A stretch of DNA of 64,000 nucleotides, taken from positions 8,061,606-8,125,605 of the forward strand of contig NC_088305.1 of NCBI RefSeq assembly GCF_032854445.1, in the 5' to 3' direction. This document shows positions 1 through 64,000 of the stretch, one piece after another. This stretch comes from Liolophura sinensis. Its lineage: Eukaryota; Mollusca; Polyplacophora; Chitonida; Chitonidae. A program made the position numbers and the translations under genes. The first letter of the stretch is position 1; each line of letters begins with the position of its first letter. The notes under the pieces are model-generated. The model was given only the letters and a program-made list of their open reading frames with translations, did not search any database and was not told the origin of the DNA.

Positions 1-326
1 AAAAGTAGTATAGAGTCTAGTGGAATCAAAAGTGGAGATGTCTTTGTATGGTATGTATATCTGAGCTTCTTGTTCTTCAGTGAGACATTTGGAGTTTCTA
101 AGAATTCACATACAGTTGACGCAACTGCGCAACACTATTCTTTCCACACTGGCCTATACTGGTAGAAAGTGGACGTAGGCTCTTATATGCCGAAATAATT
201 CGCCACAAGACTGCAAACCTCTGGGTCATTTAGCATATATGGATGAAGTTTGTCCCTGCATTGAAAAACTGCAGTCAGAAAAATACATCTATCTCTGTTG
301 CTTCTGAGTCGGCCATACGACTTAGT

Positions 327-412
327 TATTTATTTCATTGGTACTTTACTTCGTGGTCAAGAGTTTCTCAATTATACAACGCTGGCCACTATTATGGTGG
401 GAGGCGTCAGGC
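327..412 (-). mobile_element. SINE family 1 tail fragment
   Basis: Reads ATTTATTTCATTGGTACTTTAC ... CAAGAGTTTCTC ... GCTGGCCACTATTATGGTGGGAGG in shortened form; matches the 3' part of the family 1 SINE (see 34190-34418), diverged. Confidence 0.65.
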
Positions 413-1862
413 ACAATAAGACCTCTCATTGACGTTAAGTTTGTTCCGCAGTGATTAAATTGTATATAGACAAGATAAAGCTGGCGATGCCATCGGATCA
501 CTTTGACTCCAATACTCCTTTGGAAGCAACTACACATTCTGACCAGATATGTTGGTTTCACTGTTATTTTCTTACTCTGTTAAATGCAAGGAAGTTTACC
601 CGCTAAATATCGACCACTAATGTATGGTGTCTTTATCCAATACCAATAAAGAGCAGAAATGTAGTTTTACATGTTTAAAAAAGCCTTAATGTTGATGGCG
701 TAATAAAATGCCGAAATATCCCGTGACTACTTGTGCATTTCAGCTTTTTATATGTTGCCTATAGAGCGTACAGTTTTCCGTACTCCCGAAAAATGCTTGA
801 CTTCAATTGCGGAATATTACAAATATTTGTTCAACAAATACAGTAACTGATTTTCCATGAGAAAAACACGCATTACTGTAGATGCACACCAGTACAGCTG
901 CAACTGCCCACAACAAGCAATAAACACGCATTTAACGATTTAATGAGGATTCACGGTCTCCGGAAAAGTAAGAAAAAGCGACAATATTCAGCAAATATAC
1001 TTCTGTCTCGGTGTCAGAAGAAGAGACTTATGTCAACAACAGTATGAAATATTTTCGGTTAGAATGGAAAATTGCATGACAAAGCTTTTTCGATGTGTAT
1101 TTCACATTAATATCTGTCCAAGGGTGCGATTTGACGCATTCAATCATTGCAAGCGATCAGTGAATGGGAAATTCCACAAGATATGTTGCATATGATGTTT
1201 GTACGGAATCATGAAAGGAACACCCCCAAAACACTGATTGTCTTAAAAAAGGCATTTTTTCATCAGTTGATATAGTTTCAATACCAAATGAAATTTATTT
1301 TTTACTTGCAGTTGTCCTTGTGTCTTTTCTAAAAATTGGAACTTTTTATAACTGTTGATATTATAGCGAAATATTTTTTTATTGGTTGATTATCGTGGGG
1401 CACAAGATAGTATCACAGGCACCGACTTAATTAACCAGTAAAACAATAGTTCATATGTAGAAACCTTTATGGTCTTACTACATATCAGTATAGGCTGTAG
1501 ACCGTATCATATATTGTAGACTACGTCAGGAAGAAAAGGCTCACAACTTTAATGAGGGATAAATCAATGCAAGCCTGATCTAATAACAAACTATCTTTTT
1601 TGTTATCCCTTTAGCGGTTCCATAATTTCTACTTCTATTCAAGGAGCTGACGTTTTAGTTTTGTTTAATTCTGCAAACTGCTGCGACAATTCAAACCGTG
1701 TCAACGTAGAGGAAGAATTTTGGCTTTCAAAGACAATGGAGGGAGGTAGTCCAGTGGCGACACCTTGTAGTTCAGTTATGCCATCTCAAAGACGGAAATG
1801 TCGATCGTCGATCAAGGCACACTACGTATAGCTCTACAAATAAGGTATCACCATTGGATCCT
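413..1862. other. No gene seen (left flank)
   Basis: A/T-rich DNA with only short chance frames. I looked for further E3-E7-like exons and saw none. Confidence 0.5.
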
Positions 1863-2102
1863 GAAATAACGTTTACATATCTAATATAGTGTTTGGTTTT
1901 TAGTACATGAACATATGAAATTCGACCAAGTCTGTTTTTATCTGCATGGACGAAATAAAGTGGGACGGCTTAGCGTCAAGATGTCAGACATAATGCCGAT
2001 CACGCCCGTCCCACTTTACTTCATCAATGCAAATAAAAACAAACCCTATCGAATTCCATGTGTACCAAACATAAAGAATATTATAGATATGTGAACGTAA
2101 TC
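1863..2102. mobile_element. Fold-back (palindromic) element, MITE-like
   Basis: Two arms of about 100 bp (1863-1968 and 2012-2102) are imperfect inverted copies around a spacer of about 43 bp; the inner ends AAAGTGGGACGG and CCGTCCCACTTT are perfect. The outer ends read ATAACGTTTACATATCTA and its inverted counterpart. No coding capacity is seen. Confidence 0.8.
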
Positions 2103-3166
2103 TTTGTGAACACAACTTTCAAGCCCAAGTAAAAACTTCCCAGTATTCCCATAATAGCTCTCATAGCGGTTACAGAAGCAAATGTTTTTGGGCTAACCCA
2201 AGAGATGAGAGAGTATTTCTGAAGATACACGTATAAATGTCGTCGGAGGAAAAAAAGACTTCAAACACACTTGAGTATAAACATTTCTGTGTACAGATTG
2301 CTGTACAGCATCTTTATTTAATTAAACTCGCTTTCAAATCAGCCTTGAAAAAAATAAGCATGCTAGTAAAACTGGTAAGTTTACAAAGCAGGCTCATTTC
2401 TGCTGGTAACGTATCTGCTTACAGGTTGGTATTGACAGAAAGGCTTACGGAAACTCAGGAATCTCTACCTGTCTTTATGATTATACGAAATGTGAATATC
2501 ATGTACATGTATGCCACTTTCATTTCATAACCCAAATAAATAATATCTAAAAAGTATCTTATATTATTACACACAACATCACACACACAGCTATCTATAG
2601 AAATATATTGCAAACTGTCCGGCCGTGATAGTACTGGTAAACCTTTATTTAACCATCAGGTTTGTTACAGGTGGGAATTCTCAGTGTGGGATGAGGAAAG
2701 AGTGGATTTAAGGTTTGAGCTAGCGTATCTCACGTGAACGCGATAGGCTTGGTTTGGAGTATGAAAGGGGATATATTCATCGACAAGGTACACCACGAAT
2801 GTTACGTTTCTCGGGATCTAACTATCCTTTCGGTTTCTATTTCAGTTGTGCTGAAATTCTTTAAAAAGGTCTCAAGAAGGGCCTTTATACTTCACTTAAA
2901 GATTTCATGTTGACAGGGATTAGACCAATTGTATAAGGTTGTAAAATACGAGTTGTAACAAAAAAAGAGGATCAAATAATTTAGCCATTCTTTGCATGTT
3001 CAAAACTCCTATGTTCTAAAATGGAAAGATTTCAATGAATTTAATTTTAATAAAATAAATCAGTACACATAACCTTCGATGGTAAGGAAAAACATTGTTT
3101 CTCGTGTAGTTTTGACTAGAAACCATTTTTTGTAAAGAAAAAATATAAATGATTTTTCGTCACCTT

Positions 3167-3172
3167 TTTATT
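3167..3172 (-). promoter_or_regulatory. Candidate poly(A) signal for cassette 5
   Basis: AATAAA on the minus strand about 105 nt downstream of the cassette 5 stop codon, a usual distance for a short 3' untranslated region. Confidence 0.35.
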
Positions 3173-3274
3173 CAGAAGGGTACGTTTTATAACAAAAGCT
3201 CTTTCTTTTCGATGGAAAATAATTCGTCGGTCACCAGAGTAATGTTCTCCTATTCGTTTCCATGATAACAAAGT

Positions 3275-6200
3275 TCATATATTGTCATAGGACTTTCCAA
3301 CTCGCCCCCGCCTGACTGTGAACAGAACCCCATCCTGTAACACAAAAGAAATAATTGATTGGAGTTCACCCCGTACTCAAGAATATTTTGCTTTCATGGC
3401 GATGTGCACGGTGGTGCGAAAAAGGGTAGAGACCGACCACCCGCAGCAAGAAGAAGCGTGCAAGAACTGTACTTGAACTCACAGTGATCGTATTGGTGAG
3501 AGACTTTTGGGTCATTGTGCTACGCTAGCATATTAATGCTAGCCCCGTTGCATTAATGAGGCCCGTTGATAACATTCATGTTTCTGTGTCCAAATATTGC
3601 TGCATTTGTAAGACAAGGCATGCAAAATCAGGGATTATATTTTCTTACTTTCACAAAAAATGTTCAAAAAAATTTAATGTTCACAAAGCTGTATAACTTC
3701 TGAGGAGAGACATTACACAATGATCATTCAGTTAAGGCTGTTATAGGTGAACGAAGAGCTATAGAGCGAAAGCAGCAGATATTGGGCTGATCTAGTCTAA
3801 TTCAAAACGGCACAATATGATGGATTTCAGTTAGAGACGGAAAAGGTATCTTGGAGCATAAATATTAGCGGTATATGTTTGCTGTTGTGAATAACATATA
3901 CCTTGGTAGATTGTGCAAGATAAAACTTTTTTAAGGCCCGATATTTATATTGAAATGCGGGCCATTTATCTCTGTAATGTTTAGCCAACAATCAGCACCT
4001 AAACAACCTAAGTACCTGCCCAGTTTCGTTCGCTCCCAGTGTGAAGCATATATAAAATAGTACAGGTAGAGCACTATATTGCAGACTACTTTCGCGTAAA
4101 CGTGTATCCGAACCCCTTTAACATTGCCGTCGTGGCGTCTTGGTCTTCACTAGCATGGAGAGAAGACACGGGCATTTTGAATACACGGTTTAGTTGCCAA
4201 TGAAGAAATGCGAACAGTGAAAGAATTCCAGTGAACTGTCTTCTTAATTTGTTAAGAAAAATAAGAAAATGTACAGTCATTTGTTTGTGTGACTATGAAT
4301 CTTACCTTTATAAGACCAGGTGTCGCAGACCAGAAAGAATACTGTGGAATCATTTCCTTGCCGGCGGCCTTCCGTACGAACTTTTGTATTAATATTCCAG
4401 CCACGATATACACAATAAGCGTAGTGAAAACCCTAGCGTGAAGAAACAACGGTTATAGTTTACTATAACACCTATAGCAAGAGCCTTAGTATTGTGGGCA
4501 ATGATGGGACTTCGAATGTCGGAGCATTTTAATTTATGGTTGGTATGTTTATATCATTTTAACGTTTGTTATTACAAGAGCAAATGAGGCAAAGCCGCAA
4601 TATAAATACTGGAAGAACTTTTAATATGAGTGCATTCAAATCTGTCATTGGTTGATATACCAACAGCGTCATTGTGATGTTTCTTTTATACATTCAAGAA
4701 CAATAGGAGCCTTTCCGCAGTATTGTAGATATTGACAAAACTCCCAATGCCGGTGCATTCAAAAATGTGGTTGGCGCAATTAAACACTGAACACGTACGT
4801 CAGAGTGTGGTTTACCAAAACTGATGGGCACTAATCGATTTTCTTGTATATCGTCAATGCTGCTATTATAACAACAAGTAACAACAAGTTCAAATCTTGA
4901 TGGTCGATTAGAAAAACATATCTGAACATAATTTCCAGAGCACTTGAAGCGTGTCCGAAATATTGTAGATTGTATCCCTAGTATTTGATTAGTGTTGTAT
5001 GCCGTAGTCAAGAAAATTTCACTTATACGTGGAAGGCCCCTGTATCTCTCCCCCCCCACACACACACACACCTTCCCAAGGTAACCCTAGTATGCATGGT
5101 ATGCAATATCAGAAAATTTCAATGAATGGCATGGTATTCAATATCAGAAAATTTCAATGAATGGCGTACAGAAGAAACTTGGGGGTCATACGGAGAAAGG
5201 TCAAACCTGTTGACTGAAACGAAACTAAATGAACATGACATTATTGACATTGCGAGTTTTAACATATTGTCTAAACCGTCAGGAAGCAGAAAAAATACTC
5301 GCAAGTTATCGCTGTGATGGTATAAAAATATTTCCCTGTATTTCGCAGAAATTAACACCGACAACCCATATGTAGTATTGTTACATAGGTCTCGTCAGTG
5401 ACATGAGCGAGATCTGTTACTGGATTGTGTGTATATGCCACCTGAAAAGTATGTCTGTGATGACAGTGGCTGTTTTTTTGATTTGTATCATGATATCGTG
5501 AGAGTCTCTCCAAACTTTTCTGACGTGTACATGATGGGTGACTAGAATGCTAAATCGAGAAGCATTCAAAACTCCTCGGAAACTGACGAGATTCTCAGGC
5601 TTTGTACAATGGGGCCATGATGTTTCACAATTTACGTTAGGTTGTCAATTGTTAAAAAATGTGGTGTATTAACTACACGATTCTCCATGGACACGTCAGT
5701 AAACAACTGCGGTCACACGTTGACTGAGTTTTGCACGAAGTCAAATCTTTTAACTGTGGGAGAGTTGGCCAAGACAAAGGAATTGAGAAACCAGCGTCTA
5801 GAGGCACAAGGTTAATTGACTATGCCATCGTAAGCCCAGTCCTTGTTTTTTTATATATAGTTACAGACTTCGCGGTCTTAGATTTTACTAATCTACTGTC
5901 CGCTATACATTGCCCCATAGAACTTACGAACTAACCCAGGACATACGTTCACCTAGTGGCGATCCCCCTTTGCGTAAATGGGACAGAAAAAAGTGTCGCC
6001 TTTATGTGGAAAATATTTATCTCGATGTTGTTGACAGTATCTACCACACCACCTTAGAGCTGAGCAATCGTATAGGTGACTTGGGTGACCAGAATACATC
6101 TATGGAAATCAACCCAGTCGTAGATAATATCACGGACTGTCTTGCGAAAAGCGGTGTGAAAACATGTGGTCGCAAAGGATCATAAAAACTATAACAGAAG

Positions 6201-9200
6201 CTTCCATAAACCTTGGCTTGATGAGCAGTTCTCAAAAAAAAAAAAACGCAAAGAAGGTCTACAAATCAGAGCTGTATACCGCGAATACAAAACACCACAG
6301 AATGAATCAAAATTAAGGTATTCTAGCAATAAGCAGCAAGTCAAACACGTTACCCTACATATAGTGACCCATTGACAGACTGACGATGAAATAGATACTG
6401 ACATTTTATACCTACTTTAAGGACGTAAATGAGCTAGGCGAGACAGACGTGAGACAACTTGATCTAGTTGGCCCTTATACTGCTAATTCGAATGCACCTC
6501 TTTATCAGCCAAAGAGTTACACAGAAATAGAGAATGCTATTAAGGCCTTGAAAATCAACAAATCTGCTGGTTAGGATGAAGTTGCTAACGGATATATCAA
6601 AAGCACGGCTAGCATAATGACCCCCATCTACCAGAGAGTGACGACTCTATGTGCGAATCCTTGTTAAATGGTAATATCCAGCCAATCTACAAAAACGAAA
6701 AGAAAACCGAAGGCGCGGACAATTATAGAGCGATTACTATGCTTAGATGTTTAGGAAAACTCTATACAAGCATCATTAGTACGAGACTTGGTGATTATTA
6801 TGAATGTATGGAGATACTAAATGAGCCAAACAGGTTTCAGGAAAGGCTATTGGTGCATCGACAACCTTTTTGTACTGCATCATCCTACTGAATACTACCT
6901 GCGTAGAAAAAAAATGTATTCATCATATGTAGATTTCTCAAAAGCATTTGATACTGTCAGGAGAGGGAGATTGTGGTTCAAACTACCGAATGAGGGATTG
7001 GGAGGAAAGTGTTTTGACTTGATACAAAATATATATCATGTTATTAATTGCTGTGTCATAACCAAAAAATCCAAATCTGAATTCTTACTGTGTGTAACGC
7101 AGAGAGAAAATCTTTCGTCATTACTTTTTCCCTGTACTTGAGTGACCTATAAGAGTTCATGATGTATAATAATGTTGTAGGCTTATCTCGTCAGTCTCAT
7201 GATATGACTGTCCACCTTGGTGTTAATACAAATACGTATTTTATTATATGCAGATGACACTATAATAATGCTATACGGAGAGAGGCCTTCAAAGCGCCTT
7301 TGATGTTTTTATTGTATTTTATGGGAATTGGATGTCAACACCAAGAAAACAAAGATCATGATATTCTGCAAACGTTTGCCAGAAACTATACCATCGTTTT
7401 TCTTCAATGGTTGCGTCACTGAGATCATTACGGAATATGTTTATCTAGGTAATGTAATGAAACACCCAGGAACTTATTCCGCAGCTAAAAATACCTCTAT
7501 AGAAAATGTACAAATCTACATTTACCTGTTGACCGCCAAGTGAGACTTTTTGACAAATCATTGTACCCATAATTCTGTATGGTTGTAAACTATGGGAAAA
7601 ATTAAATGAAATTGATTCATTTTACTTTGAATGATGTAAACGTGTATTGAGAGTGAAACGGCGTACTCCAAATTTTATCGTCTATGGGGAACTAGGGTTT
7701 ACCCTTTGTATATAAAGGTGTATGATAGAATAATCTCATACTGGGTTAAGATCATCCAGGGTGAAGAGAAAAAGCTCGGAAACCTGATGCACAAATCTAA
7801 TTACAACTGAGACGTATGACAGTCCATGGCTTAACAATGTTAAATCAATTCTATATACACCTGGTCTAAACTTTATATGGGACACATAAGCTGTAAACAC
7901 TGCAAGTTGCTTATTAAAAGTCATGGAGCAAACATTAATAGATTAGTTTCTCCGGAAATGGTTCAGTGATAATGAACCATCTTTCAAGTGAAGAATATAA
8001 AAGGTATATAAAACAGAATTCCTGTTAGAAAAAATCTTCTGTCACTATATGAAATCAACAGGTAAGCCCGAAGTAAATTTCGGACATCCAGTCACAGACT
8101 TCCGATCGAAAGAGGAAGACGGTCTAAAACTGACACAGCGTCTCTGGAAGGCTTTCGAAACAGGTTGCACTAGTGCACAAAATTAAAGGACTTCAGAATA
8201 AAATACAAAATAGATTGCCCTTATGTCTACTCAAAGCAATATAAATTAAAACTTCTTCTGCAATCTGAAGACTCGACCAGTCTAAAAAGACTGTCGTCGT
8301 TCATAAAGGAAGGTATGATTATATGTAAGTTTTAAATGATGTTAAATGATTTAAATGTAGTTGTGTTGTGCATAGCCGCCATGTTATGTAAATATGTATG
8401 ATGCTGTACCTCCCGTAACACCCTGAGTGGTTAAAGTGTGTGTAAATAAATGACAATGAAAAGTTTATATGTGTCGAATCCGCGCATGTTTTTTTTTTTA
8501 ATTAATTTTTACCTTTATTTTTTAAGACTTGGTAATAAGTCGCTTTAGTCTCTTTGCCAACTTTAGGTCAACATAACTATTTTACGCAATAATTTGTTAA
8601 GCTGTAGTTTCTTCGGGAATCTTCTGGTTGGTTTCCCTTGTAATGTGTATACACATCACACATCCAGAGTTTTGTCAAACATCCAAGCTACTGAACATAC
8701 TCAAAAACATATTCTCCAAATACGGCGTTTTATTACGCATTTAGCTTTGTATGATATGCATTCAGTACTATCACACTATTGAGTTCTTCTCACCCATTTT
8801 CAGAGATTGCATACGTCCACATTAAAGAGTTTTCCCACCTATTTACGTTTTGGAGAATGTGAATAAGATACTGCCAAAATGCCTGCAGTCCGTTTTCTCA
8901 CATATTTGTTCTTTCGAAAAGATGCATAAGCTAACTCCATAACACTGAAATTCCTCGCGTATTTATAACATATTTATAAAATGCTCAAATTTCTCACGCA
9001 CTTAGACATTTCGTTGGAGAATGCACATTACACACTGGTACTTCCAAGGTCAAGAATTATCATATGGAGCAATATATTTATATCAGCAGATTTGTCTGAA
9101 ACACTTACACGATACAGAGTATGCTCCCCACGGACAGACCTCCAGGGCCGGGCTCCGGACCGGGCTTTGGTGTAGTGCTGGGAGGGGCGGCCTTGGGACA

Positions 9201-11296
9201 GGCATATTTACCCGTGTATGTCAAAGTCTGCAATGTAAAATACCACGTAAATCTCAACAACCTGTATTACGTGGTCGCTTAAGACGTGGAAAGTGTTAAC
9301 ATAACATTACAATTACCTCCCCACAGGAGATTCATGGTGGAGCGGTTAAGGTGTCCTCCTTCCAATCGCTAGGTCAACTTGATAAGAAATTTTCCCTGAG
9401 TGTACTGTTCTCGGGGACTTATTGGCAGTAAATTGTCGAGAGTGCTCTTTTATGTAGTCTAGCAACGAACTGGCTTTTTCCCAGCAATACATGTTATTGG
9501 TGACTCCGGTTGCCGTGAGTTTAACTCTCTTTTCCTTTCCGGTCGTACGAGGGAAGGACAGCCAGCAACGGGTAGATTGCTTTGCGTTTCCACCGGGTTC
9601 TTCCAGGTTTCCTCCCACCATGATGCTGGCCGCAGCCGAGTATGTGAAATATTCTTGAATACAGGCCAATAAAGGCCAATGAAATAAATAATTAAATATT
9701 ACAACATGCGCTTTTCACTCACATATTGTTTTGTCACCGTCTCTCCCTGTGCAGTAACTGTTCCTGGATCCTGTGTGTTGTCACAGTTTAGATTTATCAC
9801 TGTTTTTCTGAAAGAAAGTTTAATGTATTTTATTATACGTGATTTGTGTTTTATACCAAAAATTCAACTCATGCCACGATGGTACTGAACCCATAAAGCT
9901 CACCGCTATCGTACACGTGAAGAACCCTTGAGTATGGAATTAAACAATAATCAAATAAATAAAGATGCGAGAATTGATGGGGTAAACAAGGCAGCTCCCA
10001 GGGATGTTGGGCCTCGGTGGTCGAGTAGTTAGCATGCTAGCGCAGCAGAGTGACTCAGGACACTGTCATCAATTACGTCTCTGTGAGTTCAAGTCCAGTT
10101 CATGCTGTACGTGGGAAGGTCCTACAGCAACCTGCGGATTGTCGTGCGTTTCTTCGGTTTCTGAAATAAACTTAAATGCGGCGTAAAAAACCAGCCAGTA
10201 AGAAAATACTGGGATGGTGGGGAAACCCACGACCATCCGTATGTTGCTGAATGACCTTTCCGGAGTGGAAGTCAGGCCGATATGAACTTCAACTCACAAT
10301 GATCGCGTTGGTAACAGTCATCGCGTTGGCTCTTGGGTCATTGTGGTGCGCTGGAACATTCGAATTCAAAACCTTACACGACAAAGTATTTGTGGCTCGT
10401 ATAACATTTAACATAAGTACTTTATCCTAACCACGAATGAATGAATGATTACGACTTAGCGCCACATTGGCAATATTTCAGCCATATTGTGGAGAACATA
10501 ATCACGAATGATGAAAATCCAAAGTATCATATACTAAATTACATGACCATTTTAATATGTTTCTTTGTTCTTCACATAAAAATACTGATATTACTTCGCC
10601 GTATTAAGTTTCCTGGTTAAAATATGATGTCGCCACGATATGGCTTTAATTGGCGGAAGTGGCGCTTAGTAATTTTCATTCTATCATTTATTTATTTATT
10701 CACCCAATGCATGAAAAAAATATAACTACACTATTACCTCCCCAGAAGGGGTTATATATTTTCTCGGCTTTTCTTTGTCAGAAAGTTTTCGGAACAAGCT
10801 ATGCAGGGATTTGGATCAAAGTATGTTCAAAGGTTGGCATTTGGCCATTGACCAATACATTATGTCTTGACGGAAATCCGATCCGATCCAAGAACTGTTA
10901 AACGATTGCACAACAGGACGGGATGGATTTGGATAAAAGGATGTGGAAAGATTGTCCTGCGGTCAATGACCCCAACATCATGTTTATGTGGGGATTATTT
11001 AGGGCAGTTCAAAGTATTGTTCTTTTTATTAGCAACGAAGGGATGGTTTCATTTCGTTGGGGTGAAGGTTTGGACCCATGGAATGCTTGCCAGTTCTTAA
11101 GTGCAAGAAAGCAAAATAAGTTGCTGTCATGGGAAATATAAATGGAAACTCCATTGTCTCTAACCAACCTTCCGTCCGAGGTGTTGTCAACATAATGCAG
11201 TGTTATTTTCCCGGACCCGTCCGTCTGAAATGTAGCCGTCTCTTGTTTGCCGATGTTAAAATAAGCAGGCGGGTTCCCGGGCTGGACTTGACATGA
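3275..11296 (-). CDS. Cassette 5 (E3-E7): C-terminal half of MRH/M6PR-like membrane receptor
   Basis: Exons: E3 11296-11169, E4 9807-9723, E5 9227-9109, E6 4432-4306, E7 3334-3275 (TGA). Joined to E1+E2 it gives 262 residues. E3 starts SCQVQPGNPPAYFNIG; E4 has TVINLNCDNTQDPG and ends GETVTKQY; E5 has YTGKYACP and the longest stalk (39 codons, rich in Pro, Gly and Thr), ending LSVGSILCIV. The membrane segment is VFTTLIVYIVAGILIQKF, then VRKAAGKEMIPQYSFWSATPGL. E7 has DGVLFTVRRGR and ends SYDNI, a YxxPhi signal at the C-terminus. It is most like cassette 4. A decayed LINE sits antisense in intron 5. An AATAAA lies about 105 nt past the stop. No further cassette was recognised between here and the left edge. 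Confidence 0.84.
3362..3575 (-). mobile_element. SINE family 1, diverged copy
   Basis: Contains CGTACTCAAGAATATT, TTGAACTCACAGTGATCG and TGAGAGACTTTTGGGTCATT in the order expected for a minus-strand copy. It begins just upstream of the E7 acceptor of cassette 5, in intron 6. Confidence 0.75.
4984..5038 (-). mobile_element. SINE family 1 tail fragment
   Basis: TTGATTAGTGTTGTATGCCG followed by TCAAGAAAATTTCACTTATACG matches the SINE 3' end. Confidence 0.6.
5096..5165 (+). repeat. 35-bp direct duplication at the 5' edge of the LINE remnant
   Basis: Two nearly identical 35-bp copies (5096-5130 and 5131-5165, beginning ATGGTATGCAATATCAG and ATGGTATTCAATATCAG) lie head to tail where LINE similarity begins. 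This may be a 5' tandem motif of the element or a local duplication. Confidence 0.6.
5166..8460 (+). mobile_element. Decayed non-LTR retrotransposon (LINE) with endonuclease and reverse transcriptase remnants
   Basis: Plus-strand frames, broken by stops and frameshifts, carry remnants of an APE-type endonuclease (LLTETKLNEHD near 5210; YMMGD-stop-NAKS near 5530, where a stop replaces the usual Phe) and a reverse transcriptase: NYRAITMLRCLGKLY near 6725, TGFRKGY near 6825, YVDFSKAFDTVRRGRLW near 6930, the catalytic LLYADDTIIML near 7245, and TKIMIFCKR and YVYLGNVM further on. The 3' part holds more remnants and ends near an A/T-rich ATAAATGACAATGAAA tail. The organisation is that of CR1/jockey/I-like LINEs; the clade cannot be fixed. 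It lies antisense in intron 5 of cassette 5 and cannot encode working enzymes. Confidence 0.85.
9330..9697 (+). mobile_element. SINE family 1 relative with a different 5' head
   Basis: The 3' half (TTTCCTCCCACCATGATGCTGG ... GTGAAATATTCTTGA ... AATGAAATAAATAA, shortened here) matches family 1 in plus orientation, but the first 200 bp with TGGAGCGGTTAAGG differ from the usual head. It ends about 25 bp from the E4 donor of cassette 5. Confidence 0.7.
10008..10165 (+). mobile_element. SINE family 1, 5' part
   Basis: GGCCTCGGTGGTCGAGTAG, TTAGCATGCTAGCGCAGC and GTGAGTTCAAGTCCAG are the tRNA-like head and body of family 1. The 3' end is missing. Confidence 0.75.
10222..10352 (-). mobile_element. 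SINE family 1, partial
   Basis: AAACCCACGACCATCCGTAT ... AACTCACAATGATCGCGTTGG ... TTGGGTCATTGTGGTGCGCTGG, in shortened form, matches the minus-strand copy order. Confidence 0.7.
10735..11115. repeat. Probable dispersed repeat with GGATTTGGAT motifs
   Basis: GCAGGGATTTGGATCAAAG and GGATGGATTTGGATAAAAGG, each followed by AAAG and a TTG/ATTGACC block, look like internal subrepeats of a dispersed element. Two overlapping plus-strand frames here carry no recognised domain. Confidence 0.4.
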
Positions 11297-14089
11297 CTGA
11301 AAGATATTTTTACAGGTTCAGTTATATATGAAAAAAGATTCCTATACAAACAAAGCTTTTTGATGAATAACTAAGTTTTGCATTTAATTGCAGCATTATT
11401 TTGATGGAATTTAAAAATGACGTTTAAAGATTTTTGTGACTTGCATGTTTACAAAACCAACTCAGATCAACCACCAAATGATTTCATGAACAACTGTCAA
11501 GAGTTCAAAAAACAATGGTAAATTTGTGTCAAAGAGGTGAAAAAAGAAAAACCCAAATGAACTGATGATTTGTGGATGGCGTGATGAATGATAGAGATAG
11601 CCTGCATGTTACAATTATGGGGCGAATTATGTGTCCATCAATCATTTCTTACTGTCCTCCACACTTTGTTAAACTTTTTATGGCTAAGTTTGAGAAACCA
11701 GATCATGAAATTAAGTTGGTTGTATTGATTGGTAAGATCGATTCTTGGCAATGTTGGATCAATGTGGTATGGGTTGGTTAACAACATTGTGTTGTAGGAA
11801 TTATTTCTGGTTTGGTAAGACCAGTGAGTCAGTTTGTAATCGGATGCTAGAGACATTGTATACTTAATCCGTGACGCCGATTTAGTTCAGGATTGTAACA
11901 AGTGGTATGTTGTTTGACATTGTCTGCACAACGTGTTCATCAAGATTGCTGTTGTGTGTCAGTTGTTGTACATTTTTACTAGTAATTACATGTCTGATCT
12001 TTTGTAGAATGTCTCTACGAACTTCATTTTCTGTTGCATCCGAGTCGGTTTGCAGTGTAGAAATGATTTAATTCTCATTGCATGTGTTGAACCATTTGAC
12101 AGCCAGTTCTACTTAGATTTGTTTAATAAATTTTGTGTTATCACCGTGCTGTTTGGGTATATGCATTTATCACCAGTATCAACTGGATCAACAACATACC
12201 GTCTCCGTCTTTAGACTTCACAACAGCATGAAATCCATTATTTAGTGAAAGAGACAGTCTATGCATATTTACCGTTGCAATCAGCTCATCTTCAAACGTT
12301 TGAACAATACAGTCTCGCATGCGACGTGTTCCTCTCAGCTGCAGTGGGCAAATCCCGTCCGACTCTTTAGCCCGCTCACCATGCACTTAAACAGGTGAAC
12401 TCACGCACAAGACTTTGTCGAGCGAGCAAAAAATGTTAAAGAAAAGTCACACACGTTTGTTTGTGGATTTCAGTTTTTATTAAATACAGTTCTTAAACAT
12501 GGTGAACAAAGTATCAATAAAACACACACAAACATGCACATTGTTAGACAAGACAATAGCTTGCTGTTAAAATCTCTTTATTTAAATGGTACATAAATCA
12601 TTTTAGCAAAAACAACTGTTTAAAGGCTTGTTCAGTGTCTTCTTTAAGTCATGATTTTGCTCCACTCAAAATAAAGTTAGTAGAGATCGAGACGATTCTA
12701 ATAATATGGCGCTGCATCTGTGATAGGCAACATTAAAGCCAAACCAGGCTGCTGTGTATTTGTGTGCAAAATGCATACGAGATAGTTTGCAGTGTTCGTC
12801 AAAACATGTTATATATGGATTAAAGAAAAGCAATTATATCTTTCGAGGTTTCCAGGTGCAAAGTTTCTCAATAATTTGCTACAAGTTACGCCTTTACACG
12901 TTACGATCGAATGACATAAAAAAGATCATACATATCATGACATTGGACACAAGAATTGTCATCCTCTAAACAAAATCATAGCAAGAATATATCTTTCACA
13001 ATTACTGATTCGTATTATTCTGTTTGATTTTTAGAAATTAAATCGTCATCTCCCTCTTTAAAGGAAAAAAAGTCAACACTAAAATGAAGGGTATATCAGG
13101 TGAAAGACTATTAAACCACTAATCATGAAAATAGTTCGATTTATTGTTTTAGAATGGTTTTCAAACATCAGAAACTGCTTTGGTGTTTACTGACCCAGAA
13201 GGTATCAGTGACGACACCTACATATTCAATACTTTGTTTCAAAGTCTATTTGGCAAGTACATTCATAGATCAACATGTATATACATTTAATAAGATGAAA
13301 CTAAATGGTGTATGTTTGGTAACTGGCAAAAACCTGATGTGATTGTGATGTCACTGGTCCCGATATTGTCAGATAACGTATCCATAGATTTTTCGGTGAT
13401 GAAAAAGTGTTAAAAAAATATCAACAGTAAGTTTTGTGGACAGTTTTTAGTCGGCTTTCATCTGACACATAAATCAAGTTAGTGTTTTTTTTTCCTTTAA
13501 TAGTAGTAAAACAAATATGGTCCTGTATAAAAAAGGTCTTGAATCTCTGCTTAGAATGTGAAAAGTTTTCTGACCATCTATGTCTCATACTACGACCTTT
13601 TGAACTGACCATACTCCCTTGACAAATGTTCGCCATTCCCTTACCTTTTTCCATCTTAGGCAAAACAATCCCTCAGTGGTAAAATGTTTAGTAATTATGT
13701 CAAATTGCACTGATCAATTTGATTTTTAATCAGAATTTTCTTGAGTCGGAATGTTTACTAAATACCTTATGCGATGAGGTCATTGTGTTATAAAAACCCG
13801 TATGCACACATCAGAGTACCTATCTGATAAAATCTGACAGTGACTTATTGTGTTATATTAATGCAGTCAGTAACATCCGTTTTACAAGTGAATTTGAAAA
13901 TTACACAAATCAGAATAGACAGGTAATGATGTCAGGAAGAAAGGAAAACATAAACATACTCAATGTACGTCTGTTTAGTGTCATAAACAGAAAGTGGCTG
14001 TTTTTTTTTTCCAGACAAATAAATACGATGACTGGGATGACAAATACTGGTTCATCTCTGCCCTGCTCTCTAAATTTGACGTGTTTTCA
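11297..14089. other. Spacer between cassettes 4 and 5; no exon recognised
   Basis: No NPC-type E2 copy and no signal-peptide exon was found here. A minus-strand frame at 12386-12141 has no recognised domain. Several AATAAA or ATTAAA hexamers occur, none close behind the cassette 4 stop. Confidence 0.5.
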
Positions 14090-17000
14090 TCAAATGTCAC
14101 TGTAGCCCTTTTTTGGGTGCTGTCCTCGCCTTACAACGAACAATGTACCATCCTGAAAGTGTAAAAACAATAGGCTTGATCATTACACCGGATATGCGAA
14201 TATTACTTTTTAGCCTTAGCTGACAAAGTGTTATTTTACATTGGGTAATGCGCCGATATTTTTGGATTACTATTTCCTCTGTTTGAAAAGAGAGGAGGGG
14301 GAAGGGGGAGGGGGGGGGGCGTAAATATCGCCCTAAATATGGTGCTGCCTCACTGGAAATCCACGGCCATCCTTCGTTTACTAATTTCTCATTTCTTTAA
14401 AGATTTTCTTGGTTTTCTTTATTTTATTTTTGAAAATGTTGGGGGATGGAAGTCGCGTATTATGGACGTCCGGGATATAGATTTACTTGCCCTCACAAGC
14501 CCCGGCAGACGTGACCAGAATCCGACATTAGGTATGATTTCCTTTCCGGACGCTTTTCGGACGAAGATCTGGACAACTATTCCGATGGCAACGTACACAA
14601 TGATAAGTGCAAAAAATCTGGAAATGAAACATGGATCATTTGATTCATTCGCTGGGAGTATATTGAAGAGAGGCCATGAAATCAGTGTTAGCCTTGGTCA
14701 GCCGTCATGTTGTCAGCTGGTTTTTGTTATGTCAACCAAGTGAGGTTATTTTTTTTGCCCGTGTTTGTTTCTATATTCGTCCATTTGTCAGATGAGCGTG
14801 CTGATGAGCATATTTGGATGACACGGCTCAGCCTTAGCTGTGCCGGAGCTTTTTACCCTCGGAATGCCGTTTATGTTATTATATCCTTGATCTCATACGA
14901 TCTGAAAAATATACTCATGATCTTCAAACTGAGAGCCCCTGAACCAGACATTTACAGGATTCTGACATCTTCAACAAACCTTTACAAATTCTTCATTCAA
15001 AATAAAGTATACAACAACATAAACATGATCAGGCAAACCGAACAACTTTGTCTTACAAAGACATGACACAAAGATGTGTAAATGTTTCTTTGAAAACGCA
15101 GAGTTGTTCTGGCCATGCTAAGAGTAAGCAATGCAGAATATTATGAAAGTCAACCGCAAAGAGAGTAAAGCCTAAGTACTGAGGACAACTTGATCCCTGG
15201 AAATGCTCACATGTATGTTACACGTGATGACATTTTCAGTAATTCTTGACTAATGACGTCTAATAAATTGCAATTAACACCATTGCATTTTTTAACCTGA
15301 TTCTGCTTAACCTATGGTGCTAGAGGGCGTGTAATTTGCTTCTCTTATGCATTTACGTGAACAATTAGAATAAAACCCTGACTGAGGTAAACTGACAAAA
15401 GACCCCATTTCACCGGTCACTTGTGACCATTAGCCAACTATCACACTGTCGTCACTCCTGTGGTTTTACCGTCTATGCTGTAGCCGTATTTCCCTGGTCA
15501 TGTGTGATCATTTGCCAGCTATCACACTGTCGTCGCTACTCTGGTTTTTATTCTGTGAGCTGTAGCCGTATTTCCATGGTCATGTGTGACCATTTGCCAG
15601 CTATCACACTGTCGTCGCTACTCTGATTTTTATTCTGTGTGCTGTAGCCGTATTTCCCTGGTCATGTGTGACCATTTGCCAGCTATCGCACTGTTGTCGC
15701 TGCTCTGGTTCAACTCTATGCTTTACGTCTCTAATGTAACAGGTGAAATCCGGCCTGTTATCAATTTACATCAGCCGGGGCTTTGTTCTAAATGGCTATG
15801 TAAATGCCCAGAAACGAGCAACTTATGCACACCTCATCGCCATGGCCTAAACAGAATTAGGTAAGAAAAAATGCTATATTAATACAGTGCATCAGATGCC
15901 GCAGTTATTAGTCTCGACTTAACCTTTATTATACACTCACATGAAGTTGTCTTCGTTTATCATCATCACTTGTCCATTCCATGCTTGACGAAAAAGCCCG
16001 TAATTTTTTTTTATGGAAACGGTATTATAGCTGATATTTGTAATTCCTACTTACTGACATGCGCATTCGTCCATTTCGCATATAACACACACATAGGCTT
16101 TTGGGAAATACGATAGTCCAATCGATAATAACGATGTATTTCCCCGAGCGAAAAGAGACATTGTATAAATTTCGATACAATGATGTGCATCTACAGTAAC
16201 ATTTTTTGTCGGGAAGGTGGGAAAGACGATGGCGATAGCATGCTTCATTTCAGTCTACAAAATGACTACAAAAAATCTCTTTCATTGTTTGTACATCGCA
16301 AGTGTCAATCATTTTTACAATTGGGATGCATTCTTAGATCATGCACATAAGTGAAAACCAATATGTATGTATTTGCATACAGTGTTTACTGTATCTCATA
16401 AAGCCAATCATAAAGTGACCAAGATGTTTACATAGAAACACGCTGACCTCAGAGCAGGATCTTGCTCTATAGTGTATCGTTATCTCACGTCGCGATAAAT
16501 AACAAATCAGTGTCTGTGAGTATGTATCTTACACTTTACACTGGATACTGATGTTCAGGACATTACATGACTATTCATGAATAGTATTTTAAGCTGTACC
16601 CTAGTTATACATGAATCTAATTTTATCCCTTACACTGATTACTAATAAACTGTGTTTAACACTATACAATGAATAGTGATGATCCATGTTTGACACTGAT
16701 GAAGCGTGTTTAACACTATACACTGAATACTGATGAACTGTGTTTAACAATGTACACTGAACACTGATGAACTGTGTTTAACACTGTACACTGAATACTG
16801 ATGAACTGTTTTTAACACAATACGCTGAATACTGATGAACTGTGTTTAACACTATACGCTGAATACTGATGAACTGTGTTTAACACTATACACCGAATAC
16901 TGATGATCCGTGTTCAACACTGAATACTGATGAACCGGGTTTAACGCTATACACTGAATACTGATGAACTGTGTTTAACACTGTACACTAAATACTGATG

Positions 17001-20000
17001 AACTGTTTTTAACACTATACACCGAATACTGATGATCCGTGTTCAACACTGAATACTGATGAACCGGGTTTAACACTGTACACTGAATACTGATGAACTG
17101 TGTTTAACACTGTACACTAAATACTCATGAACTGTTTTTAACACTATACGCTGAATACTGATGAACTGTGTTTAACACTGTACACTAAATACTGATGAAC
17201 TGTTTTTAACACTGTACACTAAATACTGATGAACTGTTTTTAACACTATACCCTGAATACTGATGAACTGTGTTTAACACTGTACACTGAATCCTGATGA
17301 ACTGTGTTTAACACTGTACACTGAATACTGATGAACTGTGTTTAACACTGTACACTAAATACTGATGAACTGTTTTTAACACTATACGCTGAATACTGAT
17401 GAACTGTTTTTAACACTATACGCTAAATACTGATGAACTGTGTTTAACACTATACGCTGAATACTGATGAACTGTGTTTAACACTATACACTGAATACTG
17501 ATGATCAGTGTTCAACACTGAATACTGATGAACCGGGTTTAACACTGTACACTGAATACTGATGAACTGTGTTTAACACTGTACACTAAATACTGATGAA
17601 CTGTTTTTAACACTATACCCTGAATACTGATGAACTGTGTTTAACACAGTACACTGAATCCTGATGAACTGTGTTTAACACTGTACACTGAATACTGATG
17701 AACTGTTTTTAACACTATACGCTGAATACTGATGAACTGTGTTTAACACTATACGCTGAATACTGATGAACTGTGTTTAACACTATACACCGAATACTGA
17801 TGATCCGTGTTCAACACTGAATACTGATAAACCGGGTTTAACGCTATACACTGAATACTGATGAACTATGTATAACACTATACACCGAATCCTGGTGATC
17901 CGGGTTTAACACTATACACCAAACACTGATGATCCATTTTTAACTCTATACACTGAATCCTGATGATCCGTGTTTAACACTGAATACTGATGAACCGGGT
18001 TTAACACTATACACCGAATACAGATGAACTGCGTTTAACACTACACACTGGATACTGATGATCCGTGTTTAACACCATACACCGAATACAGATGAAGCGT
18101 GTTTAACACTATACACTGAATACTGACGAACTGTGTTTTACAATGTACACTTAATACTGATGAACTGTGTTTTACAATGCACACTTAATACTGGTGACCC
18201 GGGTCTAACACTATGCACCGAATACTGATGATTCACTTTTAACTCTATACACTGAATCCTAATGATCCATGTTTAAACCTGAATACTGATGAGCTGTGTT
18301 TTACAATGCACACTTAATACTGGTGATCCGGGTTTAACACTATACACTAAATACTGATGAACCGCGCTTAACACTATGTACCGAATATTGATGAACCGGG
18401 TCTAACGCTATACATTCAATACTGATGAACTGGGTTTAACATTATACCTCTTACAGTGATGAACAGAGTATTGCAATAGATACTGTTAAACAGGATCCAA
18501 CTCGTTACATTGGAAATTGATAAACAGGATTTTACACCGTAAACCAGAATTAGATGAACAGAATCTATTCTGTACGGTTGATCCGGTTCGTTCACTGTAC
18601 ACTGATGAACAGGTTCTTACACTGTTTACTGGGTAATGATGAATTTGATGACTGACTATATGTTGGATATTGAGCGATGTCTTAGACTGGATACTGTTAA
18701 TCATGATATTACGCTACACTCTGGATCTATGCGTGAAAACAGAACCAATAAGGATCAATAATCAGGTCAATAATCGCTGGAGACTGGCCAACAGGATTAT
18801 TGTTATTCATCTGATTGGTATTATACGCCGTACTCAAGAATATTTCACTTATGCGAAGGTGGCTAACATTATGGTGGGAGAAAACCGGGCTTGGGAAACC
18901 CACGACCATTCCCAGAATGCCGACAGACCTTCCCACGTACCACCGGGGAGGAAGCCAGCATGAGCTGGACTGGAACTAACAGCGACTACGAGCCCGCAGA
19001 ATCAATCACCGGACATTGACTAGAGATGACCATTATCTTAGACAATACACTGGACACATATGAGCAGAACGTTACACTGCACATGACATTTCGATTAAGA
19101 CAATATTATACAAACCGCTGGTGACTAATAGACGGGATCTTTCAATATATGCTGAGATGACTTTCAGCCATAATCATTCACTACATTCTCTGGATACTGA
19201 TAAAAAGGTATTACACTATTCACCTGGATACTGGGAATATGATCTTAAACTATACACTTAATACTTCTGAATAAGATTTTAAGCTGTAAAATGAATACTT
19301 GTGGAGAAGATCTTTAAGTATACGGTGAATACTTGTGAAGAAGATCTTGGACTGAACACATATTGCGATATACAGTACACTAGATAGTGATGAAGTGAAT
19401 AGTTGTGAACGCGATCTTGAACTTTACTGTTAAAACTGGTGAATTGGATGTGAAGCTATACAGTGCATAGAGGTGAACATAATCTTAAACGATACGCTAG
19501 ATCGTTTACATAATGCTGAACTATACACTGCATATTGTTAAACATGATCGTACACTATTCACTGGACATAGGTAAAACAGAACCTTGGCCTATATACTGG
19601 ATATGGACAAACAGGATATACAAGTGATAAAGGCGATCAGGATCTTAAACCTATCCACTGTATACTGGCGATCAGGATCTTAAACCTATCCATTGTATAC
19701 TGGCGTTCAGGGCCCAAAACCTATCCATTGTATACTGACGTTCAGGGCCCAAAACCTATCCATTGAATACTGGCGTTTAGGGTCTAAAACCTATTCATTG
19801 GGTACTGGCGTTTAGGGTCTAAAACCTTTCCATTGTATACTGGTGTTCAGGGCCCAAAACCTATCCATTGTATACTGGCGTTCAGGGCCCAAAACCTATC
19901 CATTGTATACTGGCGTTTAGGGTCTAAAACCTATTCATTGGGTACTGGCGTTCAGGGCCTAAAACCTATCCATTGGGTACTGGCGAAAAAGGTCTAGAAC

Positions 20001-22156
20001 TTATTCGCTGTATACCGGCGAACAGGATGGAAAACCTATCTATTAGAAAATGGCGAACAAGATGCAAAACCTATCGATTAGATACTGGCGAACAGGATGC
20101 AAAACCTATCTATTAGAAAATGGCGAACAGGATGCAAAACCTATCAATTAGATACTGGCGAACAGGATGCAAAACCTATCTATTAGAGAATGGCGAACAA
20201 GATGCAAAACCTATCGATTAGATACTGGCGAACAGGAGGCAAAACCTATCGATTAGATACTGGCGAACAGGATGCAAAACCTATCTAATAGAAAATGGCG
20301 AACAGGATGCAAAACCTATCGATTAGATACTGGCGAACAGGATGCAAAACCTATCTATTAGATACTGGCGAACAGGATGCAAAACCTATCTATTAGATAC
20401 TGGCGAACAGGATGCAAAACCTATCGATTAGATACTGGCGAATAGGATGCAAAACCTGTCTATTAAATACTGGCGCAGAGGATGCAAAATTCATCTATTC
20501 GATACTAGCGAACAATCTAAAACTGTCTAAAACCTATTCAATGGATACTGGCAAACAGACTCTAAAACCTATCCACTGGATATTGGCGATCAGGGTCTAA
20601 GACATATCCACTGGACATTGATGGAGGACACCAGGGGTACTTACACAATGCACAGTATACTGCCCACTGAGAGCCCTCCTCCTCCTCCTCCGGAGGGCGT
20701 GGGCGATGGTGGGTTCGAAGTGGGACAGGCGTACTTTCCGGTATATTCCATGTTCTGAAAGTAAAAGACAGTTTTTGCTCTTTTTTTAATTGGAACAACA
20801 AAGAACGAGCATAAGAGCACTGTTTAATATAAATATGTCGGTTAGTAAATTTGTGTAATGTAAATGTGGCGTTCAGCAAGATTGTTGACACTATTTTTTC
20901 TAAAATTTGGAATTATGATCTGCTCATTTTAGCCAATATATATTTCATTCCAGCAGGAATATAGAGTTTCTTTTTTCTCACATGGTTACATCATCTAATG
21001 AACAACATATTCATATCTTAACTTTTCCAAAAAGCCTGTAAAAGAAACCCACACTAGAAATATCTGCCCCAAACTTTAAAAAAACTAGGTTTATGTAAGT
21101 TTGGGTTTCAGCAAAATTCTGTTTTCTATCTCAAACTCGGGACTCAGAAGCCGATGTCAATTCTCGTCAGCTACTGGTAGCATGAGCACTGGAAAGCCGC
21201 TCCCTTTACACAACCTTAAAGTCTGGTAGAAAAGGAGACAAGAGCTAAGACGTTTGAAGGTGATCGTTCGTCGTTTGATTCATATTTTAGACCGCACTGT
21301 TTGAAAAAACTGAAAAGTGCACCAAGTAACACTATTCTACTGATAAACACGAGAAAAAGTGGAGCCGAATTGTGATAACGTTTGCATTTACATGTCATAA
21401 CTTTAATTCGACGAAATGTTAGCTACAAGTAAAAATCGATTGTATATATTCACAAAGTTAGTACGTAATTTGCTTTTGACGCTGCTATTTATTCCCATAA
21501 AAATATTTTCACCTTGAAACCTGGGCCCACTTTATACATTGTACATTTAATGTATCAGTTATCACAATAAAGAAACTCCGAAAAGTCATTTTGATATAAT
21601 GGTCTATAATAAGAAATCGTCCGTTTGAATTTGGACCGGACTTTACGTCGCCGTTACAAATGGCAGACTTCTCATATTGACAGGCAAATGTTCCATATAA
21701 GAAGAAATGCAGCCTTGGTATGACTTACGTATTCCGCCTGTATGGTAGGATCTTCTCCTGTCGCCGTAACCTGCCCAGGGTCCTGACTTTGATCACATGT
21801 GAGAGTGACGTAGGTTGTCCTGACCAAAGAATGCAAAACAACACGTGAAAACGTAGAAATAAATATCATTTAGAAAGTTGATTTCATAGTATCAAAATTA
21901 TCGTTATTAGGGGTAACACTTCTCGTATATAGCTCACATTCTAATTCTACAAACTAGTTGAAATCACTCTTAGTTTCGAACCAGCAACTTCAGAGTCAGG
22001 ATCCAAATCAAGGTCAGTGCATGTCAGTCGTTTAGACCACTTGATGGAATACACTTTGAGCAATCCAGGTAGAGTAGATTAGATCTGTCACCTGTACACA
22101 TATATTAAATGAATTCTGACTTACCATACTGGGTTCTGTGAAATATTATAGAAACA

Positions 22157-22205
<49 letters not shown>

Positions 22206-23965
22206 AACAAACAATCACTGGGTAACATTTATAAGAAAGGGTGTCTACCTTTTAAACATGCGCTTTATTGTACCTTGTCTGTCAAAGAGTTTTAAAACTG
22301 GAGAGCAATTGACATGTGTGACCATTGTTTAGTTGTTTACTACTTTTGTGGCACGTATGCGAGAGTGTAAAGCATGGACGCTTAGACACTTCGAAACATT
22401 CATCATAAAGCACTGGAGGTCAAAGCGGTATTCACATGGTCGCTTTGTCGTAAAAACAAACTTGCAGAATTCAGCATAATGTTGAAGTGTGAAACTTCAT
22501 TGGATTTTTGGTGAAAACCTATAATATGAAAGACAACAGCACAGTAAAACCGGATCAGTGACCATGGTATTTCAGTAGGCAAATGATCAAACATGCCTCT
22601 TGTCAATTTACCTCAGTTAGTGTTTTGTTCAAACTGTTCTTGTAAATGCTTAAATAGCAGCAAATTACACGTCCCTTAGAATCATGGCTTAAACAGAATT
22701 ATATATAAATATATATATATAAACATAACACATGTAGTTCAGTGATGGTAACTGCAATCTTTTAGAAGTTGCTGGCCTAGAATTACTCAAAGCGCTGTGT
22801 TATAATCACATATAACATACAATAACACGAAAACAATGCAATGCGGCTAGATCCCTGGGCTGTTTAGTCCACCAGTAGAATCCTGGTTGATGCTGGAATT
22901 CAACATTCAACAAAAGACCTACAGCACAGAGAGTACCGGTATGATGATTAGCAAATGGTCAAATAAGACCTCTTGCCTATTTAGGTCAGTTAGGGCTTAT
23001 TTTAACTATTCATGTAAATGCTTAAAAATAGCAGCACTTGACACGCCCCATAGCATCATGGCATAGGGATTAAATAAAATTTGGTAAAAAAAAATGGTGC
23101 AGTGAAATGAAGGTTATTCTATCTGCATTCCAGTACAACAAATCGCACCTTGGAAAAGCGGACTGAAAAGTGTATAAAACACATTCAACGTTTTCTATCC
23201 CTTTTTTCACTTCACACTTTATTTCCGCTTACAGGACGAAATGCCCATGCCATCATGATATTATTGGAATAATATGAATCGGTCATTGTTTTGAATGGGT
23301 GTATGCCTTCCAATGAGTTGTAGAGAATATAGTACCTCACTACTACAGTTTGCCTGCAAAACCGGTCTCTCGAAGTGAAAAGGGGGTCTTTTGGTACATC
23401 ACGAGTTATACCTTATAATGTTTGAATTTCCCTATGAAGTATGGGTCTTGCGAATGGTATATGAATGTCGGGTTTGACGCTGAGGTCTCATGTAAGTAAT
23501 TGAAACGCAGAGTAATCAAGGAGCTCAGAACTCAAGGACGTGAGAACCGTGCCAAGTGAACACAATGTAACGTGATTTTGTAAATTAAATCCTGAAAATA
23601 CAGAACAATACCGACCAGTAAGAGAACACGAAAGGAAATATACAACGTGTATTATCGCATAATATTGCAAAAGTGGGCTTTAAAATATATACAGAATTTA
23701 TTATATTCAGGATTTTTACTTTATACGTACGATAGCCATGTGCGATAGCAAAGGGAGAAAGAATTCGCCTAAAGTATTTTTATATATGTAAAATTCTATA
23801 TGTATAAATAAAATGGAAAAGAAAGTTTCCAAACCTTGTGACGTCTGTAGTAGCGGAGTACTGCAAAGTTAAGACACCTGACGAAGGATCTGTGGCAAAT
23901 GTGGCCGAGTCCTGGGTTCCCGTGGAGAAGTATGATGGCGGAGATCCCGGTTGAACCTGACAGGC
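14090..23965 (-). CDS. Cassette 4 (E3-E7): C-terminal half of MRH/M6PR-like membrane receptor with a GC-AG intron
   Basis: Exons: E3 23965-23835, E4 21819-21729, E5 20754-20645, E6 14617-14491, E7 14152-14090 (TGA). With E1+E2 it gives 263 residues. E3 begins ACQVQPGSPPSYF and has GTQDSATF; E4 has TTYVTLTCDQSQDPG and ends GEDPTIQAEY; E5 has YTGKYACP and a Pro/Gly stalk with six consecutive Gly, then LSVGSILCIV. The membrane segment is FFALIIVYVAIGIVVQIF, followed by VRKASGKEIIPNVGFWSRLPGL, the clearest match to the M6PR/Atg27-type tail. E7 has DGTLFVVRRG and ends GYSDI, a YxxPhi signal placed as in LAMP tails. The donor after E6 is AGG|GCAAGT, a good non-canonical GC site. Intron 5 is about 6 kb and is mostly minisatellite starting some 30 bp from the E5 donor. 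Confidence 0.84.
15340..15870. repeat. Dispersed repeat family R1, copy with expanded core
   Basis: Flanks of the 82-bp tandem block (AAACCCTGACTGAGGTAAAC before, GTAACAGGTGAAATCCGGCC and CGCCATGGCCTAAACAGAATT after) belong to R1. It is in intron 5 of cassette 4. Confidence 0.65.
15412..15720. repeat. 82-bp tandem repeat within an R1 element
   Basis: Three to four copies with an exact 82-bp step, marked by TGGTCATGTGTGAYCATTTGCC at 15495, 15577 and 15659. The unit is the core of dispersed family R1, locally expanded. Confidence 0.85.
16530..18480. repeat. 34-bp minisatellite array with shortened variant units
   Basis: More than fifty imperfect copies of a 34-bp unit, TACTGATGAACTGTGTTTAAC plus ACTATACGCTGAA. 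Shorter variants (CTGATGATCCGTGTTCAACA form) recur together with a CCGGGTTTAAC unit near 16890, 17020, 17505 and 17790, showing higher-order amplification. It fills intron 5 of cassette 4. Units contain no unique spacers, so this is not a CRISPR array. Confidence 0.93.
18481..19600. repeat. Degenerate minisatellite bridge, interrupted by a SINE
   Basis: Diverged units with the same rhythm (tactg...gat...aaac...ctatacact) connect the 34-bp array to the 35-bp array. A minus-strand SINE (18806-19010) is inserted in it. The shared motifs suggest one ancient array that later amplified separately at both ends. Confidence 0.6.
18806..19010 (-). mobile_element. SINE family 1 inserted in the minisatellite
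   Basis: CGCCGTACTCAAGAATATTT, TATGGTGGGAGAAAACCGGG and GGAGGAAGCCAGCATGAGC are present in the expected order. It interrupts the degenerate part of the array in intron 5 of cassette 4. Confidence 0.85.
19600..20610. repeat. 35-bp minisatellite array
   Basis: Nearly thirty copies of a 35-bp unit, GATACTGGCGAACAGGATGC plus AAAACCTATCTATTA, with a GTTCAGGGCCC sub-variant on the left. The array begins about 30 bp past the E5 donor of cassette 4 (20645), within its intron 5. Unit length and the TACTGGCGATCAGG...TTAAACCTAT intermediates link it to the 34-bp family. Confidence 0.92.
22158..22203. repeat. (AT)n microsatellite
   Basis: About 22 uninterrupted AT dinucleotides in the intron between E3 and E4 of cassette 4. 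Confidence 0.95.
22555..22860. repeat. Dispersed repeat family R1, copy a
   Basis: Holds GGCAAATGATCAAACATGCC, TAGTGTTTTGTTCAAACTG, ATCATGGCTTAAACAGAATT and GGCCTAGAATTACTCAAAGC, shared in the same order with 49012-49286 and 32435-32720. Confidence 0.7.
22905..23085. repeat. Dispersed repeat family R1, copy b
   Basis: AGCAAATGGTCAAATAAGACC, TTCATGTAAATGCTTAAA and CATAGCATCATGGCATAGG follow the R1 order; shorter than copy a. Confidence 0.65.
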
Positions 23966-25776
23966 CTGTCAAATAGAACGTAAGGATGTGCCTCATAGAA
24001 CAGCAACTTGACAAGGACAAATGGAAACCAGAACAACACTTGAATTTCATAGGAGCACCTCCTATCTGTTTGTTATGGGACAACTGGTTCAGACAGAAGA
24101 GGGGCGTGGTTATTCTTTGGACATCAAAATGTTTTAATTGACTACAGAAACTTTTGAGATTCTCCTCCTTGCTCGTTGGAACTCCAAAGGTAAATTTTTA
24201 TATACAGGTAATATTTATATGCTCGGCAAGTCCTATAGCTCATGGAATGGCTGAGGGCAATATTTTAATTAGAGCGTTTAAGTTTTGGTTATTTTACTTA
24301 CATCTGATTTAAGCCCTATTGAACAAAATAACATCCAGATGATTTTGCTCTATTTTTACGGCTTCAGAGGTGTGAGTCGTTCAATTTTCAGCAAAACCCT
24401 ACACCATCTGTCCCGTAAACTATCAGTAGATGAAATTCCAGTAACACCTCCTCCCGTGTTGCATTGAAATTTGAAATTCTATAACACGTAATCTGGATAC
24501 CAGAATCACTGGTATCATATAAGCACTTACATTGTGGTTGATGTTTGCGGAGAATTAACACAGGCAACTGAACTTTGCATGTAAATAATAATAAATTATA
24601 AAAAATTGAAGTGCGAGTGAAAATGAAGCAAAAGCAGAATATATAGTTATACATTGGTGCAAAGTGCAAATCTTTTGAAACATCTTTATAAACCTGTAGC
24701 AGAAAACAGAAAAAAAGGCACTTACCAGTTGTGTGACGATTTTCATGTCGGTCTGTGTGAATAGGCAGTTTCTCAGTCTATGTGATTAGGTATACTTGGG
24801 GCGAACACGAAAATATTTATTTCCGGTATCATCTTTCAAAAGGGGAGCACATAAAACAATGGATAGAATATTTTAACCAGCCTCTATGACGGACATGTTG
24901 CCGTTACATCCACATTGTATAACAATCATTTCGGTTTTGTATTTCGCTCCATATAGATAAGAAAAACGGAAACATATATCAGATATGCATACGCTTACAC
25001 ATTCGTGCACCGTTGAGTTCTGTTGGTTGTTTCAAAACACAGAAAATATGAAAAATTGCGCAGAAAATAAGAACGAAAACAAACTAAAAAGTAAACTAAA
25101 TCATTTTTTTTATTAATACCGAAACAGCGATGACTGATAATTATCATTAAGTTACACGTATCCACAACAGTTTCATGATAAGCAGAAGGGCACATTCGTA
25201 ATACCCACAGTTCAGTGATGGCATACGCAGCGCTGGCATTTTTTTCATCTAATAAGCATAACATTTCACTCCATGACAGTCTAAATTTTATTCTGACAGT
25301 TGATAATACCGCCGCAGCTCTATAATATAATTCGATCTTTGGAAGAGGTATAGTCTAAAACTACTGTTTATACACTACCTAGGTTAGCGAACAGAACGTG
25401 TTAAAAATAGCATTACTGTTTCCTGAATAATGTGCTATCAGCAATTTAGTTTATGATGAGTAACATTTCAGATGCTCTTATGTGATCAAAGAATGAATAA
25501 ATAATGAAATGAGAAAGGTAAGAACACACAAAACGAAGAGTGCTTTTAAAACATTTCAGACTTGTATTCTGAGCAAATGTGTGATAACATATGCTTTATC
25601 ATATCTGTTGTTTTTTTTTTTCTCATTTTTCCAACGCCAGGTCACTATATAGGTGGTATTTGCGTATAACACTGCAATGATAAATGCAACTTGAGTGCGC
25701 GTAAAATTCATCTCGATAAGTCAATCACCGTTACTCCTTATTCATCGTGACGCTGATCCACGATCAACAAATTCCT
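23966..25776. other. Spacer between cassettes 3 and 4; no E1/E2 copy seen
   Basis: Only 1.8 kb separates the two cassettes. The one start-like sequence is a minus-strand ATG at 24746 with seven codons (MKIVTQL) running into CTG|GTAAGTG in phase 0; it encodes no signal peptide and is weak evidence for a local start exon. Confidence 0.5.
25287..25292 (-). promoter_or_regulatory. Weak candidate poly(A) signal for cassette 3
   Basis: AATAAA on the minus strand about 485 nt past the cassette 3 stop. No closer consensus hexamer was seen. Such hexamers are common in A/T-rich DNA. Confidence 0.2.
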
Positions 25777-28700
25777 TTACATCCCGTCATATAGACCTCT
25801 TGGTTTCGGACAGAAAATAAACAGAGCGCCGTCCTGTAAAAAATAAAATTCAATTAAAAAGTGTTTTATTTCGGCCTACCAATAATGTGGAACAGCCTAT
25901 TGTTTTAAACTTTTTTAACTCTTCACAAAAGGAATGTACGCTACTGTCAGCCACATTTATACCAATATATATCTAGTATGCCAGTTTGCTGAATGACAAG
26001 TAAGACAAATTGATTGATGGATTGACTTGTCTGTTTATTTGATTAGAGCTTAATTATTTGACCATAATCAAGAATTGGTTGGAGGAAGACGGGAGTTTAC
26101 GACAGAGAACAGCCAAGTAACGGAAGCACTTCCCAGTCTGTGACATATGATATTTCTCTCTCCCAAGTTGACGATGGTGGAAGGCAAGTGTATAATCGTC
26201 ATCTAACTTCACGTAAGATAACCAACAGAGCTGCTAAGACACAAACAACAATACAGGCGAGTGGAGTGGGGTGGAGATTCTCTGTCTGAATCTAGGCATT
26301 CCCAAATGAACGTTCAGAACAAACCATCAAAGAACTAAGAAAATATATTAAGTGCGAAACTGAGATGTGAAGCAGCCAACAGTTTTCAGTGATGTTGACA
26401 AGACTCAAGGAATGCTTTAGGGCTTTAGGCGAATGAATGACATTAGTATCGTATATGGGTTGTTCTTTTATTGCAACTGTTCATGTATTTAACGTGGCTG
26501 ATAATGAAGCAATATCTCACGTATTATGGTGGTTGAGACCACTTAACCACTTTAATATAACCCAGCGTGTACGTGGAGTTGTATGAAGATCAAAGGAACT
26601 GTGCATAAAACAGTACTATGGGCTTACTCTGACCAAAGAAGCCAGGTAAATCCATGTCGACCATAGGGGTATAACTGTAAACCCATACGCCTGGTTAACG
26701 AACATTTGATATGGAACTCCGATGAGGAAGAACAAAGCTATAGAGCCAGCAAACCTAGATGAATAAAGAGAAAAATCTGGTGACGTTCGTATCACATAAC
26801 CTATATTGTATCCTGTGCAGTAAGTAACGACCCTGAATTTTTTTAAGTGTGTGTGTCTGCACCAATATTTGTACAACGTAGCCCTTAAATACTTGTTTCA
26901 AAGGAATTGTTTGCTAATCAGTAAGAGATCTAAAACAGCGAAGATCACTTGGTGTCTGATATGTGAAGCAGGCTGAATCTATGTGTCGAAACAGGCATTC
27001 GTGTACCAGCCGCCAACCATTAAGGACCTTCCAGGTCAATAATCGCAAGGCCAATTTCCAAAAGAACGACATATAACACAAACGGAATCATGCAAAGAGA
27101 AGCAGTCAACAGTTATCAATGATGTTGGAAAGACGTAAGGTATGTTCTAGGCCGCTGAGTGAAATCAGTATTCAAGCGCTGCGCCTTTGACAATAGTTTA
27201 TAAAAAACTTTACTGTTGTGAAATAATAAGGATAAACAATGAAATTTAGGGATAGGCGAAATTCTCATGTTATACATCCTACGTTAAAGGGTTACATTTT
27301 GCGTACTGCTGGTCCGAAATATGTTTTTGTCAACTGAACTGTCCGCTTTGGTCGCCAATTTGATTGATTAATCCAACATTCCAACAACGATGAGACACAA
27401 AATAATAAAACCTGTCTATAGATATCCACGTACACAGCCGTAAAAGGGACATGCCGGTTTTCAATTTATCTAGCTGTGCGTTTTTCTATTGTTTTCCACA
27501 ATTGCAATCGGAGTTTTACTTTTTTAAGCAGGTCCCCCTAAAAGAGAAACATTCGAAAAATAGAAATGCGGTTGGAGTTTTTATGCAGACGAAAAAAAAA
27601 AAAAAAAAGAAAAACTCTCAGAAAATTTCGTGGTTTCGTCTAAATCGCGATACCTGCGGCCAAATGATTGGTTGGTTAGAAAAAGAAATCGCGCTGGAGC
27701 TTTTCTTTCTTTTATGCAGACGATAAAAAAAGAAACGCTCCCCAAAATGATCACTGGACGGTTATCTCGGGGCTGGAGATAACGAAGCCTATCTTTTCTA
27801 AGAATTTTTCTTTTTTGGTGGGAGGGGGGGGGGACTTAAAAATAAAAGAACGCACAGTTAAAAAAGAAAGAAAAACACCATGTCCCTTTCAATGTTGAGT
27901 ATCTGCGAGACATAACTTCATAAAAGAATAATTTTAATCGTTAACAATGTCGTACATCTATAATACGTACGCAAAGCAGACGAGGGTACCAATGGAAAAA
28001 CCGCCGATAAGTATGTCGCCAGATGGCTTTGGTGTTGATTCTACAGCGCATGCGTATTTACCATTGTATTCCCCGTACTGCAAAAATAACCACAAGTCAG
28101 CAATGAATTATAAATACTGGAAGACATAAATAATATGGTCACGATGAGTGCCTTGAAGTTGATCACGCCAACAACAGGATTTTATGAACGCAAATATCAT
28201 GATTATGGCCTTTTAGGCGGTTTCGACATGCGTAATCTTTTTGCTGTGAGGCTGCAGTTTGTGTGAATTAACTATTTGCTTTAGAAGGGCCTCTATACAG
28301 AAACAGTGGCGTATTAAACCGCCCGGACCGACTTCATTTAGACTTGTTTTGTTGTTTATTCATATTAAAATGTGAAGGATCATTCTTAAGCACTTGTGTT
28401 GGAAGTACGGGAAGCAGATAATCTTTACCCATGCTGATAGGATACCGTAAACTTTGGTTAATTCACCAGTCAGTCGGCCCGTTTTGAACCCATGACGACG
28501 TATACACCATGGACGTGTAACTGAATTACAAACGTCGCAGGTGGGCTATGTATAGTCTGTTAAAATTCAAGATAGGACATATCCCGAAAATAACTTTTAA
28601 AGACATGAAAATAAAGAGATAAGTGCTAAAACTGGACTGTGAGAGATACTTACAAATTGTCCTGGTTTCTGAAAATCCTCGCCGATAACGAATGATCCAG

Positions 28701-29584
28701 GGTCACCAAAACTGTTACATACCAAAGTTATATACGTCGTTCTGTCAAAATGATAAAACAAAAGAAATGCATAGAAACCAGAATTATTTTTTGTCCATGG
28801 CATTACTGGAATATATTGAATTTGCTGGAAATATTGATTTCTTTTTCTGTGTTTTCCATTATACATAGCGCACATAAAAGCAAACTTTCAGAGCTAGGCT
28901 GAGACAAGTTCTCCTGAAACTTTTCCACGCGTAAATCTCTTTCGAGGAACTTTCGGTATTAGCATAATATAATACTGTCTAACTGAATTTTTATCCCGTT
29001 ATACGAATGACCTATGGCTATATCTGTATATTCTTGAAAATATGATAAATAAATAAGCAAAAAAATCAAAAAATCAATCAAACGATAAAATACATCTAAT
29101 GTCAAAACTCGCAAGGACAAATTTCCAAAACATCGTTGACTGTAAATTATCCACGAAAGAACTAAAAATGTAAAGAATGTAAAAAATAAGCTCTTGTCAG
29201 AAGAAGTCAGCAGTTGTCAAGGATGCCAGAATGGCGCTAAGAGGGGGTGGATTAATTCATTTGATTGGTGTTTAACGCCGTACTCAAGAATATTTTATTT
29301 ATACAACGGCGGTCAGCATTATGGTGGGAGGACACGGGGAGAGGAGGTTGGTAGCTGAGGGTCAATTTAATTAGTATTGTGTATATGTATAATACAGCTG
29401 TTTAAATAATGAGTTTTATTCGTAAAATTATATGTGGAAAACGCAAGATGTACACATACGTCAGCAGATCGGGTCCGGTGTAAATCAGTACTGTCCGATC
29501 AATCCGTACAAACTCGTATTTTGCACTTTCCTGAGTTCCAATGTTTATATATTCTGTCTGGTTACTATTTTTTATTTGGCACAT
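25777..29584 (-). CDS. Cassette 3 (E3-E7): divergent C-terminal half of MRH/M6PR-like membrane receptor
   Basis: Exons: E3 29584-29460, E4 28741-28654, E5 28077-27971, E6 26754-26628, E7 25833-25777 (TAA). With E1+E2 the protein is 257 residues. E3 starts MCQIK and has EYINIGTQESAKY; E4 has TTYITLVCNSFGDPG and ends GQF, so the usual pocket Tyr is Phe here. E5 has YNGKYACAVES and a stalk unlike the others. E6 keeps the exact 127-nt length and membrane segment (FAGSIALFFLIGVPYQMF), but the SGKE-x-IP...FW...LP block is reduced to AYGFTVIPLWSTW. E7 reads DGALFIFCPKPRG and ends YDGM, a YxxPhi signal at the C-terminus. This is the most divergent cassette, yet every splice site and frame is intact, which argues against a simple pseudogene. 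Confidence 0.8.
26271..26510. repeat. Dispersed repeat family R2, copy a
   Basis: ACCATCAAAGAACTAAGAAAA, CAGTTTTCAGTGATGTTGAC and TTTTATTGCAACTGTTCATG appear in the same order as in the other R2 copies. In intron 6 of cassette 3. Confidence 0.65.
26975..27205. repeat. Dispersed repeat family R2, copy b
   Basis: CAGGTCAATAATCGCAAGGCC, CATGCAAAGAGAAGCAGTCAA, GATGTTGGAAAGACG and GTGAAATCAGTATTCAAGC define the family. In intron 5 of cassette 3. Confidence 0.7.
29095..29250. repeat. Dispersed repeat family R2, partial copy
   Basis: ACTCGCAAGGACAAATTTCC, AAAGAACTAAAAATGTAAAG and GAAGTCAGCAGTTGTCAAGG match R2 in order. Confidence 0.55.
29256..29342 (-). mobile_element. SINE family 1 tail fragment
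   Basis: TTGATTGGTGTTTAACGCCG and CAGCATTATGGTGGGAGG mark the 3' end of family 1, in the intron between E3 and E4 of cassette 3. Confidence 0.8.
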
Positions 29585-30319
29585 CTGAAAGAAACAAAGT
29601 ATAATTCGGTTTTTATATATGCAAATGATTTACACAAGAGTTTTGAAAGCCAGGTGAATGGCTGGTCCCAGGATATAAGACAAATAAGTGAGGTTTTACG
29701 AGAGTACAGGACGAGCAATATTCTGAAGAAATACTGAATACAAAAAGTTCACCAGTGTGCATATTATAGTGAGATTGTAAACTAAACAGGACAAATTTGT
29801 CGACGTGCTAGAAAACGAGATATTATAACTACATAAATATAGCAGTATGATATGGTATGGTGTGATGTGTAATATAGTCCAGTAGTTTTCAACTGTTAAA
29901 TAATTGCTTAATGGAAGTATATTTTTGGTGAGAAAAAAAAAAATGAACAAGCAAGCTTACCTTAAGCATAAGTACAAGAAGCCCGTTTTCTTCGTTTTCT
30001 TTTTGCCACTTCCTGTCATCGGTAAATTTTTTTTTATTTCTTATTATTATTTCTTATTTATTTTACTTTTTCTTATTTATTTCCAGGATTTGTTATCAGA
30101 TATCTGTTGACGTGCTGTGTTGGAACTACAATGTCGTAATTTTCACCATTCCATGATAACATCCGTTGCACTTAATTGAGAAACTTGATCCTAATTTAAG
30201 CGAGAAATATTCTCAATCTGTGCATACTCAGTCAGGTGTGTACATTATGGCGTGTGGAATGAGGATGTCTTGTTACAGCAAGTCCTGAAACACACTCCAC
30301 GTGAATATGCCCTAGACGT

Positions 30320-30740
30320 CATTCAGCAACATATTCGTCGAAACAAACATTCGTATTGCTGCCTGTCAATAATGTTAAAGACATGTTGCCATGGCAATTA
30401 CGGTCAAGTTAGCCTAAGTCTGCCGTTTCGTGCAAGAAGCTTCAGGTCAATAATCTCAAGACCCATTCCCAAAAATCCGCTATACACAAACCACCAAACA
30501 ATTAAGAAAGTATATAATAAGTACAAAATTAGGACAGGGTCATGCAAAGAGAACCAATCAACCGTTTTCAATAATGACGGAGGAGCACAAGGTATGTTCT
30601 GGTCGAATGAGTGAAATCAGTATTCAAATCCTGTACCATGCAATTCTAAATTTAATTATAAGTTGTCGATAATAGCATATGCATCTTATTTTGGCTTTGA
30701 TTGCAACTTTACACATATCCAGCATGGCAATGTCATTTAA
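30320..30740. repeat. Dispersed repeat family R2, longest copy
   Basis: AGGTCAATAATCTCAAGACC, AACAATTAAGAAAGTATATA, GGTCATGCAAAGAGAACC, GAGTGAAATCAGTATTCAAA and TTGCAACTTTACACATATCC in R2 order, upstream of cassette 3. Confidence 0.7.
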
Positions 30741-31294
30741 CACGATGAATATTATGCTCCATTTTTTGAGTACACACAAAATAATTGTAATTCTTTATTT
30801 GTTTATTGAGGATTTCCCACAGCTCTATAGCCACGAGGGGATCTCCTCAACATAACATCAACGTATATACACCAACATAGAAAACAAAGAGAACAAATGA
30901 CATGTACATGTACAGAATAAGGTGATGGGAACAAAGAAAGATCAAAGTCAAATCATATTACTGCTAGGCTTGGATGGTGAATCTATTGGACATGCTTATA
31001 AAATTATGTACAGATTTTAAGATCAACTGATTATTATTTACGCTTAGTTCAGGTGAACCAAATAAGAGTAAAGTACAAATGTGTTTAGAACAACTAGTCA
31101 AAAATACAGAAGGGTGAACTCCAGGAGATATAATTCTAAAGATGCTTTTTAGCATGTGCTTTCTATGAGTGGCACAAAAAACAGCATTGAAACGGCACTG
31201 AAACTTATTCTTTTAGTCCCTTGTGGGGGGTGGGGGTGATTGTAGTTATAAGGACTCTTTCCAGGATTTAATTATCATCCGAGTTTGGACACAG

Positions 31295-31395
31295 ATCTGT
31301 TCACGTTACGAGCACGTGGCTGCCATGGCGACGTGATGCCCGCAGTGCTGGTTACACATGGTATCAAATTTACGCGGCACTGCCATGGTTTCGTG
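31295..31395. repeat. Diverged copy of the element at the right edge
   Basis: Shares GTTACGAGCACGT...CATGGCGACGT and CACTGCTGGTT-like blocks with 63905-63965. Found upstream of cassette 3. Confidence 0.45.
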
Positions 31396-31699
31396 TAAGC
31401 GGACGCAGGTCTTTTTATTCGTAGGTCATCAATACGTCGCATAACTTGAAAATATCAAAACGCCTAATTTAATCAAATATCGATTCAAATCGTATAAGTA
31501 TTGTTTGAGCGATCTAGTGAAACTGTCGTCCCTCAGCTAAAACTGTATGATACTACACCAAGTTTGTTATACAGAACAAAGAAAATTTGTAGACAAAATT
31601 GTTCCTATAGTTCCCAAATCAATTCGAACGTAATGGTCATAATTTTACTTCTATAATCATAAACACATGGCAGTGAACAAGGAAAAATATAACCGACCC

Positions 31700-32010
31700 C
31701 ACAACCTGCGACGCCACAACCTGTGACGCCACAACCTGCGACGCCACAACCTGCGACGCATGCGCATGTCAAAAGCGCACGCTACGATGAAGCACAAAAA
31801 CAACGCAAACACCATCCTCAACATCAACACAAACATCATCCTCAACAACAACACAAACACCATTCCCAACAAAACAAACGTCAATCGGACCACAACACAA
31901 ACACATCCCCCTAAACAAAACAAACACCATTCTCAATAACAGCACTAACACCATCGCCAACAGCAACACAAAAATCATACCCAACAACAACAACAACAAC
32001 AATAGCAAAT
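31700..32010. repeat. Low-complexity tandem repeats (15-bp GC-richer units, then CAACA-rich units)
   Basis: Four copies of a 15-bp unit (ACAACCTGCGACGCC) are followed by degenerate CACCATCCTCAACAACAACA units and a (CAA)n run. Open frames on both strands here are made by the repeat. Confidence 0.8.
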
Positions 32011-32121
32011 TTGGGAACACGTATGAGAAAACACAGGAGACGTGGTATGCGAAGGTAAGCTTTTTCAACTTTATTGAGTCCACTTGCAGTTGGGCTGCAA
32101 TTCTTTAAGGGTGATGTCTAT

Positions 32122-32127
32122 TTTATT
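32122..32127 (-). promoter_or_regulatory. Candidate poly(A) signal for cassette 2
   Basis: AATAAA on the minus strand about 120 nt downstream of the cassette 2 stop; a second AATAAA follows at 32075-32070. If used, transcripts could terminate inside the locus before cassette 3. Confidence 0.35.
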
Positions 32128-32245
32128 GGTATAACATGTTTTGGAAATGACGGACATGTAGTTGTCTGTAGTTTAACTTCCCCAAAAAACACAGGTTGTT
32201 GGCATCGCAAGTTCTTTAGAGCAAACTGAATAAAGGTCATCTTTT

Positions 32246-35200
32246 TCAAGTTTTGCTGTATTCTTCTCTTTTTCGATACCTGATCACGAAAAAGAACCCA
32301 TCCTACAACATAAGTAATTAATAATAATTACTAAGGTAGGAGACTAAAATCAGTGGATGTGTTGATGATTGCTCTACGACTTTAAAGAGAAAGAAGCCGT
32401 AAAATGAAGTATACATCAGAAGCAATGATATAAATGGCTGTAGCATAGAGGGTAAAAATCAGAGCAGTGACGACAGTATGATAGCAAATCATCACACGTA
32501 TTACAGGTGAAATTCAGCCACAGGGTTTAAACTATTCATGTATATATTTAAAATTTAACAGCATGTAAATCCACTTAGACCGTGAGTCAAGCAGAATTAG
32601 GTATAAGATGCAGTTGATAGTTGCAATCTATTTAATCATCGCTGGTATAGAATTACTCAAAATGCTATGCTGTATTCACATTTAATATTCAATCACGATA
32701 AAGTAATACAAAGGGAAGTCTTCTTAAAACTGCATCTGGAGATACTTTTGCTAAGGTCTTTAGATTGTTTTTAACTGGGTTGAACATATGTATGTTAGTA
32801 TGCTTGGGGTTTAACGTCGTACTTAACCATTTTCATTTATATGACGACGAGGAGTCATTAGATATGGTTGTGCGAGTCCATGCAGTCAATGTGCTGCCAA
32901 CACTGAAGTATCATGCCGAAGACACCAGACATGACACCCCAACCAGTCACATTATACCGACACCGGGCCTACTGGCCCCTGTTTCCTTACTCTAACCTCT
33001 CAGTGCTGAGCGCCAAGCAAGGCAGCATTAAGCATTAAGCATTAAGTTTTAAAGTCTTTAGTATGACCCGACCCAGGTTTGATCGCGAGGTCTCCCGAGT
33101 TTTCCCGAGTTCGAGGCGGATGCTCTCGCCATTACGCTACTTAAGCGGTCATGCGTTGAATGAAGTCAAAAACTTGGTTTGTATGGGCGGCTTTATGGAC
33201 CACATTGATAATGTATGGTCACCAGTGACCCACACCCACATTTTCTGGCCGTAAAACAGATATTCAGTGCAAGACTTGCTTTTCGTGTACAACTCCCAGA
33301 GTGCAGTTCGTGAAAAATTTAAATAGAACTGAACAAAGAGGTGTAAAAATAGTTGTGCTACATCACTGGAGACATAGATTATTAATCTAGCCCATAATAA
33401 ATCCCAACTTGCAATTCATATATATAAAATCAGAAGAAGAGAGTAATGGTATGTTTAGAGACATTTTTCAATGATCTTTCCCTTGATGCGGACTTCAGTT
33501 TTGACCATTCATGCCCCAAGAAAACTGACCACAGTAAAATAAGCGAAGTATGCTTGAACGCAGCAACTAAACAGAAAAATTAATCAGAAAGAGCATTTTC
33601 TAACTGTTTCAATGCAAGGAAAGAACGGAAAGATTTAAATGTGACGTAATAATGAAAGAATGAGGGAAATAAACAACTGGTACTATACCCTGATAAGCGA
33701 AGGCAAGCTAATCCAGAATGAAGATTGTGGGATGGCCTTGACTCCTGACTCTTTCCTAACAAAGATTTGAACTGCAACTCCGCCAGCGACATAGACAAAC
33801 AGGAGTGCCAAAAATCTGAAATCACATAAACACACACTTTTCTTCGTTTAAAAGATACAAAAACTTATCAAGTGAAATCCACGTTATATCTCTGTTATGT
33901 ATTTTTTTGTAGCATGGCGGTCAAGGCCTACATCCACAAAGCCGAGAAATACCTGCGTATACTAAATATTCTCTAATGAGTGTGATTCCATAAGGTGATG
34001 TCACTAATACCCAGGAAAATCGTTGTACGAAGATTCCTTGATGCGGGAAAGATCATTTCAAAGTAACAAAGCTCGGGATGGTTTGTCACATCACCTTAAT
34101 CTTCATGATCGGCCTAACTGCCATGGCGACTGGTACGTTAAATAGGAGAAGCCTGGGCGTCATTATTGGCCAAGTATTATTATATATTTATATATTTGAT
34201 TGGTGTTTTACGCCGTACTCAAGAATATTTCACTTATACGACGGCGGCCAGCATTATGGTGGGTGGAAACCGGACAGAGCCCGGGGGAAACCCACGACCA
34301 TCCGCGGAGAGGAAGCCAGCATGAGCTGGACTTGAACTCACAGCGACCGCATTGGTGAGAGACTCCTGGGTCATTGCGCTGCGCTAGCGCACTAACCAGC
34401 TGAGCCACTGAGGCGCCATATTATTGGCAAAGAGCACTTACGACACGCACCACTTATGAAAACAGCCAATGTTTTCTTTCACACCTCAAGCTTAAGCCTG
34501 GTTGCTGGTGGGGGGCGGGTGAGCTGGCAGTCCCCATCCGAAAAGACGAAACTACACGTATCGCACGTGAATTAGGTAAAAAAAGTGCAGTTATGTTAGA
34601 CGTCACTGATTTAGAATTACCCACTAATAATACTGAAAATATGACCCTGGCCTAATTTATTAAGGCTTACTATAACCTCACAGTATAATTTAGCTCTCTC
34701 AGGGGAAAATGTCAACATTAGTTTACAGGTTTAGAACTATTGAGTAACGTACACTATGCAGATAATACTTCCTGGAGAGAGACCCTCAGACCCCCCAGAA
34801 ATTGGAGTGGCTTCTGTGCATGCGTATTTTCCAGAGTATTGAAGATACTAAACGAAAAAAAAAACACATCAGAGTTATTAAGGGCGAGCTGAAAACTGAA
34901 AATAAGGTTAATCTATGAAAAACTAAACTAATTTGTTTCGTCATTAAAATCGTTTGCATGTTGTTGTCACCTAGTTTTAAATAGTTCTTGTCATAGATGT
35001 GCTGGGTGTAACAGTATTTATTTATGTAGCGGTATTTCTTTTCAGCGGTATTTCAGCTAAAGAGGGCATGCGCACGACAATGTTTGACAACAGCTTCCTG
35101 TTCCTGTGTCGCCCTGCTCATGTGGGTCTTTGAGAACTGGCAAAAACACCATCTTTTGAAATATAAATAAAGTTTTTTTAACTGGTGGTGAAAATAATGG

Positions 35201-37295
35201 CCTTAATATAAAAAAAAATGGAGTTATTAAGGGCGAGCTGAAAACTGAAAATAAGGTTAATCTATGAAAAACTAAACTAATTTGTTTCGTCATTAAAATC
35301 GTTTGCATGTTGTTGTCACCTAGTTTTAAATAGTTCTTGTCATAGATGTGCTGGGTGTAACAGTATTTATTTATGTAGCGGTATTTCTTTTCAGCGGTAT
35401 TTCAGTTAAAGAGGGCATGCGCACGACAATGTTTGACAACAGCTTCCTGTTCCTGTGTCGCCCTGCTCATGTGGGTCTTTGAGAACTGGCAAAACACCAT
35501 CTTTTGAAATATAAATAAAGTTTTTTTAACTGGTGGTGAAAATAATGGCCTCCGGCGCCACGGCCCAATAATGACTGCCAAAATGTTGATTCCCGGAAAT
35601 GTACTAAAATAGGAAATTAAACAATCCTTGCAAGCTCTCGTCCGTATAATGCGTTCTAAAAAATGTCATGGGAAAATGGCCTCTTTGTATCACCTGTAAT
35701 GTGTATGATGATCAACTTTCAAACGTCTGATTTGAATCTATATAATAATCAACATTGTTTTAATCAGAAACGGGGCCTCCCTGGCCCAGTATTTATTTAT
35801 TTGATTGGTGTTGCATGCCGTACTCAAAAATATTTTAATTGTACGACGGCGGCCAGCATTATGGGGGGAGGAAAACGAGCAGAGCCAGGACGAAACCCAC
35901 GACCATCTGCAGGTTGCTGTCAGACCTTCCAACGTACGGCCGGGGAGGAAGGCGACCACACTGGTCATAGGCTCCTGGGCCACTGCGCCGCGCTGGCGTG
36001 CTAACCTTCTCGGCCACGGAGGCCCCGTCCCCGGTGGAGTGGTTTGCTTGCCAGTGCAGTCTCTCACCAGTGTGATCGCTGTAAGTCCAGCTCATGCTGG
36101 CTTCCTCTCAGTTCGTACGTGTGAACGTCTGACACCATAGTACCGGCCACTAATGTGTTAGTGAGCACGACGTCATAGACTAATGAAACACAGAAATGAA
36201 TTAATCACTATCATACTATAAAGATCTGAGGATTCCTTTAGAGGATAAGAACTCAACCTCATGTGTGATAAAATGGCTGTGCCATTGGTGTGTTGGTTTT
36301 ACTCAGCCAGCGAGATCCCGGCTAGCTTAAGCTGAGAGCATACATTTCTGAAGTAGGTATTTTATGGTATTTCACCTTCCCATGCCAAAAAAAAAAAGAA
36401 AGCTCCCGTCTTGCTATTCCCGACGTTTTCCACACACCTGATTCTGTTACAAAGTAGTTGTACTTATGTGTTAGTGGTCATGCATGCAGATGGAAGGAGC
36501 ACGGAAAAGCGTATGGGAGATCCCAGCATCTTGCTGAACATTCGAAAACTCTCATGATATAGGGTAAAAAAGATATGAGCCCCTGTTGGGTTTCAACCTA
36601 TGACCTCAAACCTCAGATAATTTGATCAATGGGGGCTTTCTGATTATTGGTATGGGGGGGGGGAACACTAAAACCTTGTCACTCACGTAATTTGTGGGTT
36701 GCAAGGGGTCCTCTCCTGACGCTGTCATAATTCCAGGATCATTGTTTGGATCACACGCCAGGGTGACGTAAGTGGTTCTGCAACATCAATTCATATTCAT
36801 ACATGGTACTTGTAGCTGCCACCCTTGGCGCTTAGCACATACACCTAACTGGTTGGACCGGTGTCAGTATGATGTGACAGGATGGGGTGTCATGCCTGCT
36901 GTCTTCAGCATGATACTTCAGTGGTGGCGGTATTTTGTCCCCCCTGCCACAAAAAGACACAATATTCGCACACACTCTTCGTCGTCATATGACTTATTGT
37001 TAAGTGCGACGTTAAAACCCAGGCATACATACATACACAGACACATACATACATATATACATACATTCATCGAAGGCACGTTTTGTGGCATCTCTTCTTC
37101 AAGCGCAGAGAGACAAACATATTAGCTAAAACGTTACAAGATGCAACATGTACTTAAGCTTGGCACACACCTCGTTGTTCCGTCCAGTGTGGCAGAATAT
37201 ACCAGAGTCACAATTCCACTGGTATCGGTGTGAAACGCGGCACTATCTTGAGTGCCGGTTGGAAAACAATTTTGTGTGGATGTTATTTGACAGGC
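32246..37295 (-). CDS. Cassette 2 (E3-E7): C-terminal half of MRH/M6PR-like membrane receptor
   Basis: Exons: E3 37295-37171, E4 36777-36687, E5 34847-34753, E6 33815-33689, E7 32302-32246 (TGA). Joined to E1+E2 this makes 254 residues. E3 reads ACQITSTQNCFPTGTQDSAAF, so it carries an extra cysteine and has lost the aromatic-x-IG stretch seen in cassettes 1, 3 and 5. E4 has TTYVTLACDPNNDPG and ends in GEDPLQPTNY. E5 has YSGKYAC and a short Gly/Ser stalk ending SPGSIICIV. The membrane segment is FLALLFVYVAGGVAVQIF; the tail continues VRKESGVKAIPQSSFW. E7 begins DGFFFVIRYRKR and ends YSKT, close to the YSKV internalisation signal known from the cation-independent mannose-6-phosphate receptor but with Thr in the hydrophobic position. 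The acceptor of E3 is strong. An AATAAA lies about 120 nt beyond the stop. Confidence 0.83.
32435..32720. repeat. Dispersed repeat family R1, copy c
   Basis: AATCAGAGCAGTGACGACAG, TATTACAGGTGAAATTCAGCC and GGTATAGAATTACTCAAAATG match R1. It lies in intron 6 of cassette 2. Confidence 0.7.
32795..33155 (-). mobile_element. SINE family 2, nearly complete tRNA-derived copy
   Basis: On the plus strand it reads from a diverged tail (GGGGTTTAACGTCGTACTTA) through CATGCCGAAGACACCAGACA and AACCTCTCAGTGCTGAGCGC to a tRNA-like head (CGGATGCTCTCGCCATTACG). The minus strand gives the GTAATGGCGAGAGCATCCGC start. It lies in intron 6 of cassette 2, near E7. Confidence 0.78.
34190..34418 (-). mobile_element. 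SINE family 1, nearly complete tRNA-derived copy
   Basis: On the minus strand it has a tRNA-like head (GGCGCCTCAGTGGCTCAGC then TGGTTAGTGCGCTAGCGCAG), a conserved body with CCAGCTCATGCTGGCTTCC, CACCATAATGCTGGCCGCCG and GAATATTCTTGAGTACGGCG-like stretch, and an AATCAAATA tail. ATTATTGGCCAAG (34164) and ATTATTGGCAAAG (34419) look like a target-site duplication. The conserved 3' body resembles the MetaSINE-type domain known from lophotrochozoans; that name is from memory and unverified. A stretch of the body is deleted. Confidence 0.88.
34872..35551. repeat. Recent 349-bp tandem duplication in intron 4 of cassette 2
   Basis: Two nearly identical copies (34872-35203 and 35221-35551) start GAGTTATTAAGGGCGAGC and end GTGGTGAAAATAATGGCC, 349 bp apart. 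Only a few differences were seen, such as CAGCTAAAG against CAGTTAAAG. The first copy begins some 25 bp upstream of the E5 acceptor. Confidence 0.95.
35790..36027 (-). mobile_element. SINE family 1, full-length-like copy
   Basis: Runs from ATTTATTTATTTGATTGGTG through CGACGGCGGCCAGCATTATG to CTTCTCGGCCACGGAGGCC, i.e. tail to tRNA-like head, in intron 4 of cassette 2. Confidence 0.87.
36050..36130 (+). mobile_element. SINE family 1, internal fragment
   Basis: CTCTCACCAGTGTGATCGCTG and CAGCTCATGCTGGCTTCC in plus orientation, directly beside the opposite-strand copy. Confidence 0.65.
36838..37020 (+). mobile_element. SINE family 2, 3' part
   Basis: TGGACCGGTGTCAGTATGATG, GTCTTCAGCATGATACTTCAG and CTTATTGTTAAGTGCGACGT in order, followed by an ACAT tail. 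It lies just upstream of the E4 acceptor of cassette 2. Confidence 0.75.
37020..37075. repeat. (ACAT)n microsatellite at a SINE tail
   Basis: Imperfect ACATACAT run at the 3' end of the family 2 SINE copy at 36838-37020. Confidence 0.75.
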
Positions 37296-40187
37296 CTGTT
37301 CAACAAAAGAAGGGAAACATTATTTTTTTCCATAACTGTTGTAATTTGCTAAATGTATTATCCTTAAAGATGTTCAAGAACTTAAAGAAGTTGTATAGTA
37401 TGTCACTTATGACTAGTGCATGAATGTTTCTTTTTTTGTCATGTCCTTTTTTGTCTAGTCAGCTTATCTACTAGTAAACATTTATACGATATAAAAGCCA
37501 AGCACTTGTCAAATGCCAGGCGGAACTTTAGAACGTAAATCAAGGGAAGTAGTTACAGGATGGGGGGGGGTGCTAAATTTGAACACTGTGCTTGCACCAT
37601 AAACAAAATCCTATTTTAAGGCAAACAAAAGCCATACACAAGGCAATGCAGCACGACAGGTAAAAATCTTACACTCTCGAGCGCAGCGTAATGACCCAGA
37701 GGTCTTCCACCAATGCGGTCGCTGTGATTTCAAGTCTAGCTCATGCCGGCTTTCTCTCCGGCCGTAAGTAAGAAAGTTTTGCAGCAACCCGCGGATGGTC
37801 GTGGGTTTCCCCCAGGCTCACCATAATGTTGGCCGCCGGTTTAGAAGTGAATATTCTTGAGTACTGCGTAAAACATCAATGAAATAAATAAATACAAGCT
37901 CGATTTGAAAGGATGGAGGCATAAGTACAGTACTTCATATCAGTACATGTATTTATGCTAAGATAGTAGGTATATCACTAAAACTTTAACCTCAAAAGCA
38001 GTGGCCAGATTTCATGACATTTCATTTAAATTTGACTCATCTTCGCAAATGAAAAAGAACAAGGTTTTATTCTGAGAAGAGTGACATGTTTGGTTTAAAT
38101 GCTAAAACATGAAACGACTCATATTGCACGTCTCTAGTATTGCCTGAAAAGCAAAGGCCAAGCAGAAGGCATCGGCGGGTGCTTCAATTTTATAATAAAT
38201 TTATCTAAACTCACCTTAGCATGTTGTCCCTTTCTTGCACTAAAATACATAGATCACAAACACACGAAGATCACGATAGATCACGAAGAGACACGGATAT
38301 ATATCAATGGATCGCCATACTTGTCTTGGGTTTTAGCAATATTTCTGCTCATCGTCTCCCAAATGTTTACGGAATTACGCAAGCATATATCTCTCGCATT
38401 TATCGCATTTTGTGTTCACCAGCCACAAAATATACAGCAAACTCCATCTTTCACTTAATTTGTTTTAATCGCATATTGTCCTCTGCGTCATATTCTGAAA
38501 ACAACTCAGAGTATGAGTATGCCTAACACAAAATCTACGATTTTTTTTAGAACAGATGTTACAAAAAGAAAGTGATTTGACGTTTTCATTTATTTTATGC
38601 CATACTGATTGCGGTCAATTTGGTACGTAGGGGATACCAGAATATCGGGGTAAACCACCGACCTTTGACCAATCATTGACAAAACTGTTACATGTGTGAC
38701 GAATCATGTAGGCGTCATCAACGACTTATTTTCACCAAGGAACCATGGACAGTGAGAAGGTCGCAATCTTTGTCAAAGGCCGATATTGAACCCTGCACCT
38801 TGTGAATGAACTACTACAGTTTTGCACTGCTTATCCCAGTGAAACCGGATTTTAGAAAACTACAATGCTTTGGGACACAAAATACACCTGTTCGTTGCTA
38901 TGAACAGTACAGGCGTCTATTTAGAATAATTTCCATCTAATACTGTCCTTATGAAAGCCTGATGATTTAATATACAGACACAAGACGATGTTATAATGGA
39001 TCTTACTCCGTTTTGGCTTCCAACACACGATACACTTCGAATTTAGTATTACAAACTTATAGAACACAATCTATAGACATACAAAGCAACGAACGTGCAT
39101 TTCTCCGTATGGTTCTTAACGTTCGAAAATTAATTACGGACGATATTTAAATACAAATAAGGCACATTGCCTATAAAACATAAATTAATTTTTTTCTGGC
39201 TTTATTCCGGTAGGGTAAAAGTTTTGCGCAACCTAGTTTGCAATAGACATAGCACATCGATATTGGCGTAGAGAGATACATGTACGGCAGGGATGGCACG
39301 ATGATGCACGAATCTCCATTGTGAACAGTATGTAGACTTACTACATAAGCTCTGCGATGATAAGTGTCAGAGGTCAATGTTTTAAACCGTGATGTAACAA
39401 CTGTAACAAAGCATTAAAAAACAAACAACGATTCTATTTGAAACTCAACATTGCTTTTTTTTTGTTCTTTTCGTCTTTATTTCCATATATTTCATTCTTG
39501 TTGTTTTTAATATCTCCTTGGATTGCCATGTGATCAAGTAGTGTACACCAACAACAAACCTACTTCAAGGCAAAGAATGATTTATGTTATGGGCATTGAG
39601 CCAAATACCAAGAGCCTTTATTTTGTATAGTACTTTCCACATATGATGCTCAATAACAAGTGATCTTGCGCTGCATGAAAGCATAGATTTGTACACCGTA
39701 AGAATGGAATCTATGTCACCAATCACAAAATGTTACTTACGACAAGACTTTCACCTTTTATACAGCTCGGCAGATGTCTTACCAATATCTTCGTATATCA
39801 CGTTTGCACCTGTCATTTAATTTCAGAGTTCGGAAGGATAATTTGCGATATTCTCGTCCACCATGATATTAAAACTCATTATCTTGTTCCAGATTCGGAA
39901 GGTTTGTTTTTGTCTATATGTCTAAGACTTATTCCACTGCTCCAGAAAAGTCGTTTTGTATCGCGGAATTTTGAAAGTTTTGTTCATGATTCCTACCTCA
40001 AAGGCGATTTCTTTTAAGACTTATTCCAACTTCCCAGATTAATGGTTTTGCATCGCGAAATACTCTGGAACCATATTCACACTGCTATTTCGTTCCTAAT
40101 TTCGGACACCCTTCTCTACTCCCACGTATTCGTCTCTTCTCATTTCGGCAGTTCACTAATTTACAGTTAGCAATATTCACCACGTCG
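37296..40187. other. Spacer between cassettes 1 and 2
   Basis: Apart from one SINE this is A/T-rich DNA with short frames. No E1/E2-like exon was seen. The nearest AATAAA on the minus strand is about 570 nt past the cassette 1 stop (39622-39617). Confidence 0.5.
37678..37895 (+). mobile_element. SINE family 1, nearly complete
   Basis: GCGCAGCGTAATGACCCAG, CTCATGCCGGCTTTCTCTCC, CGGATGGTCGTGGGTTTCCC and ATATTCTTGAGTACTGCG are followed by an AATAAATAAATA tail. It lies between cassettes 1 and 2. Confidence 0.85.
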
Positions 40188-43100
40188 TCATACATTTTCA
40201 TATCCTTTGTTAACTTTCCCGCAGGAAAAGGAAAAGTATACTCCAGCCTGAAAAATAAATGTAATATAAAGACATACAGTATAGAGAGTAAAATAAAAGC
40301 AACGACGACAGTGTGAAAGTTTGAAAATGGTCATCCGTAACCTCCTGTAAATTTACATTTACCACTGCTTTATTTTATTTATTCATTTAGATTTACGCCG
40401 TACTCAAGAATACTTCACTTATACGACGGCGTCCAGCATTTGGTTGGAGGAAACCAGGCAAAGCCCGGGGAAAACCCATGACCATCCGCAGGCTGATGGC
40501 AGGTCTTGCCACCTACGGCAATCCATCCATTCATTCATCTATCCATCCATCCATCCATCCATCCATTCCTTTACTCAGATATCAACCCATCCATCCATCC
40601 ATTTATCTATCTATCCATCAATTCATCTACCACGCATCCATCCTTCCTTCGAACCATCCATCCATCTTTCCATCCATCCATCCTTTCACCTACCGATCCA
40701 TCCATTCATCCATCCATCCATCTATTCTTTTCCTCACCCATCCATCCATTCATTCTTTTACCCATTCATCTATCCATCCATCCATCCATCCATCCATCCA
40801 TCCTAGCATTCACCCATCCATCCATACACACATCTATCCATCCATCCATCTATCCATATACACACCCATCCACTATCCATCCATCAATCCATCCATCAAT
40901 CCCTTCATCCATTCATTCTTTTCCCATCCATCCATCCATTCATTCTTTTACTCACCCATCCATCCATCCATCCATCCACCCAACCACCCACCCAACCACC
41001 CACCCATCCAAATCCATCCATCCATCCCTCCATCTATTCACTCTTTCCCACCCACCCATCCATCCACTCATTCATTCTTTTACCCACACATACACTCATC
41101 CACCTATCCATCCATTCATTCATACTTTTACCCATCCATCCATTCATTTGCCATGCATCCATCCTTCCTTCCAACCATCCTCCATTCATCCCATTCATCT
41201 ACACACCCATGTGTGTTAGAACTAGAGGTGTACCTGTATGAGGCCAGGCAAACTTGTCCAAAACAAGACGTGCGGAATGAGATCTTTCCCAGACGATTTC
41301 TTGAAGATTTTCTGGAACACCACCCCGCAGATGAGGTACAGGAATAGCAGAATAAAGAATCTGATAAAAACAAGAACATGAGCAAGCACGACTACAATTA
41401 CATAGAATGTCAACAGCATGTAAAACTAAACAAGATCATTTTCATCAGATGAGCAGATCCATTTTATGGGGTAACAAATCACGTCAACATATGTTCACTT
41501 GTATCACGGAAATCAAGTTTGGCGAAGTTAAAAACGTTCACGTCGGACGACTTTTCTTAAATAGACTCGTACATAATCAAGGTAGGCTCGATAGGCATTT
41601 GACGTAATAGGTCAAAGTATTCCAGTTAAACTAGACAAGTTGTGATATTAACATGGTACCTAGTCGCGCCTGGGCAAAGCCGTAAAAATTCAGTCAACCG
41701 CCAGGTTTGAACCCGCGTCCCTTTAGTCCTAGCGATTTAACCTCTCGGTAGAGGCAGCTCCCGACTTTCTGCTTAATTTTTTTAAGACGCATACTCCAGC
41801 AGGGTAAACTTACATAATGAGCAGAATGCTTCCGGCTGAGAACCCATTTCCGGAATCAACATCTGCCACCGGACATGCGTAAACACCCGTGTAAACCATA
41901 AACTGAAATCGAAAACATGGAATTTTACATTAGAGAAGTGATTAGTAAATAAAGCCTCTAAGTTTAGATTGACAATTATCCTCGATAAGACAGAGCGACA
42001 AATAAGAAATCTTCAGCTAATAGAGTCTTCACTGGCTCACAATTGTTCTCCATAGAACCGAGCGCCAAATAAGGGACCATGATCGGATGGAGTTTCTCTA
42101 GAAATGCTTGTCGATTAACCCCCAAAATTTTGCTGACTATTCCAAAAAGATTTCCCTTGCAGTCTTTGTCTGTTTTGGTTTCTCGTCATGATCTATGCAT
42201 CTATGCAAACAGACATTCGTCAACAAATATGGACGTTCCGGGTCAATAATCTCAAGAAAATTTCCTAAAGCGACGTTTAACACAAATTACCAAAGAACTA
42301 AGGAAGTATATGGATAGAGAAGCAGTCAATGGAGCGAGCAAATGGTTTACGTCCAAATCCAAAGGACACCAAGTGAGTACAGGAATCGTAATAGAAAAAC
42401 ACAGCTTTTGTATCGAGCAAATGTGAGGTACAGTCTCCTGTCAAAAAGCTAATTCTACAATCATCTACATAAATGAAGTGTCAAACGGTGGGGAGCAAGG
42501 CAGGCAATCGGCACGTCTTGGAAAAACTTGAAAAAATTGGCATTGTTTCCAAAGAGTTCTCAGCATTGTTGGGTACTGTATTACTACATCAACCAAGATT
42601 TAGGCAGCCCTGCAGGTATAAATACTGGCCGGAGAGCAATTTCAACGATGTTGAAAAGACACAAGTTATGTTCAAGGCTAATGAGTGAGATCAGTACTCA
42701 AGCCAAATACCATGATAGTACAAAAGTTATCGATAACAAAATATGAATCTCAGTTGCGCTTTTATTGCAAGTGCCCATATCCTCTACAGCTGCTGTATAA
42801 ATAATGATGGGAATATCACAAACGCCCAATTCAATTGTAACCTGTCTTTTGCGTCCAAGGTTCCCGGTACCACGGGGGCAATAAGCGGACGTCCGGACAC
42901 TGTCTTGTTTAAGACTACATGTAGCTCGCTATAAACAGTCTGACCCACAAATATGATGTATATCTCGTGTGCAAAAGTTCGCCACTTACTCGCGAGAGTT
43001 AGTAGATTTACTCACGGAACATCAGTTTCCTCCATGTATAAAACAGGTGGACGTGGTTTAAGCTAAACATTCTTGAGAATGACGTTGAGCAACAATCAAA

Positions 43101-44000
43101 TAAATTGAGATAACTTCAATATAGAGAAATACGAAGAAAGGCCGAATTACCAACACTGTACTTACGTAATTTGCTAACATCCGGGGATCCTCACCGATGG
43201 CTTCAAACGTTCCTGGCGATCTCCTGGGATTACAGATCAGATTCACATGGGATGTCCTAGAAGAATATAAAACTGTTTAAGCTCCGTGGGTCTCCGTGGC
43301 TCACTTGGTTAGCGCGCTAGCGCAGCGTAATGACCCAGGAGGCCATTACCAATGCGATCGCTGTGAGTTCACGTCCAGCTCATGCTGGCTTCCTCTCCGG
43401 CCGTACGTGGGAAGGTCTGCAGCAACCTGCGGACGGTCGTGGATTTCCCCCGGGCTGTGCCCGCTTTCCTTCCACAATAATGATGGCCGCCGTCATAGAA
43501 GTGAAATACTTATGAGTACGGGGAAAAACAGAAATCAAATAATAAGATAAATAAATAAATCTCAATTCATGGTTGTAAAAGTGAATATATGATGATGGTG
43601 CCTTTTATAGAAGACAACTTTGACGAATAAGAATTACACTGGTACTTCTTCTTTTTAAATTTTTAGTGTTTGCTATTTTTTAGTGTTTGGTTTGTCATGT
43701 ATTTTTATTATTTTATTGTAAATTGTCTACAGGATTAGATCTAGGACAACGGTAAAAGGAAATTAATAGAACGAAACTGAGCAGAATTCATTAGTAGCGT
43801 GCATTAAGTTTTTGTTGCTTTTGTTTAGATGTAAAATTCATTATGGAAAGTAATTTGAAGATATCTTACCGCTTTACGCCTCCAATCGTTGCTGAATATT
43901 GAAGGGACAGAAGATTTCCAATTCCGGAAACAAAGGCGGCGCTGTCTTGCGAACCAATGTTGATGTAGTTGAAAGGAACTCCGTTTTGAATTTGACAAGC
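40188..44000 (-). CDS. Cassette 1 (E3-E7): C-terminal half of MRH/M6PR-like membrane receptor
   Basis: Five exons: E3 44000-43870, E4 43256-43166, E5 41902-41814, E6 41360-41234, E7 40247-40188 (stop TGA). With E1+E2 they give a 255-residue protein. E3 begins ACQIQ and contains [12 protein letters not shown]4 has [11 protein letters not shown] and ends [11 protein letters not shown]5 has YTGVYACP and a short stalk. The membrane segment runs from the end of E5 (SILLI) into E6 ([15 protein letters not shown]), then [19 protein letters not shown], a pattern shared with the tail of cation-dependent mannose-6-phosphate receptor. E7 ends GYENV, a YxxPhi-like signal at the extreme C-terminus. Gln, Glu and Tyr of the sugar pocket have counterparts; Arg at Cys+2 is Pro, though two Arg follow. 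The E3 acceptor (TTATACGAAG) lacks a pyrimidine tract. E7 starts Ala-Gly where the other cassettes have Asp-Gly. Confidence 0.82.
40265..40365. repeat. Dispersed repeat family R1, fragment
   Basis: GACATACAGTATAGAGAGTA and CAACGACGACAGTGTGAAAG match the R1 start, within intron 6 of cassette 1. Confidence 0.6.
40385..40518 (-). mobile_element. SINE family 1, truncated, joined to CATC repeat
   Basis: ACGCCGTACTCAAGAATACT to GGCTGATGGCAGGTCTTGCC matches the 3' half; the copy breaks off directly at the CATC microsatellite. Confidence 0.8.
40518..41215. repeat. Imperfect CATC tetranucleotide microsatellite
   Basis: About 700 bp of (CATC)n with CATT, CACC and CATA interruptions. It starts at the end of a truncated SINE and stops about 20 bp from the donor of cassette 1 E6, so it occupies most of intron 6. 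Long plus-strand frames rich in SIHPS come only from the repeat. Confidence 0.95.
41655..41765 (-). repeat. tRNA-like pseudo-sequence, probably a SINE head
   Basis: The minus strand has GAGCTGCCTCTACCGAGAGG and GGGTTCAAACCTGGCGG, with a good B box (GGTTCAAACC). The paired arms do not form a clean cloverleaf by eye, so it is called a tRNA-derived repeat. Confidence 0.4.
42185..42790. repeat. Dispersed repeat family R2, split copy
   Basis: R2 start (GGGTCAATAATCTCAAGAAA, AAAGAACTAAGGAAGTATAT) at 42235-42330 and R2 end (CGATGTTGAAAAGACACAAG, GAGTGAGATCAGTACTCAAG) at 42645-42790 are separated by about 250 bp of other sequence. In intron 4 of cassette 1. Confidence 0.65.
43284..43562 (+). mobile_element. 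SINE family 1, full-length copy next to cassette 1 E4
   Basis: Head GTCTCCGTGGCTCACTTGG, body GCTGGCTTCCTCTCCGGCCG and CGGACGGTCGTGGATTTCCC, tail AATAAATAAAT. It starts about 28 bp upstream of the E4 acceptor in intron 3, so it sits where the branch point would be. Confidence 0.88.
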
Positions 44001-46763
44001 CTTCGTATAACAAGTAATGATCATTACACTTGCCAGTGCCTTAGTTTTGAATATATACTGCATAACCGTTTGCCCATGCAGCTGATGCGAATTAACTGGT
44101 GGCCAGTGTAAAAAGATGAAACCATGCAGCTGTTTTCGATGAGCTGTTAATATAGCTAAACTTGAGGTGGAACGCGTAGGAAAACATGCAAAACACGTAG
44201 AGAAACATGCAAAACGTGTTGGACAACATGCAAAAGTAAATAACACGTTATTTTATAACATGCCAACATGCTTTGGTAGTGCAGATTATGTATTTAAAAT
44301 AAAACGTGTAAATCTCGTGTACAGGATAAACTTGCATATTGAATCAGTGATTGCATAGTACGCCTATAGGTATAAATATTCCGTTTCTTACGTAAGATCT
44401 ATTCTCTTAACATTGATAGGTTATCCCCGCTACGTCAGAGATTAATCATAAAATTTACCCAGCATACCAGACTTTTGATTTCTGTTTCGGTCACTACCCT
44501 GCTGCCTAAGAACCTTCATTTATAGACATGTGCTAATTGTGAGCTGACTCTGCTATACAGGTATACACAAAACATTTGTCAAAACGTATGAATAAGGTAC
44601 TTTCGGCAAGCTTTACCGCAATTTGGATGTTGTTCTAAAAAGACCTTAAATTTTTTTCTTCATTCAGACACATTTAAAGAACGAACTGCAGCCAAAAGAT
44701 TTCTGTAAGTGTGAGGAGTGGGGGGGGGGGGGGGGGGAGTGAGTACTTTCTTGTTTCCCTGAATAGCTTTCTGTTTCAGCAGCAATTTGCGGCTGTTTAC
44801 TAAAACAGCCCATGGTTTAATAGCTACGTCACCATACTGAGTAATCGCATGTGACGCACTGTTCAGGCAGCATGGAGCCTTGCTCGCAGGAATAGGCTAG
44901 CGAAAACGGTTTTACAATATACGTATAGCAGTACCGCTGCATCCATGCCCGATATTTTATTCGTTCTTAAGTGCTGCGCTGTGTAAGGTTTAAAGTAGTC
45001 AACTATACTTTTCAGGTTTTATGTGGTAGCTTCATTACTTATACGTGAAGTTCCGACATTAGGAGCGGTAGTCTTTAGATTTAATACAAATGCAAATTAA
45101 AATACTGCAAAAAAGACAATGTTGTCACTGGCGGATAAATATAGGCCATATCCATAAGTAAACATTGACCAACTCTCTATTACTAGGGCAAAACTGCCAT
45201 TTACTTTTTTAATTTCAGGATTGTATTGCAACTCCTAAATTGTGATCATCTACAAGTACAGTTTATGCTGATAAATGTGTAAAGACTGTATCAGTAACTT
45301 TTGAAGAGGTGTAAAGGCACAAAAATGGTATGTTTATTTACAGTCCGTAGTAACACACAAGCTAATTATACAGGTGCGCTACTTATGTTTTGCTGAAGAA
45401 ATAAGCCTAGCTGGCAAAATGTATGTCGATGATATTAGAAATATCTTAATTTCATTTTACTTCACTTTAAACCTGTGGAAGTGGTAAACGACAAATATTT
45501 TTAACTAGTTAATTTATTCTGAAGTGAAATCAGAATTTCATAAAACTTACCTGCTTCAGACGCTTGAGTTTCATGTCACATCCGTATAGTCCAGATACGT
45601 GGAAGGGAAAAAACGTGCAAAACTACTTTCTGTATTTAAAATCGTTTCGCGGCGTCGCTGATTCTACAGTATGCATCCACTGTTATACGATTATACGAGC
45701 GGAGCTCTTCCCAAATGAGAGCCATTTCTACCAAATGTACCGATAGGAAATAGACAAATTTATCGAAACATTTGAATCCATATTCTATAATATTCGTTCT
45801 TCTGGCTGTAAAACTGTAATAGTTCCGAAACGTGTTGAATTATGCTAGGGTTTCACCATTTTTAGCCATTTTGTCATGAATTACATTAAAAATAAAGTCA
45901 ATGATAATCAAGATATAAAAAATGTTGAGAAACAATCAGTGGTTCACAAAATATAATCAAGGAGGTGTTGCCACTTGTAAAGTAGTGCTTAACACTAAAG
46001 CACATTGCAAGTGTACATTTTAAAGTGCTGCGTGCGATAACGCAACCGATGTGCGTGTTCGATGGTGCAAGTATCACACAAGTGCGGTGAAAGTGATGAC
46101 AGTGTCAATATGGTGCAGATTTGTCCAGCGTGTTTTCACCATCTGTGCATGCGTGATTGTGCCACGTTTTCGATGCATGCGGGTATACGGTGCAGTCGTG
46201 CAAAAATAGTGAGTGAAAGTGGCATGCCAGCATACTGTGCAATTTTGCATTTGCAAAAGCATATGCATACAGGTATGTGCGTGAACAAAACGTTAATCAA
46301 AATGATGTATATAGTTTGCATAAATTGTCACATGGTCAATGAACATTCTGTGTTTTTAGATGCATAGATTATACAGAAAAGACAAAAAAGGAACCAGTTG
46401 AGAATGCCTATAAGCGTGAAAGATGAAATACAGAGCTTTAAAAACTTACTGTTAGCAAACAATAAAGGAAGATTCAAATACAAATGAAGAGTGGAGAGTT
46501 TTCTTAGAAAGTGCAATGATTATGGACCAAGTGTCATAACGACAATTACGTGCACGATGCAAATGATAATGTTGTGAAGGACGAGAGTGACGATGGGCAT
46601 AATGAATGTAACAGTAATGATCCAATAGTGACATTTCTAATAGCGATAACGACTCAAATAATGACATAACTACCCACTACGATAAAAAAAATCATTTACG
46701 ACAACAACTAAGTGGTAGGCGACGATAAAGACGATAATGTTGACGATAACAACAATGACTCAC
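44001..46763. other. Intron 2 (E2 to cassette 1)
   Basis: No exon recognised. A plus-strand frame at 46062-46367 is made of GTGCA/GCATG-rich low-complexity sequence. A long G run lies at 44718. Confidence 0.5.
44718..44739. repeat. Poly(G) run
   Basis: An almost pure G tract of about 19-20 bases in intron 2. Similar shorter G runs occur near 14310, 27823, 36654 and 54060. Confidence 0.85.
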
Positions 46764-46863
46764 CGCCACATTTGTACAGGTGCCGTCCCCCTCAGAGAAT
46801 GGTGTGCACGGATTCCAGGAAAAAGAGTTACCCCCAGCGTCAGAAGACTGGATATCTTTAAAT
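46764..46863 (-). CDS. Constant exon E2: middle of the MRH-like domain
   Basis: The exon lies between a strong acceptor (TTTTATTTGTCCAG) and a consensus donor (GCG|GTGAGT). It is 100 nt: one base completes Lys57 split from E1, followed by 33 codons ending in phase 0. It encodes residues 57-90, including FSWNPCTPFSEGDGTC and a final NVA. The aromatic-x-NPC-x-PF...C...VA pattern is typical of MRH/M6PR-like domains and supplies two cysteines. Its phase-0 end fits the phase-0 start of all five downstream E3 exons, which begin [A/S/M]CQ. I scanned the stretches upstream of each other E3 for a comparable NPC exon and found none, so this looks like a single shared exon. A 37-bp minisatellite ends about 140 bp before its acceptor. 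Confidence 0.82.
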
Positions 46864-47004
46864 CTGGACAAATAAAATAATAGGGCAAAATCTCATTTTG
46901 GACCATAAGTTAACCCACCCTTAAAATATAGCTGTGTCAGCTTCGCTTTGAGCTTCATGCGACTTATGGGCTATAATGTATTGCCATGGCCTGATTCATT
47001 AGAC

Positions 47005-48165
47005 TTGGTTCACGTCATGGCATACTGCACGGCCACTTGGTTTGGTTTACATCATGCCATACTGCATGGCCACTTGGTTTGGTTTACATCATGCCATACT
47101 GCATGGCCGCTTGGTTTGGTTTACATCATGCCATACTGCATGGCCGCTTAGTTTGGTTTACGTCATGCCATACTGCATGGCCACTTGGTTTGGTTTACAT
47201 CATGCCATACAGCATGGCCACTTGGCTTGATTTACATCATGCCATACTGCATGGCCACTTGGTTTGGTTTACATCAGGCCATACCGCATGGCCGCTTGGT
47301 TTGGTTTATATCATGCCATACTGCATGGCCACTTGGTTTGGTTTACATCATGCCACACTGCATGGCCACTTGGTTTGCTTTACGTCAAGTCATACTGCAT
47401 GGCCACTTGGTTTGCTTTACGTCATGCCATACTGCATGGTCGCTTGGTTTGGTTTACATCATGCCATACTGATTGGCCGCTTAGTTTGGTTTACATCATG
47501 CCATACTGCATGGCCGCTTGGTTTGGTTTACGTCATTCAATACTGCATGGCCGCTTGGTTTGGTTTACATCAGGCCATACTGCATGGCCACTTGGTTTGC
47601 TTTACATCATGCCATACTGCACGGCCACTTGGTTTGCTTTACGTCAAGCCATACAGCATGGCCACTTGGTTTGCTTTACGTCAAGTCATACTGCATGGCC
47701 ACTTGGTTTGCTTTACGTCATGCCATACTGCATGGTCGCTTGGTTTGGTTTACATCATGCCATACTGATTGGCCGCTTAGTCTGGTTTACATCATGCCAT
47801 ACTGCATGGCCGCTTGGTTTGGTTTACGTCATTCAATACTGCATGGCCGCTTGGTTTGGTTTACATCATGCCATACTGCATGGCCACTTGGTTTGCTTTA
47901 CATCATGCCATACTGCACGGCCACTTGGTTTGCTTTACGTCAAGCCATACAGCATGGCCACTTGGTTTGCTTTACGTCATGCGATACTGCATGGCCGCTT
48001 GGTTAGGTTTACATCATGCCATACTGCATGGCCACTTGGTTTGGTTTACATCATGCCATACTGCATGGCCGCATGATTTGGTTTATATCATGCCATACTG
48101 CATGGCCGCATGGTTTGGTTTACGTCAAGTCATACTGCACAGCCACTTGGTTTGCTTTCACTAAC
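47005..48165. repeat. 37-bp minisatellite with 296-bp higher-order repeat
   Basis: About 31 copies of a 37-bp unit (TTGGTTTGGTTTACATCATG then CCATACTGCATGGCCAC). A block of eight units recurs with a 296-bp step (for example TACGTCAAGTCATACTG at 47381 and 47677), showing recent block duplication. Since 37 is not a multiple of three and the unit has no stops, all plus frames stay open for hundreds of bases; these frames are artefacts. The array lies in intron 1, ending about 140 bp upstream of the E2 acceptor. Confidence 0.95.
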
Positions 48166-48754
48166 CTATTTGTTTATTTATTTGCCATGTTTAACGGTGG
48201 GAGAAACCAGCTAGATTTTGTTCTTGGAAACACCAAACATTTAAATATTTCAGATTTGAAGGTTTAGTGGTAAGATTGGTTTTGTCATGGAGCAGTTCTC
48301 TTAACCCCAAGGGCCGGTTGATCACAAGGGTATTAAAAAGTTATTCCAGGCGTATACACCTAATCTTATCCTAATACAAATTTAATGTGATTTAAGTCCA
48401 GACTTAAAGTTGCGACAATAGCTGGCTTTATATCAAATATGTAAGGATTGATATGACTGTCGCTTGGGCCATGTGCACGTGAGTCAAGCTACAGGATGCC
48501 TATGTATTATAGATGCTAGGAAAAGTGGTTCAACATATAACGTTGAACCTGATGTAAGAACATTACACAGATATGAAGAGATAAACACTATCGTGTGACA
48601 ATGCACATGACACTGCGTGTGACACAAACACTATGGACAGTGGACTTCCTGAATACACAATCAACGCAGGTATTCGAGCTGCATATGTCGGAAAAAATGC
48701 GTGTGATGTACATGTACCAGTGCGAAAATTGTGCCATAGAGTTTTACATGTATG

Positions 48755-48888
48755 TTTATTTATTTATTTATTTAACTGGTGCTTTACGCCGTAATCGAGA
48801 ATATTTTACTGTTACCACGGCAGCTAGTACTATGGTGACAGGAAACCGGGCAGAGCTCGGGGGAAACACACGACCATCTGCACTTTTA
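48755..48888 (-). mobile_element. SINE family 1, 3' half
   Basis: TTATTTATTTATTTAACTGG, TTTACGCCGTAATCGAGAAT and GGAAACCGGGCAGAGCTCGG in order; in intron 1. Confidence 0.82.
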
Positions 48889-48946
48889 CATGTATATAAA
48901 CACAGACAATATTATGAAAACAAGCTGTTTTATTAATCAATTTACT

Positions 48947-49445
48947 TCATAGGTGTATTACGCCGCACTCAACATTATTTCGCTTGTACAACGGCGCCCA
49001 GCAATATGGATAGGGATATAACATATAATTAAGACGTACAGCATAAAGAGTAAAACCAGAGCATCGACAACAGTGTCGTATTCGGCAAATGGTCAAACGT
49101 AACCGGTGAAATATGCCCTCTTGTCCGTTTACCTGAGTTAGTGTTTTATTCCAGCTGTTCATGTAAACGCATAAATAATTGTAATTCACATGCCCCTTAG
49201 CACCATGGCTTAAGCAGAACTGGAGCGATGTTAATCGAATTTATTAGAGTTTACTACTCTAGAATTACTCAAAACTTGTTCCAAGTACAGCCCGGGGCAA
49301 ACCCACGACCATCCGCAGGTTGTTGCCACACCTTCAGATGTATTACCGAAGAGGAAGCCAGCAAGTCGTTGCCTTGAGCTCACAGCGACGTACCAAAATG
49401 ATAAAAAGCTTTCGTGCCATTGTGGAACTTTAGCACGTTAACCAG
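48947..49445 (-). mobile_element. SINE family 1 split by an R1 element
   Basis: The tail part (48947-49010, ACGCCGCACTCAACATTATT ... CCCAGCAATATGG) and the remaining body (49288-49445, CCCGGGGCAAACCCACGACC ... CACGTTAACCAGCC) belong to one copy with about 15 bp missing. Between them lies R1 (49012-49286), so R1 arrived later. Confidence 0.7.
49012..49286. repeat. Dispersed repeat family R1, copy inserted in a SINE
   Basis: CAGCATAAAGAGTAAAACCAG, GGCAAATGGTCAAACGTAACC, CCTTAGCACCATGGCTTAAG and TAGAATTACTCAAAAC in R1 order, flanked by the two halves of one SINE. Confidence 0.75.
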
Positions 49446-51374
49446 CCTAAAGCATTTACTGACAATTGGAGATACTTGCTGTTTTTTAAGGCATCTTACT
49501 TCCTCTGTATCACAAACTATAATTCGGACAATTTCCGCTTTCTGTTAAAAGTAAAAACACTTTAAGTCATTGAGAGCGTCCTAATCTTGCAATTTTTTGT
49601 GTAATTTAACAAATTAATTCCCAGGAACGCGCTCTCGAGATCTAAACAAGACTTATCAACTCTTTGCTGTGAACTTGTAGTTACAACATTCTATATTGTG
49701 TACATTTTTTAGCAAAAATGATAAAACATTTTTTAAAACATCTTTCGTATCATCCTGAACTTAAAAACGTGCTACATATTCGTTTTAAAGATTTTACCCA
49801 ATAAAATAACCTAGTTACAAGTTTTCTTTTCATCAATTTTCCCAAGCGAAAGGCCTTGCGGCTTTGAATGACCCTTACAAGTTCTGTTATGATTATTACA
49901 GACCTTTAGTTAGAAGTTACAAGTTGTAATTTCTAACTTAACTTCAAATTTGAATTATTTTACCTATTCTAGTTTGACGTTACAAGTTGAACCCACAGCC
50001 AGTGTGTAGTAAAGGTTTCTAAACCTTCAGCCACGACCATTTGATCGTTTTTATTTTGGATAGAATGAAACGATCTTGCGTTAGTCCACAAGGAATGGTA
50101 GTGAAAAAAATGCAAAATCTCAATAGCTCCGACATCTCAATAAATACGATTTCGTGTCGTGTAGCACCCAGGTCCCTTGTTACATGAACGACCCATATTA
50201 AACCTTGTTTATATTAGTATAAACATTTTACCGACTGGCCCACAAACGACAGAGCGACCGACTTAATGGAAGCTAAAATTTGCATATCTACTTACCAGAC
50301 GAGTTTGTATTACAATATGTTTACTGCATTATATTTCATTACAATATACAAAACCGTACATTACATTGTATGAAAGGATAAAAAAGCTATAAATGTTCAA
50401 CGAATAAAGGAAGTAATATTGTGTGCAATGGCCGTTGTATCATACATGTGTTTATTCGCGAGATAATGAGATTTAGAAATGAACACCTTTGACCCGGCGC
50501 ATATGCCGCGTAACATCATCATGTTCTCCACGCGTCCAGTCCGTTTTCTACTTGGTAACCTGTGAAGGACATTTGTACTCGTGATAGATATACTTGCTGT
50601 TAGACATACCGGTTTCTAGTATTGTTTAATCAATCACGTCTTGAGTTGCAGTAGCACCTTTTTCAATGATGTGATCCCCATATATCTAAGGAAAATATGA
50701 AAAATGGCAGCGGGTTGCAGTTTGTGCGATATGCCCAACCGTACACATTCTTAGTCCCAGCGGACCTTGATACTGAAACCGGATACGATAAGGTAAACAG
50801 CAAAGCTATCGTGCGTCAATTTAATCTACACTTACTTTTATCATTCGTCACCTATCAAATAAAAATATACGTTATACAATCTTACTTTCGTGTTAGCTTC
50901 GGTACCAGAAAACGTGAAATACACGTCAACAGTAATCCTTTAAAGAGCAGGGTCAGGCTTCATGAAAGTTCAGTACATTGCCTAATGCCCACATGGTGTG
51001 TTTCTCCAGTTAAAGTCAAATAATAAATTGTTTATGGATGGTAAAGATATTGCGTAAACATAACATTTGTAATTAACCAGAAGAAACTTACTAACGTTTT
51101 ATGAGACCGGTTCACGGTACTTTCCACACTGCTATTTCGACATGGTGTTGAAAAAGTTTATTATGGAATGTAAATTTTTAGATTTCCACTCTCTCAATAT
51201 TCTTGGGGCCGTGGTGACAATAAGTCGTCGACGAGGCTCGCGCGGAGGGGTGGCACGTTTATTGAAAACCCCGTGTCAATAAGCTTTATATGTAGGGGAG
51301 AAATCTGTACGTAACACTTAGAAGAATGGGTCAGCGACTTGCCAAAGGTCTGTGGTTTACGCCGGATCCTCCGC
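49446..51374. other. Part of intron 1 with no recognised feature
   Basis: A/T-rich; the plus-strand frame at 50697-51023 shows no domain and no splice context I could support. Confidence 0.45.
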
Positions 51375-51450
51375 CAATGAAATTGCCCACCACGATGAAT
51401 CAGTGAAATATTCTTGAGTATAGCGCGAAACATCAATGAAATAAATATAT
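51375..51450 (+). mobile_element. SINE family 1 tail
   Basis: GTGAAATATTCTTGAGTATAG followed by AACATCAATGAAATAAATAT marks the 3' end in plus orientation. Confidence 0.7.
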
Positions 51451-51639
51451 ATCATGGAATCTCATTGCATTACATTTGAATTTTTTAGCAAAAGCAATCA
51501 GCCTTAATCTTTCCTTCCTGAAGACACGAATTTATATATTTAGGACAAAGCGTCAAATCAAACCGAGATATACGTAAATTGAAAGTAACATTACTGTATT
51601 TCTTAACTGCCTGATAAGGTAGGCTGCTACAAACAATAT

Positions 51640-51800
51640 AAATTGCAGCTTTTCATGCAATTTCATGAACAACTAGCATAAAACCTTAACGGAGGTAAGG
51701 TGACAAGAGGCAAAATTTCACTGGTCACGTGTGACCAATGGCCAACTAACACATTGTCGCCGCCTTTCTTCTCTTACTCTCCATGCTGTGGTCGATTGTA
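51640..51800. repeat. Dispersed repeat family R1, inverted partial copy
   Basis: TCACTGGTCACGTGTGACC, GGCCAACTAACACATTGTCG and CTCTTACTCTCCATGCTGTGG are the R1 core in the same direction as 15412-15720. Confidence 0.65.
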
Positions 51801-52417
51801 TTTGCGTACTGAAAACAAAGCTAGTCTGAATATGTTAAATTAACTTCAGTTAGGTTACAATGATTATACAGTATAACATTTAGTAGTTTATTTTGCAAAC
51901 TACGAGCCTCAAACTACGGCGCTGACGATTTTGCTGAAGTTCGCGCGATGAACGTGACAATGCTTAAATTGCAATACTGTGTTCAAACGCACTCTTAACA
52001 TTACACCTGACTTGATTGTAAAGGAACCTCCTTGTGAGTGGAGATGAATATTGAATTCAATCCGTGGCAAGTTCATGGAGGTTTATTACACAGGAAGAGT
52101 TATTTACTTTTAAAATGCTTGCATCCATCTATAGCCTATTTACTCATAGGCCTACATTATAGTATCTGAAAAAGCTAAAATATAATTTTCTAAGTGTTAA
52201 AACCATACATGCGGTATACAGAATATGAGTGCCAACAAGATTTACGCCGCATTATACCAGTTTGTAGGTTGTAATACAATGTTATTTGTAACATTTCACG
52301 ACGTAACAAACCAATGCGACAATCGTGTCATTCAACACGTCCACTATAGGTTTAAATACTTTTTTTGTCCTTTAGACATAACGGTTTAGCCACCATTTAT
52401 AATAACTTCAGACTTAC

Positions 52418-52582
52418 CTTGTTGTAAATACGGGCAGGGATGTCGGTCATATAGGCATTAAGTATATTAAGATATGGATGCTTTACTGTCAGAGTCAATA
52501 AAAGCGATTTGCTCGAGTCATCGTCCCGAGCAAATAATGTCTCTCTGTGTTCTAAACTGATGTTTTGTGCAGGGTGTGCCAT
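52418..52582 (-). other. Orphan exon-like open frame in intron 1
   Basis: An ATG at 52582 opens 55 codons (MAHPAQNISLEHRETLFAR ... ARIYNK) that end exactly at a strong AAG|GTAAGTC donor in phase 0. It has no cysteine and no signal peptide and does not resemble the MRH exons. Its end phase would fit E3 but not E2. A SINE tail lies directly upstream. It could be an alternative first exon, an exon of another gene, or chance. Confidence 0.3.
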
Positions 52583-52629
52583 TTTGATTCTGACTGAGAC
52601 CGTCTTCTTCAGCACATGAAATTCCATCT

Positions 52630-52860
52630 ATTTATTTGTTTGATTGTACACCGTACTTTTTTCCCGCTTGTATGACGGCGGCCATTATCATGCTGGGAGG
52701 AAACCGGTCATAGCAAAGGGAAATCTCACGACCATCCGAAAGCTTCTGCTGGACTTTCCCACCTATGACCGGAGAGGACCGAACATGAGCAGGACTCATA
52801 ACTCGTAATCGATGGTAAGACGCCCATGTGTTATTGTTCTACATTAGCTCGTCATGGAGG
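52630..52860 (-). mobile_element. SINE family 1, diverged full-length-like copy
   Basis: TTTATTTGTTTGATTGTACACC, GACGGCGGCCATTATCATGC and GACTTTCCCACCTATGACCG to CTCGTCATGGAGGCC, in order, within intron 1. Confidence 0.78.
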
Positions 52861-53169
52861 CCATCGTGGAATGTAATGACAATCGCCATTAGGCTGACCT
52901 GTCTGATGACTTCTTTAGGAAATAAAATTGCCATGAATTGACTAAGTAATGTATTAAAATCTAGCTCCCTAAATGGCTCGACTAAATATGCACTCATGTT
53001 CATGCTCGGTGGAAATCATCGACCTTCACCAGAGCCGAAGTCTCGATCTCATTGGTCAAAAGCCTGCATGATTGTCGCAATGACCCAACGCTTTATTTAT
53101 CTGAACCATTAAGACAGGGTTCCCTGAGTACATATTCGTTTAATTAACGTACGAACATAAGTAACATAC

Positions 53170-53339
53170 TTTGGGTCTCCACCTCCGCTATCCAATGGTG
53201 ACAGATCTATGGTCCCTTGTGAGTTCTTACAACTGCAAGCGCTAATTTTGGTACAATCATCCGCCAGTACCTTCCGTTGAGAAACCATGGTTGTGATCAG
53301 CAGCACGAACGTCAACAAATGGTAACTTGGAATCGCCAT
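53170..53339 (-). CDS. Constant exon E1: signal peptide and start of MRH/M6PR-like domain
   Basis: The exon starts at the only ATG of its open frame (53339, context ATCATGG); an in-frame TAA lies ten codons upstream. It encodes 56 codons plus two bases and ends at an AA|GTATGT donor. Residues 1-26 form a signal peptide (basic-free start, core LLTFVLLITT, likely cleavage after VLA). The mature protein begins DDC and has three cysteines in CTKISACSCK, followed by GTIDLSPL. A Cys-rich start followed by G-x-IDLxPL is usual for MRH (mannose-6-phosphate receptor homology) domains of secretory-pathway receptors. The protein should enter the ER as a type I membrane protein. The next exon in phase is E2, about 6.3 kb downstream. 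No second copy of this exon was found. Exon structure is clear; the family assignment rests on motifs, not on a search. Confidence 0.82.
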
Positions 53340-53471
53340 GATATTTCCCGAAAAACACAACAGCAACGTTTAAAATATGAAGTAGCCGCAGGTAAAAGCT
53401 ATTCGTAAAAAAACTCGTGGCCTGTACACCCCCTGATCTCGAATCTGACACAACGGAGCGTTATCATGGAT

Positions 53472-53481
53472 GTCACGTGAC
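53472..53481. promoter_or_regulatory. CLEAR-type palindrome GTCACGTGAC upstream of E1
   Basis: A perfect ten-base palindrome, GTCACGTGAC, lies 133-142 bp upstream of the E1 start codon. This is the consensus bound by TFEB/MITF-family factors in lysosomal gene promoters of vertebrates. The position is right for a proximal promoter, but the transcription start is not known and use of this element in this organism is inferred. Confidence 0.5.
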
Positions 53482-53590
53482 ATCTCGTTAAATCTCGGCA
53501 GGTCACGCGTCAGGTGACAAGCCATCACTTCTCGTTGGACAGTATGATATGCACGGAGCGTCCGAGGACCTTGATCCTCCACTGAATCGG

Positions 53591-53596
53591 CACGTG
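53591..53596. promoter_or_regulatory. Second CACGTG E-box upstream of E1
   Basis: CACGTG within GGCACGTGAG, about 250 bp upstream of the E1 ATG and 110 bp from the CLEAR-type palindrome. Just upstream on the minus strand is an A/T-rich GATAAATAAAG stretch that could act as a TATA-like element. Both are weak on their own; the pairing with the nearby palindrome makes the stretch 53340-53620 the likely promoter region. Confidence 0.3.
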
Positions 53597-53619
53597 AGTC
53601 CGCTTTATTTATCTGCAAT

Positions 53620-55015
53620 GTGCAAGTATGAAAGGGGAGGTAATTTCTGGGCCGAATTTTGCTGAGTCACGTAAACGGGTAACTGAAGATGATCAAGAAG
53701 AAGGGTTAGCGGATTGCTGCTGCTGCAATGTTGGGGACTGATTAATTAAAGAGGTTATGCTGGGGATTGTAGGCAAAAAATCTGTATTACATAATCAAAT
53801 CGGATTCGCTGTAATTACTAAGAATAGTACACTTTATTATCTTTCAATCAACATTTATAACTCGCACTTATTCCTTTTATAGAGTTAAAATGATTCTAAG
53901 ATTCGAAAAGCTTATAATGCTATTCACTTCATAAATTAGAGGAACTTTAATACCTCTTTTTTAACGGAAACACTCACAAAGACGAGGCTGAAAGGTATTG
54001 ATGTGGGCTATTCTAAAATAATAACAAAACTTCGATTGGATTAAATTTTGTGGGTGGTGGTGGGGGGGGGGGCGTGGACAAAACTGTGGTATAGACTTTC
54101 AGACTTATACAGTGACATAAAGCCTGGGTAACCAGCATTGTAAAACCATACAAAGATGGTTGGGGATAAAAGCATGTGCGTGTAAATTTCAATTTTCCGT
54201 GTTCTTTTTGATGAGGAACTAACCCTTCACCAGTCATTGATTTATTCATTCCTTTTTCTTTTCATTTAATTCATTATTTATTTCATTTGTGCATCGAAGT
54301 GAAGCCCTACAAACAGTGTACGCCTATATAAAGCTTCAGTTAACAATTTCCTCAGTGCGCAAAAAAAAATTTATTTCACTTGTCTTCATCAACATTCTCG
54401 AGAAATTAGTGTTTCAAGCTGCACTAAAGAATATTTCACTCACACGACAGCGGCCAGGATAATGGTGGGAGGAAAGCCGACAGGGTCCGGCGAAAAACCA
54501 TGCCCATTCGCAGGTTGCTTGGAGACATTTCCACGTACTGCCAGAGACGAAGCCAGCATGAGCTGGACTTGACCTCACAGCCCCGCACAGTAGTCCCAAA
54601 ATACTTGGTATAAAGTGCCGAGTGTTTGTGTTTTAAGTACATGAAGCGCGATTTGATCTTCACACAGAAATCTGTGACGAGTTTTTTTAGATGACCTAGT
54701 GTTCGAAAGCGGGAGAATCAGCCCATTGTCTTCCATCCTGACGCTTCAACGTAAACAGTTATATGTTAAAAATTACTCTCAAGCAACGGGCTGATATTCG
54801 GCTAAATTCGACTTGGTGAGTTTTCAGGTTTCTGAGTTAGGGGGAGGGGAGGGGGAGGGGAGGTGGAGGGGGTAATTTGTATAATTTGTATTATTTTTCT
54901 GTCCATGAAGGTGATGTACGTCAGACAGTTCATTGAAATTACATGCACGTTATTGAACTTCGAACAAGTCATTTCCAGTAAACTTCGAAAAATAAATAGA
55001 AACCGGTTATTGAAA
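53620..55015. other. Upstream flank of E1; one SINE, otherwise nothing recognised
   Basis: A/T-rich sequence with a G run near 54060 and a GGGGA-rich run near 54840. No exon seen. Confidence 0.45.
54412..54592 (-). mobile_element. SINE family 1, partial
   Basis: AAGAATATTTCACTCACACG, ATAATGGTGGGAGGAAAGCC and AAGCCAGCATGAGCTGGACT in order. Confidence 0.8.
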
Positions 55016-55017
55016 AA

Positions 55018-55234
55018 TTTATTTATTTATTTATTGGTGTTTTACGCCGTACTCAAGAATATTTTACTTATACGACGGCTGCCAGCATTGGGAGGAAACC
55101 TTCATCCGCAGGTTGTTGGCAGTCTTTCCGACGTACAGCCGGAGAGGATGGCAGCATGAGCTGGACTTGAACTCATGGCGACCGCGTTTGTGAGAGGCTC
55201 ATGGGTCACTGTGCCGCGCTGGCGTGCTCAATTA
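55018..55234 (-). mobile_element. SINE family 1, nearly complete with small internal deletion
   Basis: TTATTTATTTATTGGTGTTT, CGCCGTACTCAAGAATATTT, AGCATGAGCTGGACTTGAAC and GTGCCGCGCTGGCGTGC in order. Confidence 0.85.
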
Positions 55235-55704
55235 CTGAATAAACAAATATAAATATGTATACACACAGCTAGACTGGGCTGAACTGGGGTAGGAGTAGCT
55301 GGACAGGATTACTGGTGTGAAGAGTAGCATTAGCGTAAAAGAGTCAACTAAGATACATGTATAGGAAATACAAGGCCATGCTTGGCTAATTGGTCAGGTA
55401 TACTTACTTTTTGTTCACAGTTGATTCAGACATGACAAATGATAATATAATAACTAGTAGAAATTACTCTACTCTGTTCTACATTTTAACTCAATATTTA
55501 TGTCGAATTAAATTGTTGCAAAACTGAGTCATATCCAATTGGCTACAGGGATCCAAATCATGTTTAAATATTTTTTTCTCTTTTGAGAAAATCGTTCCCA
55601 ATATGAGTTGATAGACAAGTTGAACATAACCCTCTGGGTGCATGCTGTATTTTTGTAGGTTTTGGAAACACATGTTGAGCATTATACAATTATTCATTTT
55701 GTGG

Positions 55705-55785
55705 TTATACACTATATTCAAGAATATTCCTCTCCCACGATGGCGGTCAGTTTTGAGAGTGGAGGAAACTGGGGTAAACCATGAT
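55705..55785 (-). mobile_element. SINE family 1 tail fragment, diverged
   Basis: ATATTCAAGAATATTCCTCTC then ACGATGGCGGTCAG and GGAGGAAACTGGGG. Confidence 0.55.
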
Positions 55786-56013
55786 CTTGGGTTACTTATT
55801 GATGAACTTTCTCAAGTATGATTTACAGATGTGTACACCGTATTGATGGGAGAAATGTCGGCTTTTATGAACGATAGACTGAGCAAACGACCTTGCGTGT
55901 GCTGTCGGCAGCTTAGTGTCACCAAAACACCACGAGAAAAGAAAATGAGAGAAGAAAATCCACAAATTATCAAAGGTCTTGATTGAACCCACATCTCGTG
56001 TGTCCCAGCGATT

Positions 56014-56148
56014 GGATTTATTTATTTATCATACTCAAGAATATTTTACTTATACCACGGCGGCCAGCATTATGGTTGGAGGAAACCGGGTAGAGCCCGG
56101 GGGAAACACACGACCATCCGCAGGTTGCTGATAGACCTTCCCACTGCC
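56014..56148 (-). mobile_element. SINE family 1, 3' half
   Basis: ATTTATTTATTTATCATACTC ... CGGCGGCCAGCATTATGG ... AACCGGGTAGAGCCCGGGGG, shortened here. It is joined at 56150 to a family 2 copy. Confidence 0.82.
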
Positions 56149-56149
56149 G

Positions 56150-56372
56150 GGCGCCCAGCGATCGGATTTCCACCGCTATTTTATCTAGTGCTGCTTCACT
56201 GAGACGCCTTACCGAAGGCAAGTAATGGGCCCCGCCCGAGCCATTATACTGATACGGGTCAACCAGTCGTTCCACTATTCCCTTCACATGTGTTAGGTGT
56301 GACTCGAGTCAGGATTGACCCTGGACCTACCGCTTCCGTAGCGGACGCTCTAACAACTGTGCTATCGGGGCC
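56150..56372 (-). mobile_element. SINE family 2-like element with tRNA-like head
   Basis: The minus strand starts GGCCCCGATAGCACAGTTG, an A-box-like stretch, and has GGGTCAATCC as a weak B box, then GTATCAGTATAATGGCTCGG and TTGCCTTCGGTAAGGCGTC. It is a tRNA-derived repeat rather than a working tRNA gene. Confidence 0.65.
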
Positions 56373-56441
56373 CGGTTTGTGCATTGAAAAATTACACTTA
56401 ATTATATGCATACATCGTGTTTCTTTACTAAGATTTTATTT

Positions 56442-56574
56442 ATTTATCAATTTATTTGATTGGTGTTTTACGCCATACTCAAGAATATTTCACTTATACG
56501 ACGGCTGCCAGCATTATGTTGGGAGGAAACCGGGCAGAACCTGGGGGAAACCCACCACCATCTGCAGGTTGCTC
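56442..56574 (-). mobile_element. SINE family 1, 3' half
   Basis: TTTATTTGATTGGTGTTTTA, CGCCATACTCAAGAATATTT and ACCACCATCTGCAGGTTGC in order. Confidence 0.82.
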
Positions 56575-57835
56575 TATACTAAAAAGAGATGAATGAAAAT
56601 TTCCACCTAACGACAGATGCTTGGTTTCGGTTATTCGGTTATTCTTTAATTGCCATGTTTGTAACAATACAATAAGAAACGTGATACCTTTATGAACAAT
56701 GAGGGTGGATGAATATAGCCACATCTCGCTCTCTGCGCCAACACAGAAAAAAATGCTTGTAATTAAGATGAACAAGTACAATATTCCATGCTCCTTTCAG
56801 CGCATGCGCCACTCTCTTAACTCGATTTACATCACCGTCCTCACTAGACAAGCTTGACCTTTGGAGTCTGAGCGATGCATGTGTAGGCTTGTTTAAGCTT
56901 AGCCTCACAATTCCATATTGTCCTCGCGCGGATCTATTTAATCAGCATCCAATAAAAAAATTGCTTCAGGTCAAAATCATGTTTGCTCATACCTTACATA
57001 AAGAGAGGGTATGTGCCTAACGTAACAAAGTTTTTTTTTTTTTGGTTTACAGCTCAACAATTGCACTTTTGTGACGCACCTCCAACCTTCTCTCTGGTTT
57101 TCTCCGCCCACAAAACTAACTGGTAGGTTTGAAGTGCAAAATCCTTCAACATTGCGCTAAACAACAGTATACAATCAAATATAAATCAAAACCTATACAC
57201 CTATCAGGATTTGTCATCCAACCTCCTGTATGATGAAGTCTACAAATAAATAGGCTCTATATTGTCTGTAATAGTAGCTCCTGCGGCAATACATGTTGCA
57301 ATATTATAGATTGCCTGTTCACATTAATTACTGAGGTATCTAAAGCCTGATCAAATGGAAATCCCCTGGGAAAAACCAGAGCAACCAGGCAACAGATCGG
57401 GTCATCATCGTATAATATCTCAGTACACGTGAGCAAACATTTCTGCAGCAATTTACTTTTATGATATATACGTCAAGAATTGGACGCATCCGTCACGTGG
57501 TTCGGCCTCCGAGGCCTGGAGCCTGTTATCTTTCTATCGCGCCCTGTTGCCCTTGGAGACGAAATCAGCCAATCGATTTATAGACTTTTTGCTCATTGCT
57601 GCGGTGGACATTTGTCCGCCTGGCCCATTGAGACATGCCCACAGCTACTGCAGGTTCATATACGCAGCTCGATGTATACGCGGAACAGCTATTTTATAGA
57701 CACCTGGTCGTCTCTTTTCTAATTGTTGCCCAAACACACACACACTGTAGTCTCGTCGCAGTTTCTTGGCCATCTTGGCAAGAATGGAGGATTGATTAAG
57801 GAATCCTTAAAGTGCATGTAATGTGCCTCCTTGTT

Positions 57836-57975
57836 GCAGGCCGGATTTCCAGCGCTCTTTTACCTAGTGCTGCTTGACCGGAAACGACTTACCGAAGGCA
57901 AGTAAGCCGCCCCGCCCAAGCCATTATATTGATACGTGTCAACCAGTCGTAGCACTATTCCCTTCATGCTGAACG
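57836..57975 (-). mobile_element. SINE family 2-like internal fragment
   Basis: Shares CGGATTTCC, AGTGCTGCTT, TTACCGAAGGCAAGTAA and CACTATTCCCTTCA with 56155-56285. Confidence 0.7.
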
Positions 57976-58315
57976 CCTAGCGAGGAAGTTACTTTTTTGA
58001 TGCTATGAACATCCTTCCAGCCCATACACCTATTCAGGTACACGTAGACTTGAAAGTCATCAATTCATTTAAACTTGATTAGACAGAAATCAACGAAAAC
58101 TGAGGAAAAAAAACAGAATATAATGTCAGTTTCAATGGATAAGCTGTCTTTGTGTCTCGATCTGGCCAATCAAGTGCAAATTTGTGCGATTCACCGATGT
58201 TTCTTGTTTCTTGGGTGAAATAAGATGGCCATGAAAAATATGGTCGACTCTACATGCAATTTAAGATGTATATTTACAGACCAACAACCTGTGCTGTAGA
58301 TCTAAAAGCGCAATA

Positions 58316-58474
58316 CAATCACCCAGGAGCTCCTCACTAATGTGATCGCTGTGAGTTCCAGTCCAACTCATGCTGGCTTCCTGTCCCGTCGTACGTGGGA
58401 AGGTTTGCCAGCAAGGTACTGATAGTCCTAGGTTTTCCCCGGGATCTGCCCGCTTTTCTCTAACCATAATGCTG

Positions 58475-58509
<35 letters not shown>

Positions 58510-58535
58510 ATTTTCCTGAGTATTAAGAAATATAT
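58316..58535 (+). mobile_element. SINE family 1 with an internal (AT)n expansion
   Basis: CCAACTCATGCTGGCTTCC, GTACGTGGGAAGGTTTGCC and CATAATGCTGACCG are followed by about 20 AT units (58478-58504) and then TTCCTGAGTATTAAG, so the microsatellite lies inside the element. Confidence 0.8.
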
Positions 58536-58786
58536 AGAGGTGTCGGCACACTGAAGGAATGCTTTTTAAACCAGTCGTGTATATGTATATCCTTGTATGT
58601 ATCCACCCATTTCCTGTCCACGACCGAAATTGAGCCCGCATCTCGTCATGGGGATTTATATAGTATAAACTCCTCACACGTTATATTTTTTTCATTACAC
58701 ACTAATTGTTGTGCTGTTTTGGAAGCTTAATTAAAGAGTTGTATGTATGTGTGTATGTATGTGCAATTTACATGTACAATCGTGTA

Positions 58787-58938
58787 AAACCCACGACCAT
58801 CCGTATGCTGATGACAGACCTTCCCAAGTACGACCGGAGAGAAAGCCAGCATGAGCTGGACTTGAACTCACAGCAACCGCATTACTAATATGCTCCTGGG
58901 TCATTGCACCGCGCTAGCACGCTAACTACGCACCAGGA
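58787..58938 (-). mobile_element. SINE family 1, 5' half
   Basis: AAACCCACGACCATCCGTAT, AAGCCAGCATGAGCTGGACT and CTGGGTCATTGCACCGCGC; the tail part is absent. Confidence 0.8.
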
Positions 58939-58939
58939 A

Positions 58940-61900
58940 GCGTAATTATTGAAAGGGGAAAATACCCATGGACAAAAACAATCGAGGACCATGAAACGGA
59001 ATTTCTGAGAAAAGAATCTTTTATTAGAGGCAAACATCTGTAAATTCAATACACAAACTTCGCAGTTTTCAGCAGGCTCTAGCGAAAACTATGGGAATTT
59101 GTATGAATTATCCACGAAGAATTATCCACAATCATCAGTATCCAAACAGAAGTGTAAAGAACCATTGTAAAAAGAAAATAAAGTAATCAACATTATATTG
59201 TTAAAAAGGATTTTTCACAAGGCATCTGGGGATATCTGAAAGGCACTGTAGGTAAACTGAACGTATTTCTTCACATGCAAGCATGCGCAAGCATCTAGCT
59301 GGGTTACCCGCCCGTTTGAAAGATCAATCAGACAAATGTTCTTTAACATTTCTTTAATGGAACTGTAAACAACCTACATGGGCTAAGATGTACGAAAAAT
59401 TTGACATAAATGAATATAACAGCTTGGTTAAAATTTTCATAAGTAAGTTGTGTAAATCATGATCGTGATTTAAGGTGTACCTCAAGTAGGACATATCGAT
59501 GAACATCAATTTGGAATATTGCCTTCGACTGCATAAAACTGATTTATCACTTCATGACGAAACATAGACCTTTACTGAAAGCAGCGTTTACAATACGTCA
59601 GTTGTATATTTCGTATTATGCATACAAGTTATAATCTGGAACAGGAGTCAGTACTGTGTTGCACTTTGCCAAGAAAACGTCAAACGCGCTATTTGATTTT
59701 GTACACAATTATTGCACAACTACACTTTAAAGCTGATGCTTCTATTCATTTTCATCACCAAAAATGTAACGATGGCAAAAAAGCACGTTAACTGTGTACC
59801 TGAGTCATGCAAACTTTGGTTGGCCGACGTAGACAACTCTCCCTAACTTTAACAAGCCCATCTTTGATTGCAAGTGCCATTTGTCTAAAAAAAAAAAAAG
59901 AAAAAACAAAAAAAAAAAACCCAACTTAACAAAGTAAAATAGATCTTAAACACTTCCAAACTCTGAACATGAAAACTGACCTCACAACATAGCAATATGG
60001 AACTTGCAATAAAATTTCTAATAGCATAATAAAGTAAAAAAAAGTAGGGGAACTGCTGGTTGGCCAGGTGGAGAGGGTTCAATCTAGCAGTCTCCCAGAA
60101 TATTGTATAAAGGGGTTATCCGATGAGGGAATAAGGTGGCTTCCATTACAAGCATTCAAAGTTTATTTTTAAAGCAAAAAATATAAATTGTATGCACATA
60201 ATGTATACCACGAAATAGCGCCCTGTGCGCTTAATTTGGCACAAGCGCTTCCATGTGCACCTTCACAGGTATATGTATACGTACATACAACTCAAACGCT
60301 TCCGATTCCACCAAAGTCTATACACAAAACAATTCTAAACAATATGAAACCTTGAAAGATCTGGAATACCCGTTAGCTCCGCCAATGATTCCGTGACTGA
60401 GCTATTATGTCATAGAAGAATTATGTGACTTTTTTAATCTAAAAAAATGACTCACGGTTTGCGGTATTTCATGAACAGAACTGAAAAAAAAGTCAGAACT
60501 ATACCCTCGGCAGAATGCCAGTGGTCATAAGCTGGTCGATAATCAAAACTACACTGGATCAACCTGCTTCAAATCGAACAATTATTGAAACACACTCTTG
60601 ATCAAAAATCATTACATCACAAATGAGGGCGTATTTGTGTAAATGTTAAAGCTGTAAAAAAGACAGATAACTGTAAATTTTGAAGGGATATTATTGCTCG
60701 CCAGGTGGCTTATGCTTGGGTGCTGAAGATAAAAAAAAAATGTGAAATTTCACGGCTCTAAGAGAAGCGGTTATGAAGATATAATGGAAAAGACAAAACG
60801 TTTACGTATACTAGCAAGTGGACAACGCCTACCAGGACAGACCGGTGTATAAAATGGAGTTTAATTTCCATAAAATCTGAAGAAAAATATTTCAAAAACT
60901 TAGCAAACAACAGCATTGGTATCACTTTTTTGCCACACAGAACTATACACTGTGAAATACTAATATGACTGTATGAATATAGAGGAGAGCAGATAACGTG
61001 TTTACAGTCAGATTATTACTCACTGGCTTGTCTGGCAAAACAAAGAAACGACACGGTCAATTATTGGATATTACAATCATACAAATATTGCATAATGATC
61101 TCAAACAAAAACTCGCCTGTAAATATCCGACACTTTTTTATTTGGAGCTTTTCTTCAAAAATACCAAAAACGCCCTACGAATGTTATGTACATTCATGTC
61201 CGTACATGTATTTGACTATTAAAAAAAATGCCTTGTGGTTTTTCAGTGACGGTTTAAACATTCCAGATGTTACAGCCTGTCTACAAGTAGTCACGATGTT
61301 CACAAGTAGATTTTTGTATCTACGTGTACTACTCAGGATAACAAATACTTTGAAATTACACATGGTTGGGAAAAAAAGTATCAATACATATATAGATTTA
61401 TGGTTATACAAGAGAGAAGGTAGTTGGGACGGGGTAGAATGGGGAACTGGGGGAGAAGAGGGACTAAGGCACCTTTGGGAACATAGGACATAGGGCGCAG
61501 ACAAATGGAGAATAGCATAAGAGGAGGTGAAAGAGACAAGATGTTGGAGAAAAGGCAAAATGGAGAAAAGGCAAAATAAAGAAATGACATGGTCAGTTAT
61601 TGGATCAGCAAAGGGCATCACATGGTGATATCAGGGAAATATTAAAGGGAAATGGGCAAGGGCGGAAAATGGGAAGCAGAAAGGTACATCAGGGAAAAGA
61701 AAGCACAGTAGAACAGGGTAGAACCAGGAAAATTGTAAAAGGGCTACTGAGAAAATGCGGAATGGAAATAGGCACAGGAAAAGCAAGGGAGAGGAAAATG
61801 GGAGAGAGGACGGGGTAGATGGACTATCATGGTTTTTTTTTTATCATACTATTATTATTTACAGGATTATGACATAAGAGTAGCCGCATACATACACAGG

Positions 61901-63060
61901 AAACCACAATATTAAAGTAACAAAAATATCTCTCAATTTATACAATATGTAGAACAATCATAAAATCTCAGACATAAAGAATAATAAAACTATGTCACAT
62001 TTGTAGGTCATTGGAGGTCAATTCTTCCCTTAGTATCAATGTAAAGCGACAAAAATCACAAGGTAATGTCAGGATTACGTATTGGTTTCTTTAGTCATTC
62101 AATATGTACATTTTTGCTAAATCATTATTATTCTACGCACTTTTGAGTCAAGGAAACTAACTAATACTCGCACATATACATGTATTCATCAACACCGATC
62201 TCGAATCCAGCCCGTCCACCAATTCAGCTGACCATAAGAAACTGTCTGGACCTTGATCACTTTTTATGAAAATATTTGCGGTTAGGACTAATCTTAATCT
62301 TTCCTGACCTCTACCTTTATCTTTCGGAAATTACTTACAAATGCTGCCTGCATAGCGTTTTCATGTACAAGTCTGAAGGCTTACAAATCGTAACAAACTT
62401 CCCATGAATTGCACCACGTGCCGCTCTATGCGCTCGCTTTCAGTGAACGTAGAGAGCGGCGCTTGCGCTATAATGGAGTATGGTGCTGCAAAGGCAAGTA
62501 CACAATGCTCGTGCCTTCTCAAGTTGGAATCGGAAACAATACTATCACTTGGGTTGGATAAGGTCAGGAATTCCTGAAAACAACTGTCAGACAACACCGA
62601 ACGTTTTCTTAACCTTGTTTGAATTTGGAACTTCTGCAGTAAGAACAAATCTGTCACATGTGCGGCAAAGCTTTTTCAGGCGGATTAAAATTACAACTAA
62701 TAAAATGCCCCTTCCCCCACGTTTCAGCACACACTTCAACACCAGATTTTATCCTAGACAAGTAAAAGTCATGAAGAATCCTAACAAATGATCGGCATCC
62801 GTATAAAGCATTTGTTGGTAAGCTTTTTTATCCACTTTTCTGTGCCGACATCTATCTAACGTTGGCTGTGGGAAGCTAGATGACTACTTCGTAGAGTCAC
62901 AGGGAAGGCAGGTCACACCTTCAGCTATACTTCAAGGCAAGGAAAAAAGTAACTTGATATACATGTATACGTCAGATGAATGCTTTCTTAGATTTGTCTC
63001 TGTCGATTATAATGCATTTTAAACCTTGGATTCTACCGTGGTCTTTTCGGACCATATTGT
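58940..63060. other. Right flank without recognised gene
   Basis: Long A/T-rich stretch. The minus-strand frame at 61621-61184 (145 codons) is rich in Ser, Leu and Pro and lies opposite purine-rich GGAGAAAA sequence; I do not regard it as a gene. AATAAAAG on the minus strand near 59025 could be the end of a long 3' untranslated region of a gene beyond the right edge, but this is a guess. Confidence 0.4.
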
Positions 63061-63082
63061 GATGACGTCACATGACGTCACC
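63061..63082. promoter_or_regulatory. Two adjacent CRE-type TGACGTCA octamers
   Basis: GATGACGTCACATGACGTCACC holds two perfect TGACGTCA palindromes ten bases apart, about one helical turn. This is the consensus for CREB/ATF factors. No gene is recognised next to it; it may serve one beyond the right edge. Confidence 0.4.
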
Positions 63083-63888
63083 TCCGGTTTATTGCCACTG
63101 CATACACAAAGGCCGCTAAACTTCTACATTCAAATGTCTGAATGTATGCATTCGCCGAAAAGATCTTGTAATGAACTGTTTAAAGCAAAACATGTGACGT
63201 GACTTATACTTGCTGTGTTCCAAAGAGGGCAACTCACAATCCAAAGTTTCAAAAGCATTTGAATCGGCTGATAATAACGGTGTTTAATGGGTTTTTTTTT
63301 AATTGCAGTCATTCCTCGTGAATCTCTCTTCTAATTTTAACATGGAGTTTAACCTTTATGCGTTTCTTCCGCTTTCAATGATAGCTAACAGACATGTACG
63401 CTCTCGAAAGCTTTAAAATTGGCCATAACAGAGAATGATGACCAATACACATGTAGATATGCACAATCAAATTATCAGGAACTGACGAAGCCTACACTGT
63501 ATTTAAAGTTCTCCTCATGCATACAAACTGGAAGCGGAAGTTAAGTGATGCGATTCTCAGGCTTGACAGCTTGAGGCACATACGCTGATCAGGGGATCTT
63601 GATACAACTTATAGCGACTTATGGATTCTCAGAGTTGATACGTGATATTCAGATAATGACTAATCGCCCTCATACACTAGACTGTGATACTCGAGTTTTG
63701 ATTCTCAAACCCAGGCACTGATCTGAATGCTCGGGTCATGATGCATACAAGCTGGTACCCCCAATCATGAACAGGACACTAGGATTCTGATACAGACTCT
63801 ATGACCACGATAAGGTAACTTGGACCTGATAAAGACACTTCGATACTTGCATCCTGACCTTCTAACCCTGATGATCCCTCCAGAAATG

Positions 63889-64000
63889 GGCCCACTTGTA
63901 CGAAACCCACTTAACGTAACGAGCACGTAACAACCATGGCGACGTAATACCTACACTGCTGGTTGCCATGGTAGTCACATGTTCGTACCGTTAAGTGGGC
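63889..64000. mobile_element. Inverted-repeat element at the right edge, possibly cut by the window
   Basis: The ends GCCCACTTGTACGAA and TTCGTACCGTTAAGTGGGC are inverted copies, and CCATGGCGACGTAAT faces GGTTGCCATGG. The unit resembles the stretch near 31295-31395 (TTACGAGCACGTGGCTGCCATGG), so it is dispersed. Confidence 0.6.

Follow-up and report, generated by a model that had tools for sequence, protein, structure and literature searches.

One 5′ exon pair and five putative alternative 3′ cassettes in an MRH receptor locus of the chiton Liolophura sinensis

The 64,000-nucleotide stretch of Liolophura sinensis DNA analysed here (the window) carries on its minus strand a single E1 exon and a single E2 exon, followed by five complete cassettes of the exons E3 to E7, all in frame with E2. 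We propose that the locus is a single transcription unit spanning some 50 kb, in which the E2 donor would be joined to any of the five E3 acceptors to give five single-MRH type I sorting receptors. Judging from the genomic sequence, we put the probability of this reading at about two in three. The cassettes are designated a to e, and their exons are listed in Table 1.

Table 1. Exons of the shared 5′ part and of the five cassettes, in window positions.
Exon	Features	Position	Strand	Copies
E1, common	start codon; signal peptide judged by eye; three leading MRH cysteines; donor phase 2	53170..53339	-	single copy
E2, common	FSWNPC strand of MRH domain; donor gtgagt, phase 0	46764..46863	-	single copy
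a E3	weak acceptor cgaag	43870..44000	-	
a E4		43166..43256	-	
a E5		41814..41902	-	
a E6	membrane span	41234..41360	-	
a E7	tail end YENV; stop	40188..40247	-	
b E3		37171..37295	-	
b E4		36687..36777	-	
b E5		34753..34847	-	
b E6		33689..33815	-	
b E7	tail end EEYSKT (without YxxPhi); stop	32246..32302	-	
c E3		29460..29584	-	
c E4	T and F in ligand R and Y columns	28654..28741	-	
c E5		27971..28077	-	
c E6		26628..26754	-	
c E7	tail end YDGM; stop	25777..25833	-	
d E3		23835..23965	-	
d E4		21729..21819	-	
d E5		20645..20754	-	
d E6	GC donor, AGG/gcaagt	14491..14617	-	
d E7	tail end YSDI; stop	14090..14152	-	
e E3		11169..11296	-	
e E4		9723..9807	-	
e E5		9109..9227	-	
e E6		4306..4432	-	
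e E7	tail end YDNI; stop; AATAAA 103 nt beyond	3275..3334	-	

The five spliced frames, each consisting of E1, E2, and one E3–E7 set, encode products of 255, 254, 257, 263, and 262 aa for a to e, respectively, with no frameshift and with the stop reached. All 25 cassette exons are open and can be spliced. Rebuilding the gene models returned the coordinates that a first-pass annotation of this DNA had given for the start codon (53339), the last base before the E2 donor (46764), the E3 acceptors (44000, 37295, 29584, 23965, and 11296), and the final stop (3275). The models also agree with its reading that every cassette is phase-compatible with E2, since the E2/E3 junction has phase 0 in all five and the frames stay open to the stop. 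The other junctions likewise have the same phases in the five cassettes, as follows: 2 at E3/E4, 0 at E4/E5, 2 at E5/E6, and 0 at E6/E7. Two splice-site details need correcting. Cassette d has a GC donor at E6, the exception among 22 donors that are otherwise GT. Cassette a has an AAG acceptor at E3, the only one among 26 acceptors, of which 20 are CAG and five are TAG. The share of CAG among AG dinucleotides on the minus strand is 0.31.

The predicted products, 254–263 aa in length, belong to the M6PR/ATG27 type of receptor with a single MRH domain. All five isoforms pass the cut-off of Pfam PF02157 (Man-6-P_recep), and four, the exception being c, pass PF09451 and PF00878. Translations of the cassettes alone pass PF02157 in all five cases, with the match beginning inside the profile. 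Because members of an exon class match one another with E-values down to 9e-16 when the strand is compared with itself, and because all five cassette-only translations pass Man-6-P_recep, the homology is not a matter of chance. The shared E1–E2 part makes up the N-terminal half of the MRH domain, with five cysteines. Hydrophobic stretches are seen by eye in E1 and E6, and that of E6 is also matched by the family profiles. CQ and YAC are invariant in the five cassettes, as are a W, an L, and a G in the part of the tail next to the membrane; FW is found in four of the five, as is DG (within the profile match over the membrane span and tail). Four of the five tails carry a C-terminal YxxPhi.

The ligand columns were fixed from the alignment of isoform e with CI-MPR (whole-protein E = 0.0033), using the Q, R, E, and Y that we take to be the ligand residues of CI-MPR domain 3. 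The residues aligned to these positions all lie within the cassettes, and therefore the whole recognised pocket is cassette-encoded; the earlier idea that the cassettes hold halves of the pocket has to be given up. Q, R, E, and Y are present in a, b, d, and e. Cassette c has Q, T, E, and F, that is, it is without two of the four. The likeness to cation-dependent M6PR and ATG27 (PF02157 and PF09451) thus consists of the profile match over span and tail together with four ligand-type residues in four of the five isoforms. To our knowledge, the known M6PR/ATG27 members are single genes with one 3′ end. The likeness to the MRH repeats of CI-MPR (IGF2R) lies in the aligned Q/R/E/Y, in the cysteine pattern, and in the PF00878 match. 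CI-MPR has fifteen MRH domains, whereas the products predicted here have one.

A second E1 or E2 was sought by tblastn over both strands of the window, with an E2 profile, and by a test for exon recurrence, and none was found, which bears out the first-pass annotation on this point. The best non-self tblastn matches within the window have E-values of 0.91 for E1 and 0.83 for E2. As positive controls, tblastn recovers E1 (6e-8) and E2 (3e-4) of the paralog P2 and E2 (0.002) of the paralog P3, the stretches searched for the window, P2, and P3 being comparable in size (64–70 kb). E2 is the stronger control of the two, for E1 was detected in P2 but not in P3. In the two 10-kb flanks of the window, tblastn gave no convincing E1, E2, or extra cassette exon among matches of at least 19 bits. 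For missed copies in the spacers, a profile search had been recommended; with the E2 profile, the true E2 scores 40.2, against 11.8 for the next minus-strand score, and the maximum on the plus-strand control is 21.6. Family E2s, each left out of the profile in turn, score 23.7–36.3. The P3 E2, which is outside the profile, scores 21.1, and the profile alone barely parts it from the plus-strand maximum. On the repeat-masked strand, the recurrence test regained E3, E4, and E6 each in nine of the ten cassette pairs, E4 being about the length of E2; it is weaker for E5 (six of ten) and for the short E7 (one of ten). No exon class beyond E3–E7 recurs between cassettes in this test, which masked 18% of the strand as repeats and would miss exons located there or unrelated between cassettes. 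The silence of genome-wide protein searches on E1 and E2 copies elsewhere weighs little, since the P3 E2 was missed there too.

Five complete genes in a plain tandem array, with E1 and E2 copies overlooked, would be the commonest result of tandem duplication. The paralogs, on the same chromosome, do stand as separate genes elsewhere: P2, with one set of E1–E6, and, as far as found, P3 have their own 5′ exons, each with an E2 detected by the same query and a phase 0 donor as here. In the present locus, however, tblastn, profile, and recurrence test, with their positive controls, yield no second E1 or E2, and the inter-cassette spacers, 1.8–2.9 kb long, are completely sequenced, the window containing no N. 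With no E1 and E2 of its own found for each copy, such an array is largely refuted, and we consider it highly improbable. A different account gives b to e private, unrelated 5′ exons and promoters, to which homology searches would be blind; the locus would then comprise five overlapping or tandem genes with common ancestry in E3–E7 only. The recurrence test, which brings out no other class between the cassettes, speaks against this. Further, a half-domain with five cysteines could hardly be replaced four times by an unrelated exon, and the relatives P2 and P3 retain a recognisable E2. Private 5′ exons therefore appear unlikely. First exons with a signal peptide and a phase 0 GTRAGT donor were also scanned for, and none came up in the five spacers or on the control strand; the scan is uninformative, because the donor of E1 itself would fail the pattern.

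In all ten cassette pairs, pS is 0.73–0.87 versus a pN of 0.29–0.47, with synonymous sites near saturation, and third codon positions are the most divergent. The substitution pattern of the cassettes, as read from their codons, is one of purifying selection. The introns have only repeat-like stretches in common, at non-corresponding places. It follows that the copies are old, and a recent duplication or a duplication in the assembly is ruled out. In a tree of E3–E6, a to e form a group that excludes P2 and the C8 copies (support 0.82), and the inner order is poorly resolved. The locus probably originated by tandem duplication of the E3–E7 block alone.

The same data bear on whether b to e are dead fragments of a decayed tandem array, the sole gene being E1–E2 with cassette a. 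Both the GC donor of cassette d and the state of cassette c, which is the furthest diverged (33–37% identity) and has lost two ligand residues, would fit decay. Yet all 20 exons of b to e are open and their splice sites usable despite near-saturated synonymous sites, and decay would call for the improbable course of four separate losses, each confined to E1 and E2 and leaving the rest intact. Given the high pS, the low pN, and the intact exons, pseudogene remnants are very unlikely. Instead, we infer, as the best reading of the selection on the cassettes, that the E2 donor is spliced to each of them. Automatic annotation might label b to e as pseudogenes or 5′-truncated genes.

The proposed mechanism is as follows. 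A pre-mRNA would start from a single promoter upstream of E1, and in each mRNA the E2 donor would be spliced to a single E3 acceptor. Cleavage and polyadenylation past the E7 of the chosen cassette would end the mRNA, the cassettes acting as alternative terminal units. For the distal cassettes, proximal acceptors and poly(A) sites would have to be skipped, and the weak acceptor of cassette a would help such skipping. The signal peptide and the first half of the MRH fold would come from E1–E2, and the four CI-MPR-aligned residues from the cassette, along with stalk, membrane span, and sorting tail. Since the cassette would supply both pocket residues and tail, the choice would alter sorting as well as ligand preference, which in c would be changed or lost, and would leave the front half constant. 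Because phases are identical across cassettes, any mixture of E3 to E7 in order, drawn from cassettes in their genomic order, would be in frame, with 126 such mixtures possible (counted by hand). That exons of different cassettes are also mixed in genomic order, in cis or in trans, with pocket, stalk, span, and tail of one lectin-like receptor shuffled, seems doubtful.

Two kinds of signal were considered around the cassettes. Poly(A) hexamers lie 3′ of every E7, the first AATAAA at 566, 119, 485, 945, and 103 nt for a to e. As AWTAAA occurs once per 416 nt on the minus strand, these hexamers are not above chance, and they were dropped as support. Upstream of the five E3 acceptors, no common word beat resampled sequences, of which 38 of 40 did as well for 12-mers and 9 of 40 for 16-mers; a docking/selector system was therefore not found, and the candidate motif was dropped.

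UGT1 has its variable cassettes at the 5′ end, and mod(mdg4) and lola encode nuclear factors. The present locus resembles sDscam, the clustered protocadherins of vertebrates, and UGT1 in combining tandem cassettes with a constant part; for chelicerate sDscam, the excerpt of PMC4835542 describes cassettes of 2 or 4 exons. The cassettes of sDscam and the protocadherins are 5′ and have their own promoters, whereas the variable cassettes that can be recognised here lie at the 3′ end and begin inside the MRH domain. The first-pass annotation had called the locus the reverse of UGT1 and the protocadherins. This holds for the 3′ position of the variable part, but a constant 5′ with a variable 3′ part is already known and has precedents such as mod(mdg4) (PMC12692577, in excerpt). 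According to that excerpt, the constant 5′ exons of Drosophila mod(mdg4) are trans-spliced to many alternative 3′ terminal exons, part of which lie on the opposite strand, and lola is named as another trans-spliced locus. The locus described here has the same plan, read from the genes alone: one common 5′ exon set and several phase-compatible 3′ sets.

The shared plan lends some support to trans-splicing, in which b to e would be transcribed separately from their own promoters, without a coding 5′ half, and E1–E2 would be added in trans to give the same proteins. All five cassettes, however, follow E2 in its own orientation, which is the arrangement that cis-splicing requires, unlike those mod(mdg4) 3′ exons that the excerpt places on the opposite strand (PMC12692577). 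We therefore hold trans-splicing to be quite unlikely and favour joining of E2 to the cassettes in cis. The locus further differs from mod(mdg4) in that its cassettes have five exons and that the border between shared and variable parts cuts a receptor ligand domain. Among the literature matches listed and the excerpts cited here, there is no M6PR-family locus of this kind, no multi-exon 3′ receptor cassette, and no set of five-exon cassettes splitting a receptor ligand domain. The excerpt of an Aplysia immunome study spells out 'P-type lectin' as a protein that contains an MRH domain (PMC9334734).

If the junctions are real, the polarity of this receptor locus would be the opposite of that in UGT1, sDscam, and the protocadherins. 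All products would have the signal peptide and half of the ligand domain in common, and a five-exon 3′ cassette would set pocket and intracellular sorting jointly. The locus would then offer a direct test of how a single 5′ splice site selects one of five acceptors that span 35 kb and may have poly(A) sites between them, and of how a fold can be divided into constant and variable halves. As to nested genes, no tRNA was found at the locus, and 31 open frames of at least 110 aa were listed.

Every exon was rebuilt directly from the DNA of the window (G000:C11:8061606-8125605, 64 kb from contig C11, without gaps, in a genome of 609 Mb), and the exon coordinates of the first-pass annotation proved correct. 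After E2, the minus strand holds five blocks, cassettes a to e, each with five exons, E3 to E7. Among the 22 donors, 21 are GT and one, at E6 of cassette d, is GC; the 26 acceptors comprise 20 CAG, 5 TAG, and one AAG, the last at E3 of cassette a. From E1 and E2, the frame is open to a stop with any cassette, giving products a to e of 255, 254, 257, 263, and 262 amino acids, respectively, and exon phases are identical across all five cassettes. Tandem repeats occupy several introns. A 37-bp minisatellite (31 copies, window 47005-48158) lies about 140 bp before E2 in the E1-E2 intron, the 6 kb E5-E6 intron of cassette d contains a 34-bp array (53 copies, 16695-18447) and a 35-bp array (25 copies, 19632-20514), and intron E6-E7 of cassette a holds a long 4-bp ATCC/GGAT array (40521-41191).

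Positions of the shared exons, the paralogous genes P2 and P3, and two further MRH relatives (E1 and E2 in window coordinates)
Feature	Position	Strand	Description
E1	53339-53170	minus	single first exon
E2	46863-46764	minus	single second exon
P2	C11 about 32-44.5 kb		own E1, E2, E3, E4, E5, E6; phases as in window gene
P3	C11 about 51900-79400 (loci L008, L009, L012)		own E2, E5, E6, E7, intact splice sites; tail end YQQI
MRH relative	L001 900-1571 (contig C8)	minus	single open frame, 223 aa stop to stop
MRH relative	L002 996-1622 (contig C8)	minus	single open frame, 208 aa stop to stop

The cassettes are old duplicates, and b to e are best explained as using the shared E1-E2. In the ten cassette pairs, pS is 0.73-0.87, at or near saturation, versus a pN of 0.29-0.47, and third codon positions are the most divergent in every pair. 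Introns have only repeat-like stretches in common between cassettes. Nevertheless, all 20 exons of cassettes b to e are open and spliceable. The argument for sharing is that these old duplicates are otherwise intact, and the two exons missing from them are precisely those present as a single upstream copy in the same orientation. An E3-E6 tree separates a to e from P2 and from both C8 copies (support 0.82), the order within a to e being poorly resolved.

The first-pass annotation had found no other E1 or E2 between the cassettes, and none was found here by tblastn, an E2 profile, or a self-comparison of open stretches. With E1 and E2 as tblastn queries on both strands of the window, only the known copies were detected, the next matches having E=0.91 (E1) and 0.83 (E2). 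The profile search for missed copies, as carried out for E2 with a core profile built from five family members, gave the same picture: the true E2 scores 40.2 and the next minus-strand place 11.8, while the best score on the plus strand, taken as a control, is 21.6. E2s of the family score 23.7-36.3 when excluded from the profile in turn. The P3 E2, which is outside the profile, scores 21.1, far above the rest of the window's minus strand but no better than the best plus-strand chance score. The self-comparison covered all 913 open stretches of at least 20 aa on the repeat-masked minus strand. It recovered 9, 9, 6, 9, and 1 of the 10 possible pairs for E3 to E7, respectively, plus five further pairs outside exons, weak or within repeats. 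No E2 class was recovered from this strand, with 18% of the window masked; since E4 is similar to E2 in length, E2 copies conserved to the degree of E4 would be expected to form a class here too. Searching the two 10-kb flanks of the window gave no convincing match to E1, E2, or any cassette exon.

P2 and P3, on the same chromosome, serve as positive controls. Window E1 and E2 detect their P2 counterparts at E=6e-8 and 3e-4, and the P3 E2, whose donor phase equals that of the window E2, is detected at E=0.002. E1, E3, and E4 of P3 were not found in the P3 region, so that recovery among these relatives is 2/2 for E2 and 1/2 for E1. Over E3-E6, identity to P2 is 36-42% for a, b, d, and e and 24% for c; a, b, d, and e share 41-60% among themselves and 32-37% with c. 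Because the cassettes are generally more alike than they are to P2, E1 or E2 copies of cassette age should, judging from these identities, be no harder to detect than those of P2. Genome-wide searches missed the P3 E2 and therefore say little on E1/E2 copies elsewhere.

We propose that one primary transcript is made, in which the E2 donor would pick one among the five E3 acceptors, lying 2.8, 9.5, 17.2, 22.8, and 35.5 kb downstream for a to e, and that each choice would terminate at the chosen cassette's own poly(A) site. No word shared before the five E3 acceptors rises above resampled sequence, and the poly(A) hexamers that follow the five stops lie at distances expected from chance spacing. 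Skipping of cassette a would be compatible with its poor acceptor. Since phases are equal across cassettes, mixed cassettes would also be permitted; by calculation, 126 ordered mixtures would be in frame.

All five products exceed the cut-off for Pfam Man-6-P_recep (PF02157), whereas ATG27 (PF09451) and the CI-MPR repeat (PF00878) are each passed by four, cassette c failing both. Without E1-E2, all five cassettes still pass PF02157, with the match beginning only inside the profile. Isoform e aligns weakly with the CI-MPR structure 6um1 (E=0.0033). In this weak alignment, the columns of Q, R, E, and Y, which we take as ligand residues in CI-MPR domain 3, map to E3, to the E3/E4 border, to E4, and to the end of that exon; thus, none lies in the shared half. 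All four residues are present in cassettes a, b, d, and e, and cassette c has Q, T, E, and F. By eye, there are three luminal cysteines per cassette, but four in b, and five in E1-E2 after the signal peptide. Odd counts on both sides of the shared/variable border, as for every cassette but b, suggest a disulfide bridging it. The C-terminal tails of a (YENV), c (YDGM), d (YSDI), and e (YDNI) have the form of YxxPhi, an endocytic signal; that of b ends in EEYSKT.

As described in PMC12692577, mod(mdg4) joins constant 5′ exons to alternative 3′ exons in trans; the same paper names lola as a further trans-splicing locus. The window locus likewise has constant 5′ exons and alternative 3′ ends, with junctions predicted from sequence. 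The chelicerate sDscam genes, according to PMC4835542, carry tandem multi-exon cassettes at the 5′ end and are likened to protocadherins; in the window locus, in contrast, such cassettes are 3′. Among the literature matches listed, with most subscription papers outside coverage, there was no M6PR/MRH locus of such a plan and no case of multi-exon 3′ receptor cassettes. The gene plan is therefore already known in outline, and no precedent appeared among these matches for a multi-exon receptor form of it that divides the ligand domain.

Other relatives occur in the genome. On another contig, four stretches at G000:C9:31384272-31389000 score over the cut-off for PF02157, the match of one of them reading through an internal stop; unlike these, the window, taken exon by exon, has no PF02157 stretch at E<=0.001. 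The C9 region probably represents the ordinary gene for cation-dependent M6PR in this genome. The two C8 relatives have equivalents of E1 to E4/E5 without introns; as their frames contain no membrane span, they are perhaps secreted or spliced on. Downstream of P2 E6, G000:C11:25976-31027 (loci L005 and L006) holds two 48-bp minisatellite arrays of 34.7 and 68.7 copies. Their consensus includes a 3′ splice site followed by what may be a very short terminal exon, ttttcag/GAAGGTGTCTTGTTCTTTAGTTTATGA, reading EGVLFFSL-stop and E7-like. In 14 units, TTTTCAG is unchanged ahead of an in-frame xG start, and the minisatellite is apparently a last exon turned satellite.
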